Below are positions 1 through 64,000 of a stretch of 64,000 nt of DNA, in pieces. The stretch covers positions 4,587,857 through 4,651,856 of the forward strand of contig NC_089863.1 of NCBI RefSeq assembly GCF_036373705.1, written 5' to 3'. How positions within the stretch are numbered: the stretch's first letter is position 1; each line of letters starts with the position of its first letter. Below the pieces are notes generated by a model. The model did no database searches, was not told where the DNA came from, and saw nothing but the letters and a program-made list of their open reading frames with translations. This DNA is from Amia ocellicauda. Its lineage: Eukaryota > Chordata > Actinopteri > Amiiformes > Amiidae. The position numbers and the translations under genes were made by a program.

Positions 1-266
1 TGCAACATACATTCAATGTGTTCATGGCTCCATCTGCTCATTCAATTCAACCTGTACCCGACTGCTGCCTCTCACCTGAACCGTAGTCAACAGAAATGCG
101 CACTTGTATCACACCTTGTCGACACTGTTAATGTGTCATTGACACCCAATAACCTGACATGTTGCTTAATCCGTTTAATCTCAATTCTTTCATAATAAGA
201 CTCTGTTACAATAAGACACTTCCAAAACACTACATTCATTTGAATAGACAATCACTTTTGAATACA

Positions 267-490
267 GTGTGGAGTAGTGGTTTGGGCTCTGTACCCTGTA
301 GCACAGCACGGTGTGTGCAATCCCTGGTTCGCTGACTACTCTTGAGCAAGGGACTTTAGCTAGATTGCACCAGTTAATGCCCACCCATGCCAATGGGTTA
401 AGTGTAAGGAAAACAAAATGTGGTAATATCTCGTTAACATCCCGAAGTCACCCTGGATATGGTGTCTGCTAAGAAATCGAATTAAAAAAT
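267..490 (+). mobile_element. tRNA-derived SINE-like element, copy 1
   Basis: A tRNA-like head carries an A-box-like stretch (TAGTGGTTTGGGCT, about 275) and a degenerate B box (GTGTGCAATCC, about 312). The body then includes CTTGAGCAAGGGACTTTA (about 341) and a tail with AAGTCACCCTGG and GTGTCTGCTAA (about 445-470) ending in A-rich DNA. This head, body and tail layout resembles V-SINE-type elements of fishes, whose 3' tails are shared with L2-like LINEs. The family assignment is from memory of the consensus. No target-site duplication was identified. It is part of the tandem unit, so it multiplied with the array rather than by new insertions. Confidence 0.6.
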
Positions 491-1142
491 ACGTTGATAT
501 GAATCTCCATTGATTTATTTCTATGTTCAACATGTATAATTCATGTATTTGTTATTATCTTCTCTCTGCATTTATTTTTAATTCTGCCTTGGATTATCCT
601 CCATACATGATAGCCTGTCGCACAAATCAATGTACAATGCATTCTGGCCCTTCTCATCACTACAACAAGCAAAGCCAAAATATGAAAGAGAACGTGAGTT
701 GAAAAGGTGAGGTGGTGTTTTTCTCTTTATTTCTCTATTTACAGAGTAGACGAAATGCAGAGGAGGAAATATAAATAGAAAAGAAGAAAAAATGTCAACG
801 AAGAACTGTAAATGCACAGAGTGAAATGTGAACATAAAATTAGTATTACGTACGGACATACGTTTTTTCTTAGATCTATGTAAAAATGTAATATTTTATA
901 GCATAGAGCGACGTAATATGAACTGATACAGAATATTTGAAGAAGTCTAAATACATCTGTTTGTTCAAAACAGAATACACTGTATTGTTCTTGTTGTGAA
1001 TACATTGGGGTGGATATATTTACGAATGTTATGGTGGTTGTGATAAAGAAGTGAAAAATGACGACCCCTCGTATGCCTGTGAGGATCTCAGCAGGGCTGT
1101 CCTGCGGGCTGAAGACGGGTCTGGTAGCAGATGAAGGAGCTC
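491..1142. other. Ala/Arg unit spacer without recognisable gene
   Basis: AT-rich DNA between the SINE-like tail and the 3' end of tRNA-Ala. Short open frames here contain low-complexity Phe/Ile/Ser/Tyr-rich translations and differ between the two unit copies, which argues against coding. The segment from about 1052 to 1112 is the piece reused at the array junction at 3543-3605. Confidence 0.7.
1054..1058 (-). terminator. Distal T5 run downstream of tRNA-Ala copy 1
   Basis: Plus-strand AAAAA reads TTTTT on the tRNA-Ala strand, about 85 nt past the gene end. No T4 run lies closer. If it is the Pol III stop, the primary transcript has an unusually long trailer. Confidence 0.4.
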
Positions 1143-1215
1143 TGGAGAATGCGGGCATCGGTCCCGCCACCTCTCGCATGCTAAGCGAGCGCTCTACCAT
1201 CTGAGCTAATTCCCC
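1143..1215 (-). tRNA. tRNA-Ala-AGC: tRNA-Ala(AGC), copy 1
   Basis: 73 nt with a complete cloverleaf. The acceptor stem GGGGAAT/ATTCTCC pairs throughout and includes the G3:U70 pair that identifies alanine tRNA, followed by discriminator A. The anticodon loop reads TTAGCAT with anticodon AGC, normally deaminated to IGC. The D arm and 5-bp T stem are intact. The T loop is ACCGATG: A54 is normal for eukaryotic Ala tRNA, but position 55 is C where U is nearly universal, which also alters the B box. It lies divergent to tRNA-Arg 142 bp away. Probably functional, with some doubt from C55 and from the lack of a close terminator. Confidence 0.88.
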
Positions 1216-1357
1216 GCTGCTTCCTGTGGCAGCACCGCCCTGTGCAGCGCCGGCTGCAGGTTCGCTCTGAACTTTGCATCCCTTTGGCTGCACTGATACC
1301 CTGTTCCAGGACAGAAGAAGCTGTTTCCATCGGATTGTTTGAGTGCGTCCAAACGTG

Positions 1358-1430
1358 GGGCCAGTGGCGCAATGGATAACGCGTTTGACTACGAATCAGA
1401 AGACTGTAGGTTCGACTCCTACCTGGCTCG
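1358..1430 (+). tRNA. tRNA-Arg-ACG: tRNA-Arg(ACG), copy 1
   Basis: 73 nt. Acceptor GGGCCAG/CTGGCTC pairs fully with discriminator G. The D loop contains the AATGGATAA stretch with A20, an arginine identity base. The anticodon loop CTACGAA gives anticodon ACG (read as ICG after deamination). The anticodon stem contains one T-G wobble (TTTGA/TCAGA), the T stem GTAGG/CCTAC is perfect, and the B box is GGTTCGACTCC. A T4 run follows 27 nt downstream. No intron. Confidence 0.95.
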
Positions 1431-1863
1431 ACAGCATCTACACCCAACTCTCGCTGTTTTCTTCTCATATCTGGCGACCAGCAGCACTACATCATAGTGT
1501 GCCGGACCAGGCATGGGAGGACCATCAAAGTCACCGCTACCACACTCCAATCTCATTCCATGATGATTATCAAACCATTGCACCAGTGTGACTGAGGTGC
1601 AACATACATTCAATGTGTTCATGGCTCCATCTGCTCATTCAATTCAACCTGTACCCGACTGCTGCCTCTCACCTGAACCGTAGTCAACAGAAATGCGCAC
1701 TTGTATCACACCTTGTCGACACTGTTAATGTGTCATTGACACCCAATAACCTGACATGTTGCTTAATCCGTTTAATCTCAATTCTTTCATAATAAGACTC
1801 TGTTACAATAAGACACTTCCACAACACTACATTCATTTGAATAGACAATCACTTTTGAATACA
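1431..1863. other. Spacer from tRNA-Arg to SINE-like element
   Basis: Apart from the Pol III terminator nothing recognisable is seen. The stretch crosses the arbitrary unit boundary at 1598 and is repeated in each copy. Confidence 0.6.
1457..1460 (+). terminator. Pol III T4 terminator of tRNA-Arg copy 1
   Basis: TTTT followed by C, 27 nt beyond the gene end. The same run follows the other two Arg copies at 3045-3048 and 57208-57211. Confidence 0.7.
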
Positions 1864-2086
1864 GTGTGGAGTAGTGGTTTGGGCTCTGTACCCTGTAGCA
1901 CAGCACGGTGTGTGCAATCTCTGGTACACTTACTACTCTTGAGCAAGGGACTTTAGCTAGATTGCACCAGTTAATGCCCACCCATGCCAATGGGTTAAGT
2001 GTAAGGAAAACAAAATGTGGTAATATCTCTTTAACATCTGTAAGTCACCCTGGCTTTGGTGTCTGCTAAGAAATCGAATTAAAAAT
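1864..2086 (+). mobile_element. tRNA-derived SINE-like element, copy 2
   Basis: Same head, body and tail as copy 1. Here the tail reads GTAAGTCACCCTGG, closer than copy 1 to the usual SINE/L2 tail motif. Confidence 0.6.
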
Positions 2087-2730
2087 ACGTTGATATGAAT
2101 CTCCATTGATTTATTTCTATGTTCAACATGTATAATTCATGTATTTATTATTATCTTCTCTCTGCATTTATTTTTAATTCTGCCTTGGATTATCCTTCAT
2201 ACAAGTCGCACAAATGAATGTACAATGCATTCTGGCCCTTCTCATCACTACAACAAGCAAAGCCATACTATGAAAGAAAACGTGAGTTGAAAAGGTGAGG
2301 TGGTGTTTTTCTCTATATGTATCTATTTACAGAATAGACGAAATGCAGAGGAGGAAATATAAATAGGAAAGAAGAAAAAATGTCAACGAAGAACTGTAAA
2401 TGCACAGAGGGAAATGTGAACATAAAATTGGTATTACATACGGACATACGTTTTTTCTTAGATCTATGTAAAAATGTAATATTTTATAGCATAGAGCGTA
2501 GTAATATGAACTGATACAGAATATTAGATGAAGTCTAAATACATCTGTTTGTTCAAAACAGAATACACTGTATTGTTCTTGTTGTGAATACATTGGGGTG
2601 GATATATTTACGAATGGTATGGTGGTTGTGATCAAGAAGTGAGAAATGACGACCCCTCGTATGCTTGTGAGGATCTCAGCAGGGCTGTCCTGCGGGCTGA
2701 AGACGGGTCTGGTAGCAGATGAAGGAGCTC
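2087..2730. other. Ala/Arg unit spacer, copy 2
   Basis: AT-rich counterpart of 491-1142. I see no gene, structured RNA or further mobile element in it. Confidence 0.65.
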
Positions 2731-2803
2731 TGGAGAATGCGGGCATCGGTCCCGCCACCTCTCGCATGCTAAGCGAGCGCTCTACCATCTGAGCTAATTC
2801 CCC
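2731..2803 (-). tRNA. tRNA-Ala-AGC: tRNA-Ala(AGC), copy 2
   Basis: Identical over all 73 nt to the first copy, including G3:U70 and the unusual C55. Confidence 0.88.
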
Positions 2804-2945
2804 GCTGCTTCCTGTGGCAGCACCGCCCTGTGCAGCGCCGGCTGTAGGTTCGCTCTGAACTTTGCATCCCTTTGGGTGCACTGATACCCTGTTCCAGGAC
2901 AGAAGAAGCAGTTTCCATCGGATTGCTTGAGTGCGTCCAAACGTG

Positions 2946-3018
2946 GGGCCAGTGGCGCAATGGATAACGCGTCTGACTACGAGTCAGAAGACTGTAGGTT
3001 CGACTCCTACCTGGCTCG
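2946..3018 (+). tRNA. tRNA-Arg-ACG: tRNA-Arg(ACG), copy 2
   Basis: Differs from copy 1 in the anticodon arm: the stem is TCTGA/TCAGA (fully paired) and base 38 is G (loop CTACGAG). Anticodon ACG, T arm and acceptor are unchanged. Confidence 0.95.
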
Positions 3019-3044
3019 ACAGCATCTACAACCAACTCTCGCTG

Positions 3045-3048
3045 TTTT
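3045..3048 (+). terminator. Pol III T4 terminator of tRNA-Arg copy 2
   Basis: TTTT 27 nt past the gene end, same context as copy 1. Confidence 0.65.
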
Positions 3049-3185
3049 CTTCTCATATCTGGCGACCAGCAGCACTACATCATAGTGTGCCGGACCAGGC
3101 ATGGGAGGACCATCAAAGTCACCGCTACCACACTCCAATCTCATTCCATGATGATTATCAAACCATTGCACCAGTGTGACTGAGG

Positions 3186-3605
3186 TGCAACATACATTCA
3201 ATGTGTTCATGGCTCCATCTGCTCATTCAATTCAACCTGTACCCGACTGCTGCCTCTCACCTGAACCGTAGTCAACAGAAATGCGCACTTGTATCACACC
3301 TTGTCGACACTGTTAATGTGTTTTTGACACCCAATATCCTGACATGTTGCTTAATCCGTTTAATCTCAATTCTTTCATAATAAGACTCTGTTACAATAAG
3401 ACACTTCCACAAAACTACATTCATTTGAACAGATAATCACTTTTGAATACAGTGTGGAGTAGTGGTTTGGGCTCTGTACCCTGTAGCAGAGCACGGTGTG
3501 TGCAATCCCTGGTACGCTTACAACTCTTGAGCAAGGAACTTTGAAAAATGACGACACCTCGTATGCTTGTGAGGATCTCAGCAGGGCTGTTCTGCGGGCT
3601 GAAGA
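3186..3605. repeat. Ala/Arg unit copy 3, broken
   Basis: Follows the unit to 3542, within the SINE-like element, then jumps to the equivalent of 1052-1112 (sequence TGAAAAATGACGAC), skipping about 690 bp. It stops at GCTGAAGA (3605), where Leu/Ser-array sequence begins. No tRNA gene of this family remains in it. Confidence 0.88.
3452..3542 (+). mobile_element. SINE-like element, copy 3, truncated
   Basis: The tRNA-like head and the CTTGAGCAAGGAACTTT stretch are present, then the element is cut off by the deletion junction. The tail is missing. Confidence 0.6.
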
Positions 3606-3886
3606 ATGTCTGCTTGCTTTGGGTCTTGGGTGGGGGCTGGTGTGGCTGAAATGCCAGCGCTGAATTTTTGGTCCTGGGGCAAGGTATATGAGAAAAGGCC
3701 CCACTATCAAGATTTCAAGTGACCACACCACCCTCAATCAATTCCCCACAAAGCCCAAGTTACTGGTGGGCACTTCAGCAGCCAAAGAGCCACACCTTGG
3801 AGCAATTAGAAGATGGAATGAAACGAAAGCAATGGGAGTCTTGCTGAAACCAAGCAACGTCGTCAACCTGGTCGTTGAAGACGGGC

Positions 3887-3891
3887 AAAAA
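3887..3891 (-). terminator. Pol III T5 terminator of tRNA-Leu copy 1
   Basis: Plus-strand AAAAA reads TTTTT on the gene strand, 9 nt beyond the 3' end. The run sits at the same offset in every unit inspected, for example 14281-14285. Confidence 0.85.
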
Positions 3892-3900
3892 CATGGCTAT

Positions 3901-3982
3901 TGGCAGCGGTGGGATTTGAACCCACGCCTCCGAAGAGACTGGAGCCTAAATCCAGCGCCTTAGACCGCTCGGCCACGCTACC
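3901..3982 (-). tRNA. tRNA-Leu-TAG: tRNA-Leu(UAG), copy 1
   Basis: 82-nt class II tRNA. Acceptor GGTAGCG/CGCTGCC pairs throughout (one T3-G70) with discriminator A73, a leucine identity base. The A box is TGGCCGAGCGG, the anticodon stem CTGGA/TCCAG is perfect, and loop TTTAGGC gives anticodon UAG (base 34 is plus-strand A at 3948). The long variable arm contains TCTTCGGAGG, the T stem GTGGG/CCCAC is perfect, and T loop TTCAAAT gives B box GGTTCAAATCC. There is no intron. The gene is divergent to the Leu(UAA)-like gene 400 bp away. All visible elements of a functional gene are present; it decodes CUA and related CUN codons. Confidence 0.97.
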
Positions 3983-4030
3983 CGGGGAAGGACCTTGTCT
4001 TACCGCTTTGTATGTCTGGATGTATGTAAG

Positions 4031-4074
4031 CATGCATGCACGCATACATGCATGCACGCATGCATGTATGTATG
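4031..4074. repeat. CATG/CACG microsatellite (reference unit)
   Basis: 44 bp of alternating purine-pyrimidine CATG, CACG and TATG tetramers, 48 bp upstream of tRNA-Leu in its own sense. Such alternation can adopt Z-DNA. Short alleles are listed separately at 7718, 18025, 51793 and 55361. Confidence 0.9.
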
Positions 4075-4291
4075 AAGTTATTGTCATGATGATTTCAATG
4101 ATCAAATCCTATGCATTTAATCTAGTTTCGTCAAAAGACGTCGATTAAGGTGAAGTCTTGTGTCTGCGTGCAAACAGACTACGAGTCCACTGCGCAGTAT
4201 GTGCGGGTCACAATACAATCCTTTCGAGCCCGTACAGATTGGGATGTTTTCATGCTAAATGTACTCGGTGCATCTTCAACAGCAGCAAAGG

Positions 4292-4307
4292 TCAACAGCG
4301 CTGTTGA
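4292..4307. repeat. 16-bp perfect palindrome (reference unit)
   Basis: TCAACAGCGCTGTTGA equals its own reverse complement. It is preceded by a third half-site-like TTCAACAGC at 4275. It is present in every unit that keeps this spacer. Function unknown. Confidence 0.85.
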
Positions 4308-4382
4308 AAATGTTGATACGCAGAAGCGTCCACCACGTGAGATGACTGATGCAGGTGTGACCGTAGCCATCGTGGCGGGTGT

Positions 4383-4464
4383 GGTAACGTGGCCGAGTGG
4401 TCTAAGGCGCTTCATTTAAGCTCCAGTCTCTTTGGAGGCGTGGGTTGGAATCCCACCGTTGCCA
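4383..4464 (+). pseudogene. Leu-like tRNA with anticodon UAA, copy 1
   Basis: 82 nt, 73 of 82 positions identical to tRNA-Leu(UAG) at 3901. The acceptor GGTAACG/CGTTGCC is fully paired, with a G5-C68 to A5-U68 compensatory change. The T stem GTGGG/CCCAC is intact. Damage: anticodon stem CTTCA/TCCAG has two mismatches (29-41, 30-40), and T loop TTGGAAT has G56 instead of the near-invariant C56, which breaks the G19-C56 contact and the B box. Anticodon UAA (4417-4419) arises from UAG by G36A; the body is not that of genuine Leu-UAA tRNAs. No T4 run occurs within 65 nt. Most likely a homogenised pseudogene. Confidence 0.8.
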
Positions 4465-4532
4465 ACTTCCTTTAGCCATTAAAGTCATGGTGCTTTCCTA
4501 GTTGCACCTCTTCGTTCCATTTCACACGTTAC

Positions 4533-4536
4533 TTTT
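4533..4536 (+). terminator. Nearest T4 run after the Leu(UAA)-like gene
   Basis: TTTT in ACTTTTCTGG, 69 nt past the gene and 43 nt before the Ser-like gene. It would separate the two transcripts if either is made. Confidence 0.4.
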
Positions 4537-4578
4537 CTGGACATGTACTTTGCATGTCAACGGGGAGCGCTCTCGGCA

Positions 4579-4660
4579 GACGAGGTGGCCGAGTGGTTAA
4601 GGCGATGGACTGCTAATCCATTGTGCTGTGCACGCGTGGGTTTGGATACCATACTCTTCG
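4579..4660 (+). pseudogene. Ser-like tRNA (GCU), copy 1, class 1
   Basis: 82 nt with the length and layout of vertebrate tRNA-Ser(GCU). The D arm, anticodon stem ATGGA/TCCAT, anticodon GCT (4612-4614) and the long variable arm (TGTGC TGT GCACG) are intact. Damage lies in the 3' third: T loop TTTGGAT loses both C56 and A58, T stem GTGGG/ACCAT has a G53-A61 mismatch, and acceptor GACGAGG/ACTCTTC has mismatches 3-70 and 7-66. The B box is therefore poor. A T4 run follows. I call four classes by the 3' third; class 1 is the most degraded in the T loop. Confidence 0.75.
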
Positions 4661-5129
4661 GATCACGGCAGCCTTTTACAGAAGAGCAATGATTGCTGCC
4701 TCAATAAAGTGTTCATCTCTTTCCATTACGTTGCAATCCTGTTCCGTCCTGTCTCAAAATGTTGTCATTACCCTAGAGTGGAATATCCGGGGTGGCGGTG
4801 TGCATGGTGGGAGATAGCCTGCGAGGGTGCAGGGCGTGTCTGCTTGCTTTGGGTCTTGGGTGGGGGCTGGTGTGGCTGAAATGCCAGCGCTGAATTTTTG
4901 GTCCTGGGGCGAGGTATATGAGAAAAGGCCCCACTATCAAGATTTCAAGTAACCACACCACCCTCAATCAATTCCCCACAAAGCCCAAGTTACTGGTGGG
5001 CACTTCAGCAGCCAAAGAACACACCTTGGAGCAATTAGAAGATGGAATGAAACGAAAGCAATGGGAGTCTTGCTGAAACCAAGCAACGTCGTCAACCTGG
5101 TCGTTGAAGACGGGCAAAAACATGGCTAT
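4661..5129. other. Spacer from Ser-like gene to next tRNA-Leu (reference)
   Basis: 469 bp, G-rich in the middle. TGGGGC and GCCCCA (about 4905 and 4927) can form a 6-bp hairpin. GGG-TCTT-GGG-T-GGGGG (about 4850-4866) gives three G runs, short of a standard four-run quadruplex. The overlapping short open frames on both strands show no family I recognise. Confidence 0.65.
4674..4677 (+). terminator. T4 run after the Ser-like gene (reference unit)
   Basis: TTTT in GCCTTTTACAG, 14 nt past the gene; kept in all units. Confidence 0.6.
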
Positions 5130-5211
5130 TGGCAGCGGTGGGATTTGAACCCACGCCTCCGAAGAGACTGGAGCCTAAATCCAGCGCCTTAGACCGCTCG
5201 GCCACGCTACC
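5130..5211 (-). tRNA. tRNA-Leu-TAG: tRNA-Leu(UAG), copy 2
   Basis: Identical to copy 1; base 34 is plus-strand A at 5177. Confidence 0.97.
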
Positions 5212-5611
5212 CAGGGAAGGACCTTGTCTTACCGCTTTGTATGTCTGGATGTATGTAAGCATGCATGCACGCATACATGCATGCACGCATGCATGTATGT
5301 ATGATGTTATTGTCATGATGATTTCAATGATCAAATCCTATGCATTTAATCTAGTTTCGTCAAAAGACGTCGATTAAGGTGAAGTCTTGTGTCTGCGTGC
5401 AAACAGACTACGAGTCCACTGCGCAGTATGTGCGGGTCACAATACAATCCTTTCGAGCCCGTACAGATTGGGATGTTTTCATGCTAAATGTACTCGGTGC
5501 ATCTTCAACAGCAGCAAAGGTCAACAGCGCTGTTGAAAATGTTGATACGCAGAAGCGTCCACCACGTGAGATGACTGATGCAGGTGTGACCGTAGCCATC
5601 GTGGCGGGTGT

Positions 5612-5693
5612 GGTAACGTGGCCGAGTGGTCTAAGGCGCTTCATTTAAACTCCAGTCTCTTTGGAGGCGTGGGTTGGAATCCCACCGTTGCCA
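5612..5693 (+). pseudogene. Leu-like tRNA (UAA), copy 2
   Basis: As copy 1 plus G37A at 5649, next to the anticodon (5646-5648). Confidence 0.78.
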
Positions 5694-5807
5694 ACTTCCT
5701 TTAGCCATTAAAGTCATGGTGCTTTCCTAGTTGCACCTCTTCGTTCCATTTCACACGTTACTTTTCTGGACATGTACTTTGCATGTCAACGGGGAGCGCT
5801 CTCGGCA

Positions 5808-5889
5808 GACGAGGTGGCCGAGTGGTTAAGGCGATGGACTGCTAATCCATTGTGCTGTGCACGCGTGGGTTTGGATACCATACTCTTCG
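5808..5889 (+). pseudogene. Ser-like tRNA (GCU), copy 2, class 1
   Basis: Same T-loop and acceptor defects as copy 1. Confidence 0.75.
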
Positions 5890-6358
5890 GATCACGGCAG
5901 CCTTTTACAGAAGAGCAATGATTGCTGCCTCAATAAAGTGTTCATCTCTTTCCATTACGTTGCAATCCTGTTCCGTCCTGTCTCAAAATGTTGTCATTAC
6001 CCTAGAGTGGAATATCCGGGGTGGCGGTGTGCATGGTGGGAGATGGCCTGCGAGGGTGCAGGGCGTGTCTGCTTGCTTTGGGTCTTGGGTGGGGGCTGGT
6101 GTGGCTGAAATGCCAGCGCTGAATTTTTGGTCCTGGGGCGAGGTATATGAGAAAAGGCCCCACTATCAAGATTTCAAGTAACCACACCACCCTCAATCAA
6201 TTCCCCACAAAGCCCAAGTTACTGGTGGGCACTTCAGCAGCCAAAGAACACACCTTGGAGCAATTAGAAGATGGAATGAAACGAAAGCAATGGGAGTCTT
6301 GCTGAAACCAAGCAACGTCGTCAACCTGGTCGTTGAAGACGGGCAAAAACATGGCTAT

Positions 6359-6440
6359 TGGCAGCGGTGGGATTTGAACCCACGCCTCCGAAGAGACTGG
6401 AGCCTAAATCCAGCGCCTTAGACCGCTCGGCCACGCTACC
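6359..6440 (-). tRNA. tRNA-Leu-TAG: tRNA-Leu(UAG), copy 3
   Basis: Gene identical to copy 1; base 34 at 6406. Confidence 0.97.
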
Positions 6441-6840
6441 CGGGGAAGGACCTTGTCTTACCGCTTTGTATGTCTGGATGTATGTAAGCATGCATGCACG
6501 CATACATGCATGCACGCATGCATGTATGTATGAAGTTATTGTCATGATGATTTCAATGATCAAATCCTATGCATTTAATCTAGTTTCGTCAAAAGACGTC
6601 GATTAAGGTGAAGTCTTGTGTCTGCGTGCAAACAGACTACGAGTGCACTGCGCAGTATGTGCGGGTCACAATACAATCCTTTCGAGCCCGTACAGATTGG
6701 GATGTTTTCATGCTAAATGTACTCGGTGCATCTTCAACAGCAGCAAAGGTCAACAGCGCTGTTGAAAATGTTGATACGCAGAAGCGTCCACCACGTGAGA
6801 TGACTGATGCAGGTGTGACCGTAGCCATCGTGGTGGGTGT

Positions 6841-6922
6841 GGTAACGTGGCCGAGTGGTCTAAGGCGCTTCATTTAAGCTCCAGTCTCTTTGGAGGCGTG
6901 GGTTGGAATCCCACCGTTGCCA
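6841..6922 (+). pseudogene. Leu-like tRNA (UAA), copy 3
   Basis: Anticodon at 6875-6877; the base two positions upstream of the gene block reads GTGGTGGG rather than GTGGCGGG. Confidence 0.78.
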
Positions 6923-7036
6923 ACTTCCTTTAGCCATTAAAGTCATGGTGCTTTCCTAGTTGCACCTCTTCGTTCCATTTCACACGTTACTTTTCTGGAC
7001 ATGTACTTTGCATGTCAACGGGGAGCGCTCTCGGCA

Positions 7037-7118
7037 GACGAGGTGGCCGAGTGGTTAAGGCGATGGACTGCTAATCCATTGTGCTGTGCACGCGTGGGTT
7101 TGGATACCATACTCTTCG
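7037..7118 (+). pseudogene. Ser-like tRNA (GCU), copy 3, class 1
   Basis: Matches copy 1. Confidence 0.75.
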
Positions 7119-7587
7119 GATCACGGCAGCCTTTTACAGAAGAGCAATGATTGCTGCCTCAATAAAGTGTTCATCTCTTTCCATTACGTTGCAATCCTGT
7201 TCCGTCCTGTCTCAAAATGTTGTCATTACCCTAGAGTGGAATATCCGGGGTGGCGGTGTGCATGGTGGGAGATGGCCTGCGAGGGTGCAGGGCGTGTCTG
7301 CTTGCTTTGGGTCTTGGGTGGGGGCTGGTGTGGCTGAAATGCCAGCGCTGAATTTTTGGTCCTGGGGCGAGGTATATGAGAAAAGGCCCCACTATCAAGA
7401 TTTCAAGTAACCACACCACCCTCAATCAATTCCCCACAAAGCCCAAGTTACTGGTGGGCACTTCAGCAGCCAAAGAACACACCTTGGAGCAATTAGAAGA
7501 TGGAATGAAACGAAAGCAATGGGAGTCTTGCTGAAACCAAGCAACGTCGTCAACCTGGTCGTTGAAGACGGGCAAAAACATGGCTAT

Positions 7588-7669
7588 TGGCAGCGGTGGG
7601 ATTTGAACCCACACCTCCGAAGAGACTGGAGCCTAAATCCAGCGCCTTAGACCGCTCGGCCACGCTACC
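7588..7669 (-). tRNA. tRNA-Leu-TAG: tRNA-Leu(UAG), copy 4
   Basis: One change: plus-strand A at 7613 makes C48U between the variable arm and T stem; stems unaffected. Base 34 at 7635. Confidence 0.95.
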
Positions 7670-7717
7670 CAGGGAAGGATCTTGTCTTACCGCTTTGTAT
7701 GTCTGGATGTATGTAAG

Positions 7718-7753
7718 CATGCATGCACGCATGCACGCATGCATGTATGTATG
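7718..7753. repeat. Microsatellite, 8-bp-shorter allele
   Basis: 36 bp instead of 44; accounts for the 1221-bp unit length here. Confidence 0.85.
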
Positions 7754-8061
7754 AAGTTATTGTCATGATGATTTCAATGATCAAATCCTATGCATTTAAT
7801 CTAGTTTCGTCAAAAGACGTCGATTAAGGTGAAGTCTTGTGTCTGCGTGCAAACAGACTACGAGTCCACTGCGCAGTATGTGCGGGTCACAATACAATCC
7901 TTTCGAGCCCGTACAGATTGGGATGTTTTCATGCTAAATGTACTCGGTGCATCTTCAACAGCAGCAAAGGTCAACAGCGCTGTTGAAAATGTTGATACGC
8001 AGAAGCGTCCACCACGTGAGATGACTGATGCAGGTGTGACCGTAGCCATCGTGGCGGGTGT

Positions 8062-8143
8062 GGTAACGTGGCCGAGTGGTCTAAGGCGCTTCATTTAAGC
8101 TCCAGTCTCTTTGGAGGCGTGGGTTGGAATCCCACCGTTGCCA
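8062..8143 (+). pseudogene. Leu-like tRNA (UAA), copy 4
   Basis: Anticodon at 8096-8098; no private change. Confidence 0.78.
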
Positions 8144-8257
8144 ACTTCCTTTAGCCATTAAAGTCATGGTGCTTTCCTAGTTGCACCTCGTCGTTCCATT
8201 TCACACGTTACTTTTCTGGACATGTACTTTGCATGTCAACAGGGAGCGCTCTCGGCA

Positions 8258-8339
8258 GACGAGGTGGCCGAGTGGTTAAGGCGATGGACTGCTAATCCAT
8301 TGTGCTGTGCACGCGTGGGTTTGGATACCATACTCTTCG
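8258..8339 (+). pseudogene. Ser-like tRNA (GCU), copy 4, class 1
   Basis: Matches copy 1; preceded by the CAACAGGGAG variant also seen before 20341. Confidence 0.75.
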
Positions 8340-8808
8340 GATCACGGCAGCCTTTTACAGAAGAGCAATGATTGCTGCCTCAATAAAGTGTTCATCTCTT
8401 TCCATTACGTTGCAATCCTGTTCCGTCCTGTCTCAAAATGTTGTCATTACCCTAGAGTGGAATATCCGGGGTGGCGGTGTGCATGGTGGGAGATGGCCTG
8501 CGAGGGTGCAGGGCGTGTCTGCTTGCTTTGGGTCTTGGGTGGGGGCTGGTGTGGCTGAAATGCCAGCGCTGAATTTTTGGTCCTGGGGCGAGGTATATGA
8601 GAAAAGGCCCCACTATCAAGATTTCAAGTAACCACACCACCCTCAATCAATTCCCCGCAAAGCCCAAGTTACTGGTGGGCACTTCAGCAGCCAAAGAACA
8701 CACCTTGGAGCAATTAGAAGATGGAATGAAACGAAAGCAATGGGAGTCTTGCTGAAACCAAGCAACGTCGTCAACCTGGTCGTTGAAGACGGGCAAAAAC
8801 ATGGCTAT

Positions 8809-8890
8809 TGGCAGCAGTGGGATTTGAACCCACGCCTCCAAAGAGACTGGAGCCTAAATCCAGCGCCTTAGACCGCTCGGCCACGCTACC
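8809..8890 (-). tRNA. tRNA-Leu-TAG: tRNA-Leu(UAG), copy 5
   Basis: Two changes: C66U (plus A at 8816), turning G7-C66 into G-U, and a variable-arm C to U (plus A at 8840) giving TTTGGAGG, the form found in the Leu(UAA)-like gene. Still foldable. Base 34 at 8856. Confidence 0.92.
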
Positions 8891-9290
8891 CAGGGGTTGA
8901 CCTTGACTTACCGCTTTGTATGTCTGGATGTATGTAAGCATGCATGCACGCATACATGCATGCACGCATGCATGTATGTATGAAGTTATTGTCATGATGA
9001 TTTCAATGATCAAATCCTATGCATTTAATCTAGTTTCGTCAAAAGACGTCGATTAAGGTGAAGTCTTGTGTCTGCGTGCAAACAGACTACGAGTCCACTG
9101 CGCAGTATGTGCGGGTCACAATACAATCCTTTCGAGCCCGTACAGATTGGGAGGTTTTCATGCTAAATGTACTCGGTGCATCTTCAACAGCAGCAAAGGT
9201 CAACAGCGCTGTTGAAAATGTTGATACGCAGAAGCGTCCACCACGTGAGATGACTGATGCAGGTGTGACCGTAGCCATCGTGGCGGGTGT

Positions 9291-9372
9291 GGTAACGTGG
9301 CCGAGTGGTCTAAGGCGCTTCATTTAAGCTCCAGTCTCTTTGGAGGCGTGGTTTGGAATCCCACCGTTGCCA
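9291..9372 (+). pseudogene. Leu-like tRNA (UAA), copy 5
   Basis: Private G53U at 9352 breaks the G53-C61 pair of the T stem. Confidence 0.8.
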
Positions 9373-9486
9373 ACTTCCTTTAGCCATTAAAGTCATGGTG
9401 CTTTCCGAGTTGCACCTCGTCGTTCCATTTCACACGTTACTTTTCTGGACATGTACTTTGCATGTCAACGGGGAGCGCTCTCGGCA

Positions 9487-9568
9487 GACGAGGTGGCCGA
9501 GTGGTTAAGGCGATGGACTGCTAATCCATTGTGCTGTGCACGCGTGGGTTTGGATACCATACTCTTCG
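9487..9568 (+). pseudogene. Ser-like tRNA (GCU), copy 5, class 1
   Basis: Matches copy 1. Confidence 0.75.
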
Positions 9569-10037
9569 GATCACGGCAGCCTTTTACAGAAGAGCAATGA
9601 TTGCTGCCTCAATAAAGTGTTCATCTCTTTCCATTACGTTGCAATCCTGTTCCGTCCTGTCTCAAAATGTTGTCATTACCCTAGAGTGGAATATCCGGGG
9701 TGGCGGTGTGCATGGTGGGAGATGGCCTGCGAGGGTGCAGGGCGTGTCTGCTTGCTTTGGGTCTTGGGTGGGGGCTGGTGTGGCTGAAATGCCAGCGCTG
9801 AATTTTTGGTCCTGGGGCGAGGTATATGAGAAAAGGCCCCACTATCAAGATTTCAAGTAACCACACCACCCTCAATCAATTCCCCGCAAAGCCCAAGTTA
9901 CTGGTGGGCACTTCAGCAGCCAAAGAACACACCTTGGAGCAATTAGAAGATGGAATGAAACGAAAGCAATGGGAGTCTTGCTGAAACCAAGCAACGTCGT
10001 CAACCTGGTCGTTGAAGACGGGCAAAAACATGGCTAT

Positions 10038-10119
10038 TGGCAGCGGTGGGATTTGAACCCACGCCTCCGAAGAGACTGGAGCCTAAATCCAGCGCCTTAG
10101 ACCGCTCGGCCACGCTACC
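10038..10119 (-). tRNA. tRNA-Leu-TAG: tRNA-Leu(UAG), copy 6
   Basis: Gene identical to copy 1; 5' flank reads GGCATTGACC instead of GGGGAAGGACC. Base 34 at 10085. Confidence 0.97.
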
Positions 10120-10518
10120 CGGCATTGACCTTGACTTACCGCTTTGTATGTCTGGATGTATGTAAGCATGCATGCACGCATACATGCATGCACGCATGCA
10201 TGTATGTATGAAGTTATTGTCATGATGATTTCAATGATCAAATCCTATGCATTTAATCTAGTTTCGTCAAAAGACGTCGATTAAGGTGAAGTCTTGTGTC
10301 TGCGTGCAAACAGAATACGAGTCCACTGCGCAGTATGTGCGGGTCACAATACAATCCTTTCGAGCCCGTACAGATTGGGATGTTTTCATGCTAAATGTAC
10401 TCGGTGCATCTTCAACAGCAGCAAAGGTCAACAGCGCTGTTGAAAATGTTGATACGCAGAAGCGTCCACCACGTGAGATGACTGATGCAGGTGTGACCGT
10501 AGCCGTCGTGGCGGGTGT

Positions 10519-10600
10519 GGTAACGTGGCCGAGTGGTCTAAGGCGCTTCATTTAAGCTCCAGTCTCTTTGGAGGCGTGGGTTGGAATCCCACCGTTGCCA
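10519..10600 (+). pseudogene. Leu-like tRNA (UAA), copy 6
   Basis: Anticodon at 10553-10555; preceded by the GCCGTCGTGGCG marker. Confidence 0.78.
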
Positions 10601-10714
10601 ACTTCCTTTAGCCATTAAAGTCATGGTGCTTTCCTAGTTGCACCTCGTCGTTCCATTTCACACGTTACTTTTCTGGACATGTACTTTGCATGTCAACGGG
10701 GAGCGCTCTCGGCA

Positions 10715-10796
10715 GACGAGGTGGCCGAGTGGTTAAGGCGATGGACTGCTAATCCATTGTGCTGTGCACGCGTGGGTTTGGATACCATACTCTTCG
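10715..10796 (+). pseudogene. Ser-like tRNA (GCU), copy 6, class 1
   Basis: Matches copy 1. Confidence 0.75.
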
Positions 10797-11265
10797 GATC
10801 ACGGCAGCCTTTTACAGAAGAGCAATGATTGCTGCCTCAATAAAGTGTTCATCTCTTTCCATTACGTTGCAATCCTGTTCCGTCCTGTCTCAAAATGTTG
10901 TCATTACCCTAGAGTGGAATATCCGGGGTGGCGGTGTGCATGGTGGGAGATGGCCTGCGAGGGTGCAGGGCGTGTCTGCTTGCTTTGGGTCTTGGGTGGG
11001 GGCTGGTGTGGCTGAAATGCCAGCGCTGAATTTTTGGTCCTGGGGCGAGGTATATGAGAAAAGGCCCCACTATCAAGATTTCAAGTAACCACACCACCCT
11101 CAATCAATTCCCCGCAAAGCCCAAGTTACTGGTGGGCACTTCAGCAGCCAAAGAACACACCTTGGAGCAATTAGAAGATGGAATGAAACGAAAGCAATGG
11201 GAGTCTTGCTGAAACCAAGCAACGTCGTCAACCTGGTCGTTGAAGACGGGCAAAAACATGGCTAT

Positions 11266-11347
11266 TGGCAGCGGTGGGATTTGAACCCACGCCTCCGAAG
11301 AGACTGGAGCCTAAATCCAGCGCCTTAGACCGCTCGGCCACGCTACC
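11266..11347 (-). tRNA. tRNA-Leu-TAG: tRNA-Leu(UAG), copy 7
   Basis: Identical to copy 1; last UAG gene of block I. Base 34 at 11313. Confidence 0.97.
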
Positions 11348-11747
11348 CGGGGAAGGACCTTGTCTTACCGCTTTGTATGTCTGGATGTATGTAAGCATGC
11401 ATGCACGCATACATGCATGCACGCATGCATGTATGTATGAAGTTATTGTCATGATGATTTCAATGATCAAATCCTATGCATTTAATCTAGTTTCGTCAAA
11501 AGACGTCGATTAAGGTGAAGTCTTGTGTCTGCGTGCAAACAGAATACGAGTCCACTGCGCAGTATGTGCGGGTCACAATACAATCCTTTCGAGCCCGTAC
11601 AGATTGGGATGTTTTCATGCTAAATGTACTCGGTGCATCTTCAACAGCAGCAAAGGTCAACAGCGCTGTTGAAAATGTTGATACGCAGAAGCGTCCACCA
11701 CGTGAGATGACTGATGCAGGTGTGACCGTAGCCGTCGTGGCGGGTGT

Positions 11748-11829
11748 GGTAACGTGGCCGAGTGGTCTAAGGCGCTTCATTTAAGCTCCAGTCTCTTTGG
11801 AGGCGTGGGTTGGAATCCCACCGTTGCCA
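11748..11829 (+). pseudogene. Leu-like tRNA (UAA), copy 7
   Basis: Anticodon at 11782-11784. Confidence 0.78.
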
Positions 11830-11943
11830 ACTTCCTTTAGCCATTAAAGTCATGGTGCTTTCCTAGTTGCACCTCGTCGTTCCATTTCACACGTTACTTT
11901 TCTGGACATGTACTTTGCATGTCAACGGGGAGCGCTCTCGGCA

Positions 11944-12025
11944 GACGAGGTGGCCGAGTGGTTAAGGCGATGGACTGCTAATCCATTGTGCTGTGCACGC
12001 GTGGGTTTGGATACCATACTCTTCG
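11944..12025 (+). pseudogene. Ser-like tRNA (GCU), copy 7, class 1
   Basis: Matches copy 1. Confidence 0.75.
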
Positions 12026-12494
12026 GATCACGGCAGCCTTTTACAGAAGAGCAATGATTGCTGCCTCAATAAAGTGTTCATCTCTTTCCATTACGTTGCA
12101 ATCCTGTTCCGTCCTGTCTCAAAATGTTGTCATTACCCTAGAGTGGAATATCCGGGGTGGCGGTGTGCATGGTGGGAGATGGCCTGCGAGGGTGCAGGGC
12201 GTGTCTGCTTGCTTTGGGTCTTGGGTGGGGGCTGGTGTGGCTGAAATGCCAGCGCTGAATTTTTGGTCCTGGGGCGAGGTATATGAGAAAAGGCCCCACT
12301 ATCAAGATTTCAAGTAACCACACCACCCTCAATCAATTCCCCGCAAAGCCCAAGTTACTGGTGGGCACTTCAGCAGCCAAAGAACACACCTTGGAGCAAT
12401 TAGAAGATGGAATGAAACGAAAGCAATGGGAGTCTTGCTGAAACCAAGCAACGTCGTCAACCTGGTCGTTGAAGACGGGCAAAAACACGGCTAT

Positions 12495-12576
12495 TGGCAG
12501 CGGTGGGATTTGAACCCACGCCTCCGAAGAGACTGGAGCCTTAATCCAGCGCCTTAGACCGCTCGGCCACGCTACC
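12495..12576 (-). tRNA. tRNA-Leu-AAG: tRNA-Leu(AAG), copy 8
   Basis: Differs from copy 1 only at wobble base 34 (plus-strand T at 12542), giving anticodon AAG, which eukaryotes deaminate to IAG. All stems, T loop TTCAAAT, A73 and T5 terminator are unchanged. It is the only AAG gene without the adjacent 570-bp segment, so it marks a recombinant unit. Confidence 0.97.
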
Positions 12577-12976
12577 CGGGGAAGGACCTTGTCTTACCGC
12601 TTTGTATGTCTGGATGTATGTAAGCATGCATGCACGCATACATGCATGCACGCATGCATGTATGTATGAAGTTATTGTCATGATGATTTCAATGATCAAA
12701 TCCTATGCATTTAGTCTAGTTTCGTCAAAAGACGTCGATTAAGGTGAAGTCTTGTGTCTGCGTGCAAACAGACTACGAGTCCACTGCGCAGTATGTGCGG
12801 GTCACAATACAATCCTTTCGAGCCCGTACAGATTGGGATGTTTTCATGCTAAATGTACTCGGTGCATCTTCAACAGCAGCAAAGGTCAACAGCGCTGTTG
12901 AAAATGTTGATACCCAGAAGCGTCCACCACGTGAGATGACTGATGCAGGTGTGACCGTAGAGATCGTGGTGGGTGT

Positions 12977-13058
12977 GGTAACGTGGCCGAGTGGTCTAAG
13001 GCGCTTCATTTAAGCTCCAGTCTCTTTGGAGGCGTGGGTTGGAATCCCACCGTTGCCA
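12977..13058 (+). pseudogene. Leu-like tRNA (UAA), copy 8
   Basis: Anticodon at 13011-13013; first copy with the GAGATCGTGGTG upstream marker. Confidence 0.78.
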
Positions 13059-13172
13059 ACTTCCTTTAGCCATTAAAGTCATGGTGCTTGCCTAGTTGCA
13101 CCTCGTCGTTCCATATCACACGTTACTTTTCTGGACATGTACTTTGCATGTCAACGGGGAGCGCTCTCGGCA

Positions 13173-13254
13173 GACGAGGTGGCCGAGTGGTTAAGGCGAT
13201 GGACTGCTAATCAATTGTGCTGTGCACGCGTGGGTTCGGATACCATACTCTTCG
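13173..13254 (+). pseudogene. Ser-like tRNA (GCU), copy 8, class 2
   Basis: Class 2: T loop TTCGGAT (C56 present, A58 still lost) with A66. Private C41A at 13213 also breaks an anticodon-stem pair. Confidence 0.78.
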
Positions 13255-13658
13255 GATCACGGCAGCCTTTTACAGAAGAGCAATGATTGCTGCCTCAATA
13301 AAGTGTTCATCTCTTTCCATTACGTTGCAATCCTGTTCCGTCCTGTCTCAAAATGTTGTCATTACCCTCGAGTGGAATATCCGGGGTGGCGGTGTGCATG
13401 GTGGGAGATGGCCTGCGAGGGTGCAGGGCGTGTCTGCTTGCTTTGGGTCTTGGGTGGGGGCTGGTGTGGCTGAAATGCCAGCGCTGAATTTTTGGTCCTG
13501 GGGCGAGGTATATGAGAAAAGGCCCCACTATCAAGATTTCAAGTGACCACACCACCCTCAATCAATTCCCCGCAAAGCCCAAGTTACTGGTGGGCACTTC
13601 AGCAGCCAAAGAGCCACACCTTGGAGCAATTAGAAGATGGAATGAAACGAAAGCAATG

Positions 13659-14228
13659 ACATTAAGATCTACACCTCCATAAAACAAGAGGCAAAGCTCT
13701 CACCCTTGGGGAAGGTGCACGTACAGCCCAGATAGCATCAGGAATGTAAAGTTCATGTTTCGGACGGTGTTAATGAGCTCTTCTAATCTCTCATTTATAT
13801 TACATTTATCATTCGCTTCTCTCTATTCAATATGGTTGTGTATTATGGTTGGCATTATATTGCCTTTTATTTTGTGTTTTGATTTGCTTTCACCTCATTG
13901 TCTCATTTCTTATTCCCAACTGTTATTATTAAGCTTGCACGTGTGCCTTATTATCATTTGTTTTCGTTTGAGGGAATCACCGCCGCACAACACCCCTGGG
14001 TCCACCTGCACTCCATCACCAAGCGTTCCTCGGGTACTTGGGCCATAAGTAATGAACGTCAGGTGTGCGTCTGTGTGTTTCTGCTCCCAGGTTGCGTGCG
14101 CCGCTTTTCCATCCACGACCCCAGTCTTGACCCTGCATCTACGAAACACTGCATTAAGATCCTGTGTGGCCACATTCACAACTGTATACAGACCACTGTG
14201 TGTTTTTGGTTCATTTGGATGCCGCCTG
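13659..14228. repeat. 570-bp optional segment, copy 1 (reference)
   Basis: Begins ACATTAAGATCT after GCAATG and ends GGATGCCGCCTG before GGAGTCTTGC. 1229-bp units join GCAATG directly to GGAGTC. Only TG is shared at the two ends; there are no terminal inverted repeats and no longer target-site duplication. The middle is T-rich, the right part GC-richer. Short open frames on both strands show no recognised domain. I cannot assign it to a transposon family or say whether it was inserted or lost. Confidence 0.9.
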
Positions 14229-14294
14229 GGAGTCTTGCTGAAACCAAGCAACGTCGTCAACCTGGTCGTTGAAGACGGGCAAAAACACGGCTAT

Positions 14295-14376
14295 TGGCAG
14301 CGGTGGGATTTGAACCCACGCCTCCGAAGAGACTGGAGCCTTAATCCAGCGCCTTAGACCGCTCGGCCACGCTACC
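14295..14376 (-). tRNA. tRNA-Leu-AAG: tRNA-Leu(AAG), copy 9
   Basis: Base 34 is plus-strand T at 14342; otherwise identical to copy 1. Confidence 0.97.
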
Positions 14377-14776
14377 CGGGGAAGGGCCCTGTCTTACCGC
14401 TTTGTATGTCTGGATGTATGTAAGCATGCATGCACGCATACATGCATGCACGCATTCATGTATGTATGAAGTTATTGTCATGATGATTTCAATGATCAAA
14501 TCCTATGCATTTAATCTAGTTTCGTCAAAAGACGTCGATTAAGGTGAAGTCTTGTGTCTGCGTGCAAACAGACTACGAGTCCACTGCGCAGTATGTGCGG
14601 GTCACAATACAATCCTTTCGAGCCCGTACAGATTGGGATGTTTTCATGCTAAATGTACTCGGTGCATCTTCAACAGCAGCAAAGGTCAACAGCGCTGTTG
14701 AAAATGTTGATACCCAGAAGCGTCCACCACGTGAGATGACTGATGCAGGTGTGACCGTAGAGATCGTGGTGGGTGT

Positions 14777-14858
14777 GGTAACGTGGCCGAGTGGTCTTAG
14801 GCGCTTCATTTAAGCTCCAGTCTCTTTGGAGGCGTGGGTTGGAATCCCACCGTTGCCA
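14777..14858 (+). pseudogene. Leu-like tRNA (UAA), copy 9
   Basis: Carries the D-arm variant A to T at 14798 (GGTCTTAGG). Confidence 0.78.
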
Positions 14859-14972
14859 ACTTCCTTTAGCCATTAAAGTCATGGTGCTTGCCTAGTTGCA
14901 CCTCGTCGTTCCATATCACACGTTACTTTTCTGGACATGTACTTTGCATGTCAACGGGGAGCGCTCTCGGCA

Positions 14973-15054
14973 GACGAGGTGGCCGAGTGGTTAAGGCGAT
15001 GGACTGCTAATCCATTGTGCTGTGCACGCGTGGGTTCGGATACCATACTCTTCG
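14973..15054 (+). pseudogene. Ser-like tRNA (GCU), copy 9, class 2
   Basis: C56, G58, A66. Confidence 0.72.
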
Positions 15055-15458
15055 GATCACGGCAGCCTTTTACAGAAGAGCAATGATTGCTGCCTCAATA
15101 AAGTGTTCATCTCTTTCCATTACGTTGCAATCCTGTTCCGTCCTGTCTCAAAATGTTGTCATTACCCTCGAGTGGAATATCCGGGGTGGCGGTGTGCATG
15201 GTGGGAGATGGCCTGCGAGGGTGCAGGGCGTGTCTGCTTGCTTTGGGTCTTGGGTGGGGGCTGGTGTGGCTGAAATGCCAGCGCTGAATTTTTGGTCCTG
15301 GGGCGAGGTATATGAGAAAAGGCCCCACTATCAAGATTTCAAGTGACCACACCACCCTCAATCAATTCCCCGCAAAGCCCAAGTTACTGGTGGGCACTTC
15401 AGCAGCCAAAGAGCCACACCTTGGAGCAATTAGAAGATGGAATGAAACGAAAGCAATG

Positions 15459-16028
15459 ACATTAAGATCTACACCTCCATAAAACAAGAGGCAAAGCTCT
15501 CACCCTTGGGGAAGGTGCACGTACAGCCCAGATAGCATCAGGAATGTAAAGTTCATGTTTCGGACGGTGTTAATGAGCTCTTCTAATCTCTCATTTATAT
15601 TACATTTATCATTCGCTTCTCTCTATTCAATATGGTTGTGTATTATGGTTGGCATTATATTGCCTTTTATTTTGTGTTTTGATTTGCTTTCACCTCATTG
15701 TCTCATTTCTTATTCCCAACTGTTATTATTAAGCTTGCACGTGTGCCTTATTATCATTTGTTTTCGTTTGAGGGAATCAGCGCCGCACAACACCCCTGGG
15801 TCCACCTGCACTCCATCACCAAGCGTTCCTCGGGTACTTGGGCCATAAGTAATGAACATCAGGTGTGCGTCTGTGTGTTTCTGCTCCCAGGTTGCGTGCG
15901 CCGCTTTTCCATCCACGACCCCAGTCTTGACCCTGCATCTACGAAACACTGCATTAAGATCCTGTGTGGCCACATTCACAACTGTATACAGACCACTGTG
16001 TGTTTTTGGTTCATTTGGATGCCGCCTG
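15459..16028. repeat. 570-bp optional segment, copy 2
   Basis: Carries the AACATCAGG variant shared with 37113, 52795 copies. Confidence 0.9.
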
Positions 16029-16094
16029 GGAGTCTTGCTGAAACCAAGCAACGTCGTCAACCTGGTCGTTGAAGACGGGCAAAAACACGGCTAT

Positions 16095-16176
16095 TGGCAG
16101 CGGTGGGATTTGAACCCACGCCTCCGAAGAGACTGGAGCCTTAATCCAGCGCCTTAGACCGCTCGGCCACGCTACC
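16095..16176 (-). tRNA. tRNA-Leu-AAG: tRNA-Leu(AAG), copy 10
   Basis: Base 34 at 16142; no other change. Confidence 0.97.
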
Positions 16177-16576
16177 CGGGGAAGGGCCCTGTCTTACCGC
16201 TTTGTATGTCTGGATGTATGTAAGCATGCATGCACGCATACATGCATGCACGCATTCATGTATGTATAAAGTTATTGTCATGATGATTTCAATGATCAAA
16301 TCCTATGCATTTAATCTAGTTTCGTCAAAAGACGTCGATTAAGGTGAAGTCTTGTGTCTGCGTGCAAACAGACTACGAGTCCACTGCGCAGTATGTGCGG
16401 GTCACAATACAATCCTTTCGAGCCCGTACAGATTGGGATGTTTTCATGCTAAATGTACTCGGTGCATCTTCAACAGCAGCAAAGGTCAACAGCGCTGTTG
16501 AAAATGTTGATACGCAGAAGCGTCCACCACGTGAGATGACTGATGCAGGTGTGACCGTAGAGATCGTGGTGGGTGT

Positions 16577-16658
16577 GGTAACGTGGCCGAGTGGTCTTAG
16601 GCGCTTCATTTAAGCTCCAGTCTCTTTGGAGGCGTGGGTTGGAATCCCACCGTTGCCA
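16577..16658 (+). pseudogene. Leu-like tRNA (UAA), copy 10
   Basis: D-arm T at 16598. Confidence 0.78.
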
Positions 16659-16772
16659 ACTTCCTTTAGCCATTAAAGTCATGGTGCTTGCCTAGTTGCA
16701 CCTCGTCGTTCCATATCACACGTTACTTTTCTGGACATGTACTTTGCATGTCAACGGGGAGCGCTCTCGGCA

Positions 16773-16854
16773 GACGAGGTGGCCGAGTGGTTAAGGCGAT
16801 GGACTGCTAATCCATTGTGCTGTGCACGCGTGGGTTCGGATACCATCCTCTTCG
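16773..16854 (+). pseudogene. Ser-like tRNA (GCU), copy 10, class 3
   Basis: Class 3, the least decayed: T loop TTCGGAT and acceptor GACGAGG/CCTCTTC with only the 3-70 mismatch. G58 and the G53-A61 mismatch remain. Confidence 0.65.
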
Positions 16855-17258
16855 GATCACGGCAGCCTTTTACAGAAGAGCAATGATTGCTGCCTCAATA
16901 AAGTGTTCATCTCTTTCCATTACGTTGCAATCCTGTTCCGTCCTGTCTCAAAATGTTGTCATTACCCTCGAGTGGAATATCCGGGGTGGCGGTGTGCATG
17001 GTGGGAGATGGCCTGCGAGGGTGCAGGGCGTGTCTGCTTGCTTTGGGTCTTGGGTGGGGGCTGGTGTGGCTGAAATGCCAGCGCTGAATTTTTGGTCCTG
17101 GGGCGAGGTATATGAGAAAAGGCCCCACTATCAAGATTTCAAGTGACCACACCACCCTCAATCAATTCCCCGCAAAGCCCAAGTTACTGGTGGGCACTTC
17201 AGCAGCCAAAGAGCCACACCTTGGAGCAATTAGAAGATGGAATGAAACGAAAGCAATG

Positions 17259-17828
17259 ACATTAAGATCTACACCTCCATAAAACAACAGGCAAAGCTCT
17301 CACCCTTGGGGAAGGTGCACGTACAGCCCAGATAGCATCAGGAATGTAAAGTTCATGTTTCGGACGGTGTTAATGAGCTCTTCTAATCTCTCATTTATAT
17401 TACATTTATCATTCGCTTCTCTCTATTCAATATGGTTGTGTATTATGGTTGGCATTATATTGCCTTTTATTTTGTGTTTTGATTTGCTTTCACCTCATTG
17501 TCTCATATCTTATTCCCAACTGTTATTATTAAGCTTGCACGTGTGCCTTATTATCATTTGTTTTCGTTTGAGGGAATCAGCGCCGCACAACACCCCTGGG
17601 TCCACCTGCACTCCATCACCAAGCGTTCCTCGGGTACTTGGGCCATAAGTAATGAACGTCAGGTGTGCGTCTGTGTGTTTCTGCTCCCAGGTTGCGTGCG
17701 CCGCTTTTCCATCCACGACCCCAGTCTTGACCCTGCATCTACGAAACACTGCATTAAGATCCTGTGTGGCCACATTCACAACTGTATACAGACCACTGTG
17801 TGTTTTTGGTTCATTTGGATGCCGCCTG
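17259..17828. repeat. 570-bp optional segment, copy 3
   Basis: AACAACAGGC variant and CTCATATCTT variant. Confidence 0.9.
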
Positions 17829-17894
17829 GGAGTCTTGCTGAAACCAAGCAACGTCGTCAACCTGGTCGTTGAAGACGGGCAAAAACACGGCTAT

Positions 17895-17976
17895 TGGCAG
17901 CGGTGGGATTTGAACCCACGCCTCCGAAGAGACTGGAGCCTTAATCCAGCGCCTTAGACCGCTCGGCCACACTACC
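17895..17976 (-). tRNA. tRNA-Leu-AAG: tRNA-Leu(AAG), copy 11
   Basis: C6U makes acceptor pair 6-67 a U-G wobble (plus strand CACTACC). Base 34 at 17942. Confidence 0.95.
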
Positions 17977-18024
17977 CGGGGAAGGACCTTGTCTTACCGC
18001 TTTGTATGTCTGGATGTATGTAAG

Positions 18025-18036
18025 CATGTATGTATT
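18025..18036. repeat. Microsatellite, 32-bp-deleted allele
   Basis: Only 12 bp remain; accounts for the 1768-bp unit. Confidence 0.85.
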
Positions 18037-18344
18037 AAGTTATTGTCATGATGATTTCAATGATCAAATCCTATGCATTTAATCTAGTTTCGTCAAAAGA
18101 CGTCGATTAAGGTGAAGTCTTGTGTCTGCGTGCAAACAAACTACGAGTCCACTGCGCAGTATGTGCGGGTCACAATACAATCCTTTCGAGCCCGTACAGA
18201 TTGGGATGTTTTCATGCTAAATGTACTCGGTGCATCTTCAACAGCTGCAAAGGTCAACAGCGCTGTTGAAAATGTTGATACCCAGAAGCGTCCACCACGT
18301 GAGATGACTGATGCAGGTGTGACCGTAGACGTCGTTGTGGGTGT

Positions 18345-18426
18345 GGTAACGTGGCCGAGTGGTCTAAGGCGCTTCATTTAAGCTCCAGTCTCTTTGGAGG
18401 CGTGGGTTGGAATCCCACCGTTGCCA
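18345..18426 (+). pseudogene. Leu-like tRNA (UAA), copy 11
   Basis: Anticodon at 18379-18381; preceded by GACGTCGTTGTG, a marker of the 1768-bp sub-lineage. Confidence 0.78.
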
Positions 18427-18540
18427 ACTTCTTTTAGCCATTAAAGTCATGGTGCTTTCCTAGTTGCACCTCGTCGTTCCATTTCACACGTTACTTTTCT
18501 GGACATGTACTTTGCATGTCAACGGGGAGCACTCTCGGCA

Positions 18541-18622
18541 GACGAGGTGGCCGAGTGGTTAAGGCGATGGACTGCTAATCCATTGTGCTGTGCACGCGTG
18601 GGTTCGGATACCATCCTCTTCG
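18541..18622 (+). pseudogene. Ser-like tRNA (GCU), copy 11, class 3
   Basis: Preceded by GGGAGCACTC instead of GGGAGCGCTC. Confidence 0.65.
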
Positions 18623-19026
18623 GATCACGGCAGCCTTTTACAGAAGAGCAATGATTGCTGCCTCAATAAAGTGTTCATCTCTTTCCATTACGTTGCAATC
18701 CTGTTCCGTCCTGTCTCAAAATGTTGTCATTACCCTCGAGTGGAATATCCGGGGTGGCGGTGTGCATGGTGGGAGATGGCCTGCGAGGGTGCAGGGCGTG
18801 TCTGCTTGCTTTGGGTCTTGGGTGGGGGCTGGTGTGGCTGAAATGCCAGCGCTGAATTTTTGGTCCTGGGGCGAGGTATATGAGAAAAGGCCCCACTATC
18901 AAGATTTCAAGTGACCACACCACCCTCAATCAATTCCCCGCAAAGCCCAAGTTACTGGTGGGCACTTCAGCAGCCAAAGAGCCACACCTTGGAGCAATTA
19001 GAAGATGGAATGAAACGAAAGCAATG

Positions 19027-19596
19027 ACATTAAGATCTACACCTCCATAAAACAAGAGGCAAAGCTCTCACCCTTGGGGAAGGTGCACGTACAGCCCAGA
19101 TAGCATCAGGAATGTAAAGTTCATGTTTCGGACGGTGTTAATGAGCTCTTCTAATCTCTCATTTATATTACATTTATCATTCGCTTCTCTCTATTCAATA
19201 TGGTTGTGTATTATGGTTGGCATTATATTGCCTTTTATTTTGTGTTTTGATTTGCTTTCACCTCATTGTCTCATTTCTTATTCCCAACTGTTATTATTAA
19301 GCTTGCACGTGTGCCTTATTATCATTTGTTTTCGTTTGAGGGAATCAGCGCCGCACAACACCCCTGGGTCCACCTGCACTCCATCACCAAGCGTTCCTCG
19401 GGTACTTGGGCCATAAGTAATGAACGTCAGGTGTGCGTCTGTGTGTTTCTGCTCCCAGGTTGCGTGCGCCGCTTTTCCATCCACGACCCCAGTCTTGACC
19501 CTGCATCTACGAAACACTGCATTAAGATCCTGTGTGGCCACATTCACAACTGTATACAGACCACTGTGTGTTTTTGGTTCATTTGGATGCCGCCTG
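19027..19596. repeat. 570-bp optional segment, copy 4
   Basis: AACAAGAGGC and TCAGCGCC variants; last copy of block II. Confidence 0.9.
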
Positions 19597-19662
19597 GGAG
19601 TCTTGCTGAAACCAAGCAACGTCGTCAACCTGGTCGTTGAAGACGGGCAAAAACACGGCTAT

Positions 19663-19744
19663 TGGCAGCGGTGGGATTTGAACCCACGCCTCCGAAGAGA
19701 CTGGAGCCTTAATCCAGCGCCTTAGACCGCTCGGCCACGCTACC
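19663..19744 (-). tRNA. tRNA-Leu-AAG: tRNA-Leu(AAG), copy 12
   Basis: Base 34 at 19710. The Ser-like gene of the same unit is 1229-type, so a block boundary lies inside this unit. Confidence 0.97.
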
Positions 19745-20144
19745 CGGGGAAGGACCTTGTCTTACCGCTTTGTATGTCTGGATGTATGTAAGCATGCATG
19801 CACGCATACATGCATGCACGCATGCATGTATGTATGAAGTTATTGTCATGATGATTTCAATGATCAAATCCTATGCATTTAGTCTAGTTTCGTCAAAAGA
19901 CGTCGATTAAGGTGAAGTCTTGTGTCTGCGTGCAAACAGACTACGAGTCCACTGCGCAGTATGTGCGGGTCACAATACAATCCTTTCGAGCCCGTACAGA
20001 TTGGGATGTTTTCATGCTAAATGTACTCGGTGCATCTTCAACAGCAGCAAAGGTCAACAGCGCTGTTGAAAATGTTGATACGCAGAAGCGTCCACCACGT
20101 GAGATGACTGATGCAGGTGTGACCGTAGAGATCGTGGTGGGTGT

Positions 20145-20226
20145 GGTAACGTGGCCGAGTGGTCTAAGGCGCTTCATTTAAGCTCCAGTCTCTTTGGAGG
20201 CGTGGGTTGGAATCCCACCGTTGCCA
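20145..20226 (+). pseudogene. Leu-like tRNA (UAA), copy 12
   Basis: Anticodon at 20179-20181; lies at the block II/III switch. Confidence 0.78.
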
Positions 20227-20340
20227 ACTTCCTTTAGCCATTAAAGTCATGGTGCTTTCCTAGTTGCACCTCTTCGTTCCATTTCACACGTTACTTTTCT
20301 GGACATGTACTTTGCATGTCAACAGGGAGCGCTCTCGGCA

Positions 20341-20422
20341 GACGAGGTGGCCGAGTGGTTAAGGCGATGGACTGCTAATCCATTGTGCTGTGCACGCGTG
20401 GGTTTGGATACCATACTCTTCG
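20341..20422 (+). pseudogene. Ser-like tRNA (GCU), copy 12, class 1
   Basis: T loop TTTGGAT, as in block I. Confidence 0.75.
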
Positions 20423-20891
20423 GATCACGGCAGCCTTTTACAGAAGAGCAATGATTGCTGCCTCAATAAAGTGTTCATCTCTTTCCATTACGTTGCAATC
20501 CTGTTCCGTCCTGTCTCAAAATGTTGTCATTACCCTAGAGTGGAATATCCGGGGTGGCGGTGTGCATGGTGGGAGATGGCCTGCGAGGGTGCAGGGCGTG
20601 TCTGCTTGCTTTGGGTCTTGGGTGGGGGCTGGTGTGGCTGAAATGCCAGCGCTGAATTTTTGGTCCTGGGGCGAGGTATATGAGAAAAGGCCCCACTATC
20701 AAGATTTCAAGTAACCACACCACCCTCAATCAATTCCCCGCAAAGCCCAAGTTACTGGTGGGCACTTCAGCAGCCAAAGAACACACCTTGGAGCAATTAG
20801 AAGATGGAATGAAACGAAAGCAATGGGAGTCTTGCTGAAACCAAGCAACGTCGTCAACCTGGTCGTTGAAGACGGGCAAAAACATGGCTAT

Positions 20892-20973
20892 TGGCAGCGG
20901 TGGGATTTGAACCCACGCCTCCGAAGAGACTGGAGCCTAAATCCAGCGCCTTAGACCGCTCGGCCACGCTACC
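20892..20973 (-). tRNA. tRNA-Leu-TAG: tRNA-Leu(UAG), copy 13
   Basis: Base 34 is plus-strand A at 20939. Confidence 0.97.
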
Positions 20974-21373
20974 CTGGGAAGGACCTTGTCTTACCGCTTT
21001 GTATGTCTGGATGTATGTAAGCATGCATGCACGCATACATGCATGCACGCATGCATGTATGTATGAAGTTATTGTCATGATGATTTCAATGATCAAATCC
21101 TATGCATTTAATCTAGTTTCGTCAAAAGACGTCGATTAAGGTGAAGTCTTGTGTCTGCGTGCAAACAGAATACAAGTCCACTGCGCAGTATGTGCGGGTC
21201 ACAATACAATCCTTTCGAGCCCGTACAGATTGGGATGTTTTCATGCTAAATGTACTCGGTGCATCTTCAACAGCAGCAAAGGTCAACAGCGCTGTTGAAA
21301 ATGTTGATACGCAGAAGCGTCCACCACGTGAGATGACTGATGCAGGTGTGACCGTAGCCGTCGTGGCGGGTGT

Positions 21374-21455
21374 GGTAACGTGGCCGAGTGGTCTAAGGCG
21401 CTTCATTTAAGCTCCAGTCTCTTTGGAGGCGTGGGTTGGAATCCCACCGTTGCCA
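21374..21455 (+). pseudogene. Leu-like tRNA (UAA), copy 13
   Basis: Anticodon at 21408-21410; unit shares the TACAAGTCC marker with 37998 and 40455 units. Confidence 0.78.
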
Positions 21456-21569
21456 ACTTCCTTTAGCCATTAAAGTCATGGTGCTTTCCTAGTTGCACCT
21501 CGTCGTTCCATTTCACACGTTACTTTTCTGGACATGTACTTTGCATGTCAACGGGGAGCGCTCTCGGCA

Positions 21570-21651
21570 GACGAGGTGGCCGAGTGGTTAAGGCGATGGA
21601 CTGCTAATCCATTGTGCTGTGCACGCGTGGGTTTGGATACCATACTCTTCG
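21570..21651 (+). pseudogene. Ser-like tRNA (GCU), copy 13, class 1
   Basis: Matches copy 1. Confidence 0.75.
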
Positions 21652-22120
21652 GATCACGGCAGCCTTTTACAGAAGAGCAATGATTGCTGCCTCAATAAAG
21701 TGTTCATCTCTTTCCATTACGTTGCAATCCTGTTCCGTCCTGTCTCAAAATGTTGTCATTACCCTAGAGTGGAATATCCGGGGTGGCGGTGTGCATGGTG
21801 GGAGATGGCCTGCGAGGGTGCAGGGCGTGTCTGCTTGCTTTGGGTCTTGGGTGGGGGCTGGTGTGGCTGAAATGCCAGCGCTGAATTTTTGGTCCTGGGG
21901 CGAGGTATATGAGAAAAGGCCCCACTATCAAGATTTCAAGTAACCACACCACCCTCAATCAATTCCCCGCAAAGCCCAAGTTACTGGTGGGCACTTCAGC
22001 AGCCAAAGAACACACCTTGGAGCAATTAGAAGATGGAATGAAACGAAAGCAATGGGAGTCTTGCTGAAACCAAGCAACGTCGTCAACCTGGTCGTTGAAG
22101 ACGGGCAAAAACATGGCTAT

Positions 22121-22202
22121 TGGCAGCGGTGGGATTTGAACCCACGCCTCCGAAGAGACTGGAGCCTAAATCCAGCGCCTTAGACCACTCGGCCACGCTA
22201 CC
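22121..22202 (-). tRNA. tRNA-Leu-TAG: tRNA-Leu(UAG), copy 14
   Basis: D-loop C to U (GAGTGG), the base present in the Leu(UAA)-like gene. Base 34 at 22168. Confidence 0.95.
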
Positions 22203-22602
22203 CGGGGAAGGACCTTGTCTTACCGCTTTGTATGTCTGGATGTATGTAAGCATGCATGCACGCATACATGCATGCACGCATGCATGTATGTATGAAGTTA
22301 TTGTCATGATGATTTCAATGATCAAATCCTATGCATTTAATCTAGTTTCGTCAAAAGACGTCGATTAAGGTGAAGTCTTGTGTCTGCGTGCAAACAGAAT
22401 ACGAGTCCACTGCGCAGTATGTGCGGGTCACAATACAATCCTTTCGAGCCCGTACAGATTGGGATGTTTTCATGCTAAATGTACTCGGTGCATCTTCAAC
22501 AGCAGCAAAGGTCAACAGCGCTGTTGAAAATGTTGATACGCAGAAGCGTCCACCACGTGAGATGACTGATGCAGGTGTGACCGTAGCCGTCGTGGCGGGT
22601 GT

Positions 22603-22684
22603 GGTAACGTGGCCGAGTGGTCTAAGGCGCTTCATTTAAGCTCCAGTCTCTTTGGAGGCGTGGGTTGGAATCCCACCGTTGCCA
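22603..22684 (+). pseudogene. Leu-like tRNA (UAA), copy 14
   Basis: Anticodon at 22637-22639. Confidence 0.78.
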
Positions 22685-22798
22685 ACTTCCTTTAGCCATT
22701 AAAGTCATGGTGCTTTCCTAGTTGCACCTCGTCGTTCCATTTCACACGTTACTTTTCTGGACATGTACTTTGCATGTCAACGGGGAGCGCTCTCGGCA

Positions 22799-22880
22799 GA
22801 CGAGGTGGCCGAGTGGTTAAGGCGATGGACTGCTAATCCATTGTGCTGTGCACGCGTGGGTTTGGATACCATACTCTTCG
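22799..22880 (+). pseudogene. Ser-like tRNA (GCU), copy 14, class 1
   Basis: Matches copy 1. Confidence 0.75.
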
Positions 22881-23349
22881 GATCACGGCAGCCTTTTACA
22901 GAAGAGCAATGATTGCTGCCTCAATAAAGTGTTCATCTCTTTCCATTACGTTGCAATCCTGTTCCGTCCTGTCTCAAAATGTTGTCATTACCCTAGAGTG
23001 GAATATCCGGGGTGGCGGTGTGCATGGTGGGAGATGGCCTGCGAGGGTGCAGGGCGTGTCTGCTTGCTTTGGGTCTTGGGTGGGGGCTGGTGTGGCTGAA
23101 ATGCCAGCGCTGAATTTTTGGTCCTGGGGCGAGGTATATGAGAAAAGGCCCCACTATCAAGATTTCAAGTAACCACACCACCCTCAATCAATTCCCCGCA
23201 AAGCCCAAGTTACTGGTGGGCACTTCAGCAGCCAAAGAACACACCTTGGAGCAATTAGAAGATGGAATGAAACGAAAGCAATGGGAGTCTTGCTGAAACC
23301 AAGCAACGTCGTCAACCTGGTCGTTGAAGACGGGCAAAAACATGGCTAT

Positions 23350-23431
23350 TGGCAGCGGTGGGATTTGAACCCACGCCTCCGAAGAGACTGGAGCCTAAAT
23401 CCAGCGCCTTAGACCGCTCGGCCACGCTACC
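23350..23431 (-). tRNA. tRNA-Leu-TAG: tRNA-Leu(UAG), copy 15
   Basis: Base 34 at 23397; identical to copy 1. Confidence 0.97.
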
Positions 23432-23831
23432 CGGGGAAGGACCTTGTCTTACCGCTTTGTATGTCTGGATGTATGTAAGCATGCATGCACGCATACATGC
23501 ATGCACGCATGCATGTATGTATGAAGTTATTGTCATGATGATTTCAATGATCAAATCCTATGCATTTAATCTAGTTTCGTCAAAAGACGTCGATTAAGGT
23601 GAAGTCTTGTGTCTGCGTGCAAACAGACTACGAGTCCACTGCGCAGTATGTGCGGGTCACAATACAATCCTTTCGAGCCCGTACAGATTGGGATGTTTTC
23701 ATGCTAAATGTACTCGGTGCATCTTCAACAGCAGCAAAGGTCAACAGCGCTGTTGAAAATGTTGATACGCAGAAGCGTCCACCACGTGAGATGACTGATG
23801 CAGGTGTGACCGTAGCCGTCGTGGCGGGTGT

Positions 23832-23913
23832 GGTAACGTGGCCGAGTGGTCTAAGGCGCTTCATTTAAGCTCCAGTCTCTTTGGAGGCGTGGGTTGGAAT
23901 CCCACCGTTGCCA
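23832..23913 (+). pseudogene. Leu-like tRNA (UAA), copy 15
   Basis: Anticodon at 23866-23868. Confidence 0.78.
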
Positions 23914-24027
23914 ACTTCCTTTAGCCATTAAAGTCATGGTGCTTTCCTAGTTGCACCTCGTCGTTCCATTTCACACGTTACTTTTCTGGACATGTACTTT
24001 GCATGTCAACGGGGAGCGCTCTCGGCA

Positions 24028-24109
24028 GACGAGGTGGCCGAGTGGTTAAGGCGATGGACTGCTAATCCATTGTGCTGTGCACGCGTGGGTTTGGATACCA
24101 TACTCTTCG
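24028..24109 (+). pseudogene. Ser-like tRNA (GCU), copy 15, class 1
   Basis: Class 1 gene, but the unit regains the 570-bp segment downstream. Confidence 0.75.
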
Positions 24110-24512
24110 GATCACGGCAGCCTTTTACAGAAGAGCAATGATTGCTGCCTCAATAAAGTGTTCATCTCTTTCCATTACGTTGCAATCCTGTTCCGTCCTG
24201 TCTCAAAATGTTGTCATTACCCTAGAGTGGAATATCCGGGGTGGCGGTGTGCATGGTGGGAGATGGCCTGCGAGGGTGCAGGGCGTGTCTGCTTGCTTTG
24301 GGTCTTGGGTGGGGGCTGGTGTGGCTGAAATGCCAGCGCTGAATTTTTGGTCCTGGGGCGAGGTATATGAGAAAAGGCCCCACTATCAAGATTTCAAGTG
24401 ACCACACCACCCTCAATCAATTCCCCGCAAAGCCCAAGTTACTGGTGGACACTTCAGCAGCCAAAGAACACACCTTGGAGCAATTAGAAGATGGAATGAA
24501 ACGAAAGCAATG

Positions 24513-25082
24513 ACATTAAGATCTACACCTCCATAAAACAAGAGGCAAAGCTCTCACCCTTGGGGAAGGTGCACGTACAGCCCAGATAGCATCAGGAATG
24601 TAAAGTTCATGTTTCGGACGGTGTTAATGAGCTCTTCTAATCTCTCATTTATATTACATTTATCATTCGCTTCTCTCTATTCAATATGGTTGTGTATTAT
24701 GGTTGGCATTATATTGCCTTTTATTTTGTGTTTTGATTTGCTTTCACCTCATTGTCTCATTTCTTATTCCCAACTGTTATTAATAAGCTTGCACGTGTGC
24801 CTTATTATCATTTGTTTTCGTTTGAGGGAATCAGCGCCGCACAACACCCCTGGGTCCACCTGCACTCCATCACCAAGCGTTCCTCGGGTACTTGGGCCAT
24901 AAGTAATGAACGTCAGGTGTGCGTCTGTGTGTTTCTGCTCCCAGGTTGCGTGCGCCGCTTTTCCATCCACGACCCCAGTCTTGACCCTGCATCTACGAAA
25001 CACTGCATTAAGATCCTGTGTGGCCACATTCACAACTGTATACAGACCACTGTGTGTTTTTGGTTCATTTGGATGCCGCCTG
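24513..25082. repeat. 570-bp optional segment, copy 5
   Basis: Private TTATTAATAAGC variant; sits after the 1229-type AGAACACACC flank. Confidence 0.9.
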
Positions 25083-25148
25083 GGAGTCTTGCTGAAACCA
25101 AGCAACGTCGTCAACCTGGTCGTTGAAGACGGGCAAAAACACGGCTAT

Positions 25149-25230
25149 TGGCAGCGGTGGGATTTGAACCCACGCCTCCGAAGAGACTGGAGCCTTAATC
25201 CAGCGCCTTAGACCGCTCGGCCACGCTACC
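25149..25230 (-). tRNA. tRNA-Leu-AAG: tRNA-Leu(AAG), copy 16
   Basis: Base 34 at 25196; 5' flank is GGAAATGGGCC. Confidence 0.97.
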
Positions 25231-25630
25231 CGGAAATGGGCCTTGTCTTACCGCTTTGTATGTCTCAATGTATGTATGCATGCATGCACGCATACATGCA
25301 TGCACGCATGCATGTATGTATGAAGTTATTGTCATGATGATTTCAATGATCAAATCCTATGCATTTAATCTAGTTTCGTCAAAAGACGTCGATTAAGGTG
25401 AAGTCTTGTGTCTGCGTGCAAACAGACTACGAGTCCACTGCGCAGTATGTGCGGGTCACAATACAATCCTTTCGAGCCCGTACAGATTGGGATGTTTTCA
25501 TGCTAAATGTACTCGGTGCATCTTCAACAGCAGCAAAGGTCAACAGCGCTGTTGAAAATGTTGATACGCAGAAGCGTCCACCACGTGAGATGACTGATGC
25601 AGGTGTGACCGTAGACATCGTGGTGGGTGT

Positions 25631-25712
25631 GGTAACGTGGCCGAGTGGTCTAAGGCGCTTCATTTAAGCTCCAGTCTCTTTGGAGGCGTGGGTTGGAATC
25701 CCACCGTTGCCA
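25631..25712 (+). pseudogene. Leu-like tRNA (UAA), copy 16
   Basis: Anticodon at 25665-25667; upstream marker GACATCGTGGTG. Confidence 0.78.
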
Positions 25713-25826
25713 ACTTCCTTTAGCCATTAAAGTCATGGTGCTTGCCTAGTTGCACCTCGTCGTTCCATTTCACACGTTACTTTTCTGGACATGTACTTTG
25801 CATGTCAACGGGGAGCGCTCTCGGCA

Positions 25827-25908
25827 GACGAGGTGGCCGAGTGGTTAAGGCGATGGACTGCTAATCCATTGTGCTGTGCACGCGTGGGTTCGGATACCAT
25901 ACTCTTCG
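25827..25908 (+). pseudogene. Ser-like tRNA (GCU), copy 16, class 2
   Basis: C56, G58, A66. Confidence 0.72.
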
Positions 25909-26312
25909 GATCACGGCAGCCTTTTACAGAAGAGCAATGATTGCTGCCTCAATAAAGTGTTCATCTCTTTCCATTACGTTGCAATCCTGTTCCGTCCTGT
26001 CTCAAAATGTTGTCATTACCCTCGAGTGGAATATCCGGGGTGGCGGTGTGCATGGTGGGAGATGGCCTGCGAGGGTGCAGGGCGTGTCTGCTTGCTTTGG
26101 GTCTTGGGTGGGGGCTGGTGTGGCTGAAATGCCAGCGCTGAATTTTTGGTCCTGGGGCGAGGTATATGAGAAAAGGCCCCACTATCAAGATTTCAAGTGA
26201 CCACACCACCCTCAATCAATTCCCCGCAAAGCCCAAGTTACTGGTGGGCACTTCAGCAGCCAAAGAGCCACACCTTGGAGCAATTAGAAGATGGAATGAA
26301 ACGAAAGCAATG

Positions 26313-26882
26313 ACATTAAGATCTACACCTCCATAAAACAAGAGGCAAAGCTCTCACCCTTGGGGAAGGTGCACGTACAGCCCAGATAGCATCAGGAATG
26401 TAAAGTTCATGTTTCGGACGGTGTTAATGTGCTCTTCTAATCTCTCATTTATATTACATTTATCATTCGCTTCTCTCTATTCAATATGGTTGTGTATTAT
26501 GGTTGGCATTATATTGCCTTTTATTTTGTGTTTTGATTTGCTTTCACCTCATTGTCTCATTTCTTATTCCCAACTGTTATTATTAAGCTTGCACGTGTGC
26601 CTTATTATCATTTGTTTTCGTTTGAGGGAATCAGCGCCGCACAACACCCCTGGGTCCACCTGCACTCCATCACCAAGCGTTCCTCGGGTACTTGGGCCAT
26701 AAGTAATGAACGTCAGGTGTGCGTCTGTGTGTTTCTGCTCCCAGGTTGCGTGCGCCGCTTTTCCATCCACGACCCCAGTCTTGACCCTGCATCTACGAAA
26801 CACTGCATTAAGATCCTGTGTGGCCACATTCACAACTGTATACAGACCACTGTGTGTTTTTGGTTCATTTGGATGCCGCCTG
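26313..26882. repeat. 570-bp optional segment, copy 6
   Basis: Private AATGTGCTCTTC variant. Confidence 0.9.
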
Positions 26883-26948
26883 GGAGTCTTGCTGAAACCA
26901 AGCAACGTCGTCAACCTGGTCGTTGAAGACGGGCAAAAACACGGCTAT

Positions 26949-27030
26949 TGGCAGCGGTGGGATTTGAACCCACGCCTCCGAAGAGACTGGAGCCTTAATC
27001 CAGCGCCTTAGACCGCTCGGCCACGCTACC
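26949..27030 (-). tRNA. tRNA-Leu-AAG: tRNA-Leu(AAG), copy 17
   Basis: Base 34 at 26996. Confidence 0.97.
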
Positions 27031-27430
27031 CGGGGAAGGACCTTGTCTTACCGCTTTGTATGTCTGGATGTATGTAAGCATGCATGCACGCATACATGCA
27101 TGCACGCATGCATGTATGTATGAAGTTATTGTCATGATGATTTCAATGATCAAATCATATGCATTTAGTCTAGTTTCGTCAAAAGACGTCGATTAAGGTG
27201 AAGTCTTGTGTCTGCGTGCAAACAGACTACGAGTCCACTGCGCAGTATGTGCGGGTCACAATACAATCCTTTCGAGCCCGTACAGATTGGGATGTTTTCA
27301 TGCTAAATGTACTCGGTGCATCTTCAACAGCAGCAAAGGTCAACAGCGCTGTTGAAAATGTTGATACGCAGAAGCGTCCACCACGTGAGATGACTGATGC
27401 AGGTGTGACCGTAGAGATCGTGGTGGGTGT

Positions 27431-27512
27431 GGTAACGTGGCCGAGTGGTCTAAGGCGCTTCATTTAAGCTCCAGTCTCTTTGGAGGCGTGGGTTGGAATC
27501 CCACCGTTGCCA
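27431..27512 (+). pseudogene. Leu-like tRNA (UAA), copy 17
   Basis: Anticodon at 27465-27467; A form of the 3600-bp dimer (GGTCTAAGG). Confidence 0.78.
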
Positions 27513-27626
27513 ACTTCCTTTAGCCATTAAAGTCATGGTGCTTGCCTAGTTGCACCTCGTCGTTCCATATCACACGTTACTTTTCTGGACATGTACTTTG
27601 CATGTCAACGGGGAGCGCTCTCGGCA

Positions 27627-27708
27627 GACGAGGTGGCCGAGTGGTTAAGGCGATGGACTGCTAATCCATTGTGCTGTGCACGCGTGGGTTCGGATACCAT
27701 ACTCTTCG
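27627..27708 (+). pseudogene. Ser-like tRNA (GCU), copy 17, class 2
   Basis: C56, G58, A66. Confidence 0.72.
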
Positions 27709-28112
27709 GATCACGGCAGCCTTTTACAGAAGAGCAATGATTGCTGCCTCAATAAAGTGTTCATCTCTTTCCATTACGTTGCAATCCTGTTCCGTCCTGT
27801 CTCAAAATGTTGTCATTACCCTCGAGTGGAATATCCGGGGTGGCGGTGTGCATGGTGGGAGATGGCCTGCGAGGGTGCAGGGCGTGTCTGCTTGCTTTGG
27901 GTCTTGGGTGGGGGCTGGTGTGGCTGAAATGCCAGCGCTGAATTTTTGGTCCTGGGGCGAGGTATATGAGAAAAGGCCCCACTATCAAGATTTCAAGTGA
28001 CCACACCACCCTCAATCAATTCCCCGCAAAGCCCAAGTTACTGGTGGGCACTTCAGCAGCCAAAGAGCCACACCTTGGAGCAATTAGAAGATGGAATGAA
28101 ACGAAAGCAATG

Positions 28113-28682
28113 ACATTAAGATCTACACCTCCATAAAACAACAGGCAAAGCTCTCACCCTTGGGGAAGGTGCACGTACAGCCCAGATAGCATCAGGAATG
28201 TAAAGTTCATGTTTCGGACGGTGTTAATGAGCTCTTCTAATCTCTCATTTATATTACATTTATCATTCGCTTCTCTCTATTCAATATGGTTGTGTATTAT
28301 GGTTGGCATTATATTGCCTTTTATTTTGTGTTTTGATTTGCTTTCACCTCATTGTCTCATTTCTTATTCCCAACTGTTATTATTAAGCTTGCACGTGTGC
28401 CTTATTATCATTTGTTTTCGTTTGAGGGAATCACCGCCGCACAACACCCCTGGGTCCACCTGCACTCCATCACCAAGCGTTCCTCGGGTACTTGGGCCAT
28501 AAGTAATGAACGTCAGGTGTGCGTCTGTGTGTTTCTGCTCCCAGGTTGCGTGCGCCGCTTTTCCATCCACGACCCCAGTCTTGACCCTGCATCTACGAAA
28601 CACTGCATTAAGATCCTGTGTGGCCACATTCACAACTGTATACAGACCACTGTGTGTTTTTGGTTCATTTGGATGCCGCCTG
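28113..28682. repeat. 570-bp optional segment, copy 7
   Basis: AACAACAGGC and TCACCGCC variants (dimer form A). Confidence 0.9.
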
Positions 28683-28748
28683 GGAGTCTTGCTGAAACCA
28701 AGCAACGTCGTCAACCTGGTCGTTGAAGACGGGCAAAAACACGGCTAT

Positions 28749-28830
28749 TGGCAGCGGTGGGATTTGAACCCACGCCTCCGAAGAGACTGGAGCCTTAATC
28801 CAGCGCCTTAGACCGCTCGGCCACGCTACC
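28749..28830 (-). tRNA. tRNA-Leu-AAG: tRNA-Leu(AAG), copy 18
   Basis: Base 34 at 28796; 5' flank GGGCCCTG. Confidence 0.97.
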
Positions 28831-29230
28831 CGGGGAAGGGCCCTGTCTTACCGCTTTGTATGTCTGGATGTATGTAAGCATGCATGCACGCATACATGCA
28901 TGCACGCATTCATGTATGTATGAAGTTATTGTCATGATGATTTCAATGATCAAATCCTATGCATTTAATCTAGTTTCGTCAAAAGACGTCGATTAAGGTG
29001 AAGTCTTGTGTCTGCGTGCAAACAGACTACGAGTCCACTGCGCAGTATGTGCGGGTCACAATACAATCCTTTCGAGCCCGTACAGATTGGGATGTTTTCA
29101 TGCTAAATGTACTCGGTGCATCTTCAACAGCAGCAAAGGTCAACAGCGCTGTTGAAAATGTTGATACGCAGAAGCGTCCACCACGTGAGATGACTGATGC
29201 AGGTGTGACCGTAGAGATCGTGGTGGGTGT

Positions 29231-29312
29231 GGTAACGTGGCCGAGTGGTCTTAGGCGCTTCATTTAAGCTCCAGTCTCTTTGGAGGCGTGGGTTGGAATC
29301 CCACCGTTGCCA
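29231..29312 (+). pseudogene. Leu-like tRNA (UAA), copy 18
   Basis: D-arm T at 29252 (dimer form B). Confidence 0.78.
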
Positions 29313-29426
29313 ACTTCCTTTAGCCATTAAAGTCATGGTGCTTGCCTAGTTGCACCTCGTCGTTCCATATCACACGTTACTTTTCTGGACATGTACTTTG
29401 CATGTCAACGGGGAGCGCTCTCGGCA

Positions 29427-29508
29427 GACGAGGTGGCCGAGTGGTTAAGGCGATGGACTGCTAATCCATTGTGCTGTGCACGCGTGGGTTCGGATACCAT
29501 ACTCTTCG
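29427..29508 (+). pseudogene. Ser-like tRNA (GCU), copy 18, class 2
   Basis: C56, G58, A66. Confidence 0.72.
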
Positions 29509-29912
29509 GATCACGGCAGCCTTTTACAGAAGAGCAATGATTGCTGCCTCAATAAAGTGTTCATCTCTTTCCATTACGTTGCAATCCTGTTCCGTCCTGT
29601 CTCAAAATGTTGTCATTACCCTCGAGTGGAATATCCGGGGTGGCGGTGTGCATGGTGGGAGATGGCCTGCGAGGGTGCAGGGCGTGTCTGCTTGCTTTGG
29701 GTCTTGGGTGGGGGCTGGTGTGGCTGAAATGCCAGCGCTGAATTTTTGGTCCTGGGGCGAGGTATATGAGAAAAGGCCCCACTATCAAGATTTCAAGTGA
29801 CCACACCACCCTCAATCAATTCCCCGCAAAGCCCAAGTTACTGGTGGGCACTTCAGCAGCCAAAGAGCCACACCTTGGAGCAAATAGAAGATGGAATGAA
29901 ACGAAAGCAATG

Positions 29913-30482
29913 ACATTAAGATCTACACCTCCATAAAACAAGAGGCAAAGCTCTCACCCTTGGGGAAGGTGCACGTACAGCCCAGATAGCATCAGGAATG
30001 TAAAGTTCATGTTTCGGACGGTGTTAATGAGCTCTTCTAATCTCTCATTTATATTACATTTATCATTCGCTTCTCTCTATTCAATATGGTTGTGTATTAT
30101 GGTTGGCATTATATTGCCTTTTATTTTGTGTTTTGATTTGCTTTCACCTCATTGTCTCATTTCTTATTCCCAACTGTTATTATTAAGCTTGCACGTGTGC
30201 CTTATTATCATTTGTTTTCGTTTGAGGGAATCAGCGCCGCACAACACCCCTGGGTCCACCTGCACTCCATCACCAAGCGTTCCTCGGGTACTTGGGCCAT
30301 AAGTAATGAACGTCAGGTGTGCGTCTGTGTGTTTCTGCTCCCAGGTTGCGTGCGCCGCTTTTCCATCCACGACCCCAGTCTTGACCCTGCATCTACGAAA
30401 CACTGCATTAAGATCCTGTGTGGCCACATTCACAACTGTATACAGACCACTGTGTGTTTTTGGTTCATTTGGATGCCGCCTG
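29913..30482. repeat. 570-bp optional segment, copy 8
   Basis: AACAAGAGGC and TCAGCGCC variants (dimer form B). Confidence 0.9.
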
Positions 30483-30548
30483 GGAGTCTTGCTGAAACCA
30501 AGCAACGTCGTCAACCTGGTCGTTGAAGACGGGCAAAAACACGGCTAT

Positions 30549-30630
30549 TGGCAGCGGTGGGATTTGAACCCACGCCTCCGAAGAGACTGGAGCCTTAATC
30601 CAGCGCCTTAGACCGCTCGGCCACGCTACC
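30549..30630 (-). tRNA. tRNA-Leu-AAG: tRNA-Leu(AAG), copy 19
   Basis: Base 34 at 30596. Confidence 0.97.
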
Positions 30631-31030
30631 CGGGGAAGGACCTTGTCTTACCGCTTTGTATGTCTGGATGTATGTAAGCATGCATGCACGCATACATGCA
30701 TGCACGCATGCATGTATGTATGAAGTTATTGTCATGATGATTTCAATGATCAAATCCTATGCATTTAGTCTAGTTTCGTCAAAAGACGTCGATTAAGGTG
30801 AAGTCTTGTGTCTGCGTGCAAACAGACTACGAGTCCACTGCGCAGTATGTGCGGGTCACAATACAATCCTTTCGAGCCCGTACAGATTGGGATGTTTTCA
30901 TGCTAAATGTACTCGGTGCATCTTCAACAGCAGCAAAGGTCAACAGCGCTGTTGAAAATGTTGATACGCAGAAGCGTCCACCACGTGAGATGACTGATGC
31001 AGGTGTGACCGTAGAGATCGTGGTGGGTGT

Positions 31031-31112
31031 GGTAACGTGGCCGAGTGGTCTAAGGCGCTTCATTTAAGCTCCAGTCTCTTTGGAGGCGTGGGTTGGAATC
31101 CCACCGTTGCCA
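31031..31112 (+). pseudogene. Leu-like tRNA (UAA), copy 19
   Basis: Anticodon at 31065-31067; dimer form A. Confidence 0.78.
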
Positions 31113-31226
31113 ACTTCCTTTAGCCATTAAAGTCATGGTGCTTGCCTAGTTGCACCTCGTCGTTCCATATCACACGTTACTTTTCTGGACATGTACTTTG
31201 CATGTCAACGGGGAGCGCTCTCGGCA

Positions 31227-31308
31227 GACGAGGTGGCCGAGTGGTTAAGGCGATGGACTGCTAATCCATTGTGCTGTGCACGCGTGGGTTCGGATACCAT
31301 ACTCTTCG
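31227..31308 (+). pseudogene. Ser-like tRNA (GCU), copy 19, class 2
   Basis: C56, G58, A66. Confidence 0.72.
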
Positions 31309-31712
31309 GATCACGGCAGCCTTTTACAGAAGAGCAATGATTGCTGCCTCAATAAAGTGTTCATCTCTTTCCATTACGTTGCAATCCTGTTCCGTCCTGT
31401 CTCAAAATGTTGTCATTACCCTCGAGTGGAATATCCGGGGTGGCGGTGTGCATGGTGGGAGATGGCCTGCGAGGGTGCAGGGCGTGTCTGCTTGCTTTGG
31501 GTCTTGGGTGGGGGCTGGTGTGGCTGAAATGCCAGCGCTGAATTTTTGGTCCTGGGGCGAGGTATATGAGAAAAGGCCCCACTATCAAGATTTCAAGTGA
31601 CCACACCACCCTCAATCAATTCCCCGCAAAGCCCAAGTTACTGGTGGGCACTTCAGCAGCCAAAGAGCCACACCTTGGAGCAATTAGAAGATGGAATGAA
31701 ACGAAAGCAATG

Positions 31713-32282
31713 ACATTAAGATCTACACCTCCATAAAACAACAGGCAAAGCTCTCACCCTTGGGGAAGGTGCACGTACAGCCCAGATAGCATCAGGAATG
31801 TAAAGTTCATGTTTCGGACGGTGTTAATGAGCTCTTCTAATCTCTCATTTATATTACATTTATCATTCGCTTCTCTCTATTCAATATGGTTGTGTATTAT
31901 GGTTGGCATTATATTGCCTTTTATTTTGTGTTTTGATTTGCTTTCACCTCATTGTCTCATTTCTTATTCCCAACTGTTATTATTAAGCTTGCACGTGTGC
32001 CTTATTATCATTTGTTTTCGTTTGAGGGAATCACCGCCGCACAACACCCCTGGGTCCACCTGCACTCCATCACCAAGCGTTCCTCGGGTACTTGGGCCAT
32101 AAGTAATGAACGTCAGGTGTGCGTCTGTGTGTTTCTGCTCCCAGGTTGCGTGCGCCGCTTTTCCATCCACGACCCCAGTCTTGACCCTGCATCTACGAAA
32201 CACTGCATTAAGATCCTGTGTGGCCACATTCACAACTGTATACAGACCACTGTGTGTTTTTGGTTCATTTGGATGCCGCCTG
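31713..32282. repeat. 570-bp optional segment, copy 9
   Basis: Dimer form A. Confidence 0.9.
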
Positions 32283-32348
32283 GGAGTCTTGCTGAAACCA
32301 AGCAACGTCGTCAACCTGGTCGTTGAAGACGGGCAAAAACACGGCTAT

Positions 32349-32430
32349 TGGCAGCGGTGGGATTTGAACCCACGCCTCCGAAGAGACTGGAGCCTTAATC
32401 CAGCGCCTTAGACCGCTCGGCCACGCTACC
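32349..32430 (-). tRNA. tRNA-Leu-AAG: tRNA-Leu(AAG), copy 20
   Basis: Base 34 at 32396; 5' flank GGGCCCTG. Confidence 0.97.
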
Positions 32431-32830
32431 CGGGGAAGGGCCCTGTCTTACCGCTTTGTATGTCTGGATGTATGTAAGCATGCATGCACGCATACATGCA
32501 TGCACGCATTCATGTATGTATGAAGTTATTGTCATGATGATTTCAATGATCAAATCCTATGCATTTAATCTAGTTTCGTCAAAAGACGTCGATTAAGGTG
32601 AAGTCTTGTGTCTGCGTGCAAACAGACTACGAGTCCACTGCGCAGTATGTGCGGGTCACAATACAATCCTTTCGAGCCCGTACAGATTGGGATGTTTTCA
32701 TGCTAAATGTACTCGGTGCATCTTCAACAGCAGCAAAGGTCAACAGCGCTGTTGAAAATGTTGATACGCAGAAGCGTCCACCACGTGAGATGACTGATGC
32801 AGGTGTGACCGTAGAGATCGTGGTGGGTGT

Positions 32831-32912
32831 GGTAACGTGGCCGAGTGGTCTTAGGCGCTTCATTTAAGCTCCAGTCTCTTTGGAGGCGTGGGTTGGAATC
32901 CCACCGTTGCCA
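32831..32912 (+). pseudogene. Leu-like tRNA (UAA), copy 20
   Basis: D-arm T at 32852; dimer form B. Confidence 0.78.
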
Positions 32913-33026
32913 ACTTCCTTTAGCCATTAAAGTCATGGTGCTTGCCTAGTTGCACCTCGTCGTTCCATATCACACGTTACTTTTCTGGACATGTACTTTG
33001 CATGTCAACGGGGAGCGCTCTCGGCA

Positions 33027-33108
33027 GACGAGGTGGCCGAGTGGTTAAGGCGATGGACTGCTAATCCATTGTGCTGTGCACGCGTGGGTTCGGATACCAT
33101 ACTCTTCG
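33027..33108 (+). pseudogene. Ser-like tRNA (GCU), copy 20, class 2
   Basis: C56, G58, A66. Confidence 0.72.
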
Positions 33109-33512
33109 GATCACGGCAGCCTTTTACAGAAGAGCAATGATTGCTGCCTCAATAAAGTGTTCATCTCTTTCCATTACGTTGCAATCCTGTTCCGTCCTGT
33201 CTCAAAATGTTGTCATTACCCTCGAGTGGAATATCCGGGGTGGCGGTGTGCATGGTGGGAGATGGCCTGCGAGGGTGCAGGGCGTGTCTGCTTGCTTTGG
33301 GTCTTGGGTGGGGGCTGGTGTGGCTGAAATGCCAGCGCTGAATTTTTGGTCCTGGGGCGAGGTATATGAGAAAAGGCCCCACTATCAAGATTTCAAGTGA
33401 CCACACCACCCTCAATCAATTCCCCGCAAAGCCCAAGTTACTGGTGGGCACTTCAGCAGCCAAAGAGCCACACCTTGGAGCAAATAGAAGATGGAATGAA
33501 ACGAAAGCAATG

Positions 33513-34082
33513 ACATTAAGATCTACACCTCCATAAAACAAGAGGCAAAGCTCTCACCCTTGGGGAAGGTGCACGTACAGCCCAGATAGCATCAGGAATG
33601 TAAAGTTCATGTTTCGGACGGTGTTAATGAGCTCTTCTAATCTCTCATTTATATTACATTTATCATTCGCTTCTCTCTATTCAATATGGTTGTGTATTAT
33701 GGTTGGCATTATATTGCCTTTTATTTTGTGTTTTGATTTGCTTTCACCTCATTGTCTCATTTCTTATTCCCAACTGTTATTATTAAGCTTGCACGTGTGC
33801 CTTATTATCATTTGTTTTCGTTTGAGGGAATCAGCGCCGCACAACACCCCTGGGTCCACCTGCACTCCATCACCAAGCGTTCCTCGGGTACTTGGGCCAT
33901 AAGTAATGAACGTCAGGTGTGCGTCTGTGTGTTTCTGCTCCCAGGTTGCGTGCGCCGCTTTTCCATCCACGACCCCAGTCTTGACCCTGCATCTACGAAA
34001 CACTGCATTAAGATCCTGTGTGGCCACATTCACAACTGTATACAGACCACTGTGTGTTTTTGGTTCATTTGGATGCCGCCTG
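33513..34082. repeat. 570-bp optional segment, copy 10
   Basis: Dimer form B; preceded by CAAATAGAAG as at 29881. Confidence 0.9.
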
Positions 34083-34148
34083 GGAGTCTTGCTGAAACCA
34101 AGCAACGTCGTCAACCTGGTCGTTGAAGACGGGCAAAAACACGGCTAT

Positions 34149-34230
34149 TGGCAGCGGTGGGATTTGAACCCACGCCTCCGAAGAGACTGGAGCCTTAATC
34201 CAGCGCCTTAGACCGCTCGGCCACGCTACC
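34149..34230 (-). tRNA. tRNA-Leu-AAG: tRNA-Leu(AAG), copy 21
   Basis: Base 34 at 34196. Confidence 0.97.
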
Positions 34231-34630
34231 CGGGGAAGGACCTTGTCTTACCGCTTTGTATGTCTGGATGTATGTAAGCATGCATGCACGCATACATGCA
34301 TGCACGCATGCATGTATGTATGAAGTTATTGTCATGATGATTTCAATGATCAAATCCTATGCATTTAGTCTAGTTTCGTCAAAAGACGTCGATTAAGGTG
34401 AAGTCTTGTGTCTGCGTGCAAACAGACTACGAGTCCACTGCGCAGTATGTGCGGGTCACAATACAATCCTTTCGAGCCCGTACAGATTGGGATGTTTTCA
34501 TGCTAAATGTACTCGGTGCATCTTCAACAGCAGCAAAGGTCAACAGCGCTGTTGAAAATGTTGATACGCAGAAGCGTCCACCACGTGAGATGACTGATGC
34601 AGGTGTGACCGTAGAGATCGTGGTGGGTGT

Positions 34631-34712
34631 GGTAACGTGGCCGAGTGGTCTAAGGCGCTTCATTTAAGCTCCAGTCTCTTTGGAGGCGTGGGTTGGAATC
34701 CCACCGTTGCCA
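34631..34712 (+). pseudogene. Leu-like tRNA (UAA), copy 21
   Basis: Anticodon at 34665-34667; dimer form A. Confidence 0.78.
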
Positions 34713-34826
34713 ACTTCCTTTAGCCATTAAAGTCATGGTGCTTGCCTAGTTGCACCTCGTCGTTCCATATCACACGTTACTTTTCTGGACATGTACTTTG
34801 CATGTCAACGGGGAGCGCTCTCGGCA

Positions 34827-34908
34827 GACGAGGTGGCCGAGTGGTTAAGGCGATGGACTGCTAATCCATTGTGCTGTGCACGCGTGGGTTCGGATACCAT
34901 ACTCTTCG
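34827..34908 (+). pseudogene. Ser-like tRNA (GCU), copy 21, class 2
   Basis: C56, G58, A66. Confidence 0.72.
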
Positions 34909-35312
34909 GATCACGGCAGCCTTTTACAGAAGAGCAATGATTGCTGCCTCAATAAAGTGTTCATCTCTTTCCATTACGTTGCAATCCTGTTCCGTCCTGT
35001 CTCAAAATGTTGTCATTACCCTCGAGTGGAATATCCGGGGTGGCGGTGTGCATGGTGGGAGATGGCCTGCGAGGGTGCAGGGCGTGTCTGCTTGCTTTGG
35101 GTCTTGGGTGGGGGCTGGTGTGGCTGAAATGCCAGCGCTGAATTTTTGGTCCTGGGGCGAGGTATATGAGAAAAGGCCCCACTATCAAGATTTCAAGTGA
35201 CCACACCACCCTCAATCAATTCCCCGCAAAGCCCAAGTTACTGGTGGGCACTTCAGCAGCCAAAGAGCCACACCTTGGAGCAATTAGAAGATGGAATGAA
35301 ACGAAAGCAATG

Positions 35313-35882
35313 ACATTAAGATCTACACCTCCATAAAACAACAGGCAAAGCTCTCACCCTTGGGGAAGGTGCACGTACAGCCCAGATAGCATCAGGAATG
35401 TAAAGTTCATGTTTCGGACGGTGTTAATGAGCTCTTCTAATCTCTCATTTATATTACATTTATCATTCGCTTCTCTCTATTCAATATGGTTGTGTATTAT
35501 GGTTGGCATTATATTGCCTTTTATTTTGTGTTTTGATTTGCTTTCACCTCATTGTCTCATTTCTTATTCCCAACTGTTATTATTAAGCTTGCACGTGTGC
35601 CTTATTATCATTTGTTTTCGTTTGAGGGAATCACCGCCGCACAACACCCCTGGGTCCACCTGCACTCCATCACCAAGCGTTCCTCGGGTACTTGGGCCAT
35701 AAGTAATGAACGTCAGGTGTGCGTCTGTGTGTTTCTGCTCCCAGGTTGCGTGCGCCGCTTTTCCATCCACGACCCCAGTCTTGACCCTGCATCTACGAAA
35801 CACTGCATTAAGATCCTGTGTGGCCACATTCACAACTGTATACAGACCACTGTGTGTTTTTGGTTCATTTGGATGCCGCCTG
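35313..35882. repeat. 570-bp optional segment, copy 11
   Basis: Dimer form A. Confidence 0.9.
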
Positions 35883-35948
35883 GGAGTCTTGCTGAAACCA
35901 AGCAACGTCGTCAACCTGGTCGTTGAAGACGGGCAAAAACACGGCTAT

Positions 35949-36030
35949 TGGCAGCGGTGGGATTTGAACCCACGCCTCCGAAGAGACTGGAGCCTTAATC
36001 CAGCGCCTTAGACCGCTCGGCCACGCTACC
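35949..36030 (-). tRNA. tRNA-Leu-AAG: tRNA-Leu(AAG), copy 22
   Basis: Base 34 at 35996; 5' flank GGGCCCTG. Confidence 0.97.
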
Positions 36031-36430
36031 CGGGGAAGGGCCCTGTCTTACCGCTTTGTATGTCTGGATGTATGTAAGCATGCATGCACGCATACATGCA
36101 TGCACGCATTCATGTATGTATGAAGTTATTGTCATGATGATTTCAATGATCAAATCCTATGCATTTAATCTAGTTTCGTCAAAAGACGTCGATTAAGGTG
36201 AAGTCTTGTGTCTGCGTGCAAACAGACTACGAGTCCACTGCGCAGTATGTGCGGGTCACAATACAATCCTTTCGAGCCCGTACAGATTGGGATGTTTTCA
36301 TGCTAAATGTACTCGGTGCATCTTCAACAGCAGCAAAGGTCAACAGCGCTGTTGAAAATGTTGATACGCAGAAGCGTCCACCACGTGAGATGACTGATGC
36401 AGGTGTGACCGTAGAGATCGTGGTGGGTGT

Positions 36431-36512
36431 GGTAACGTGGCCGAGTGGTCTTAGGCGCTTCATTTAAGCTCCAGTCTCTTTGGAGGCGTGGGTTGGAATC
36501 CCACCGTTGCCA
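36431..36512 (+). pseudogene. Leu-like tRNA (UAA), copy 22
   Basis: D-arm T at 36452; dimer form B. Confidence 0.78.
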
Positions 36513-36626
36513 ACTTCCTTTAGCCATTAAAGTCATGGTGCTTGCCTAGTTGCACCTCGTCGTTCCATATCACACGTTACTTTTCTGGACATGTACTTTG
36601 CATGTCAACGGGGAGCGCTCTCGGCA

Positions 36627-36708
36627 GACGAGGTGGCCGAGTGGTTAAGGCGATGGACTGCTAATCCATTGTGCTGTGCACGCGTGGGTTCGGATACCAT
36701 ACTCTTCG
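36627..36708 (+). pseudogene. Ser-like tRNA (GCU), copy 22, class 2
   Basis: C56, G58, A66. Confidence 0.72.
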
Positions 36709-37112
36709 GATCACGGCAGCCTTTTACAGAAGAGCAATGATTGCTGCCTCAATAAAGTGTTCATCTCTTTCCATTACGTTGCAATCCTGTTCCGTCCTGT
36801 CTCAAAATGTTGTCATTACCCTCGAGTGGAATATCCGGGGTGGCGGTGTGCATGGTGGGAGATGGCCTGCGAGGGTGCAGGGCGTGTCTGCTTGCTTTGG
36901 GTCTTGGGTGGGGGCTGGTGTGGCTGAAATGCCAGCGCTGAATTTTTGGTCCTGGGGCGAGGTATATGAGAAAAGGCCCCACTATCAAGATTTCAAGTGA
37001 CCACACCACCCTCAATCAATTCCCCGCAAAGCCCAAGTTACTGGTGGGCACTTCAGCAGCCAAAGAGCCACACCTTGGAGCAATTAGAAGATGGAATGAA
37101 ACGAAAGCAATG

Positions 37113-37682
37113 ACATTAAGATCTACACCTCCATAAAACAAGAGGCAAAGCTCTCACCCTTGGGGAAGGTGCACGTACAGCCCAGATAGCATCAGGAATG
37201 TAAAGTTCATGTTTCGGACGGTGTTAATGAGCTCTTCTAATCTCTCATTTATATTACATTTATCATTCGCTTCTCTCTATTCAATATGGTTGTGTATTAT
37301 GGTTGGCATTATATTGCCTTTTATTTTGTGTTTTGATTTGCTTTCACCTCATTGTCTCATTTCTTATTCCCAACTGTTATTATTAAGCTTGCACGTGTGC
37401 CTTATTATCATTTGTTTTCGTTTGAGGGAATCAGCGCCGCACAACACCCCTGGGTCCACCTGCACTCCATCACCAAGCGTTCCTCGGGTACTTGGGCCAT
37501 AAGTAATGAACATCAGGTGTGCGTCTGTGTGTTTCTGCTCCCAGGTTGCGTGCGCCGCTTTTCCATCCACGACCCCAGTCTTGACCCTGCATCTACGAAA
37601 CACTGCATTAAGATCCTGTGTGGCCACATTCACAACTGTATACAGACCACTGTGTGTTTTTGGTTCATTTGGATGCCGCCTG
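37113..37682. repeat. 570-bp optional segment, copy 12
   Basis: Carries AACATCAGG, unlike the two preceding form B copies; last copy of block IV. Confidence 0.9.
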
Positions 37683-37748
37683 GGAGTCTTGCTGAAACCA
37701 AGCAACGTCGTCAACCTGGTCGTTGAAGACGGGCAAAAACACGGCTAT

Positions 37749-37830
37749 TGGCAGCGGTGGGATTTGAACCCACGCCTCCGAAGAGACTGGAGCCTTAATC
37801 CAGCGCCTTAGACCGCTCGGCCACGCTACC
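37749..37830 (-). tRNA. tRNA-Leu-AAG: tRNA-Leu(AAG), copy 23
   Basis: Base 34 at 37796. The rest of this unit to the right is 1229-type. Confidence 0.97.
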
Positions 37831-38230
37831 CGGGGAAGGGCCCTGTCTTACCGCTTTGTATGTCTGGATGTATGTAAGCATGCATGCACGCATACATGCA
37901 TGCACGCATGCATGTATGTATGAAGTTATTGTCATGATGATTTCAATGATCAAATCCTATGCATTTAATCTAGTTTCGTCAAAAGACGTCGATTAAGGTG
38001 AAGTCTTGTGTCTGCGTGCAAACAGAATACAAGTCCACTGCGCAGTATGTGCGGGTCACAATACAATCCTTTCGAGCCCGTACAGATTGGGATGTTTTCA
38101 TGCTAAATGTACTCGGTGCATCTTCAACAGCAGCAAAGGTCAACAGCGCTGTTGAAAATGTTGATACGCAGAAGCGTCCACCACGTGAGATGACTGATGC
38201 AGGTGTGACCGTAGCCGTCGTGGCGGGTGT

Positions 38231-38312
38231 GGTAACGTGGCCGAGTGGTCTAAGGCGCTTCATTTAAGCTCCAGTCTCTTTGGAGGCGTGGGTTGGAATC
38301 CCACCGTTGCCA
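38231..38312 (+). pseudogene. Leu-like tRNA (UAA), copy 23
   Basis: Anticodon at 38265-38267; TACAAGTCC marker upstream. Confidence 0.78.
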
Positions 38313-38426
38313 ACTTCCTTTAGCCATTAAAGTCATGGTGCTTTCCTAGTTGCACCTCGTCGTTCCATTTCACACGTTACTTTTCTGGACATGTACTTTG
38401 CATGTCAACGGGGATTGCTCTCGGCA

Positions 38427-38508
38427 GACGAGGTGGCCGAGTGGTTAAGGCGATGGACTGCTAATCCATTGTGCTGTGCACGCGTGGGTTTGGATACCAT
38501 ACTCTTCG
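38427..38508 (+). pseudogene. Ser-like tRNA (GCU), copy 23, class 1
   Basis: Preceded by GGGGATTGCTC, shared only with the copy at 40884. Confidence 0.75.
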
Positions 38509-38977
38509 GATCACGGCAGCCTTTTACAGAAGAGCAATGATTGCTGCCTCAATAAAGTGTTCATCTCTTTCCATTACGTTGCAATCCTGTTCCGTCCTGT
38601 CTCAAAATGTTGTCATTACCCTAGAGTGGAATATCCGGGGTGGCGGTGTGCATGGTGGGAGATGGCCTGCGAGGGTGCAGGGCGTGTCTGCTTGCTTTGG
38701 GTCTTGGGTGGGGGCTGGTGTGGCTGAAATGCCAGCGCTGAATTTTTGGTCCTGGGGCGAGGTATATGAGAAAAGGCCCCACTATCAAGATTTCAAGTAA
38801 CCACACCACCCTCAATCAATTCCCCGCAAAGCCCAAGTTACTGGTGGGCACTTCAGCAGCCAAAGAACACACCTTGGAGCAATTAGAAGATGGAATGAAA
38901 CGAAAGCAATGGGAGTCTTGCTGAAACCAAGCAACGTCGTCAACCTGGTCGTTGAAGACGGGCAAAAACATGGCTAT

Positions 38978-39059
38978 TGGCAGCGGTGGGATTTGAACCC
39001 ACGCCTCCGAAGAGACTGGAGCCTAAATCCAGCGCCTTAGACCGCTCGGCCACGCTACC
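38978..39059 (-). tRNA. tRNA-Leu-TAG: tRNA-Leu(UAG), copy 24
   Basis: Base 34 is plus-strand A at 39025. Confidence 0.97.
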
Positions 39060-39458
39060 CGGGGAAGGACCTTGTCTTACCGCTTTGTATGTCTGGATGT
39101 ATGTAAGCATGCATGCACGCATACATGCATGCACGCATGCATGTATGTATGAAGTTATTGTCATGATGATTTCAATGATCAAATCCTATGCATTTAATCT
39201 AGTTTCGTCAAAAGACGTCGATTAAGGTGAAGTCTTGTGTCTGCGTGCAAACAGAATACGAGTCCACTGCGCAGTATGTGCGGGTCACAATACAATCCTT
39301 TCGAGCCCGTACAGATTGGGATGTTTCATGCTAAATGTACTCGGTGCATCTTCAACAGCAGCAAAGGTCAACAGCGCTGTTGAAAATGTTGATACGCAGA
39401 AGCGTCCACCACGTGAGATGACTGATGCAGGTGTGACCGTAGCCGTCGTGGCGGGTGT

Positions 39459-39540
39459 GGTAACGTGGCCGAGTGGTCTAAGGCGCTTCATTTAAGCTCC
39501 AGTCTCTTTGGAGGCGTGGGTTGGAATCCCACCGTTGCCA
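39459..39540 (+). pseudogene. Leu-like tRNA (UAA), copy 24
   Basis: Gene unchanged; a one-T deletion lies upstream at about 39325. Confidence 0.78.
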
Positions 39541-39654
39541 ACTTCCTTTAGCCATTAAAGTCATGGTGCTTTCCTAGTTGCACCTCGTCGTTCCATTTCA
39601 CACGTTACTTTTCTGGACATGTACTTTGCATGTCAACGGGGAGCGCTCTCGGCA

Positions 39655-39736
39655 GACGAGGTGGCCGAGTGGTTAAGGCGATGGACTGCTAATCCATTGT
39701 GCTGTGCACGCGTGGGTTTGGATACCATACTCTTCG
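39655..39736 (+). pseudogene. Ser-like tRNA (GCU), copy 24, class 1
   Basis: Matches copy 1. Confidence 0.75.
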
Positions 39737-40205
39737 GATCACGGCAGCCTTTTACAGAAGAGCAATGATTGCTGCCTCAATAAAGTGTTCATCTCTTTCC
39801 ATTACGTTGCAATCCTGTTCCGTCCTGTCTCAAAATGTTGTCATTACCCTAGAGTGGAATATCCGGGGTGGCGGTGTGCATGGTGGGAGATGGCCTGCGA
39901 GGGTGCAGGGCGTGTCTGCTTGCTTTGGGTCTTGGGTGGGGGCTGGTGTGGCTGAAATGCCAGCGCTGAATTTTTGGTCCTGGGGCGAGGTATATGAGAA
40001 AAGGCCCCACTATCAAGATTTCAAGTAACCACACCACCCTCAATCAATTCCCCGCAAAGCCCAAGTTACTGGTGGGCACTTCAGCAGCCAAAGAACACAC
40101 CTTGGAGCAATTAGAAGATGGAATGAAACGAAAGCAATGGGAGTCTTGCTGAAACCAAGCAACGTCGTCAACCTGGTCGTTGAAGACGGGCAAAAACATG
40201 GCTAT

Positions 40206-40287
40206 TGGCAGCGGTGGGATTTGAACCCACGCCTCCGAAGAGACTGGAGCCTAAATCCAGCGCCTTAGACCGCTCGGCCACGCTACC
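40206..40287 (-). tRNA. tRNA-Leu-TAG: tRNA-Leu(UAG), copy 25
   Basis: Base 34 at 40253. Confidence 0.97.
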
Positions 40288-40687
40288 CGGGGAAGGACCT
40301 TGTCTTACCGCTTTGTATGTCTGGATGTATGTAAGCATGCATGCACGCATACATGCATGCACGCATGCATGTATGTATGAAGTTATTGTCATGATGATTT
40401 CAATGATCAAATCCTATGCATTTAATCTAGTTTCGTCAAAAGACGTCGATTAAGGTGAAGTCTTGTGTCTGCGTGCAAACAGAATACAAGTCCACTGCGC
40501 AGTATGTGCGGGTCACAATACAATCCTTTCGAGCCCGTACAGATTGGGATGTTTTCATGCTAAATGTACTCGGTGCATCTTCAACAGCAGCAAAGGTCAA
40601 CAGCGCTGTTGAAAATGTTGATACGCAGAAGCGTCCACCACGTGAGATGACTGATGCAGGTGTGACCGTAGCCGTCGTGGCGGGTGT

Positions 40688-40769
40688 GGTAACGTGGCCG
40701 AGTGGTCTAAGGCGCTTCATTTAAGCTCCAGTCTCTTTGGAGGCGTGGGTTGGAATCCCACCGTTGCCA
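40688..40769 (+). pseudogene. Leu-like tRNA (UAA), copy 25
   Basis: Anticodon at 40722-40724; 2457 bp from copy 23. Confidence 0.78.
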
Positions 40770-40883
40770 ACTTCCTTTAGCCATTAAAGTCATGGTGCTT
40801 TCCTAGTTGCACCTCGTCGTTCCATTTCACACGTTACTTTTCTGGACATGTACTTTGCATGTCAACGGGGATTGCTCTCGGCA

Positions 40884-40965
40884 GACGAGGTGGCCGAGTG
40901 GTTAAGGCGATGGACTGCTAATCCATTGTGCTGTGCACGCGTGGGTTTGGATACCATACTCTTCG
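40884..40965 (+). pseudogene. Ser-like tRNA (GCU), copy 25, class 1
   Basis: Preceded by GGGGATTGCTC. Confidence 0.75.
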
Positions 40966-41434
40966 GATCACGGCAGCCTTTTACAGAAGAGCAATGATTG
41001 CTGCCTCAATAAAGTGTTCATCTCTTTCCATTACGTTGCAATCCTGTTCCGTCCTGTCTCAAAATGTTGTCATTACCCTAGAGTGGAATATCCGGGGTGG
41101 CGGTGTGCATGGTGGGAGATGGCCTGCGAGGGTGCAGGGCGTGTCTGCTTGCTTTGGGTCTTGGGTGGGGGCTGGTGTGGCTGAAATGCCAGCGCTGAAT
41201 TTTTGGTCCTGGGGCGAGGTATATGAGAAAAGGCCCCACTATCAAGATTTCAAGTAACCACACCACCCTCAATCAATTCCCCGCAAAGCCCAAGTTACTG
41301 GTGGGCACTTCAGCAGCCAAAGAACACACCTTGGAGCAATTAGAAGATGGAATGAAACGAAAGCAATGGGAGTCTTGCTGAAACCAAGCAACGTCGTCAA
41401 CCTGGTCGTTGAAGACGGGCAAAAACATGGCTAT

Positions 41435-41516
41435 TGGCAGCGGTGGGATTTGAACCCACGCCTCCGAAGAGACTGGAGCCTAAATCCAGCGCCTTAGACC
41501 GCTCGGCCACGCTACC
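41435..41516 (-). tRNA. tRNA-Leu-TAG: tRNA-Leu(UAG), copy 26
   Basis: Base 34 at 41482. Confidence 0.97.
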
Positions 41517-41915
41517 CGGGGAAGGACCTTGTCTTACCGCTTTGTATGTCTGGATGTATGTAAGCATGCATGCACGCATACATGCATGCACGCATGCATG
41601 TATGTATGAAGTTATTGTCATGATGATTTCAATGATCAAATCCTATGCATTTAATCTAGTTTCGTCAAAAGACGTCGATTAAGGTGAAGTCTTGTGTCTG
41701 CGTGCAAACAGAATACGAGTCCACTGCGCAGTATGTGCGGGTCACAATACAATCCTTTCGAGCCCGTACAGATTGGGATGTTTCATGCTAAATGTACTCG
41801 GTGCATCTTCAACAGCAGCAAAGGTCAACAGCGCTGTTGAAAATGTTGATACGCAGAAGCGTCCACCACGTGAGATGACTGATGCAGGTGTGACCGTAGC
41901 CGTCGTGGCGGGTGT

Positions 41916-41997
41916 GGTAACGTGGCCGAGTGGTCTAAGGCGCTTCATTTAAGCTCCAGTCTCTTTGGAGGCGTGGGTTGGAATCCCACCGTTGCCA
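41916..41997 (+). pseudogene. Leu-like tRNA (UAA), copy 26
   Basis: Anticodon at 41950-41952; one-T deletion upstream at about 41782. Confidence 0.78.
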
Positions 41998-42111
41998 ACT
42001 TCCTTTAGCCATTAAAGTCATGGTGCTTTCCTAGTTGCACCTCGTCGTTCCATTTCACACGTTACTTTTCTGGACATGTACTTTGCATGTCAACGGGGAG
42101 CGCTCTCGGCA

Positions 42112-42193
42112 GACGAGGTGGCCGAGTGGTTAAGGCGATGGACTGCTAATCCATTGTGCTGTGCACGCGTGGGTTTGGATACCATACTCTTCG
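42112..42193 (+). pseudogene. Ser-like tRNA (GCU), copy 26, class 1
   Basis: Matches copy 1. Confidence 0.75.
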
Positions 42194-42662
42194 GATCACG
42201 GCAGCCTTTTACAGAAGAGCAATGATTGCTGCCTCAATAAAGTGTTCATCTCTTTCCATTACGTTGCAATCCTGTTCCGTCCTGTCTCAAAATGTTGTCA
42301 TTACCCTAGAGTGGAATATCCGGGGTGGCGGTGTGCATGGTGGGAGATGGCCTGCGAGGGTGCAGGGCGTGTCTGCTTGCTTTGGGTCTTGGGTGGGGGC
42401 TGGTGTGGCTGAAATGCCAGCGCTGAATTTTTGGTCCTGGGGCGAGGTATATGAGAAAAGGCCCCACTATCAAGATTTCAAGTAACCACACCACCCTCAA
42501 TCAATTCCCCGCAAAGCCCAAGTTACTGGTGGGCACTTCAGCAGCCAAAGAACACACCTTGGAGCAATTAGAAGATGGAATGAAACGAAAGCAATGGGAG
42601 TCTTGCTGAAACCAAGCAACGTCGTCAACCTGGTCGTTGAAGACGGGCAAAAACATGGCTAT

Positions 42663-42744
42663 TGGCAGCGGTGGGATTTGAACCCACGCCTCCGAAGAGA
42701 CTGGAGCCTAAATCCAGCGCCTTAGACCGCTCGGCCACGCTACC
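42663..42744 (-). tRNA. tRNA-Leu-TAG: tRNA-Leu(UAG), copy 27
   Basis: Base 34 at 42710; last UAG gene in the window. Confidence 0.97.
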
Positions 42745-43144
42745 CGGGGAAGGACCTTGTCTTACCGCTTTGTATGTCTGGATGTATGTAAGCATGCATG
42801 CACGCATACATGCATGCACGCATGCATGTATGTATGAAGTTATTGTCATGATGATTTCAATGATCAAATCCTATGCATTTAATCTAGTTTCGTCAAAAGA
42901 CGTCGATTAAGGTGAAGTCTTGTGTCTGCGTGCAAACAGAATACGAGTCCACTGCGCAGTATGTGCGGGTCACAATACAATCCTTTCGAGCCCGTACAGA
43001 TTGGGATGTTTTCATGCTAAATGTACTCGGTGCATCTTCAACAGCAGCAAAGGTCAACAGCGCTGTTGAAAATGTTGATACGCAGAAGCGTCCACCACGT
43101 GAGATGACTGATGCAGGTGTGACCGTAGCCGTCGTGGCGGGTGT

Positions 43145-43226
43145 GGTAACGTGGCCGAGTGGTCTAAGGCGCTTCATTTAAGCTCCAGTCTCTTTGGAGG
43201 CGTGGGTTGGAATCCCACCGTTGCCA
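43145..43226 (+). pseudogene. Leu-like tRNA (UAA), copy 27
   Basis: Anticodon at 43179-43181. Confidence 0.78.
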
Positions 43227-43340
43227 ACTTCCTTTAGCCATTAAAGTCATGGTGCTTTCCTAGTTGCACCTCGTCGTTCCATTTCACACGTTACTTTTCT
43301 GGACATGTACTTTGCATGTCAACGGGGAGCGCTCTCGGCA

Positions 43341-43422
43341 GACGAGGTGGCCGAGTGGTTAAGGCGATGGACTGCTAATCCATTGTGCTGTGCACGCGTG
43401 GGTTTGGATACCATACTCTTCG
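43341..43422 (+). pseudogene. Ser-like tRNA (GCU), copy 27, class 1
   Basis: Last class 1 copy; the unit switches to 1800-type markers between about 43713 and 43778. Confidence 0.75.
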
Positions 43423-43826
43423 GATCACGGCAGCCTTTTACAGAAGAGCAATGATTGCTGCCTCAATAAAGTGTTCATCTCTTTCCATTACGTTGCAATC
43501 CTGTTCCGTCCTGTCTCAAAATGTTGTCATTACCCTAGAGTGGAATATCCGGGGTGGCGGTGTGCATGGTGGGAGATGGCCTGCGAGGGTGCAGGGCGTG
43601 TCTGCTTGCTTTGGGTCTTGGGTGGGGGCTGGTGTGGCTGAAATGCCAGCGCTGAATTTTTGGTCCTGGGGCGAGGTATATGAGAAAAGGCCCCACTATC
43701 AAGATTTCAAGTAACCACACCACCCTCAATCAATTCCCCGCAAAGCCCAAGTTACTGGTGGGCACTTCAGCAGCCAAAGAGCCACACCTTGGAGCAATTA
43801 GAAGATGGAATGAAACGAAAGCAATG

Positions 43827-44396
43827 ACATTAAGATCTACACCTCCATAAAACAAGAGGCAAAGCTCTCACCCTTGGGGAAGGTGCACGTACAGCCCAGA
43901 TAGCATCAGGAATGTAAAGTTCATGTTTCGGACGGTGTTAATGAGCTCTTCTAATCTCTCATTTATATTACATTTATCATTCGCTTCTCTCTATTCAATA
44001 TGGTTGTGTATTATGGTTGGCATTATATTGCCTTTTATTTTGTGTTTTGATTTGCTTTCACCTCATTGTCTCATTTCTTATTCCCAACTGTTATTATTAA
44101 GCTTGCACGTGTGCCTTATTATCATTTGTTTTCGTTTGAGGGAATCAGCGCCGCACAACACCCCTGGGTCCACCTGCACTCCATCACCAAGCGTTCCTCG
44201 GGTACTTGGGCCATAAGTAATGAACGTCAGGTGTGCGTCTGTGTGTTTCTGCTCCCAGGTTGCGTGCGCCGCTTTTCCATCCACGACCCCAGTCTTGACC
44301 CTGCATCTACGAAACACTGCATTAAGATCCTGTGTGGCCACATTCACAACTGTATACAGACCACTGTGTGTTTTTGGTTCATTTGGATGCCGCCTG
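43827..44396. repeat. 570-bp optional segment, copy 13
   Basis: AACAAGAGGC and TCAGCGCC variants. Confidence 0.9.
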
Positions 44397-44462
44397 GGAG
44401 TCTTGCTGAAACCAAGCAACGTCGTCAACCTGGTCGTTGAAGACGGGCAAAAACACGGCTAT

Positions 44463-44544
44463 TGGCAGCGGTGGGATTTGAACCCACGCCTCCGAAGAGA
44501 CTGGAGCCTTAATCCAGCGCCTTAGACCGCTCGGCCACGCTACC
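44463..44544 (-). tRNA. tRNA-Leu-AAG: tRNA-Leu(AAG), copy 28
   Basis: Base 34 at 44510. Confidence 0.97.
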
Positions 44545-44944
44545 CGGGGAAGGACCTTGTCTTACCGCTTTGTATGTCTGGATGTATGTAAGCATGCATG
44601 CACGCATACATGTATGCACGCATGCATGTATGTATGAAGTTATTGTCATGATGATTTCAATGATCAAATCCTATGCATTTAGTCTAGTTTCGTCAAAAGA
44701 CGTCGATTAAGGTGAAGTCTTGTGTCTGCGTGCAAACAGACTACGAGTCCACTGCGCAGTATGTGCGGGTCACAATACAATCCTTTCGAGCCCGTACAGA
44801 TTGGGATGTTTTCATGCTAAATGTACTCGGTGCATCTTCAACAGCAGCAAAGGTCAACAGCGCTGTTGAAAATGTTGATACGCAGAAGCGTCCACCACGT
44901 GAGATGACTGATGCAGGTGTGACCGTAGAGATCGTGGTGGGTGT

Positions 44945-45026
44945 GGTAACGTGGCCGAGTGGTCTAAGGCGCTTCATTTAAGCTCCAGTCTCTTTGGAGG
45001 CGTGGGTTGGAATCCCACCGTTGCCA
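44945..45026 (+). pseudogene. Leu-like tRNA (UAA), copy 28
   Basis: Anticodon at 44979-44981. Confidence 0.78.
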
Positions 45027-45140
45027 ACTTCCTTTAGCCATTAAAGTCATGGTGCTTGCCTAGTTGCACCTCGTCGTTCCATATCACACGTTACTTTTCT
45101 GGACATGTACTTTGCATGTCAACGGGGAGCGCTCTCGGCA

Positions 45141-45222
45141 GACGAGGTGGCCGAGTGGTTAAGGCGATGGACTGCTAATCCATTGTGCTGTGCACGCGTG
45201 GGTTCGGATACCATACTCTTCG
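45141..45222 (+). pseudogene. Ser-like tRNA (GCU), copy 28, class 2
   Basis: C56, G58, A66. Confidence 0.72.
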
Positions 45223-45626
45223 GATCACGGCAGCCTTTTACAGAAGAGCAATGATTGCTGCCTCAATAAAGTGTTCATCTCTTTCCATTACGTTGCAATC
45301 CTGTTCCGTCCTGTCTCAAAATGTTGTCATTACCCTCGAGTGGAATATCCGGGGTGGCGGTGTGCATGGTGGGAGATGGCCTGCGAGGGTGCAGGGCGTG
45401 TCTGCTTGCTTTGGGTCTTGGGTGGGGGCTGGTGTGGCTGAAATGCCAGCGCTGAATTTTTGGTCCTGGGGCGAGGTATATGAGAAAAGGCCCCACTATC
45501 AAGATTTCAAGTGACCACACCACCCTCAATCAATTCCCCGCAAAGCCCAAGTTACTGGTGGGCACTTCAGCAGCCAAAGAGCCACACCTTGGAGCAATTA
45601 GAAGATGGAATGAAACGAAAGCAATG

Positions 45627-46196
45627 ACATTAAGATCTACACCTCCATAAAACAACAGGCAAAGCTCTCACCCTTGGGGAAGGTGCACGTACAGCCCAGA
45701 TAGCATCAGGAATGTAAAGTTCATGTTTCGGACGGTGTTAATGAGCTCTTCTAATCTCTCATTTATATTACATTTATCATTCGCTTCTCTCTATTCAATA
45801 TGGTTGTGTATTATGGTTGGCATTATATTGCCTTTTATTTTGTGTTTTGATTTGCTTTCACCTCATTGTCTCATTTCTTATTCCCAACTGTTATTATTAA
45901 GCTTGCACGTGTGCCTTATTATCATTTGTTTTCGTTTGAGGGAATCACCGCCGCACAACACCCCTGGGTCCACCTGCACTCCATCACCAAGCGTTCCTCG
46001 GGTACTTGGGCCATAAGTAATGAACGTCAGGTGTGCGTCTGTGTGTTTCTGCTCCCAGGTTGCGTGCGCCGCTTTTCCATCCACGACCCCAGTCTTGACC
46101 CTGCATCTACGAAACACTGCATTAAGATCCTGTGTGGCCACATTCACAACTGTATACAGACCACTGTGTGTTTTTGGTTCATTTGGATGCCGCCTG
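45627..46196. repeat. 570-bp optional segment, copy 14
   Basis: AACAACAGGC and TCACCGCC variants. Confidence 0.9.
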
Positions 46197-46262
46197 GGAG
46201 TCTTGCTGAAACCAAGCAACGTCGTCAACCTGGTCGTTGAAGACGGGCAAAAACACGGCTAT

Positions 46263-46344
46263 TGGCAGCGGTGGGATTTGAACCCACGCCTCCGAAGAGA
46301 CTAGAGCCTTAATCCAGCGCCTTAGACCGCTCGGCCACGCTACC
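46263..46344 (-). tRNA. tRNA-Leu-AAG: tRNA-Leu(AAG), copy 29
   Basis: C41U turns anticodon-stem pair 29-41 into G-U (plus strand ACTAGAGCC). Base 34 at 46310. Confidence 0.94.
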
Positions 46345-46744
46345 CGGGGAAGGGCCCTGTCTTACCGCTTTGTATGTCTGGATGTATGTAAGCATGCATG
46401 CACGCATACATGCATGCACGCATTCATGTATGTATGAAGTTATTGTCATGATGATTTCAATGATCAAATCCTATGCATTTAATCTAGTTTCGTCAAAAGA
46501 CGTCGATTAAGGTGAAGTCTTGTGTCTGCGTGCAAACAGACTACGAGTCCACTGCGCAGTATGTGCGGGTCACAATACAATCCTTTCGAGCCCGTACAGA
46601 TTGGGATGTTTTCATGCTAAATGTACTCGGTGCATCTTCAACAGCTGCAAAGGTCAACAGCGCTGTTGAAAATGTTGATACCCAGAAGCGTCCACCACGT
46701 GAGATGACTGATGCAGGTGTGACCGTAGACGTCGTGGTGGGTGT

Positions 46745-46826
46745 GGTAACGTGGCCGAGTGGTCTAAGGCGCTTCATTTAAGCTCCAGTCTCTTTGGAGG
46801 CGTGGGTTGGAATCCCACCGTTGCCA
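46745..46826 (+). pseudogene. Leu-like tRNA (UAA), copy 29
   Basis: Anticodon at 46779-46781; 1768-lineage markers (ACAGCTGC, GACGTCG) though the microsatellite is full length. Confidence 0.78.
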
Positions 46827-46940
46827 ACTTCTTTTAGCCATTAAAGTCATGGTGCTTTCCTAGTTGCACCTCGTCGTTCCATTTCACACGTTACTTTTCT
46901 GGACATGTACTTTGCATGTCAACGGGGAGCACTCTCGGCA

Positions 46941-47022
46941 GACGAGGTGGCCGAGTGGTTAAGGTGATGGACTGCTAATCCATTGTGCTGTGCACGCGTG
47001 GGTTCGGATACCATCCTCTTCG
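46941..47022 (+). pseudogene. Ser-like tRNA (GCU), copy 29, class 3
   Basis: Private C to T at 46965 in the D-arm region (AAGGTGATGG). Confidence 0.68.
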
Positions 47023-47426
47023 GATCACGGCAGCCTTTTACAGAAGAGCAATGATTGCTGCCTCAATAAAGTGTTCATCTCTTTCCATTACGTTGCAATC
47101 CTGTTCCGTCCTGTCTCAAAATGTTGTCATTACCCTCGAGTGGAATATCCGGGGTGGCGGTGTGCATGGTGGGAGATGGCCTGCGAGGGTGCAGGGCGTG
47201 TCTGCTTGCTTTGGGTCTTGGGTGGGGGCTGGTGTGGCTGAAATGCCAGCGCTGAATTTTTGGTCCTGGGGCGAGGTATATGAGAAAAGGCCCCACTATC
47301 AAGATTTCAAGTGACCACACCACCCTCAATCAATTCCCCGCAAAGCCCAAGTTACTGGTGGGCACTTCAGCAGCCAAAGAGCCACACCTTGGAGCAATTA
47401 GAAGATGGAATGAAACGAAAGCAATG

Positions 47427-47996
47427 ACATTAAGATCTACACCTCCATAAAACAAGAGGCAAAGCTCTCACCCTTGGGGAAGGTGCACGTACAGCCCAGA
47501 TAGCATCAGGAATGTAAAGTTCATGTTTCGGACGGTGTTAATGAGCTCTTCTAATCTCTCATTTATATTACATTTATCATTCGCTTCTCTCTATTCAATA
47601 TGGTTGTGTATTATGGTTGGCATTATATTGCCTTTTATTTTGTGTTTTGATTTGCTTTCACCTCATTGTCTCATTTCTTATTCCCAACTGTTATTATTAA
47701 GCTTGCACGTGTGCCTTATTATCATTTGTTTTCGTTTGAGGGAATCAGCGCCGCACAACACCCCTGGGTCCACCTGCACTCCATCACCAAGCGTTCCTCG
47801 GGTACTTGGGCCATAAGTAATGAACGTCAGGTGTGCGTCTGTGTGTTTCTGCTCCCAGGTTGCGTGCGCCGCTTTTCCATCCACGACCCCAGTCTTGACC
47901 CTGCATCTACGAAACACTGCATTAAGATCCTGTGTGGCCACATTCACAACTGTATACAGACCACTGTGTGTTTTTGGTTCATTTGGATGCCGCCTG
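47427..47996. repeat. 570-bp optional segment, copy 15
   Basis: AACAAGAGGC and TCAGCGCC variants. Confidence 0.9.
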
Positions 47997-48062
47997 GGAG
48001 TCTTGCTGAAACCAAGCAACGTCGTCAACCTGGTCGTTGAAGACGGGCAAAAACACGGCTAT

Positions 48063-48144
48063 TGGCAGCGGTGGGATTTGAACCCACGCCTCCGAAGAGA
48101 CTGGAGCCTTAATCCAGCGCCTTAGACCGCTCGGCCACGCTACC
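48063..48144 (-). tRNA. tRNA-Leu-AAG: tRNA-Leu(AAG), copy 30
   Basis: Base 34 at 48110. Confidence 0.97.
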
Positions 48145-48544
48145 CGGGGAAGGACCTTGTCTTACCGCTTTGTATGTCTGGATGTATGTAAGCATGCATG
48201 CACGCATACATGCATGCACGCATGCATGTATGTATGAAGTTATTGTCATGATGATTTCAATGATCAAATCCTATGCATTTAGTCTAGTTTCGTCAAAAGA
48301 CGTCGATTAAGGTGAAGTCTTGTGTCTGCGTGCAAACAGACTACGAGTCCACTGCGCAGTATGTGCGGGTCACAATACAATCCTTTCGAGCCCGTACAGA
48401 TTGGGATGTTTTCATGCTAAATGTACTCGGTGCATCTTCAACAGCAGCAAAGGTCAACAGCGCTGTTGAAAATGTTGATACGCAGAAGCGTCCACCACGT
48501 GAGATGACTGATGCAGGTGTGACCGTAGAGATCGTGGTGGGTGT

Positions 48545-48626
48545 GGTAACGTGGCCGAGTGGTCTAAGGCGCTTCATTTAAGCTCCAGTCTCTTTGGAGG
48601 CGTGGGTTGGAATCCCACCGTTGCCA
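48545..48626 (+). pseudogene. Leu-like tRNA (UAA), copy 30
   Basis: Anticodon at 48579-48581. Confidence 0.78.
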
Positions 48627-48740
48627 ACTTCCTTTAGCCATTAAAGTCATGGTGCTTGCCTAGTTGCACCTCGTCGTTCCATATCACACGTTACTTTTCT
48701 GGACATGTACTTTGCATGTCAACGGGGAGCGCTCTCGGCA

Positions 48741-48822
48741 GACGAGGTGGCCGAGTGGTTAAGGCGATGGACTGCTAATCCATTGTGCTGTGCACGCGTG
48801 GGTTCGGATACCATACTCTTCG
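48741..48822 (+). pseudogene. Ser-like tRNA (GCU), copy 30, class 2
   Basis: Gene unchanged; private ACAGATGAGC variant just downstream at 48845. Confidence 0.72.
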
Positions 48823-49226
48823 GATCACGGCAGCCTTTTACAGATGAGCAATGATTGCTGCCTCAATAAAGTGTTCATCTCTTTCCATTACGTTGCAATC
48901 CTGTTCCGTCCTGTCTCAAAATGTTGTCATTACCCTCGAGTGGAATATCCGGGGTGGCGGTGTGCATGGTGGGAGATGGCCTGCGAGGGTGCAGGGCGTG
49001 TCTGCTTGCTTTGGGTCTTGGGTGGGGGCTGGTGTGGCTGAAATGCCAGCGCTGAATTTTTGGTCCTGGGGCGAGGTATATGAGAAAAGGCCCCACTATC
49101 AAGATTTCAAGTGACCACACCACCCTCAATCAATTCCCCGCAAAGCCCAAGTTACTGGTGGGCACTTCAGCAGCCAAAGAGCCACACCTTGGAGCAATTA
49201 GAAGATGGAATGAAACGAAAGCAATG

Positions 49227-49796
49227 ACATTAAGATCTACACCTCCATAAAACAAGAGGCAAAGCTCTCACCCTTGGGGAAGGTGCACGTACAGCCCAGA
49301 TAGCATCAGGAATGTAAAGTTCATGTTTCGGACGGTGTTAATGAGCTCTTCTAATCTCTCATTTATATTACATTTATCATTCGCTTCTCTCTATTCAATA
49401 TGGTTGTGTATTATGGTTGGCATTATATTGCCTTTTATTTTGTGTTTTGATTTGCTTTCACCTCATTGTCTCATTTCTTATTCCCAACTGTTATTATTAA
49501 GCTTGCACGTGTGCCTTATTATCATTTGTTTTCGTTTGAGGGAATCAGCGCCGCACAACACCCCTGGGTCCACCTGCACTCCATCACCAAGCGTTCCTCG
49601 GGTACTTGGGCCATAAGTAATGAACGTCAGGTGTGCGTCTGTGTGTTTCTGCTCCCAGGTTGCGTGCGCCGCTTTTCCATCCACGACCCCAGTCTTGACC
49701 CTGCATCTACGAAACACTGCATTAAGATCCTGTGTGGCCACATTCACAACTGTATACAGACCACTGTGTGTTTTTGGTTAATTTGGATGCCGCCTG
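49227..49796. repeat. 570-bp optional segment, copy 16
   Basis: Private TTGGTTAATTTGG variant near 49780. Confidence 0.9.
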
Positions 49797-49862
49797 GGAG
49801 TCTTGCTGAAACCAAGCAACGTCGTCAACCTGGTCGTTGAAGACGGGCAAAAACACGGCTAT

Positions 49863-49944
49863 TGGCAGCGGTGGGATTTGAACCCACGCCTCCGAAGAGA
49901 CTGGAGCCTTAATCCAGCGCCTTAGACCGCTCGGCCACGCTACC
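49863..49944 (-). tRNA. tRNA-Leu-AAG: tRNA-Leu(AAG), copy 31
   Basis: Base 34 at 49910; 5' flank GGGCCCTG. Confidence 0.97.
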
Positions 49945-50344
49945 CGGGGAAGGGCCCTGTCTTACCGCTTTGTATGTCTGGATGTATGTAAGCATGCATG
50001 CACGCATACATGCATGCACGCATTCATGTATGTATGAAGTTATTGTCATGATGATTTCAATGATCAAATCCTATGCATTTAATCTAGTTTCGTCAAAAGA
50101 CGTCGATTAAGGTGAAGTCTTGTGTCTGCGTGCAAACAGACTACGAGTCCACTGCGCAGTATGTGCGGGTCACAATACAATCCTTTCGAGCCCGTACAGA
50201 TTGGGATGTTTTCATGCTAAATGTACTCGGTGCATCTTCAACAGCAGCAAAGGTCAACAGCGCTGTTGAAAATGTTGATACGCAGAAGCGTCCACCACGT
50301 GAGATGACTGATGCAGGTGTGACCGTAGAGATCGTGGTGGGTGT

Positions 50345-50426
50345 GGTAACGTGGCCGAGTGGTCTTAGGCGCTTCATTTAAGCTCCAGTCTCTTTGGAGG
50401 CGTGGGTTGGAATCCCACCGTTGCCA
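50345..50426 (+). pseudogene. Leu-like tRNA (UAA), copy 31
   Basis: D-arm T at 50366. Confidence 0.78.
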
Positions 50427-50540
50427 ACTTCCTTTAGCCATTAAAGTCATGGTGCTTGCCTAGTTGCACCTCGTCGTTCCATATCACACGTTACTTTTCT
50501 GGACATGTACTTTGCATGTCAACGGGGAGCGCTCTCGGCA

Positions 50541-50622
50541 GACGAGGTGGCCGAGTGGTTAAGGCGATGGACTGCTAATCCATTGTGCTGTGCACGCGTG
50601 GGTTCGGATACCATCCTCTTCG
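50541..50622 (+). pseudogene. Ser-like tRNA (GCU), copy 31, class 3
   Basis: C56, G58, C66. Confidence 0.65.
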
Positions 50623-51026
50623 GATCACGGCAGCCTTTTACAGAAGAGCAATGATTGCTGCCTCAATAAAGTGTTCATCTCTTTCCATTACGTTGCAATC
50701 CTGTTCCGTCCTGTCTCAAAATGTTGTCATTACCCTCGAGTGGAATATCCGGGGTGGCGGTGTGCATGGTGGGAGATGGCCTGCGAGGGTGCAGGGCGTG
50801 TCTGCTTGCTTTGGGTCTTGGGTGGGGGCTGGTGTGGCTGAAATGCCAGCGCTGAATTTTTGGTCCTGGGGCGAGGTATATGAGAAAAGGCCCCACTATC
50901 AAGATTTCAAGTGACCACACCACCCTCAATCAATTCCCCGCAAAGCCCAAGTTACTGGTGGGCACTTCAGCAGCCAAAGAGCCACACCTTGGAGCAATTA
51001 GAAGATGGAATGAAACGAAAGCAATG

Positions 51027-51596
51027 ACATTAAGATCTACACCTCCATAAAACAACAGGCAAAGCTCTCACCCTTGGGGAAGGTGCACGTACAGCCCAGA
51101 TAGCATCAGGAATGTAAAGTTCATGTTTCGGACGGTGTTAATGAGCTCTTCTAATCTCTCATTTATATTACATTTATCATTCGCTTCTCTCTATTCAATA
51201 TGGTTGTGTATTATGGTTGGCATTATATTGCCTTTTATTTTGTGTTTTGATTTGCTTTCACCTCATTGTCTCATATCTTATTCCCAACTGTTATTATTAA
51301 GCTTGCACGTGTGCCTTATTATCATTTGTTTTCGTTTGAAGGAATCAGCGCCGCACAACACCCCTGGGTCCACCTGCACTCCATCACCAAGCGTTCCTCG
51401 GGTACTTGGGGCATAAGTAATGAACGTCAGGTGTGCGTCTGTGTGTTTCTGCTCCCAGGTTGCGTGCGCCGCTTTTCCATCCACGACCCCAGTCTTGACC
51501 CTGCATCTACGAAACACTGCATTAAGATCCTGTGTGGCCACATTCACAACTGTATACAGACCACTGTGTGTTTTTGGTTCATTTGGATGCCGCCTG
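51027..51596. repeat. 570-bp optional segment, copy 17
   Basis: AACAACAGGC, CTCATATCTT and private GGGGCATAAG variants. Confidence 0.9.
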
Positions 51597-51662
51597 GGAG
51601 TCTTGCTGAAACCAAGCAACGTCGTCAACCTGGTCGTTGAAGACGGGCAAAAACACGGCTAT

Positions 51663-51744
51663 TGGCAGCGGTGGGATTTGAACCCACGCCTCCGAAGAGA
51701 CTGGAGCCTTAATCCAGCGCCTTAGACCGCTCGGCCACACTACC
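51663..51744 (-). tRNA. tRNA-Leu-AAG: tRNA-Leu(AAG), copy 32
   Basis: C6U (U6-G67 wobble) as in copy 11. Base 34 at 51710. Confidence 0.95.
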
Positions 51745-51792
51745 CGGGGAAGGACCTTGTCTTACCGCTTTGTATGTCTGGATGTATGTAAG

Positions 51793-51804
51793 CATGTATG
51801 TATT
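51793..51804. repeat. Microsatellite, 32-bp-deleted allele
   Basis: Same deletion as at 18025. Confidence 0.85.
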
Positions 51805-52112
51805 AAGTTATTGTCATGATGATTTCAATGATCAAATCCTATGCATTTAATCTAGTTTCGTCAAAAGACGTCGATTAAGGTGAAGTCTTGTGTCTGCGTG
51901 CAAACAGACTACGAGTCCACTGCGCAGTATGTGCGGGTCACAATACAATCCTTTCGAGCCCGTACAGATTGGGATGTTTTCATGCTAAATGTACTCGGTG
52001 CATCTTCAACAGCTGCAAAGGTCAACAGCGCTGTTGAAAATGTTGATACCCAGAAGCGTCCACCACGTGAGATGACTGATGCAGGTGTGACCGTAGACGT
52101 CGTGGTGGGTGT

Positions 52113-52194
52113 GGTAACGTGGCCGAGTGGTCTAAGGCGCTTCATTTAAGCTCCAGTCTCTTTGGAGGCGTGGGTTGGAATCCCACCGTTGCCA
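52113..52194 (+). pseudogene. Leu-like tRNA (UAA), copy 32
   Basis: Anticodon at 52147-52149. Confidence 0.78.
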
Positions 52195-52308
52195 ACTTCT
52201 TTTAGCCATTAAAGTCATGGTGCTTTCCTAGTTGCACCTCGTCGTTCCATTTCACACGTTACTTTTCTGGACATGTACTTTGCATGTCAACGGGGAGCAC
52301 TCTCGGCA

Positions 52309-52390
52309 GACGAGGTGGCCGAGTGGTTAAGGCGATGGACTGCTAATCCATTGTGCTGTGCACGCGTGGGTTCGGATACCATCCTCTTCG
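52309..52390 (+). pseudogene. Ser-like tRNA (GCU), copy 32, class 3
   Basis: Preceded by GGGAGCACTC. Confidence 0.65.
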
Positions 52391-52794
52391 GATCACGGCA
52401 GCCTTTTACAGAAGAGCAATGATTGCTGCCTCAATAAAGTGTTCATCTCTTTCCATTACGTTGCAATCCTGTTCCGTCCTGTCTCAAAATGTTGTCATTA
52501 CCCTCGAGTGGAATATCCGGGGTGGCGGTGTGCATGGTGGGAGATGGCCTGCGAGGGTGCAGGGCGTGTCTGCTTGCTTTGGGTCTTGGGTGGGGGCTGG
52601 TGTGGCTGAAATGCCAGCGCTGAATTTTTGGTCCTGGGGCGAGGTATATGAGAAAAGGCCCCACTATCAAGATTTCAAGTGACCACACCACCCTCAATCA
52701 ATTCCCCGCAAAGCCCAAGTTACTGGTGGGCACTTCAGCAGCCAAAGAGCCACACCTTGGAGCAATTAGAAGATGGAATGAAACGAAAGCAATG

Positions 52795-53364
52795 ACATTA
52801 AGATCTACACCTCCATAAAACAAGAGGCAAAGCTCTCACCCTTGGGGAAGGTGCACGTACAGCCCAGATAGCATCAGGAATGTAAAGTTCATGTTTCGGA
52901 CGGTGTTAATGAGCTCTTCTAATCTCTCATTTATATTACATTTATCATTCGCTTCTCTCTATTCAATATGGTTGTGTATTATGGTTGGCATTATATTGCC
53001 TTTTATTTTGTGTTTTGATTTGCTTTCACCTCATTGTCTCATTTCTTATTCCCAACTGTTATTATTAAGCTTGCACGTGTGCCTTATTATCATTTGTTTT
53101 CGTTTGAAAGAATCAGCACCGCACAACGCCCCTGGGTCCACCTGCACTCCATCACCAAGCGTTCCTCGGGTACTTGGGCCATAAGTAATGAACATCAGGT
53201 GTGCGTCTGTGTGTTTCTGCTCCCAGGTTGCGTGCGCCGCTTTTCCATCCACGACCCCAGTCTTGACCCTGCATCTACGAAACACTGCATTAAGATCCTG
53301 TGTGGCCACATTCACAACTGTATACAGACCACTGTGTGTTTTTGGTTCATTTGGATGCCGCCTG
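52795..53364. repeat. 570-bp optional segment, copy 18
   Basis: GTTTGAAAGAATCAGCACC and AACATCAGG variants. Confidence 0.9.
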
Positions 53365-53430
53365 GGAGTCTTGCTGAAACCAAGCAACGTCGTCAACCTG
53401 GTCGTTGAAGACGGGCAAAAACACGGCTAT

Positions 53431-53512
53431 TGGCAGCGGTGGGATTTGAACCCACGCCTCCGAAGAGACTGGAGCCTTAATCCAGCGCCTTAGACCGCTC
53501 GGCCACGCTACC
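53431..53512 (-). tRNA. tRNA-Leu-AAG: tRNA-Leu(AAG), copy 33
   Basis: Base 34 at 53478; 5' flank GGGCCCTG. Confidence 0.97.
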
Positions 53513-53912
53513 CGGGGAAGGGCCCTGTCTTACCGCTTTGTATGTCTGGATGTATGTAAGCATGCATGCACGCATACATGCATGCACGCATTCATGTATG
53601 TATAAAGTTATTGTCATGATGATTTCAATGATCAAATCCTATGCATTTAATCTAGTTTCGTCAAAAGACGTCGATTAAGGTGAAGTCTTGTGTCTGCGTG
53701 CAAACAGACTACGAGTCCACTGCGCAGTATGTGCGGGTCACAATACAAACCTTTCGAGCCCGTACAGATTGGGATGTTTTCATGCTAAATGTACTCGGTG
53801 CATCTTCAACAGCAGCAAAGGTCAACAGCGCTGTTGAAAATGTTGATACGCAGAAGCGTCCACCACGTGAGATGACTGATGCAGGTGTGACCGTAGAGAT
53901 CGTGGTGGGTGT

Positions 53913-53994
53913 GGTAACGTGGCCGAGTGGTCTTAGGCGCTTCATTTAAGCTCCAGTCTCTTTGGAGGCGTGGGTTGGAATCCCACCGTTGCCA
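53913..53994 (+). pseudogene. Leu-like tRNA (UAA), copy 33
   Basis: D-arm T at 53934. Confidence 0.78.
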
Positions 53995-54108
53995 ACTTCC
54001 TTTAGCCATTAAAGTCATGGTGCTTGCCTAGTTGCACCTCGTCGTTCCATATCACACGTTACTTTTCTGGACATGTACTTTGCATGTCAACGGGGAGCGC
54101 TCTCGGCA

Positions 54109-54190
54109 GACGAGGTGGCCGAGTGGTTAAGGCGATGGACTGCTAATCCATTGTGCTGTGCACGCGTGGGTTCGGATACCATCCTCTTCG
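54109..54190 (+). pseudogene. Ser-like tRNA (GCU), copy 33, class 3
   Basis: C56, G58, C66. Confidence 0.65.
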
Positions 54191-54594
54191 GATCACGGCA
54201 GCCTTTTACAGAAGAGCAATGATTGCTGCCTCAATAAAGTGTTCATCTCTTTCCATTACGTTGCAATCCTGTTCCGTCCTGTCTCAAAATGTTGTCATTA
54301 CCCTCGAGTGGAATATCCGGGGTGGCGGTGTGCATGGTGGGAGATGGCCTGCGAGGGTGCAGGGCGTGTCTGCTTGCTTTGGGTCTTGGGTGGGGGCTGG
54401 TGTGGCTGAAATGCCAGCGCTGAATTTTTGGTCCTGGGGCGAGGTATATGAGAAAAGGCCCCACTATCAAGATTTCAAGTGACCACACCACCCTCAATCA
54501 ATTCCCCGCAAAGCCCAAGTTACTGGTGGGCACTTCAGCAGCCAAAGAGCCACACCTTGGAGCAATTAGAAGATGGAAAGAGACGAAAGCAATG

Positions 54595-55164
54595 ACATTA
54601 AGATCTACACCTCCATAAAACAAGAGGCAAAGCTCTCACCCTTGGGGAAGGTGCACGTACAGCCCAGATAGCATCAGGAATGTAAAGTTCATGTTTCGGA
54701 CGGTGTTAATGAGCTCTTCTAATCTCTCATTTATATTACATTTATCATTCGCTTCTCTCTATTCAATATGGTTGTGTATTATGGTTGGCATTATATTGCC
54801 TTTTATTTTGTGTTTTGATTTGCTTTCACCTCATTGTCTCATATCTTATTCCCAACTGTTATTATTAAGCTTGCACGTGTGCCTTATTATCATTTGTTTT
54901 CGTTTGAGGGAATCAGCGCCGCACAACACCCCTGGGTCCACCTGCACTCCATCACCAAGCGTTCCTCGGGTACTTGGGCCATAAGTAATGAACGTCAGGT
55001 GTGCGTCTGTGTGTTTCTGCTCCCAGGTTGCGTGCGCCGCTTTTCCATCCACGACCCCAGTCTTGACCCTGCATCTACGAAACACTGCATTAAGATCCTG
55101 TGTGGCCACATTCACAACTGTATACAGACCACTGTGTGTTTTTGGTTCATTTGGATGCCGCCTG
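54595..55164. repeat. 570-bp optional segment, copy 19
   Basis: CTCATATCTT variant; flank reads GGAAAGAGACG. Confidence 0.9.
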
Positions 55165-55230
55165 GGAGTCTTGCTGAAACCAAGCAACGTCGTCAACCTG
55201 GTCGTTGAAGACGGGCAAAAACACGGCTAT

Positions 55231-55312
55231 TGGCAGCGGTGGGATTTGAACCCACGCCTCCGAAGAGACTGGAGCCTTAATCCAGCGCCTTAGACCGCTC
55301 GGCCACACTACC
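55231..55312 (-). tRNA. tRNA-Leu-AAG: tRNA-Leu(AAG), copy 34
   Basis: C6U as in copies 11 and 32. Base 34 at 55278. Confidence 0.95.
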
Positions 55313-55360
55313 CGGGGAAGGACCTTGTCTTACCGCTTTGTATGTCTGGATGTATGTAAG

Positions 55361-55372
55361 CATGTATGTATT
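55361..55372. repeat. Microsatellite, 32-bp-deleted allele
   Basis: Same deletion as at 18025 and 51793. Confidence 0.85.
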
Positions 55373-55680
55373 AAGTTATTGTCATGATGATTTCAATGAT
55401 CAAATCCTATGCATTTAATCTAGTTTCGTCAAAAGACGTCGATTAAGGTGAAGTCTTGTGTCTGCGTGCAAACAGACTACGAGTCCACTGCGCAGTATGT
55501 GCGGGTCACAATACAATCCTTTCGAGCCCGTACAGATTGGGATGTTTTCATGCTAAATGTACTCGGTGCATCTTCAACAGCTGCAAAGGTCAACAGCGCT
55601 GTTGAAAATGTTGATACCCAGAAGCGTCCACCACGTGAGATGACTGATGCAGGTGTGACCGTAGACGTCGTGGTGGGTGT

Positions 55681-55762
55681 GGTAACGTGGCCGAGTGGTC
55701 TAAGGCGCTTCATTTAAGCTCCAGTCTCTTTGGAGGCGTGGGTTGGAATCCCACCGTTGCCA
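55681..55762 (+). pseudogene. Leu-like tRNA (UAA), copy 34
   Basis: Anticodon at 55715-55717. Confidence 0.78.
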
Positions 55763-55876
55763 ACTTCTTTTAGCCATTAAAGTCATGGTGCTTTCCTAGT
55801 TGCACCTCGTCGTTCCATTTCACACGTTACTTTTCTGGACATGTACTTTGCATGTCAACGGGGAGCACTCTCGGCA

Positions 55877-55958
55877 GACGAGGTGGCCGAGTGGTTAAGG
55901 CGATGGACTGCTAATCCATTGTGCTGTGCACGCGTGGGTTCGGATACCATCCTCTTCG
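55877..55958 (+). pseudogene. Ser-like tRNA (GCU), copy 34, class 3
   Basis: Preceded by GGGAGCACTC. Confidence 0.65.
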
Positions 55959-56362
55959 GATCACGGCAGCCTTTTACAGAAGAGCAATGATTGCTGCCTC
56001 AATAAAGTGTTCATCTCTTTCCATTACGTTGCAATCCTGTTCCGTCCTGTCTCAAAATGTTGTCATTACCCTCGAGTGGAATATCCGGGGTGGCGGTGTG
56101 CATGGTGGGAGATGGCCTGCGAGGGTGCAGGGCGTGTCTGCTTGCTTTGGGTCTTGGGTGGGGGCTGGTGTGGCTGAAATGCCAGCGCTGAATTTTTGGT
56201 CCTGGGGCGAGGTATATGAGAAAAGGCCCCACTATCAAGATTTCAAGTGACCACACCACCCTCAATCAATTCCCCGCAAAGCCCAAGTTACTGGTGGGCA
56301 CTTCAGCAGCCAAAGAGCCACACCTTGGAGCAATTAGAAGATGGAAAGAAACGAAAGCAATG

Positions 56363-56932
56363 ACATTAAGATCTACACCTCCATAAAACAAGAGGCAAAG
56401 CTCTCACCCTTGGGGAAGGTGCACGTACAGCCCAGATAGCATCAGGAATGTAAAGTTCATGTTTCGGACGGTGTTAATGAGCTCTTCTAATCTCTCATTT
56501 TTATTACATTCATCATTCGCTTCTCTCTATTCAATATGGTTGTGTATTATGGTTGGCATTATATTGCCTTTTATTTTGTGTATTGATTTGCTTTCACCTC
56601 ATTGTCTCATTTCTTATTCCCAACTGTTATTATTAAGCTTACACGTGTGCCTTATTATCATTTGTTTTCGTTTGAAAGAATCAGCACCGCACAACGCCCC
56701 TGGGTCCACCTGCACTCCATCACCAAGCGTTCCTCGGGTACTTGGGCCATAAGTAATGAACGTCAGGTGTGCGTCTGTTTGTTTCTGCTCCCAGGTTGCG
56801 TGCGCCGCTTTTCCATCCACGACCCCAGTCTTGACCCTGCATCTACGAAACACTGCATTAAGATCCTGTGTGGCCACATTCACAACTGTATACAGACCAC
56901 TGTGTGTTTTGGGTTCATTTGGATGCTGCCTG
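56363..56932. repeat. 570-bp optional segment, copy 20
   Basis: Most diverged copy, with several private changes (TGTATTGATTTG, GCTTACACG, GTTTGTTTC, GGGTTCATT). It leads into the chimeric unit, not an intact Leu gene. Confidence 0.9.
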
Positions 56933-56998
56933 GGAGTCTTGCTGATACCAAGCAACGTCGTCAACCTGGTCGTTGAGGACGGGCAAAAACATGGCTGC

Positions 56999-57011
56999 TG
57001 GCAGCGGTGGG
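56999..57011 (-). pseudogene. tRNA-Leu remnant, 13 nt of 3' end
   Basis: TGGCAGCGGTGGG is the complement of the last 13 nt of tRNA-Leu; the rest is replaced by Arg-unit sequence. The junction shares GGTTCGCTCTG with that unit. Confidence 0.8.
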
Positions 57012-57108
57012 TTCGCTCTGAACTTTGCATCCCTTTGGGTGCACTGATACCCTGTTCCAGGACAGAAGAAGCTGTTTCCATCGGATTGCTTGAGTGCGTC
57101 CAAACGTG

Positions 57109-57181
57109 GGGCCAGTGGCGCAATGGATAACGCGTCTGACTACGAATCAGAAGACTGTAGGTTCGACTCCTTCCTGGCTCG
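57109..57181 (+). tRNA. tRNA-Arg-ACG: tRNA-Arg(ACG), copy 3, displaced
   Basis: 73 nt with intact acceptor and anticodon ACG; anticodon stem TCTGA/TCAGA is perfect and base 38 is A. T stem GTAGG/CCTTC has one U50-U64 mismatch not seen in copies 1 and 2. B box GGTTCGACTCC is intact and a T4 run follows at 57208. Probably still transcribable; folding slightly weakened. Confidence 0.9.
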
Positions 57182-57207
57182 ACAGCATCTACAACCATCT
57201 CTCACTG

Positions 57208-57211
57208 TTTT
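57208..57211 (+). terminator. Pol III T4 terminator of tRNA-Arg copy 3
   Basis: TTTT 26 nt past the gene. Confidence 0.65.
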
Positions 57212-57291
57212 CTTCTCATATCTGCCGACCAGCAGCACTACATCATAGTGTGCCGAACCAGGCATGGGAGGACCATCAAAGTCACCGCTCC

Positions 57292-57307
57292 CACGCGTGG
57301 GTTCGGA
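57292..57307 (+). pseudogene. Ser-like tRNA remnant, 16 nt
   Basis: CACGCGTGGGTTCGGA followed directly by TCACGGC. Compared with intact copies, 16 bp between two TTCGGA repeats are missing. Confidence 0.8.
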
Positions 57308-57709
57308 TCACGGCAGCCTTTTACAGAAGAGCAATGATTGCTGCCTCAATAAAGTGTTCATCTCTTTCCATAACGTTGCAATCCTGTTCCGTCCTGTCTC
57401 AAAATGTTGTCATTACCCTCGAGTGGAATATCCGGGGTGGCGGTGTGCATGGTGGGAGATGGCCTGCGAGGGTGCAGGGCGTGTCTGCTTGCTTTGGGTC
57501 TTGGGTGGGGGCTGGTGTGGCTGAAATGCCAGCGCTGAATTTTTGGTCCTGGGGCGAGGTATATGAGAAAAGGCCCCACTATCAAGATTTCAAGTGACCA
57601 CACCACCCTCAATCAATTCCCCGCAAAGCCCAAGTTACTGGTGGGCACTTCAGCAGCCAAAGAGCCACACCTTGGAGCAATTAGAAGATGGAATGAAACG
57701 AAAGCAATG

Positions 57710-58279
57710 ACATTAAGATCTACACCTCCATAAAACAAGAGGCAAAGCTCTCACCCTTGGGGAAGGTGCACGTACAGCCCAGATAGCATCAGGAATGTAA
57801 AGTTCATGTTTCGGACGGTGTTAATGAGCTCTTCTAATCTCTCATTTTTATTACATTCATCATTCGCTTCTCTCTATTCAATATGGTTGTGTATTATGGT
57901 TGGCATTATATTGCCTTTTATTTTGTGTTATGATTTACTTTCACCTCATTGTCTCATTTCTTATTCCCAACTGTTATTATTAAGCTTGCACGTGTGCCTT
58001 ATTATCATTTGTTTTCGTTTGAGGGAATCAGCGCCGCACAACACCCCTGGGTCCACCTGCACTCCATCACCAAGCGTTCCTCGGGTACTTGGGCCATAAG
58101 TAATGAACGTCAGGTGTGCGTCTGTGTGTTTCTGCTCCCAGGTTGCGTGTGCCGCTTTTCCATCCACGACCCCAGTCTTGACCCTGCATCTACGAAACAC
58201 TGCATTAAGATCCTGTGTGGCCACATTCACAACTGTATACAGACCACTGTGTGTTTTTGGTTCATTTGGATGCCGCCTG
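57710..58279. repeat. 570-bp optional segment, copy 21
   Basis: Block VII markers TTTTTATTACATTCATC and TGTTATGATTTACTT; private GCGTGTGCC. Confidence 0.9.
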
Positions 58280-58345
58280 GGAGTCTTGCTGAAACCAAGC
58301 AACGTCGTCAACCTGGTCGTTGAAGACGGGCAAAAACATGGCTAT

Positions 58346-58427
58346 TGGCAGCGGTGGGATTTGAACCCACGCCTCCGAAGAGACTGGAGCCTTAATCCAG
58401 CACCTTAGACCGCTCGGCCACGCTACC
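58346..58427 (-). tRNA. tRNA-Leu-AAG: tRNA-Leu(AAG), copy 35
   Basis: One change before the anticodon stem (GGUGC for GGCGC; plus strand CAGCACC). Base 34 at 58393. Upstream flank is the UAG-type AAACATGG. Confidence 0.95.
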
Positions 58428-58826
58428 CGGGATGGACCTTGTCTTACCGCTTTGTATGTCTGGATGTATGTAAGCATGCATGCACGCATACATGCATGCA
58501 CGCATGCATGTATGTATGAAGTTATTGTCATGATGATTTCAGTGATCAAATCCTATGCATTTAATCTAGTTTCGTCAAAAGACGTCGATTAAGGTGAAGT
58601 CTTGTGTCTGCGTGCAAACAGACTACGAGTCCACTGCGCAGTATGTGCGGGTCACAATACAATCCTTTCGAGCCCGTACAGATTGGGATGTTTTCATGCT
58701 AAATGTACTCGGTGCATCTTCAACAGCAGCAAAGGTCAACAGCGCTGTTGAAAATGTTGATACGCAGAAGCGTCCACCACGTGAGATGACTGATGCAGGT
58801 GTGACCGTAGACATCGTGGTGGGTGT

Positions 58827-58908
58827 GGTAATGTGGCCGAGTGGTCTAAGGCGCTTCATTTAAGCTCCAGTCTCTTTGGAGGCGTGGGTTGGAATCCCAC
58901 CGTTGCCA
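58827..58908 (+). pseudogene. Leu-like tRNA (UAA), copy 35
   Basis: C6U at 58832 makes a U6-G67 wobble. Confidence 0.78.
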
Positions 58909-59022
58909 ACTTCCTTTAGCCATTAAAGTCATGGTGCTTTCCTAGTTGCACCTCGTCGTTCCATTTCACACGTTACTTTTCTGGACATGTACTTTGCATG
59001 TCAACGGGGAGCGCTCTCGGCA

Positions 59023-59104
59023 GACGAGGTGGCTGAGTGGTTAAGGCGATGGACTGCTAATCCATTGTGCTGTGCACGCGAGGGTTCGGATACCATACTC
59101 TTTG
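59023..59104 (+). pseudogene. Ser-like tRNA (GCU), copy 35, class 4
   Basis: Class 4: U50A adds a second T-stem mismatch (GAGGG/ACCAT). Private changes: C to T at 59034 in the A box and C72U at 59103. Confidence 0.8.
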
Positions 59105-59508
59105 GATCACGGCAGCCTTTTACAGAAGAGCAATGATTGCTGCCTCAATAAAGTGTTCATCTCTATCTATTACGTTGCAATCCTGTTCCGTCCTGTCTCA
59201 AAATGTTGTCATTACCCTCGAGTGGAATATCCGGGGTGGCGGTGTGCATGGTGGGAGATGGCCTGCGAGGGTGCAGGGCGTGTCTGCTTGCTTTGGGTCT
59301 TGGGTGGGGGCTGGTGTGGCTGAAATTCCAGCGCTGAATTTTTGGTCCTGGGGCGAGGTATATGAGAAAAGGCCCCACTATCAGGATTTCAAGTGACCAC
59401 ACCACCCTCAATCAATTCCCCGCAAAGCCCAAGTTACTGGTGGGCACTTCAGCAGCCAAAGAGCCACACCTTGGAGCAAATAGAAGATGGAATGAAACGA
59501 AAGCAATG

Positions 59509-60078
59509 ACATTAAGATCTACACCTCCATAAAACAAGAGGCAAAGCTCTCACCCTTGGGGAAGGTGCACGTACAGCCCAGATAGCATCAGGAATGTAAA
59601 GTTCATGTTTCGGACGGTGTTAATGAGCTCTTCTAATCTCTCATTTTTATTACATTCATCATTCGCTTCTCTCTATTCAATATGGTTGTGTATTATGGTT
59701 GGCATTATATTGCCTTTTATTTTGTGTTATGATTTACTTTCACCTCATTGTCTCATTTCTTATTCCCAACTGTTATTATTAAGCTTGCACGTGTGCCTTA
59801 TTATCATTTGTTTTCGTTTGAGGGAATCAGCGCCGCACAACACCCCTGGGTCCACCTGCACTCCATCACCAAGCGTTCCTCGGGTACTTGGGCCATAAGT
59901 AATGAACGTCAGGTGTGCGTCTGTGTGTTTCTGCTCCCAGGTTGCGTGCGCCGCTTTTCCATCCACGACCCCAGTCTTGACCCTGCATCTACGAAACACT
60001 GCATTAAGATCCTGTGTGGCCACATTCACAACTGTATACAGACCACTGTGTGTTTTTGGTTCATTTGGATGCCGCCTG
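59509..60078. repeat. 570-bp optional segment, copy 22
   Basis: TGTTATGATTTACTT marker as in copy 21. Confidence 0.9.
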
Positions 60079-60144
60079 GGAGTCTTGCTGAAACCAAGCA
60101 ACGTCGTCAACCTGGTCGTTGAAGACGGGCAAAAACATGGCTAT

Positions 60145-60226
60145 TGGCAGCGGTGGGATTTGAACCCACGCCTCCGAAGAGACTGGAGCCTTAATCCAGC
60201 ACCTTAGACCGCTCGGCCACGCTACC
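60145..60226 (-). tRNA. tRNA-Leu-AAG: tRNA-Leu(AAG), copy 36
   Basis: Same GGUGC change as copy 35. Base 34 at 60192. Confidence 0.95.
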
Positions 60227-60625
60227 CGGGATGGACCTTGTCTTACCGCTTTGTATGTCTGGATGTATGTAAGCATGCATGCATGCATACATGCATGCAC
60301 GCATGCATGTATGTATGAAGTTATTGTCATGATGATTTCAGTGATCAAATCCTATGCATTTAATCTAGTTTCGTCAAAAGACGTCGATTAAGGTGAAGTC
60401 TTGTGTCTGCGTGCAAACAGACTACGAGTCCACTGCGCAGTATGTGCGGGTCACAATACAATCCTTTCGAGCCCGTACAGATTGGGATGTTTTCATGCTA
60501 AATGTACTTGGTGCATCTTCAACAGCAGCAAAGGTCAACAGCGCTGTTGAAAATGTTGATACGCAGAAGCGTCCACCACGTGAGATGACTGATGCAGGTG
60601 TGACCGTAGACATCGTGGTGGGTGT

Positions 60626-60707
60626 GGTAATGTGGCCGAGTGGTCTAAGGCGCTTCATTTAAGCTCCAGTCTCTTTGGAGGCGTGGGTTGGAATCCCACC
60701 GTTGCCA
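60626..60707 (+). pseudogene. Leu-like tRNA (UAA), copy 36
   Basis: C6U at 60631. Confidence 0.78.
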
Positions 60708-60821
60708 ACTTCCTTTAGCCATTAAAGTCATGGTGCTTTCCTAGTTGCACCTCGTCGTTCCATTTCACACGTTACTTTTCTGGACATTTACTTTGCATGT
60801 CAACGGGGAGCGCTCTCGGCA

Positions 60822-60903
60822 GACGAGGTGGCCGAGTGGTTAAGGCGATGGACTGCTAATCCATTGTGCTGTGCACGCGAGGGTTCGGATACCATACTCT
60901 TCG
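60822..60903 (+). pseudogene. Ser-like tRNA (GCU), copy 36, class 4
   Basis: T-stem U50A; A box and base 72 normal. Confidence 0.78.
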
Positions 60904-61307
60904 GATCACGGCAGCCTTTTACAGAAGAGCAATGATTGCTGCCTCAATAAAGTGTTCATCTCTATCTATTACGTTGCAATCCTGTTCCGTCCTGTCTCAA
61001 AATGTTGTCATTACCCTCGAGTGGAATATCCGGGGTGGCGGTGTGCATGGTGGGAGATGGCCTGCGAGGGTGCAGGGCGTGTCTGCTTGCTTTGGGTCTT
61101 GGGTGGGGGCTGGTGTGGCTGAAATGCCAGCGCTGAATTTTTGGTCCTGGGGCGAGGTATATGAGAAAAGGCCCCACTATCAGGATTTCAAGAGACCACA
61201 CCACCCTCAATCAATTCCCCGCAAAGCCCAAGTTACTGGTGGGCACTTCAGCAGCCAAAGAGCCACACCTTGGAGCAATTAGAAGATGGAATGAAACGAA
61301 AGCAATG

Positions 61308-61877
61308 ACATTAAGATCTACACCTCCATAAAACAAGAGGCAAAGCTCTCACCCTTGGGGAAGGTGCACGTACAGCCCAGATAGCATCAGGAATGTAAAG
61401 TTCATGTTTCGGACGGTGTTAATGAGCTCTTCTAATCTCTCATTTTTATTACATTCATCATTCGCTTCTCTCTATTCAATATGGTTGTGTATTATGGTTG
61501 GCATTATATTGCCTTTTATTTTGTGTTTTGATTTGCTTTCACCTCATTGTCTCATTTCTTATTCCCAACTGTTATTATTAAGCTTGCACGTGTGCCTTAT
61601 TATCATTTGTTTTCGTTTGAGGGAATCAGCGCCGCACAACACCCCTGGGTCCACCTGCACTCCATCACCAAGCGTTCCTCGGGTACTTGGGCCATAAGTA
61701 ATGAACGTCAGGTGTGCGTCTGTGTGTTTCTGCTCCCAGGTTGCGTGCGCCGCTTTTCCATCCACGACCCCAGTCTTGACCCTGCATCTACGAAACACTG
61801 CATTAAGATCCTGAGTGGCCACATTCACAACTGTATACAGACCACTGTGTGTTTTTGGTTCATTTGGATGCCGCCTG
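61308..61877. repeat. 570-bp optional segment, copy 23
   Basis: Private CCTGAGTGGCC variant shared only with copy 24. Confidence 0.9.
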
Positions 61878-61943
61878 GGAGTCTTGCTGAAACCAAGCAA
61901 CGTCGTCAACCTGGTCGTTGAAGACGGGCAAAAACATGGCTAT

Positions 61944-62025
61944 TGGCAGCGGTGGGATTTGAACCCACGCCTCCGAAGAGACTGGAGCCTTAATCCAGCG
62001 CCTTAGACCGCTCGGCCACGCTACC
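61944..62025 (-). tRNA. tRNA-Leu-AAG: tRNA-Leu(AAG), copy 37
   Basis: Base 34 at 61991; no other change. Confidence 0.97.
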
Positions 62026-62425
62026 CGGGGAAGGACCTTGTCTTACCGCTTTGTATGTCTGGATGTATGTAAGCATGCATGCACGCATACATGCATGCAC
62101 GCATTCATGTATGTATGAAGTTATTGTCATGATGATTTCAATGATCAAATCCTATGCATTTAATCTAGTTTCGTCAAAAGACGTCGATTAAGGTGAAGTC
62201 TTGTGTCTGCGTGCAAACAGACTACGAGTCCACTGCGCAGTATGTGCGGGTCACAATACAATCCTTTCGAGCCCGTACAGATTGGGATGTTTTCATGCTA
62301 AATGTACTTGGTGCATCTTCAACAGCAGCAAAGGTCAACAGCGCTGTTGAAAATGTTGATACGCAGAAGCGTCCACCACGTGAGATGACTGATGCAGGTG
62401 TGACCGTAGACATCGTGGTGGGTGT

Positions 62426-62507
62426 GGTAATGTGGCCGAGTGGTCTAAGGCGCTTCATTTAAGCTCCAGTCTCTTTGGAGGCGTGGGTTGGAATCCCACC
62501 GTTGCCA
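62426..62507 (+). pseudogene. Leu-like tRNA (UAA), copy 37
   Basis: C6U at 62431. Confidence 0.78.
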
Positions 62508-62621
62508 ACTTCCTTTAGCCATTAAAGTCATGGTGCTTTCCTAGTTGCACCTCGTCGTTCCATTTCACACGTTACTTTTCTGGACATTTACTTTGCATGT
62601 CAACGGGGAGCGCTCTCGGCA

Positions 62622-62703
62622 GACGAGGTGGCCGAGTGGTTAAGGCGATGGACTGCTAATCCATTGTGCTGTGCACGCGAGGGTTCGGATACCATACTCT
62701 TCG
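62622..62703 (+). pseudogene. Ser-like tRNA (GCU), copy 37, class 4
   Basis: As copy 36. Confidence 0.78.
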
Positions 62704-63107
62704 GATCACGGCAGCCTTTTACAGAAGAGCAATGATTGCTGCCTCAATAAAGTGTTCATCTCTATCTATTACGTTGCAATCCTGTTCCGTCCTGTCTCAA
62801 AATGTTGTCATTACCCTCGAGTGGAATATCCGGGGTGGCGGTGTGCATGGTGGGAGATGGCCTGCGAGGGTGCAGGGCGTGTCTGCTTGCTTTGGGTCTT
62901 GGGTGGGGGCTGGTGTGGCTGAAATGCCAGCGCTGAATTTTTGGTCCTGGGGCGAGGTATATGAGAAAAGGCCCCACTATCAGGATTTCAAGAGACCACA
63001 CCACCCTCAATCAATTCCCCGCAAAGCCCAAGTTACTGGTGGGCACTTCAGCAGCCAAAGAGCCACACCTTGGAGCAATTAGAAGATGGAATGAAACGAA
63101 AGCAATG

Positions 63108-63677
63108 ACATTAAGATCTACACCTCCATAAAACAAGAGGCAAAGCTCTCACCCTTGGGGAAGGTGCACGTACAGCCCAGATAGCATCAGGAATGTAAAG
63201 TTCATGTTTCGGACGGTGTTAATGAGCTCTTCTAATCTCTCATTTTTATTACATTCATCATTCGCTTCTCTCTATTCAATATGGTTGTGTATTATGGTTG
63301 GCATTATATTGCCTTTTATTTTGTGTTTTGATTTGCTTTCACCTCATTGTCTCATTTCTTATTCCCAACTGTTATTATTAAGCTTGCACGTGTGCCTTAT
63401 TATCATTTGTTTTCGTTTGAGGGAATCAGCGCCGCACAACACCCCTGGGTCCACCTGCACTCCATCACCAAGCGTTCCTCGGGTACTTGGGCCATAAGTA
63501 ATGAACGTCAGGTGTGCGTCTGTGTGTTTCTGCTCCCAGGTTGCGTGCGCCGCTTTTCCATCCACGACCCCAGTCTTGACCCTGCATCTACGAAACACTG
63601 CATTAAGATCCTGAGTGGCCACATTCACAACTGTATACAGACCACTGTGTGTTTTTGGTTCATTTGGATGCCGCCTG
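63108..63677. repeat. 570-bp optional segment, copy 24
   Basis: Appears identical to copy 23, 1800 bp upstream. Confidence 0.9.
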
Positions 63678-63743
63678 GGAGTCTTGCTGAAACCAAGCAA
63701 CGTCGTCAACCTGGTCGTTGAAGACGGGCAAAAACATGGCTAT

Positions 63744-63825
63744 TGGCAGCGGTGGGATTTGAACCCACGCCTCCGAAGAGACTGGAGCCTTAATCCAGCG
63801 CCTTAGACCGCTCGGCCACGCTACC
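63744..63825 (-). tRNA. tRNA-Leu-AAG: tRNA-Leu(AAG), copy 38
   Basis: Base 34 at 63791. The unit is cut by the window end just before its Leu(UAA)-like gene. Confidence 0.97.
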
Positions 63826-64000
63826 CGGGGAAGGACCTTGTCTTACCGCTTTGTATGTCTGGATGTATGTAAGCATGCATGCACGCATACATGCATGCAC
63901 GCATTCATGTATGTATGAAGTTATTGTCATGATGATTTCAATGATCAAATCCTATGCATTTAATCTAGTTTCGTCAAAAGACGTCGATTAAGGTGAAGTC

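Follow-up and report, generated by a model that had tools for sequence, protein, structure and literature searches.

The tRNA array in the window, i.e., the whole 64,000-nucleotide stretch of DNA analysed, is very probably made up of two unit lineages whose linked anticodon, 570-bp segment and further markers were moved in blocks by unequal crossing-over or gene conversion. The short lineage has units of about 1229 bp with a Leu-UAG gene, and the long lineage has units of about 1800 bp with a Leu-AAG gene and the segment. The array is that of a vertebrate, probably a fish. All counts, blocks and linkages refer to one haplotype in a single assembled window.

Array layout and minus-strand Leu genes

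ARAGORN detected 38 minus-strand tRNA-Leu genes, Leu(-), in the window (3901-63825), 14 with UAG and 24 with AAG anticodons, the same numbers as in the sequence-only reading. They comprise eight sequence types. Only gene base 35 (canonical base 34) consistently distinguishes the two classes, in agreement with the earlier statements that the genes differ essentially only at the wobble base and that one point mutation switches UAG and AAG. The other seven variable sites are altered in one to three copies apiece, e.g., C6T in u11, u32 and u34. Apart from base 34, the same sequence is found in 18 of the 24 AAG copies and 11 of the 14 UAG copies, and the remaining nine have one or two extra changes. 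The two classes thus have the same tRNA body and amino acid and differ in one anticodon base, as in an isoacceptor anticodon shift.

The units are arranged head-to-tail and in register, with 38 Leu(-), 37 Leu(+) and 37 Ser(+) copies, and Leu(-) and Leu(+) are oriented head-to-head within the unit. Rfam at gathering thresholds gave 116 matches over the whole window, every one to the tRNA family. The left edge of the array, at 3606, is a junction with an Ala/Arg tRNA array, and the Ala/Arg piece that interrupts the Leu array (Table 1) joins a broken Leu gene on its left side and a Ser gene remnant on its right. Judged from their sequences, the plus-strand "Leu-UAA" and Ser-GCU copies appear decayed.

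Table 1. Positions of representative genes, the segment and the blocks in the window
Feature	Position	Strand	Remarks
tRNA-Leu(UAG), representative	3901..3982	-	intact; 20/20 checked stem pairs; T5 run 10 nt downstream
tRNA-Leu(AAG), representative	14295..14376	-	base 34 at 14342, 114 bp from segment end 14228
tRNA-Leu(AAG) of u8	12495..12576	-	sole one without 3'-side segment; probable breakpoint 12429-12487
Plus-strand "Leu-UAA", representative	4383..4464	+	apparently decayed copy of same Leu body; 2 anticodon-stem pairs broken, T-loop changed
Plus-strand Ser-GCU, representative, S form	4579..4660	+	3 stem pairs broken
570-bp segment, representative	13659..14228		between Ser(+) 3' end and next unit's Leu(-) 3' end
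Ala/Arg unit piece interrupting Leu array	57004..57301		holds Arg-ACG gene 57109-57181
Block S1	3606..12428		partial unit u0 (3606-3834) and segment-less u1-u7 (1221-1229 bp); Leu-UAG
Block L1	12429..20130		u8-u12; Leu-AAG; u8 without 3'-side segment; u12 turns to S type somewhere past column 534
Block S2	20405..24468		end of u12 and u13-u15; Leu-UAG
Block L2	24513..37843		u16-u23 with segments; Leu-AAG; u17-u22 are three 3600-bp dimer copies; u23 turns to S type past Leu gene
Block S3	38215..43713		end of u23 and u24-u27; Leu-UAG
Block L3	43781..56932		end of u27 and u28-u34; Leu-AAG; segments present
Block L4	57710..64000		u35-u38; more diverged AAG units; segments present; column-60 T of u35-u37 common to S units

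Blocks, segment and linked markers

Along the array, the Leu(-) genes are ordered as seven UAG, five AAG, three UAG, eight AAG, four UAG and eleven AAG. These are six runs among 38 genes, and the claim that unit types stand in blocks was confirmed. When the labels were shuffled, 1 of 200,000 trials gave as few as six runs, a probability that takes the units as independent, which is untrue of tandem copies. One of the five block boundaries separates u7 from u8, and the other four fall inside u12, u15, u23 and u27 or at the ends of these units. The switch points, placed from unit starts and marker columns, are 12429-12487, 20131-20404, 24469-24512, 37797-38215 and 43714-43780, all at different positions.

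In 23 of 24 AAG genes, 66 bp separate the Leu(-) 3' end from the segment, which none of the 14 UAG genes has at this place (Fisher P 1.6e-9, which assumes independent units, whereas tandem copies are not independent). At the opposite end of the unit, on the Leu(-) 5' side, the segment follows 21 of 23 AAG units (all except u12 and u23; u38 runs off the window and was excluded) and 2 of 14 UAG units (u15 and u27). The earlier rule that 23 of 24 AAG genes and no UAG gene have a neighbouring segment therefore applies on the 3' side but is weaker on the 5' side. A recombination breakpoint somewhere in the 114 bp that separate the wobble base from the segment site could account for the AAG gene of u8.

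The window contains 24 segments, of which the one at 56363-56932 precedes the broken Leu gene. The segment occupies the tail-to-tail gap, downstream of the Leu(-) terminator and not at a promoter. Elsewhere in the window nothing matches it, and no long repeat occurs inside it; it could be a mobile element or a spacer. The segment junction shares 2 bp (TG), compatible with both insertion and deletion. Unit u0 is L-type at columns 1117 and 1185/1186 yet has no segment, and this L-type flank is compatible with segment gain or loss. L4 grouped with L1-L3 in a midpoint-rooted tree; with the midpoint as the only rooting, this grouping would favour segment loss in S.

Eleven columns, base 34 among them, separate 11 units picked as pure S from 11 picked as pure L. 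Agreement with base 34 was found in 36 of 37 units at column 533, in 35 at columns 809 and 941, and in 34 at columns 1117, 1185 and 1186. It was weaker at columns 534 and 662 (28 units each) and 687 (27 units). At columns 533, 809 and 941, the L base occurs in no UAG unit, and among the AAG units only u12 and u23, both at block boundaries, have the S base. Block L4 has column 60 in common with S, and in the S unit u15 the base at column 1117 is of L type. Base 34 has no special status, being one of several linked markers of the two unit lineages. Since columns 533, 809, 941, 1117 and 1185/1186 mark the same lineages, plain linkage over 114 bp can join the segment and base 34, and a special link between them was not borne out. 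What was supported in the sequence-only reading is that the anticodon switches with unit type, in blocks marked by unequal exchange or conversion.

Units u17/u19/u21 and u18/u20/u22 alternate; like units have 0-2 differences in 1800, and neighbours have 7-10. This alternation amounts to a 3.6-kb two-unit repeat present three times (u17-u22), whose copies have 1-3 differences in 3600. Units u7, u14, u24 and u26, which are spread over three S blocks at distances of as much as about 30 kb, have 0-2 differences, and over the shared 1230 columns u18 is identical to u20, u19 to u21 and u24 to u26. Non-adjacent units are thus as alike as neighbours or more (u7/u14/u24/u26 and the dimers of u17-u22), as in concerted evolution. 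With five different switch points and a tripled dimer, the blocks look like recombination products.

Origin of the pattern

The wobble base most probably underwent a single change within the visible history of the array, and the segment was probably also gained or lost once. These two events would have marked two lineages, which later multiplied. Unequal crossing-over or gene conversion would shift stretches of at least one unit; this exchange is deduced from the linkage, blocks, switch points and tripled dimer, which are directly observed. Because stretches of one or more units move, the anticodon, the segment and the linked markers would travel together and form blocks. The anticodon and the segment would part only where a switch point comes to lie between base 34 and the segment site, which appears to have happened once here.

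The strong association (23/24 versus 0/14) could also arise if selection retained the segment with the AAG gene, the segment regulating it. This functional link is highly improbable: the segment is 66 bp past the Leu 3' end, in the tail-to-tail gap and beyond the T5 run of all 38 genes, u8 has AAG without it, and other markers are nearly equally linked. Repeated switching of base 34, with AAG favoured in a segment-bearing context, is very unlikely. In a FastTree tree with base 34 left out of the input, two base-34 changes were needed over all 37 units (label shuffling 1000 times on this tree gave 11.5 changes on average, minimum 7); a tree from columns 1-420 alone, where informative sites are few, needed three. 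The latter tree counts against regarding a single base-34 origin as proven. However, one change was enough over 32 units, when u12, u15, u16, u23 and u27 were dropped as mosaics, and the distribution of the bases at columns 533, 809 and 941 also argues against repeated switching.

Identical units such as u18 and u20, u19 and u21, and u24 and u26 are hard for assemblers, and copies may have been collapsed, duplicated or misjoined. An assembly artefact is nevertheless an unlikely source of the block pattern, as the five lineage-switch points are different, lie mostly inside single units and have private variants around them, and the linkage within units is independent of block order. Exchange between two unit lineages remains the preferred explanation.

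Gene integrity, precedents and meaning

A T5 run follows every Leu(-) gene (38/38) at a distance of 10 nt, and in the UAG consensus 20 of 20 checked stem pairs form. On the RNA-like strand, the seven non-wobble changes all replace C with T; four of them lie in stems, where they leave G-U pairs. These features argue against the copies being silent repeats whose anticodon is of no consequence, as does the report that highly repetitive regions encode the maternally deposited tRNAs of zebrafish (PMC11417395). On the other side, reduced variability of Leu(-) as a sign of selection was not found (8 of 82 columns variable versus 80 of 1230 for the complete unit), and the plus-strand genes look decayed. 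Pseudogenes are believed to account for most of the recent remoldings in primates and flies (PMC4981973), and silence in most tissues is reported for the Arabidopsis SYY array (PMC12308677). Silence of all copies is possible but less probable than not, and it would be compatible with exchange between the two lineages, which concerns the origin of the pattern.

Unit expansion may affect Leu isoacceptor dosage and the tRNA pool. Anticodon pools are reportedly buffered, which calls for caution over such an effect. It is doubtful that the Leu-UAG:Leu-AAG gene ratio is a fast-changing copy-number trait, varying widely among individuals and species as blocks grow and shrink and altering the reading of leucine CUN codons in tissues that use the array, e.g., oocytes.

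Heterogeneous tRNA clusters are known in eukaryotes; clustering extends to 65% of the tRNA loci in zebrafish and 87% in stickleback (PMC2888827). Like this array, those clusters are large and mix tRNA genes with pseudogenes, and one (Figure 4 legend) holds Arg(TCT) and Thr(AGT or TGT), placing A34 and U34 isoacceptors together. In contrast, unit lineages, a structural segment and switch points are absent from the parts examined, and adjacent pairs in Danio are reportedly nearly all parallel, whereas Leu(-) and Leu(+) are head-to-head here. Of 44 isoacceptor shifts, 39 are at the first anticodon base, and at least one Leu shift lacks a strongly covarying site (PMC3923123). In these shifts and in tRNA remolding (PMC4981973), as in this array, a single base is altered at the first anticodon position, but those studies compare loci between species, whereas here a change has been multiplied within an array. 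The human 1q23.3 macrosatellite (PMC4041453) also has tandem multi-tRNA units including Leu, with 9-43 units per allele and 98% unit identity. Its units differ in being 7.3 kb long with five tRNA genes, and the parts examined give no anticodon difference between units. Entamoeba arrays (PMC2652664) likewise consist of tandem tRNA units, which concerted evolution is believed to keep uniform, but the organism is unrelated, and its arrays contain nearly all tRNA genes and vary in gene set.

Among the matches listed from open-licence literature on tRNA arrays, concerted evolution and fish, titles and opening abstracts gave no wobble-linked unit haplotype, which is not proof of absence. Open-licence papers combining tRNA-Leu-AAG/TAG isoacceptors with gene clusters and inosine were not found, and exact-pattern scans of viral contigs gave 0 matches.

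The blocks are a clear yet largely expected result of array evolution, a tidy case of concerted evolution with no new mechanism. The array is a natural record of the way in which recombination, in place of repeated mutation, can multiply a wobble change. Given its clear markers, population data could test whether the isoacceptor ratio drifts with copy number and whether this matters to the cell.

Gene counts and unit layout

In the sequence-only reading, the minus-strand tRNA-Leu genes (Leu(-)) numbered 14 UAG and 24 AAG, and a 570-bp segment adjoined 23 of the 24 AAG genes and none of the 14 UAG genes. ARAGORN and direct counts agreed on the gene numbers, and direct counts reproduced the segment numbers for the 3' side of Leu(-). 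The 38 genes comprise eight sequence types; 11 UAG and 18 AAG copies have the same sequence except for the wobble base (base 34), and the other nine carry one or two extra changes each. Human Leu-AAG and Leu-UAG genes are likewise about one base apart. The block arrangement also held, in that the genes form six runs of 7, 5, 3, 8, 4, and 11 (alternating, UAG first). This was matched by 1 of 200,000 shuffles, which assume independent units and show only a nonrandom order, as in most tandem arrays.

From left to right, each unit consists of Leu(-), about 400 bp, a plus-strand Leu copy (Leu(+)), about 115 bp, a plus-strand Ser-GCU copy (Ser(+)), about 400 bp, the segment or its empty site, and 66 bp before the next Leu(-). 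A T5 run is located 10 nt past Leu(-) in 38 of 38 copies, and the layout thus places the segment in the tail-to-tail gap, past this run. tRNA genes have internal Pol III promoters. On the 5' side of Leu(-), at the unit's far end, the segment follows 21 of 23 AAG units (exceptions, u12 and u23; u38 runs out of the window) and 2 of 14 UAG units (u15 and u27), where u0 to u38 are the successive units. The exceptions u8, u12, u15, u23, and u27 coincide exactly with the five block boundaries.

Block boundaries and Ala/Arg array features in the window
Feature	Positions	Change or content	Basis
Block boundary 1	12429-12487	UAG to AAG	unit starts and columns
Block boundary 2	20131-20404	AAG to UAG	unit starts and columns
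Block boundary 3	24469-24512	UAG to AAG	unit starts and columns
Block boundary 4	37797-38215	AAG to UAG	unit starts and columns
Block boundary 5	43714-43780	UAG to AAG	unit starts and columns
Ala/Arg unit piece inside Leu array	57004-57301	291 bp, 96.6% alike, with Arg-ACG gene	
Ala/Arg array-Leu array junction	3500-3834	truncated Ala/Arg pieces	

Unit lineages and probable exchange between units

Lineage markers were sought in 11 units selected as pure S (short, UAG, without the segment) and 11 selected as pure L (long, AAG, with the segment). These were separated by 11 columns of the 1230-column unit alignment, base 34 (column 114) among them. Agreement with base 34 across the 37 full units was found in 36 at column 533, in 35 at columns 809 and 941, and in 34 each at columns 60, 1117, 1185, and 1186. 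Columns 534, 662, and 687 matched in just 28, 28, and 27 of 37 units, because all three columns have the S base in u11, u29, u32, u34, and the more diverged AAG block L4, and two of them have it in u16. The agreement of the other columns indicates that base 34 is one marker among several of two unit lineages. Base 34 is 114 bp from the segment end, and an exchange inside this interval would separate the two. Unit u8, which is S-type at 12384, has an empty segment site and is L-type from 12488, is consistent with an exchange between the segment site and base 34.

The three UAG-to-AAG boundaries are near the segment site and the two AAG-to-UAG boundaries are between Leu(-) and Ser(+); with n = 5, no inference was drawn. 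At 26313-37112, a higher-order repeat is formed by u17 to u22, which alternate as A-B-A-B-A-B; like units have 0 to 2 differences in 1800 bases, neighbors have 7 to 10, and the three 3600-bp dimers have 1 to 3. Consecutive pairs recur elsewhere (u10-u11 versus u31-u32; summed differences, 3), and u7, u14, u24, and u26, which are spread over three S blocks, have 0 to 2 differences, compared with a mean of 8.8 inside the first S block. Multi-unit exchange or conversion would leave such a dimer repeat, recurring pairs, and near-identity across blocks. On a unit tree made without base 34, this base changed once after u12, u15, u16, u23, and u27 were removed as mosaics, which a tree cannot represent, twice with all 37 units, and three times when the tree was built from columns 1-420 alone. 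A 32-bp deletion in u11, u32, and u34 (starts, 17829, 51597, and 55165), within an ATGC-rich stretch upstream of Leu(-), co-occurs with C6T in Leu(-).

The Ala/Arg piece matches the unit of the neighboring array; its left join lies within a Leu(-) gene, with 8 bp shared, and its right join is to a Ser gene remnant. It resembles the product of a template switch from one array to the other. Beside the Ala/Arg junction, u0 has L-type flank bases and no segment. A repeat near 450-480, of a kind found in fish, and the style of the genes point to a vertebrate, probably a fish.

Condition of the tRNA genes

In Leu(-), all 20 of the stem pairs examined are formed and a terminator is present. ARAGORN labeled 36 of the 37 Leu(+) copies Leu-UAA; the Leu(+) body is Leu(-)-like, with nine differences, two broken anticodon-stem pairs, and the T-loop C replaced by G, a base that matters to Pol III factor binding. 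The first T4 run is 69 nt off in 33 of the 37 copies and 6 nt off in 4. Ser(+) has two to three broken stem pairs in the three sequence types checked of seven, and a T4 run at 14 nt in 37 of 37 copies. Compared with the stems and terminator of Leu(-), these defects indicate that Leu(-) appears to be the sole intact gene per unit. The Leu(+) copies (4383-62507, plus strand) look like decayed versions of the Leu(UAG/AAG) body, and gene finders could overcount the Leu-UAA isoacceptor in this array. Variability in Leu(-) was not below that of the rest (8 variable columns of 82 versus 80 of 1230), and its conservation is therefore no proof of function.

All seven non-wobble changes in Leu(-) are C-to-T on the RNA-like strand, six of them at CpG; four are in stems, all leaving G-U pairs. 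Leu(+) has one additional G-to-A, outside CpG. With polarity set by the majority base (T at Ser C65T is in 16 of 37 units), all 11 CpG transitions in the three tRNA genes of u1 to u37 read as C-to-T on the RNA-like strand. Intergenic CpG transitions were divided 4 and 5 by strand (Fisher P = 0.008 versus genes, in a test devised after seeing the data and on copies that are not independent). This bias is possibly a mark of germline transcription, through transcription-linked damage to whichever strand is exposed, or possibly of selection favoring G-U over A-C pairs; either would produce it.

Dosage and precedents

The 24:14 ratio of AAG to UAG is a gene count of one haplotype, perhaps of part of a larger array. 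In published work, none of it on Amia ocellicauda, anticodon pools in human cells are steadier than transcript levels (PMC10791582), recent tRNA remoldings are thought to be mostly in pseudogenes (PMC4981973), and zebrafish maternal tRNAs are said to come from highly repetitive regions (PMC11417395). By analogy, the stable human pools would argue against a simple dosage rule, and the zebrafish tRNAs make it plausible that tRNA arrays contribute in oocytes. A mix of A34 and U34 isoacceptors in one cluster is already published: a Figure 4 legend describes a cluster in which Arg(TCT) is accompanied by Thr(AGT or TGT) (PMC2888827). The first anticodon base is the usual site of isoacceptor shifts, at 39 of 44 in PMC3923123. 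What is neat here is that the wobble change is traceable through switch points within a single array.
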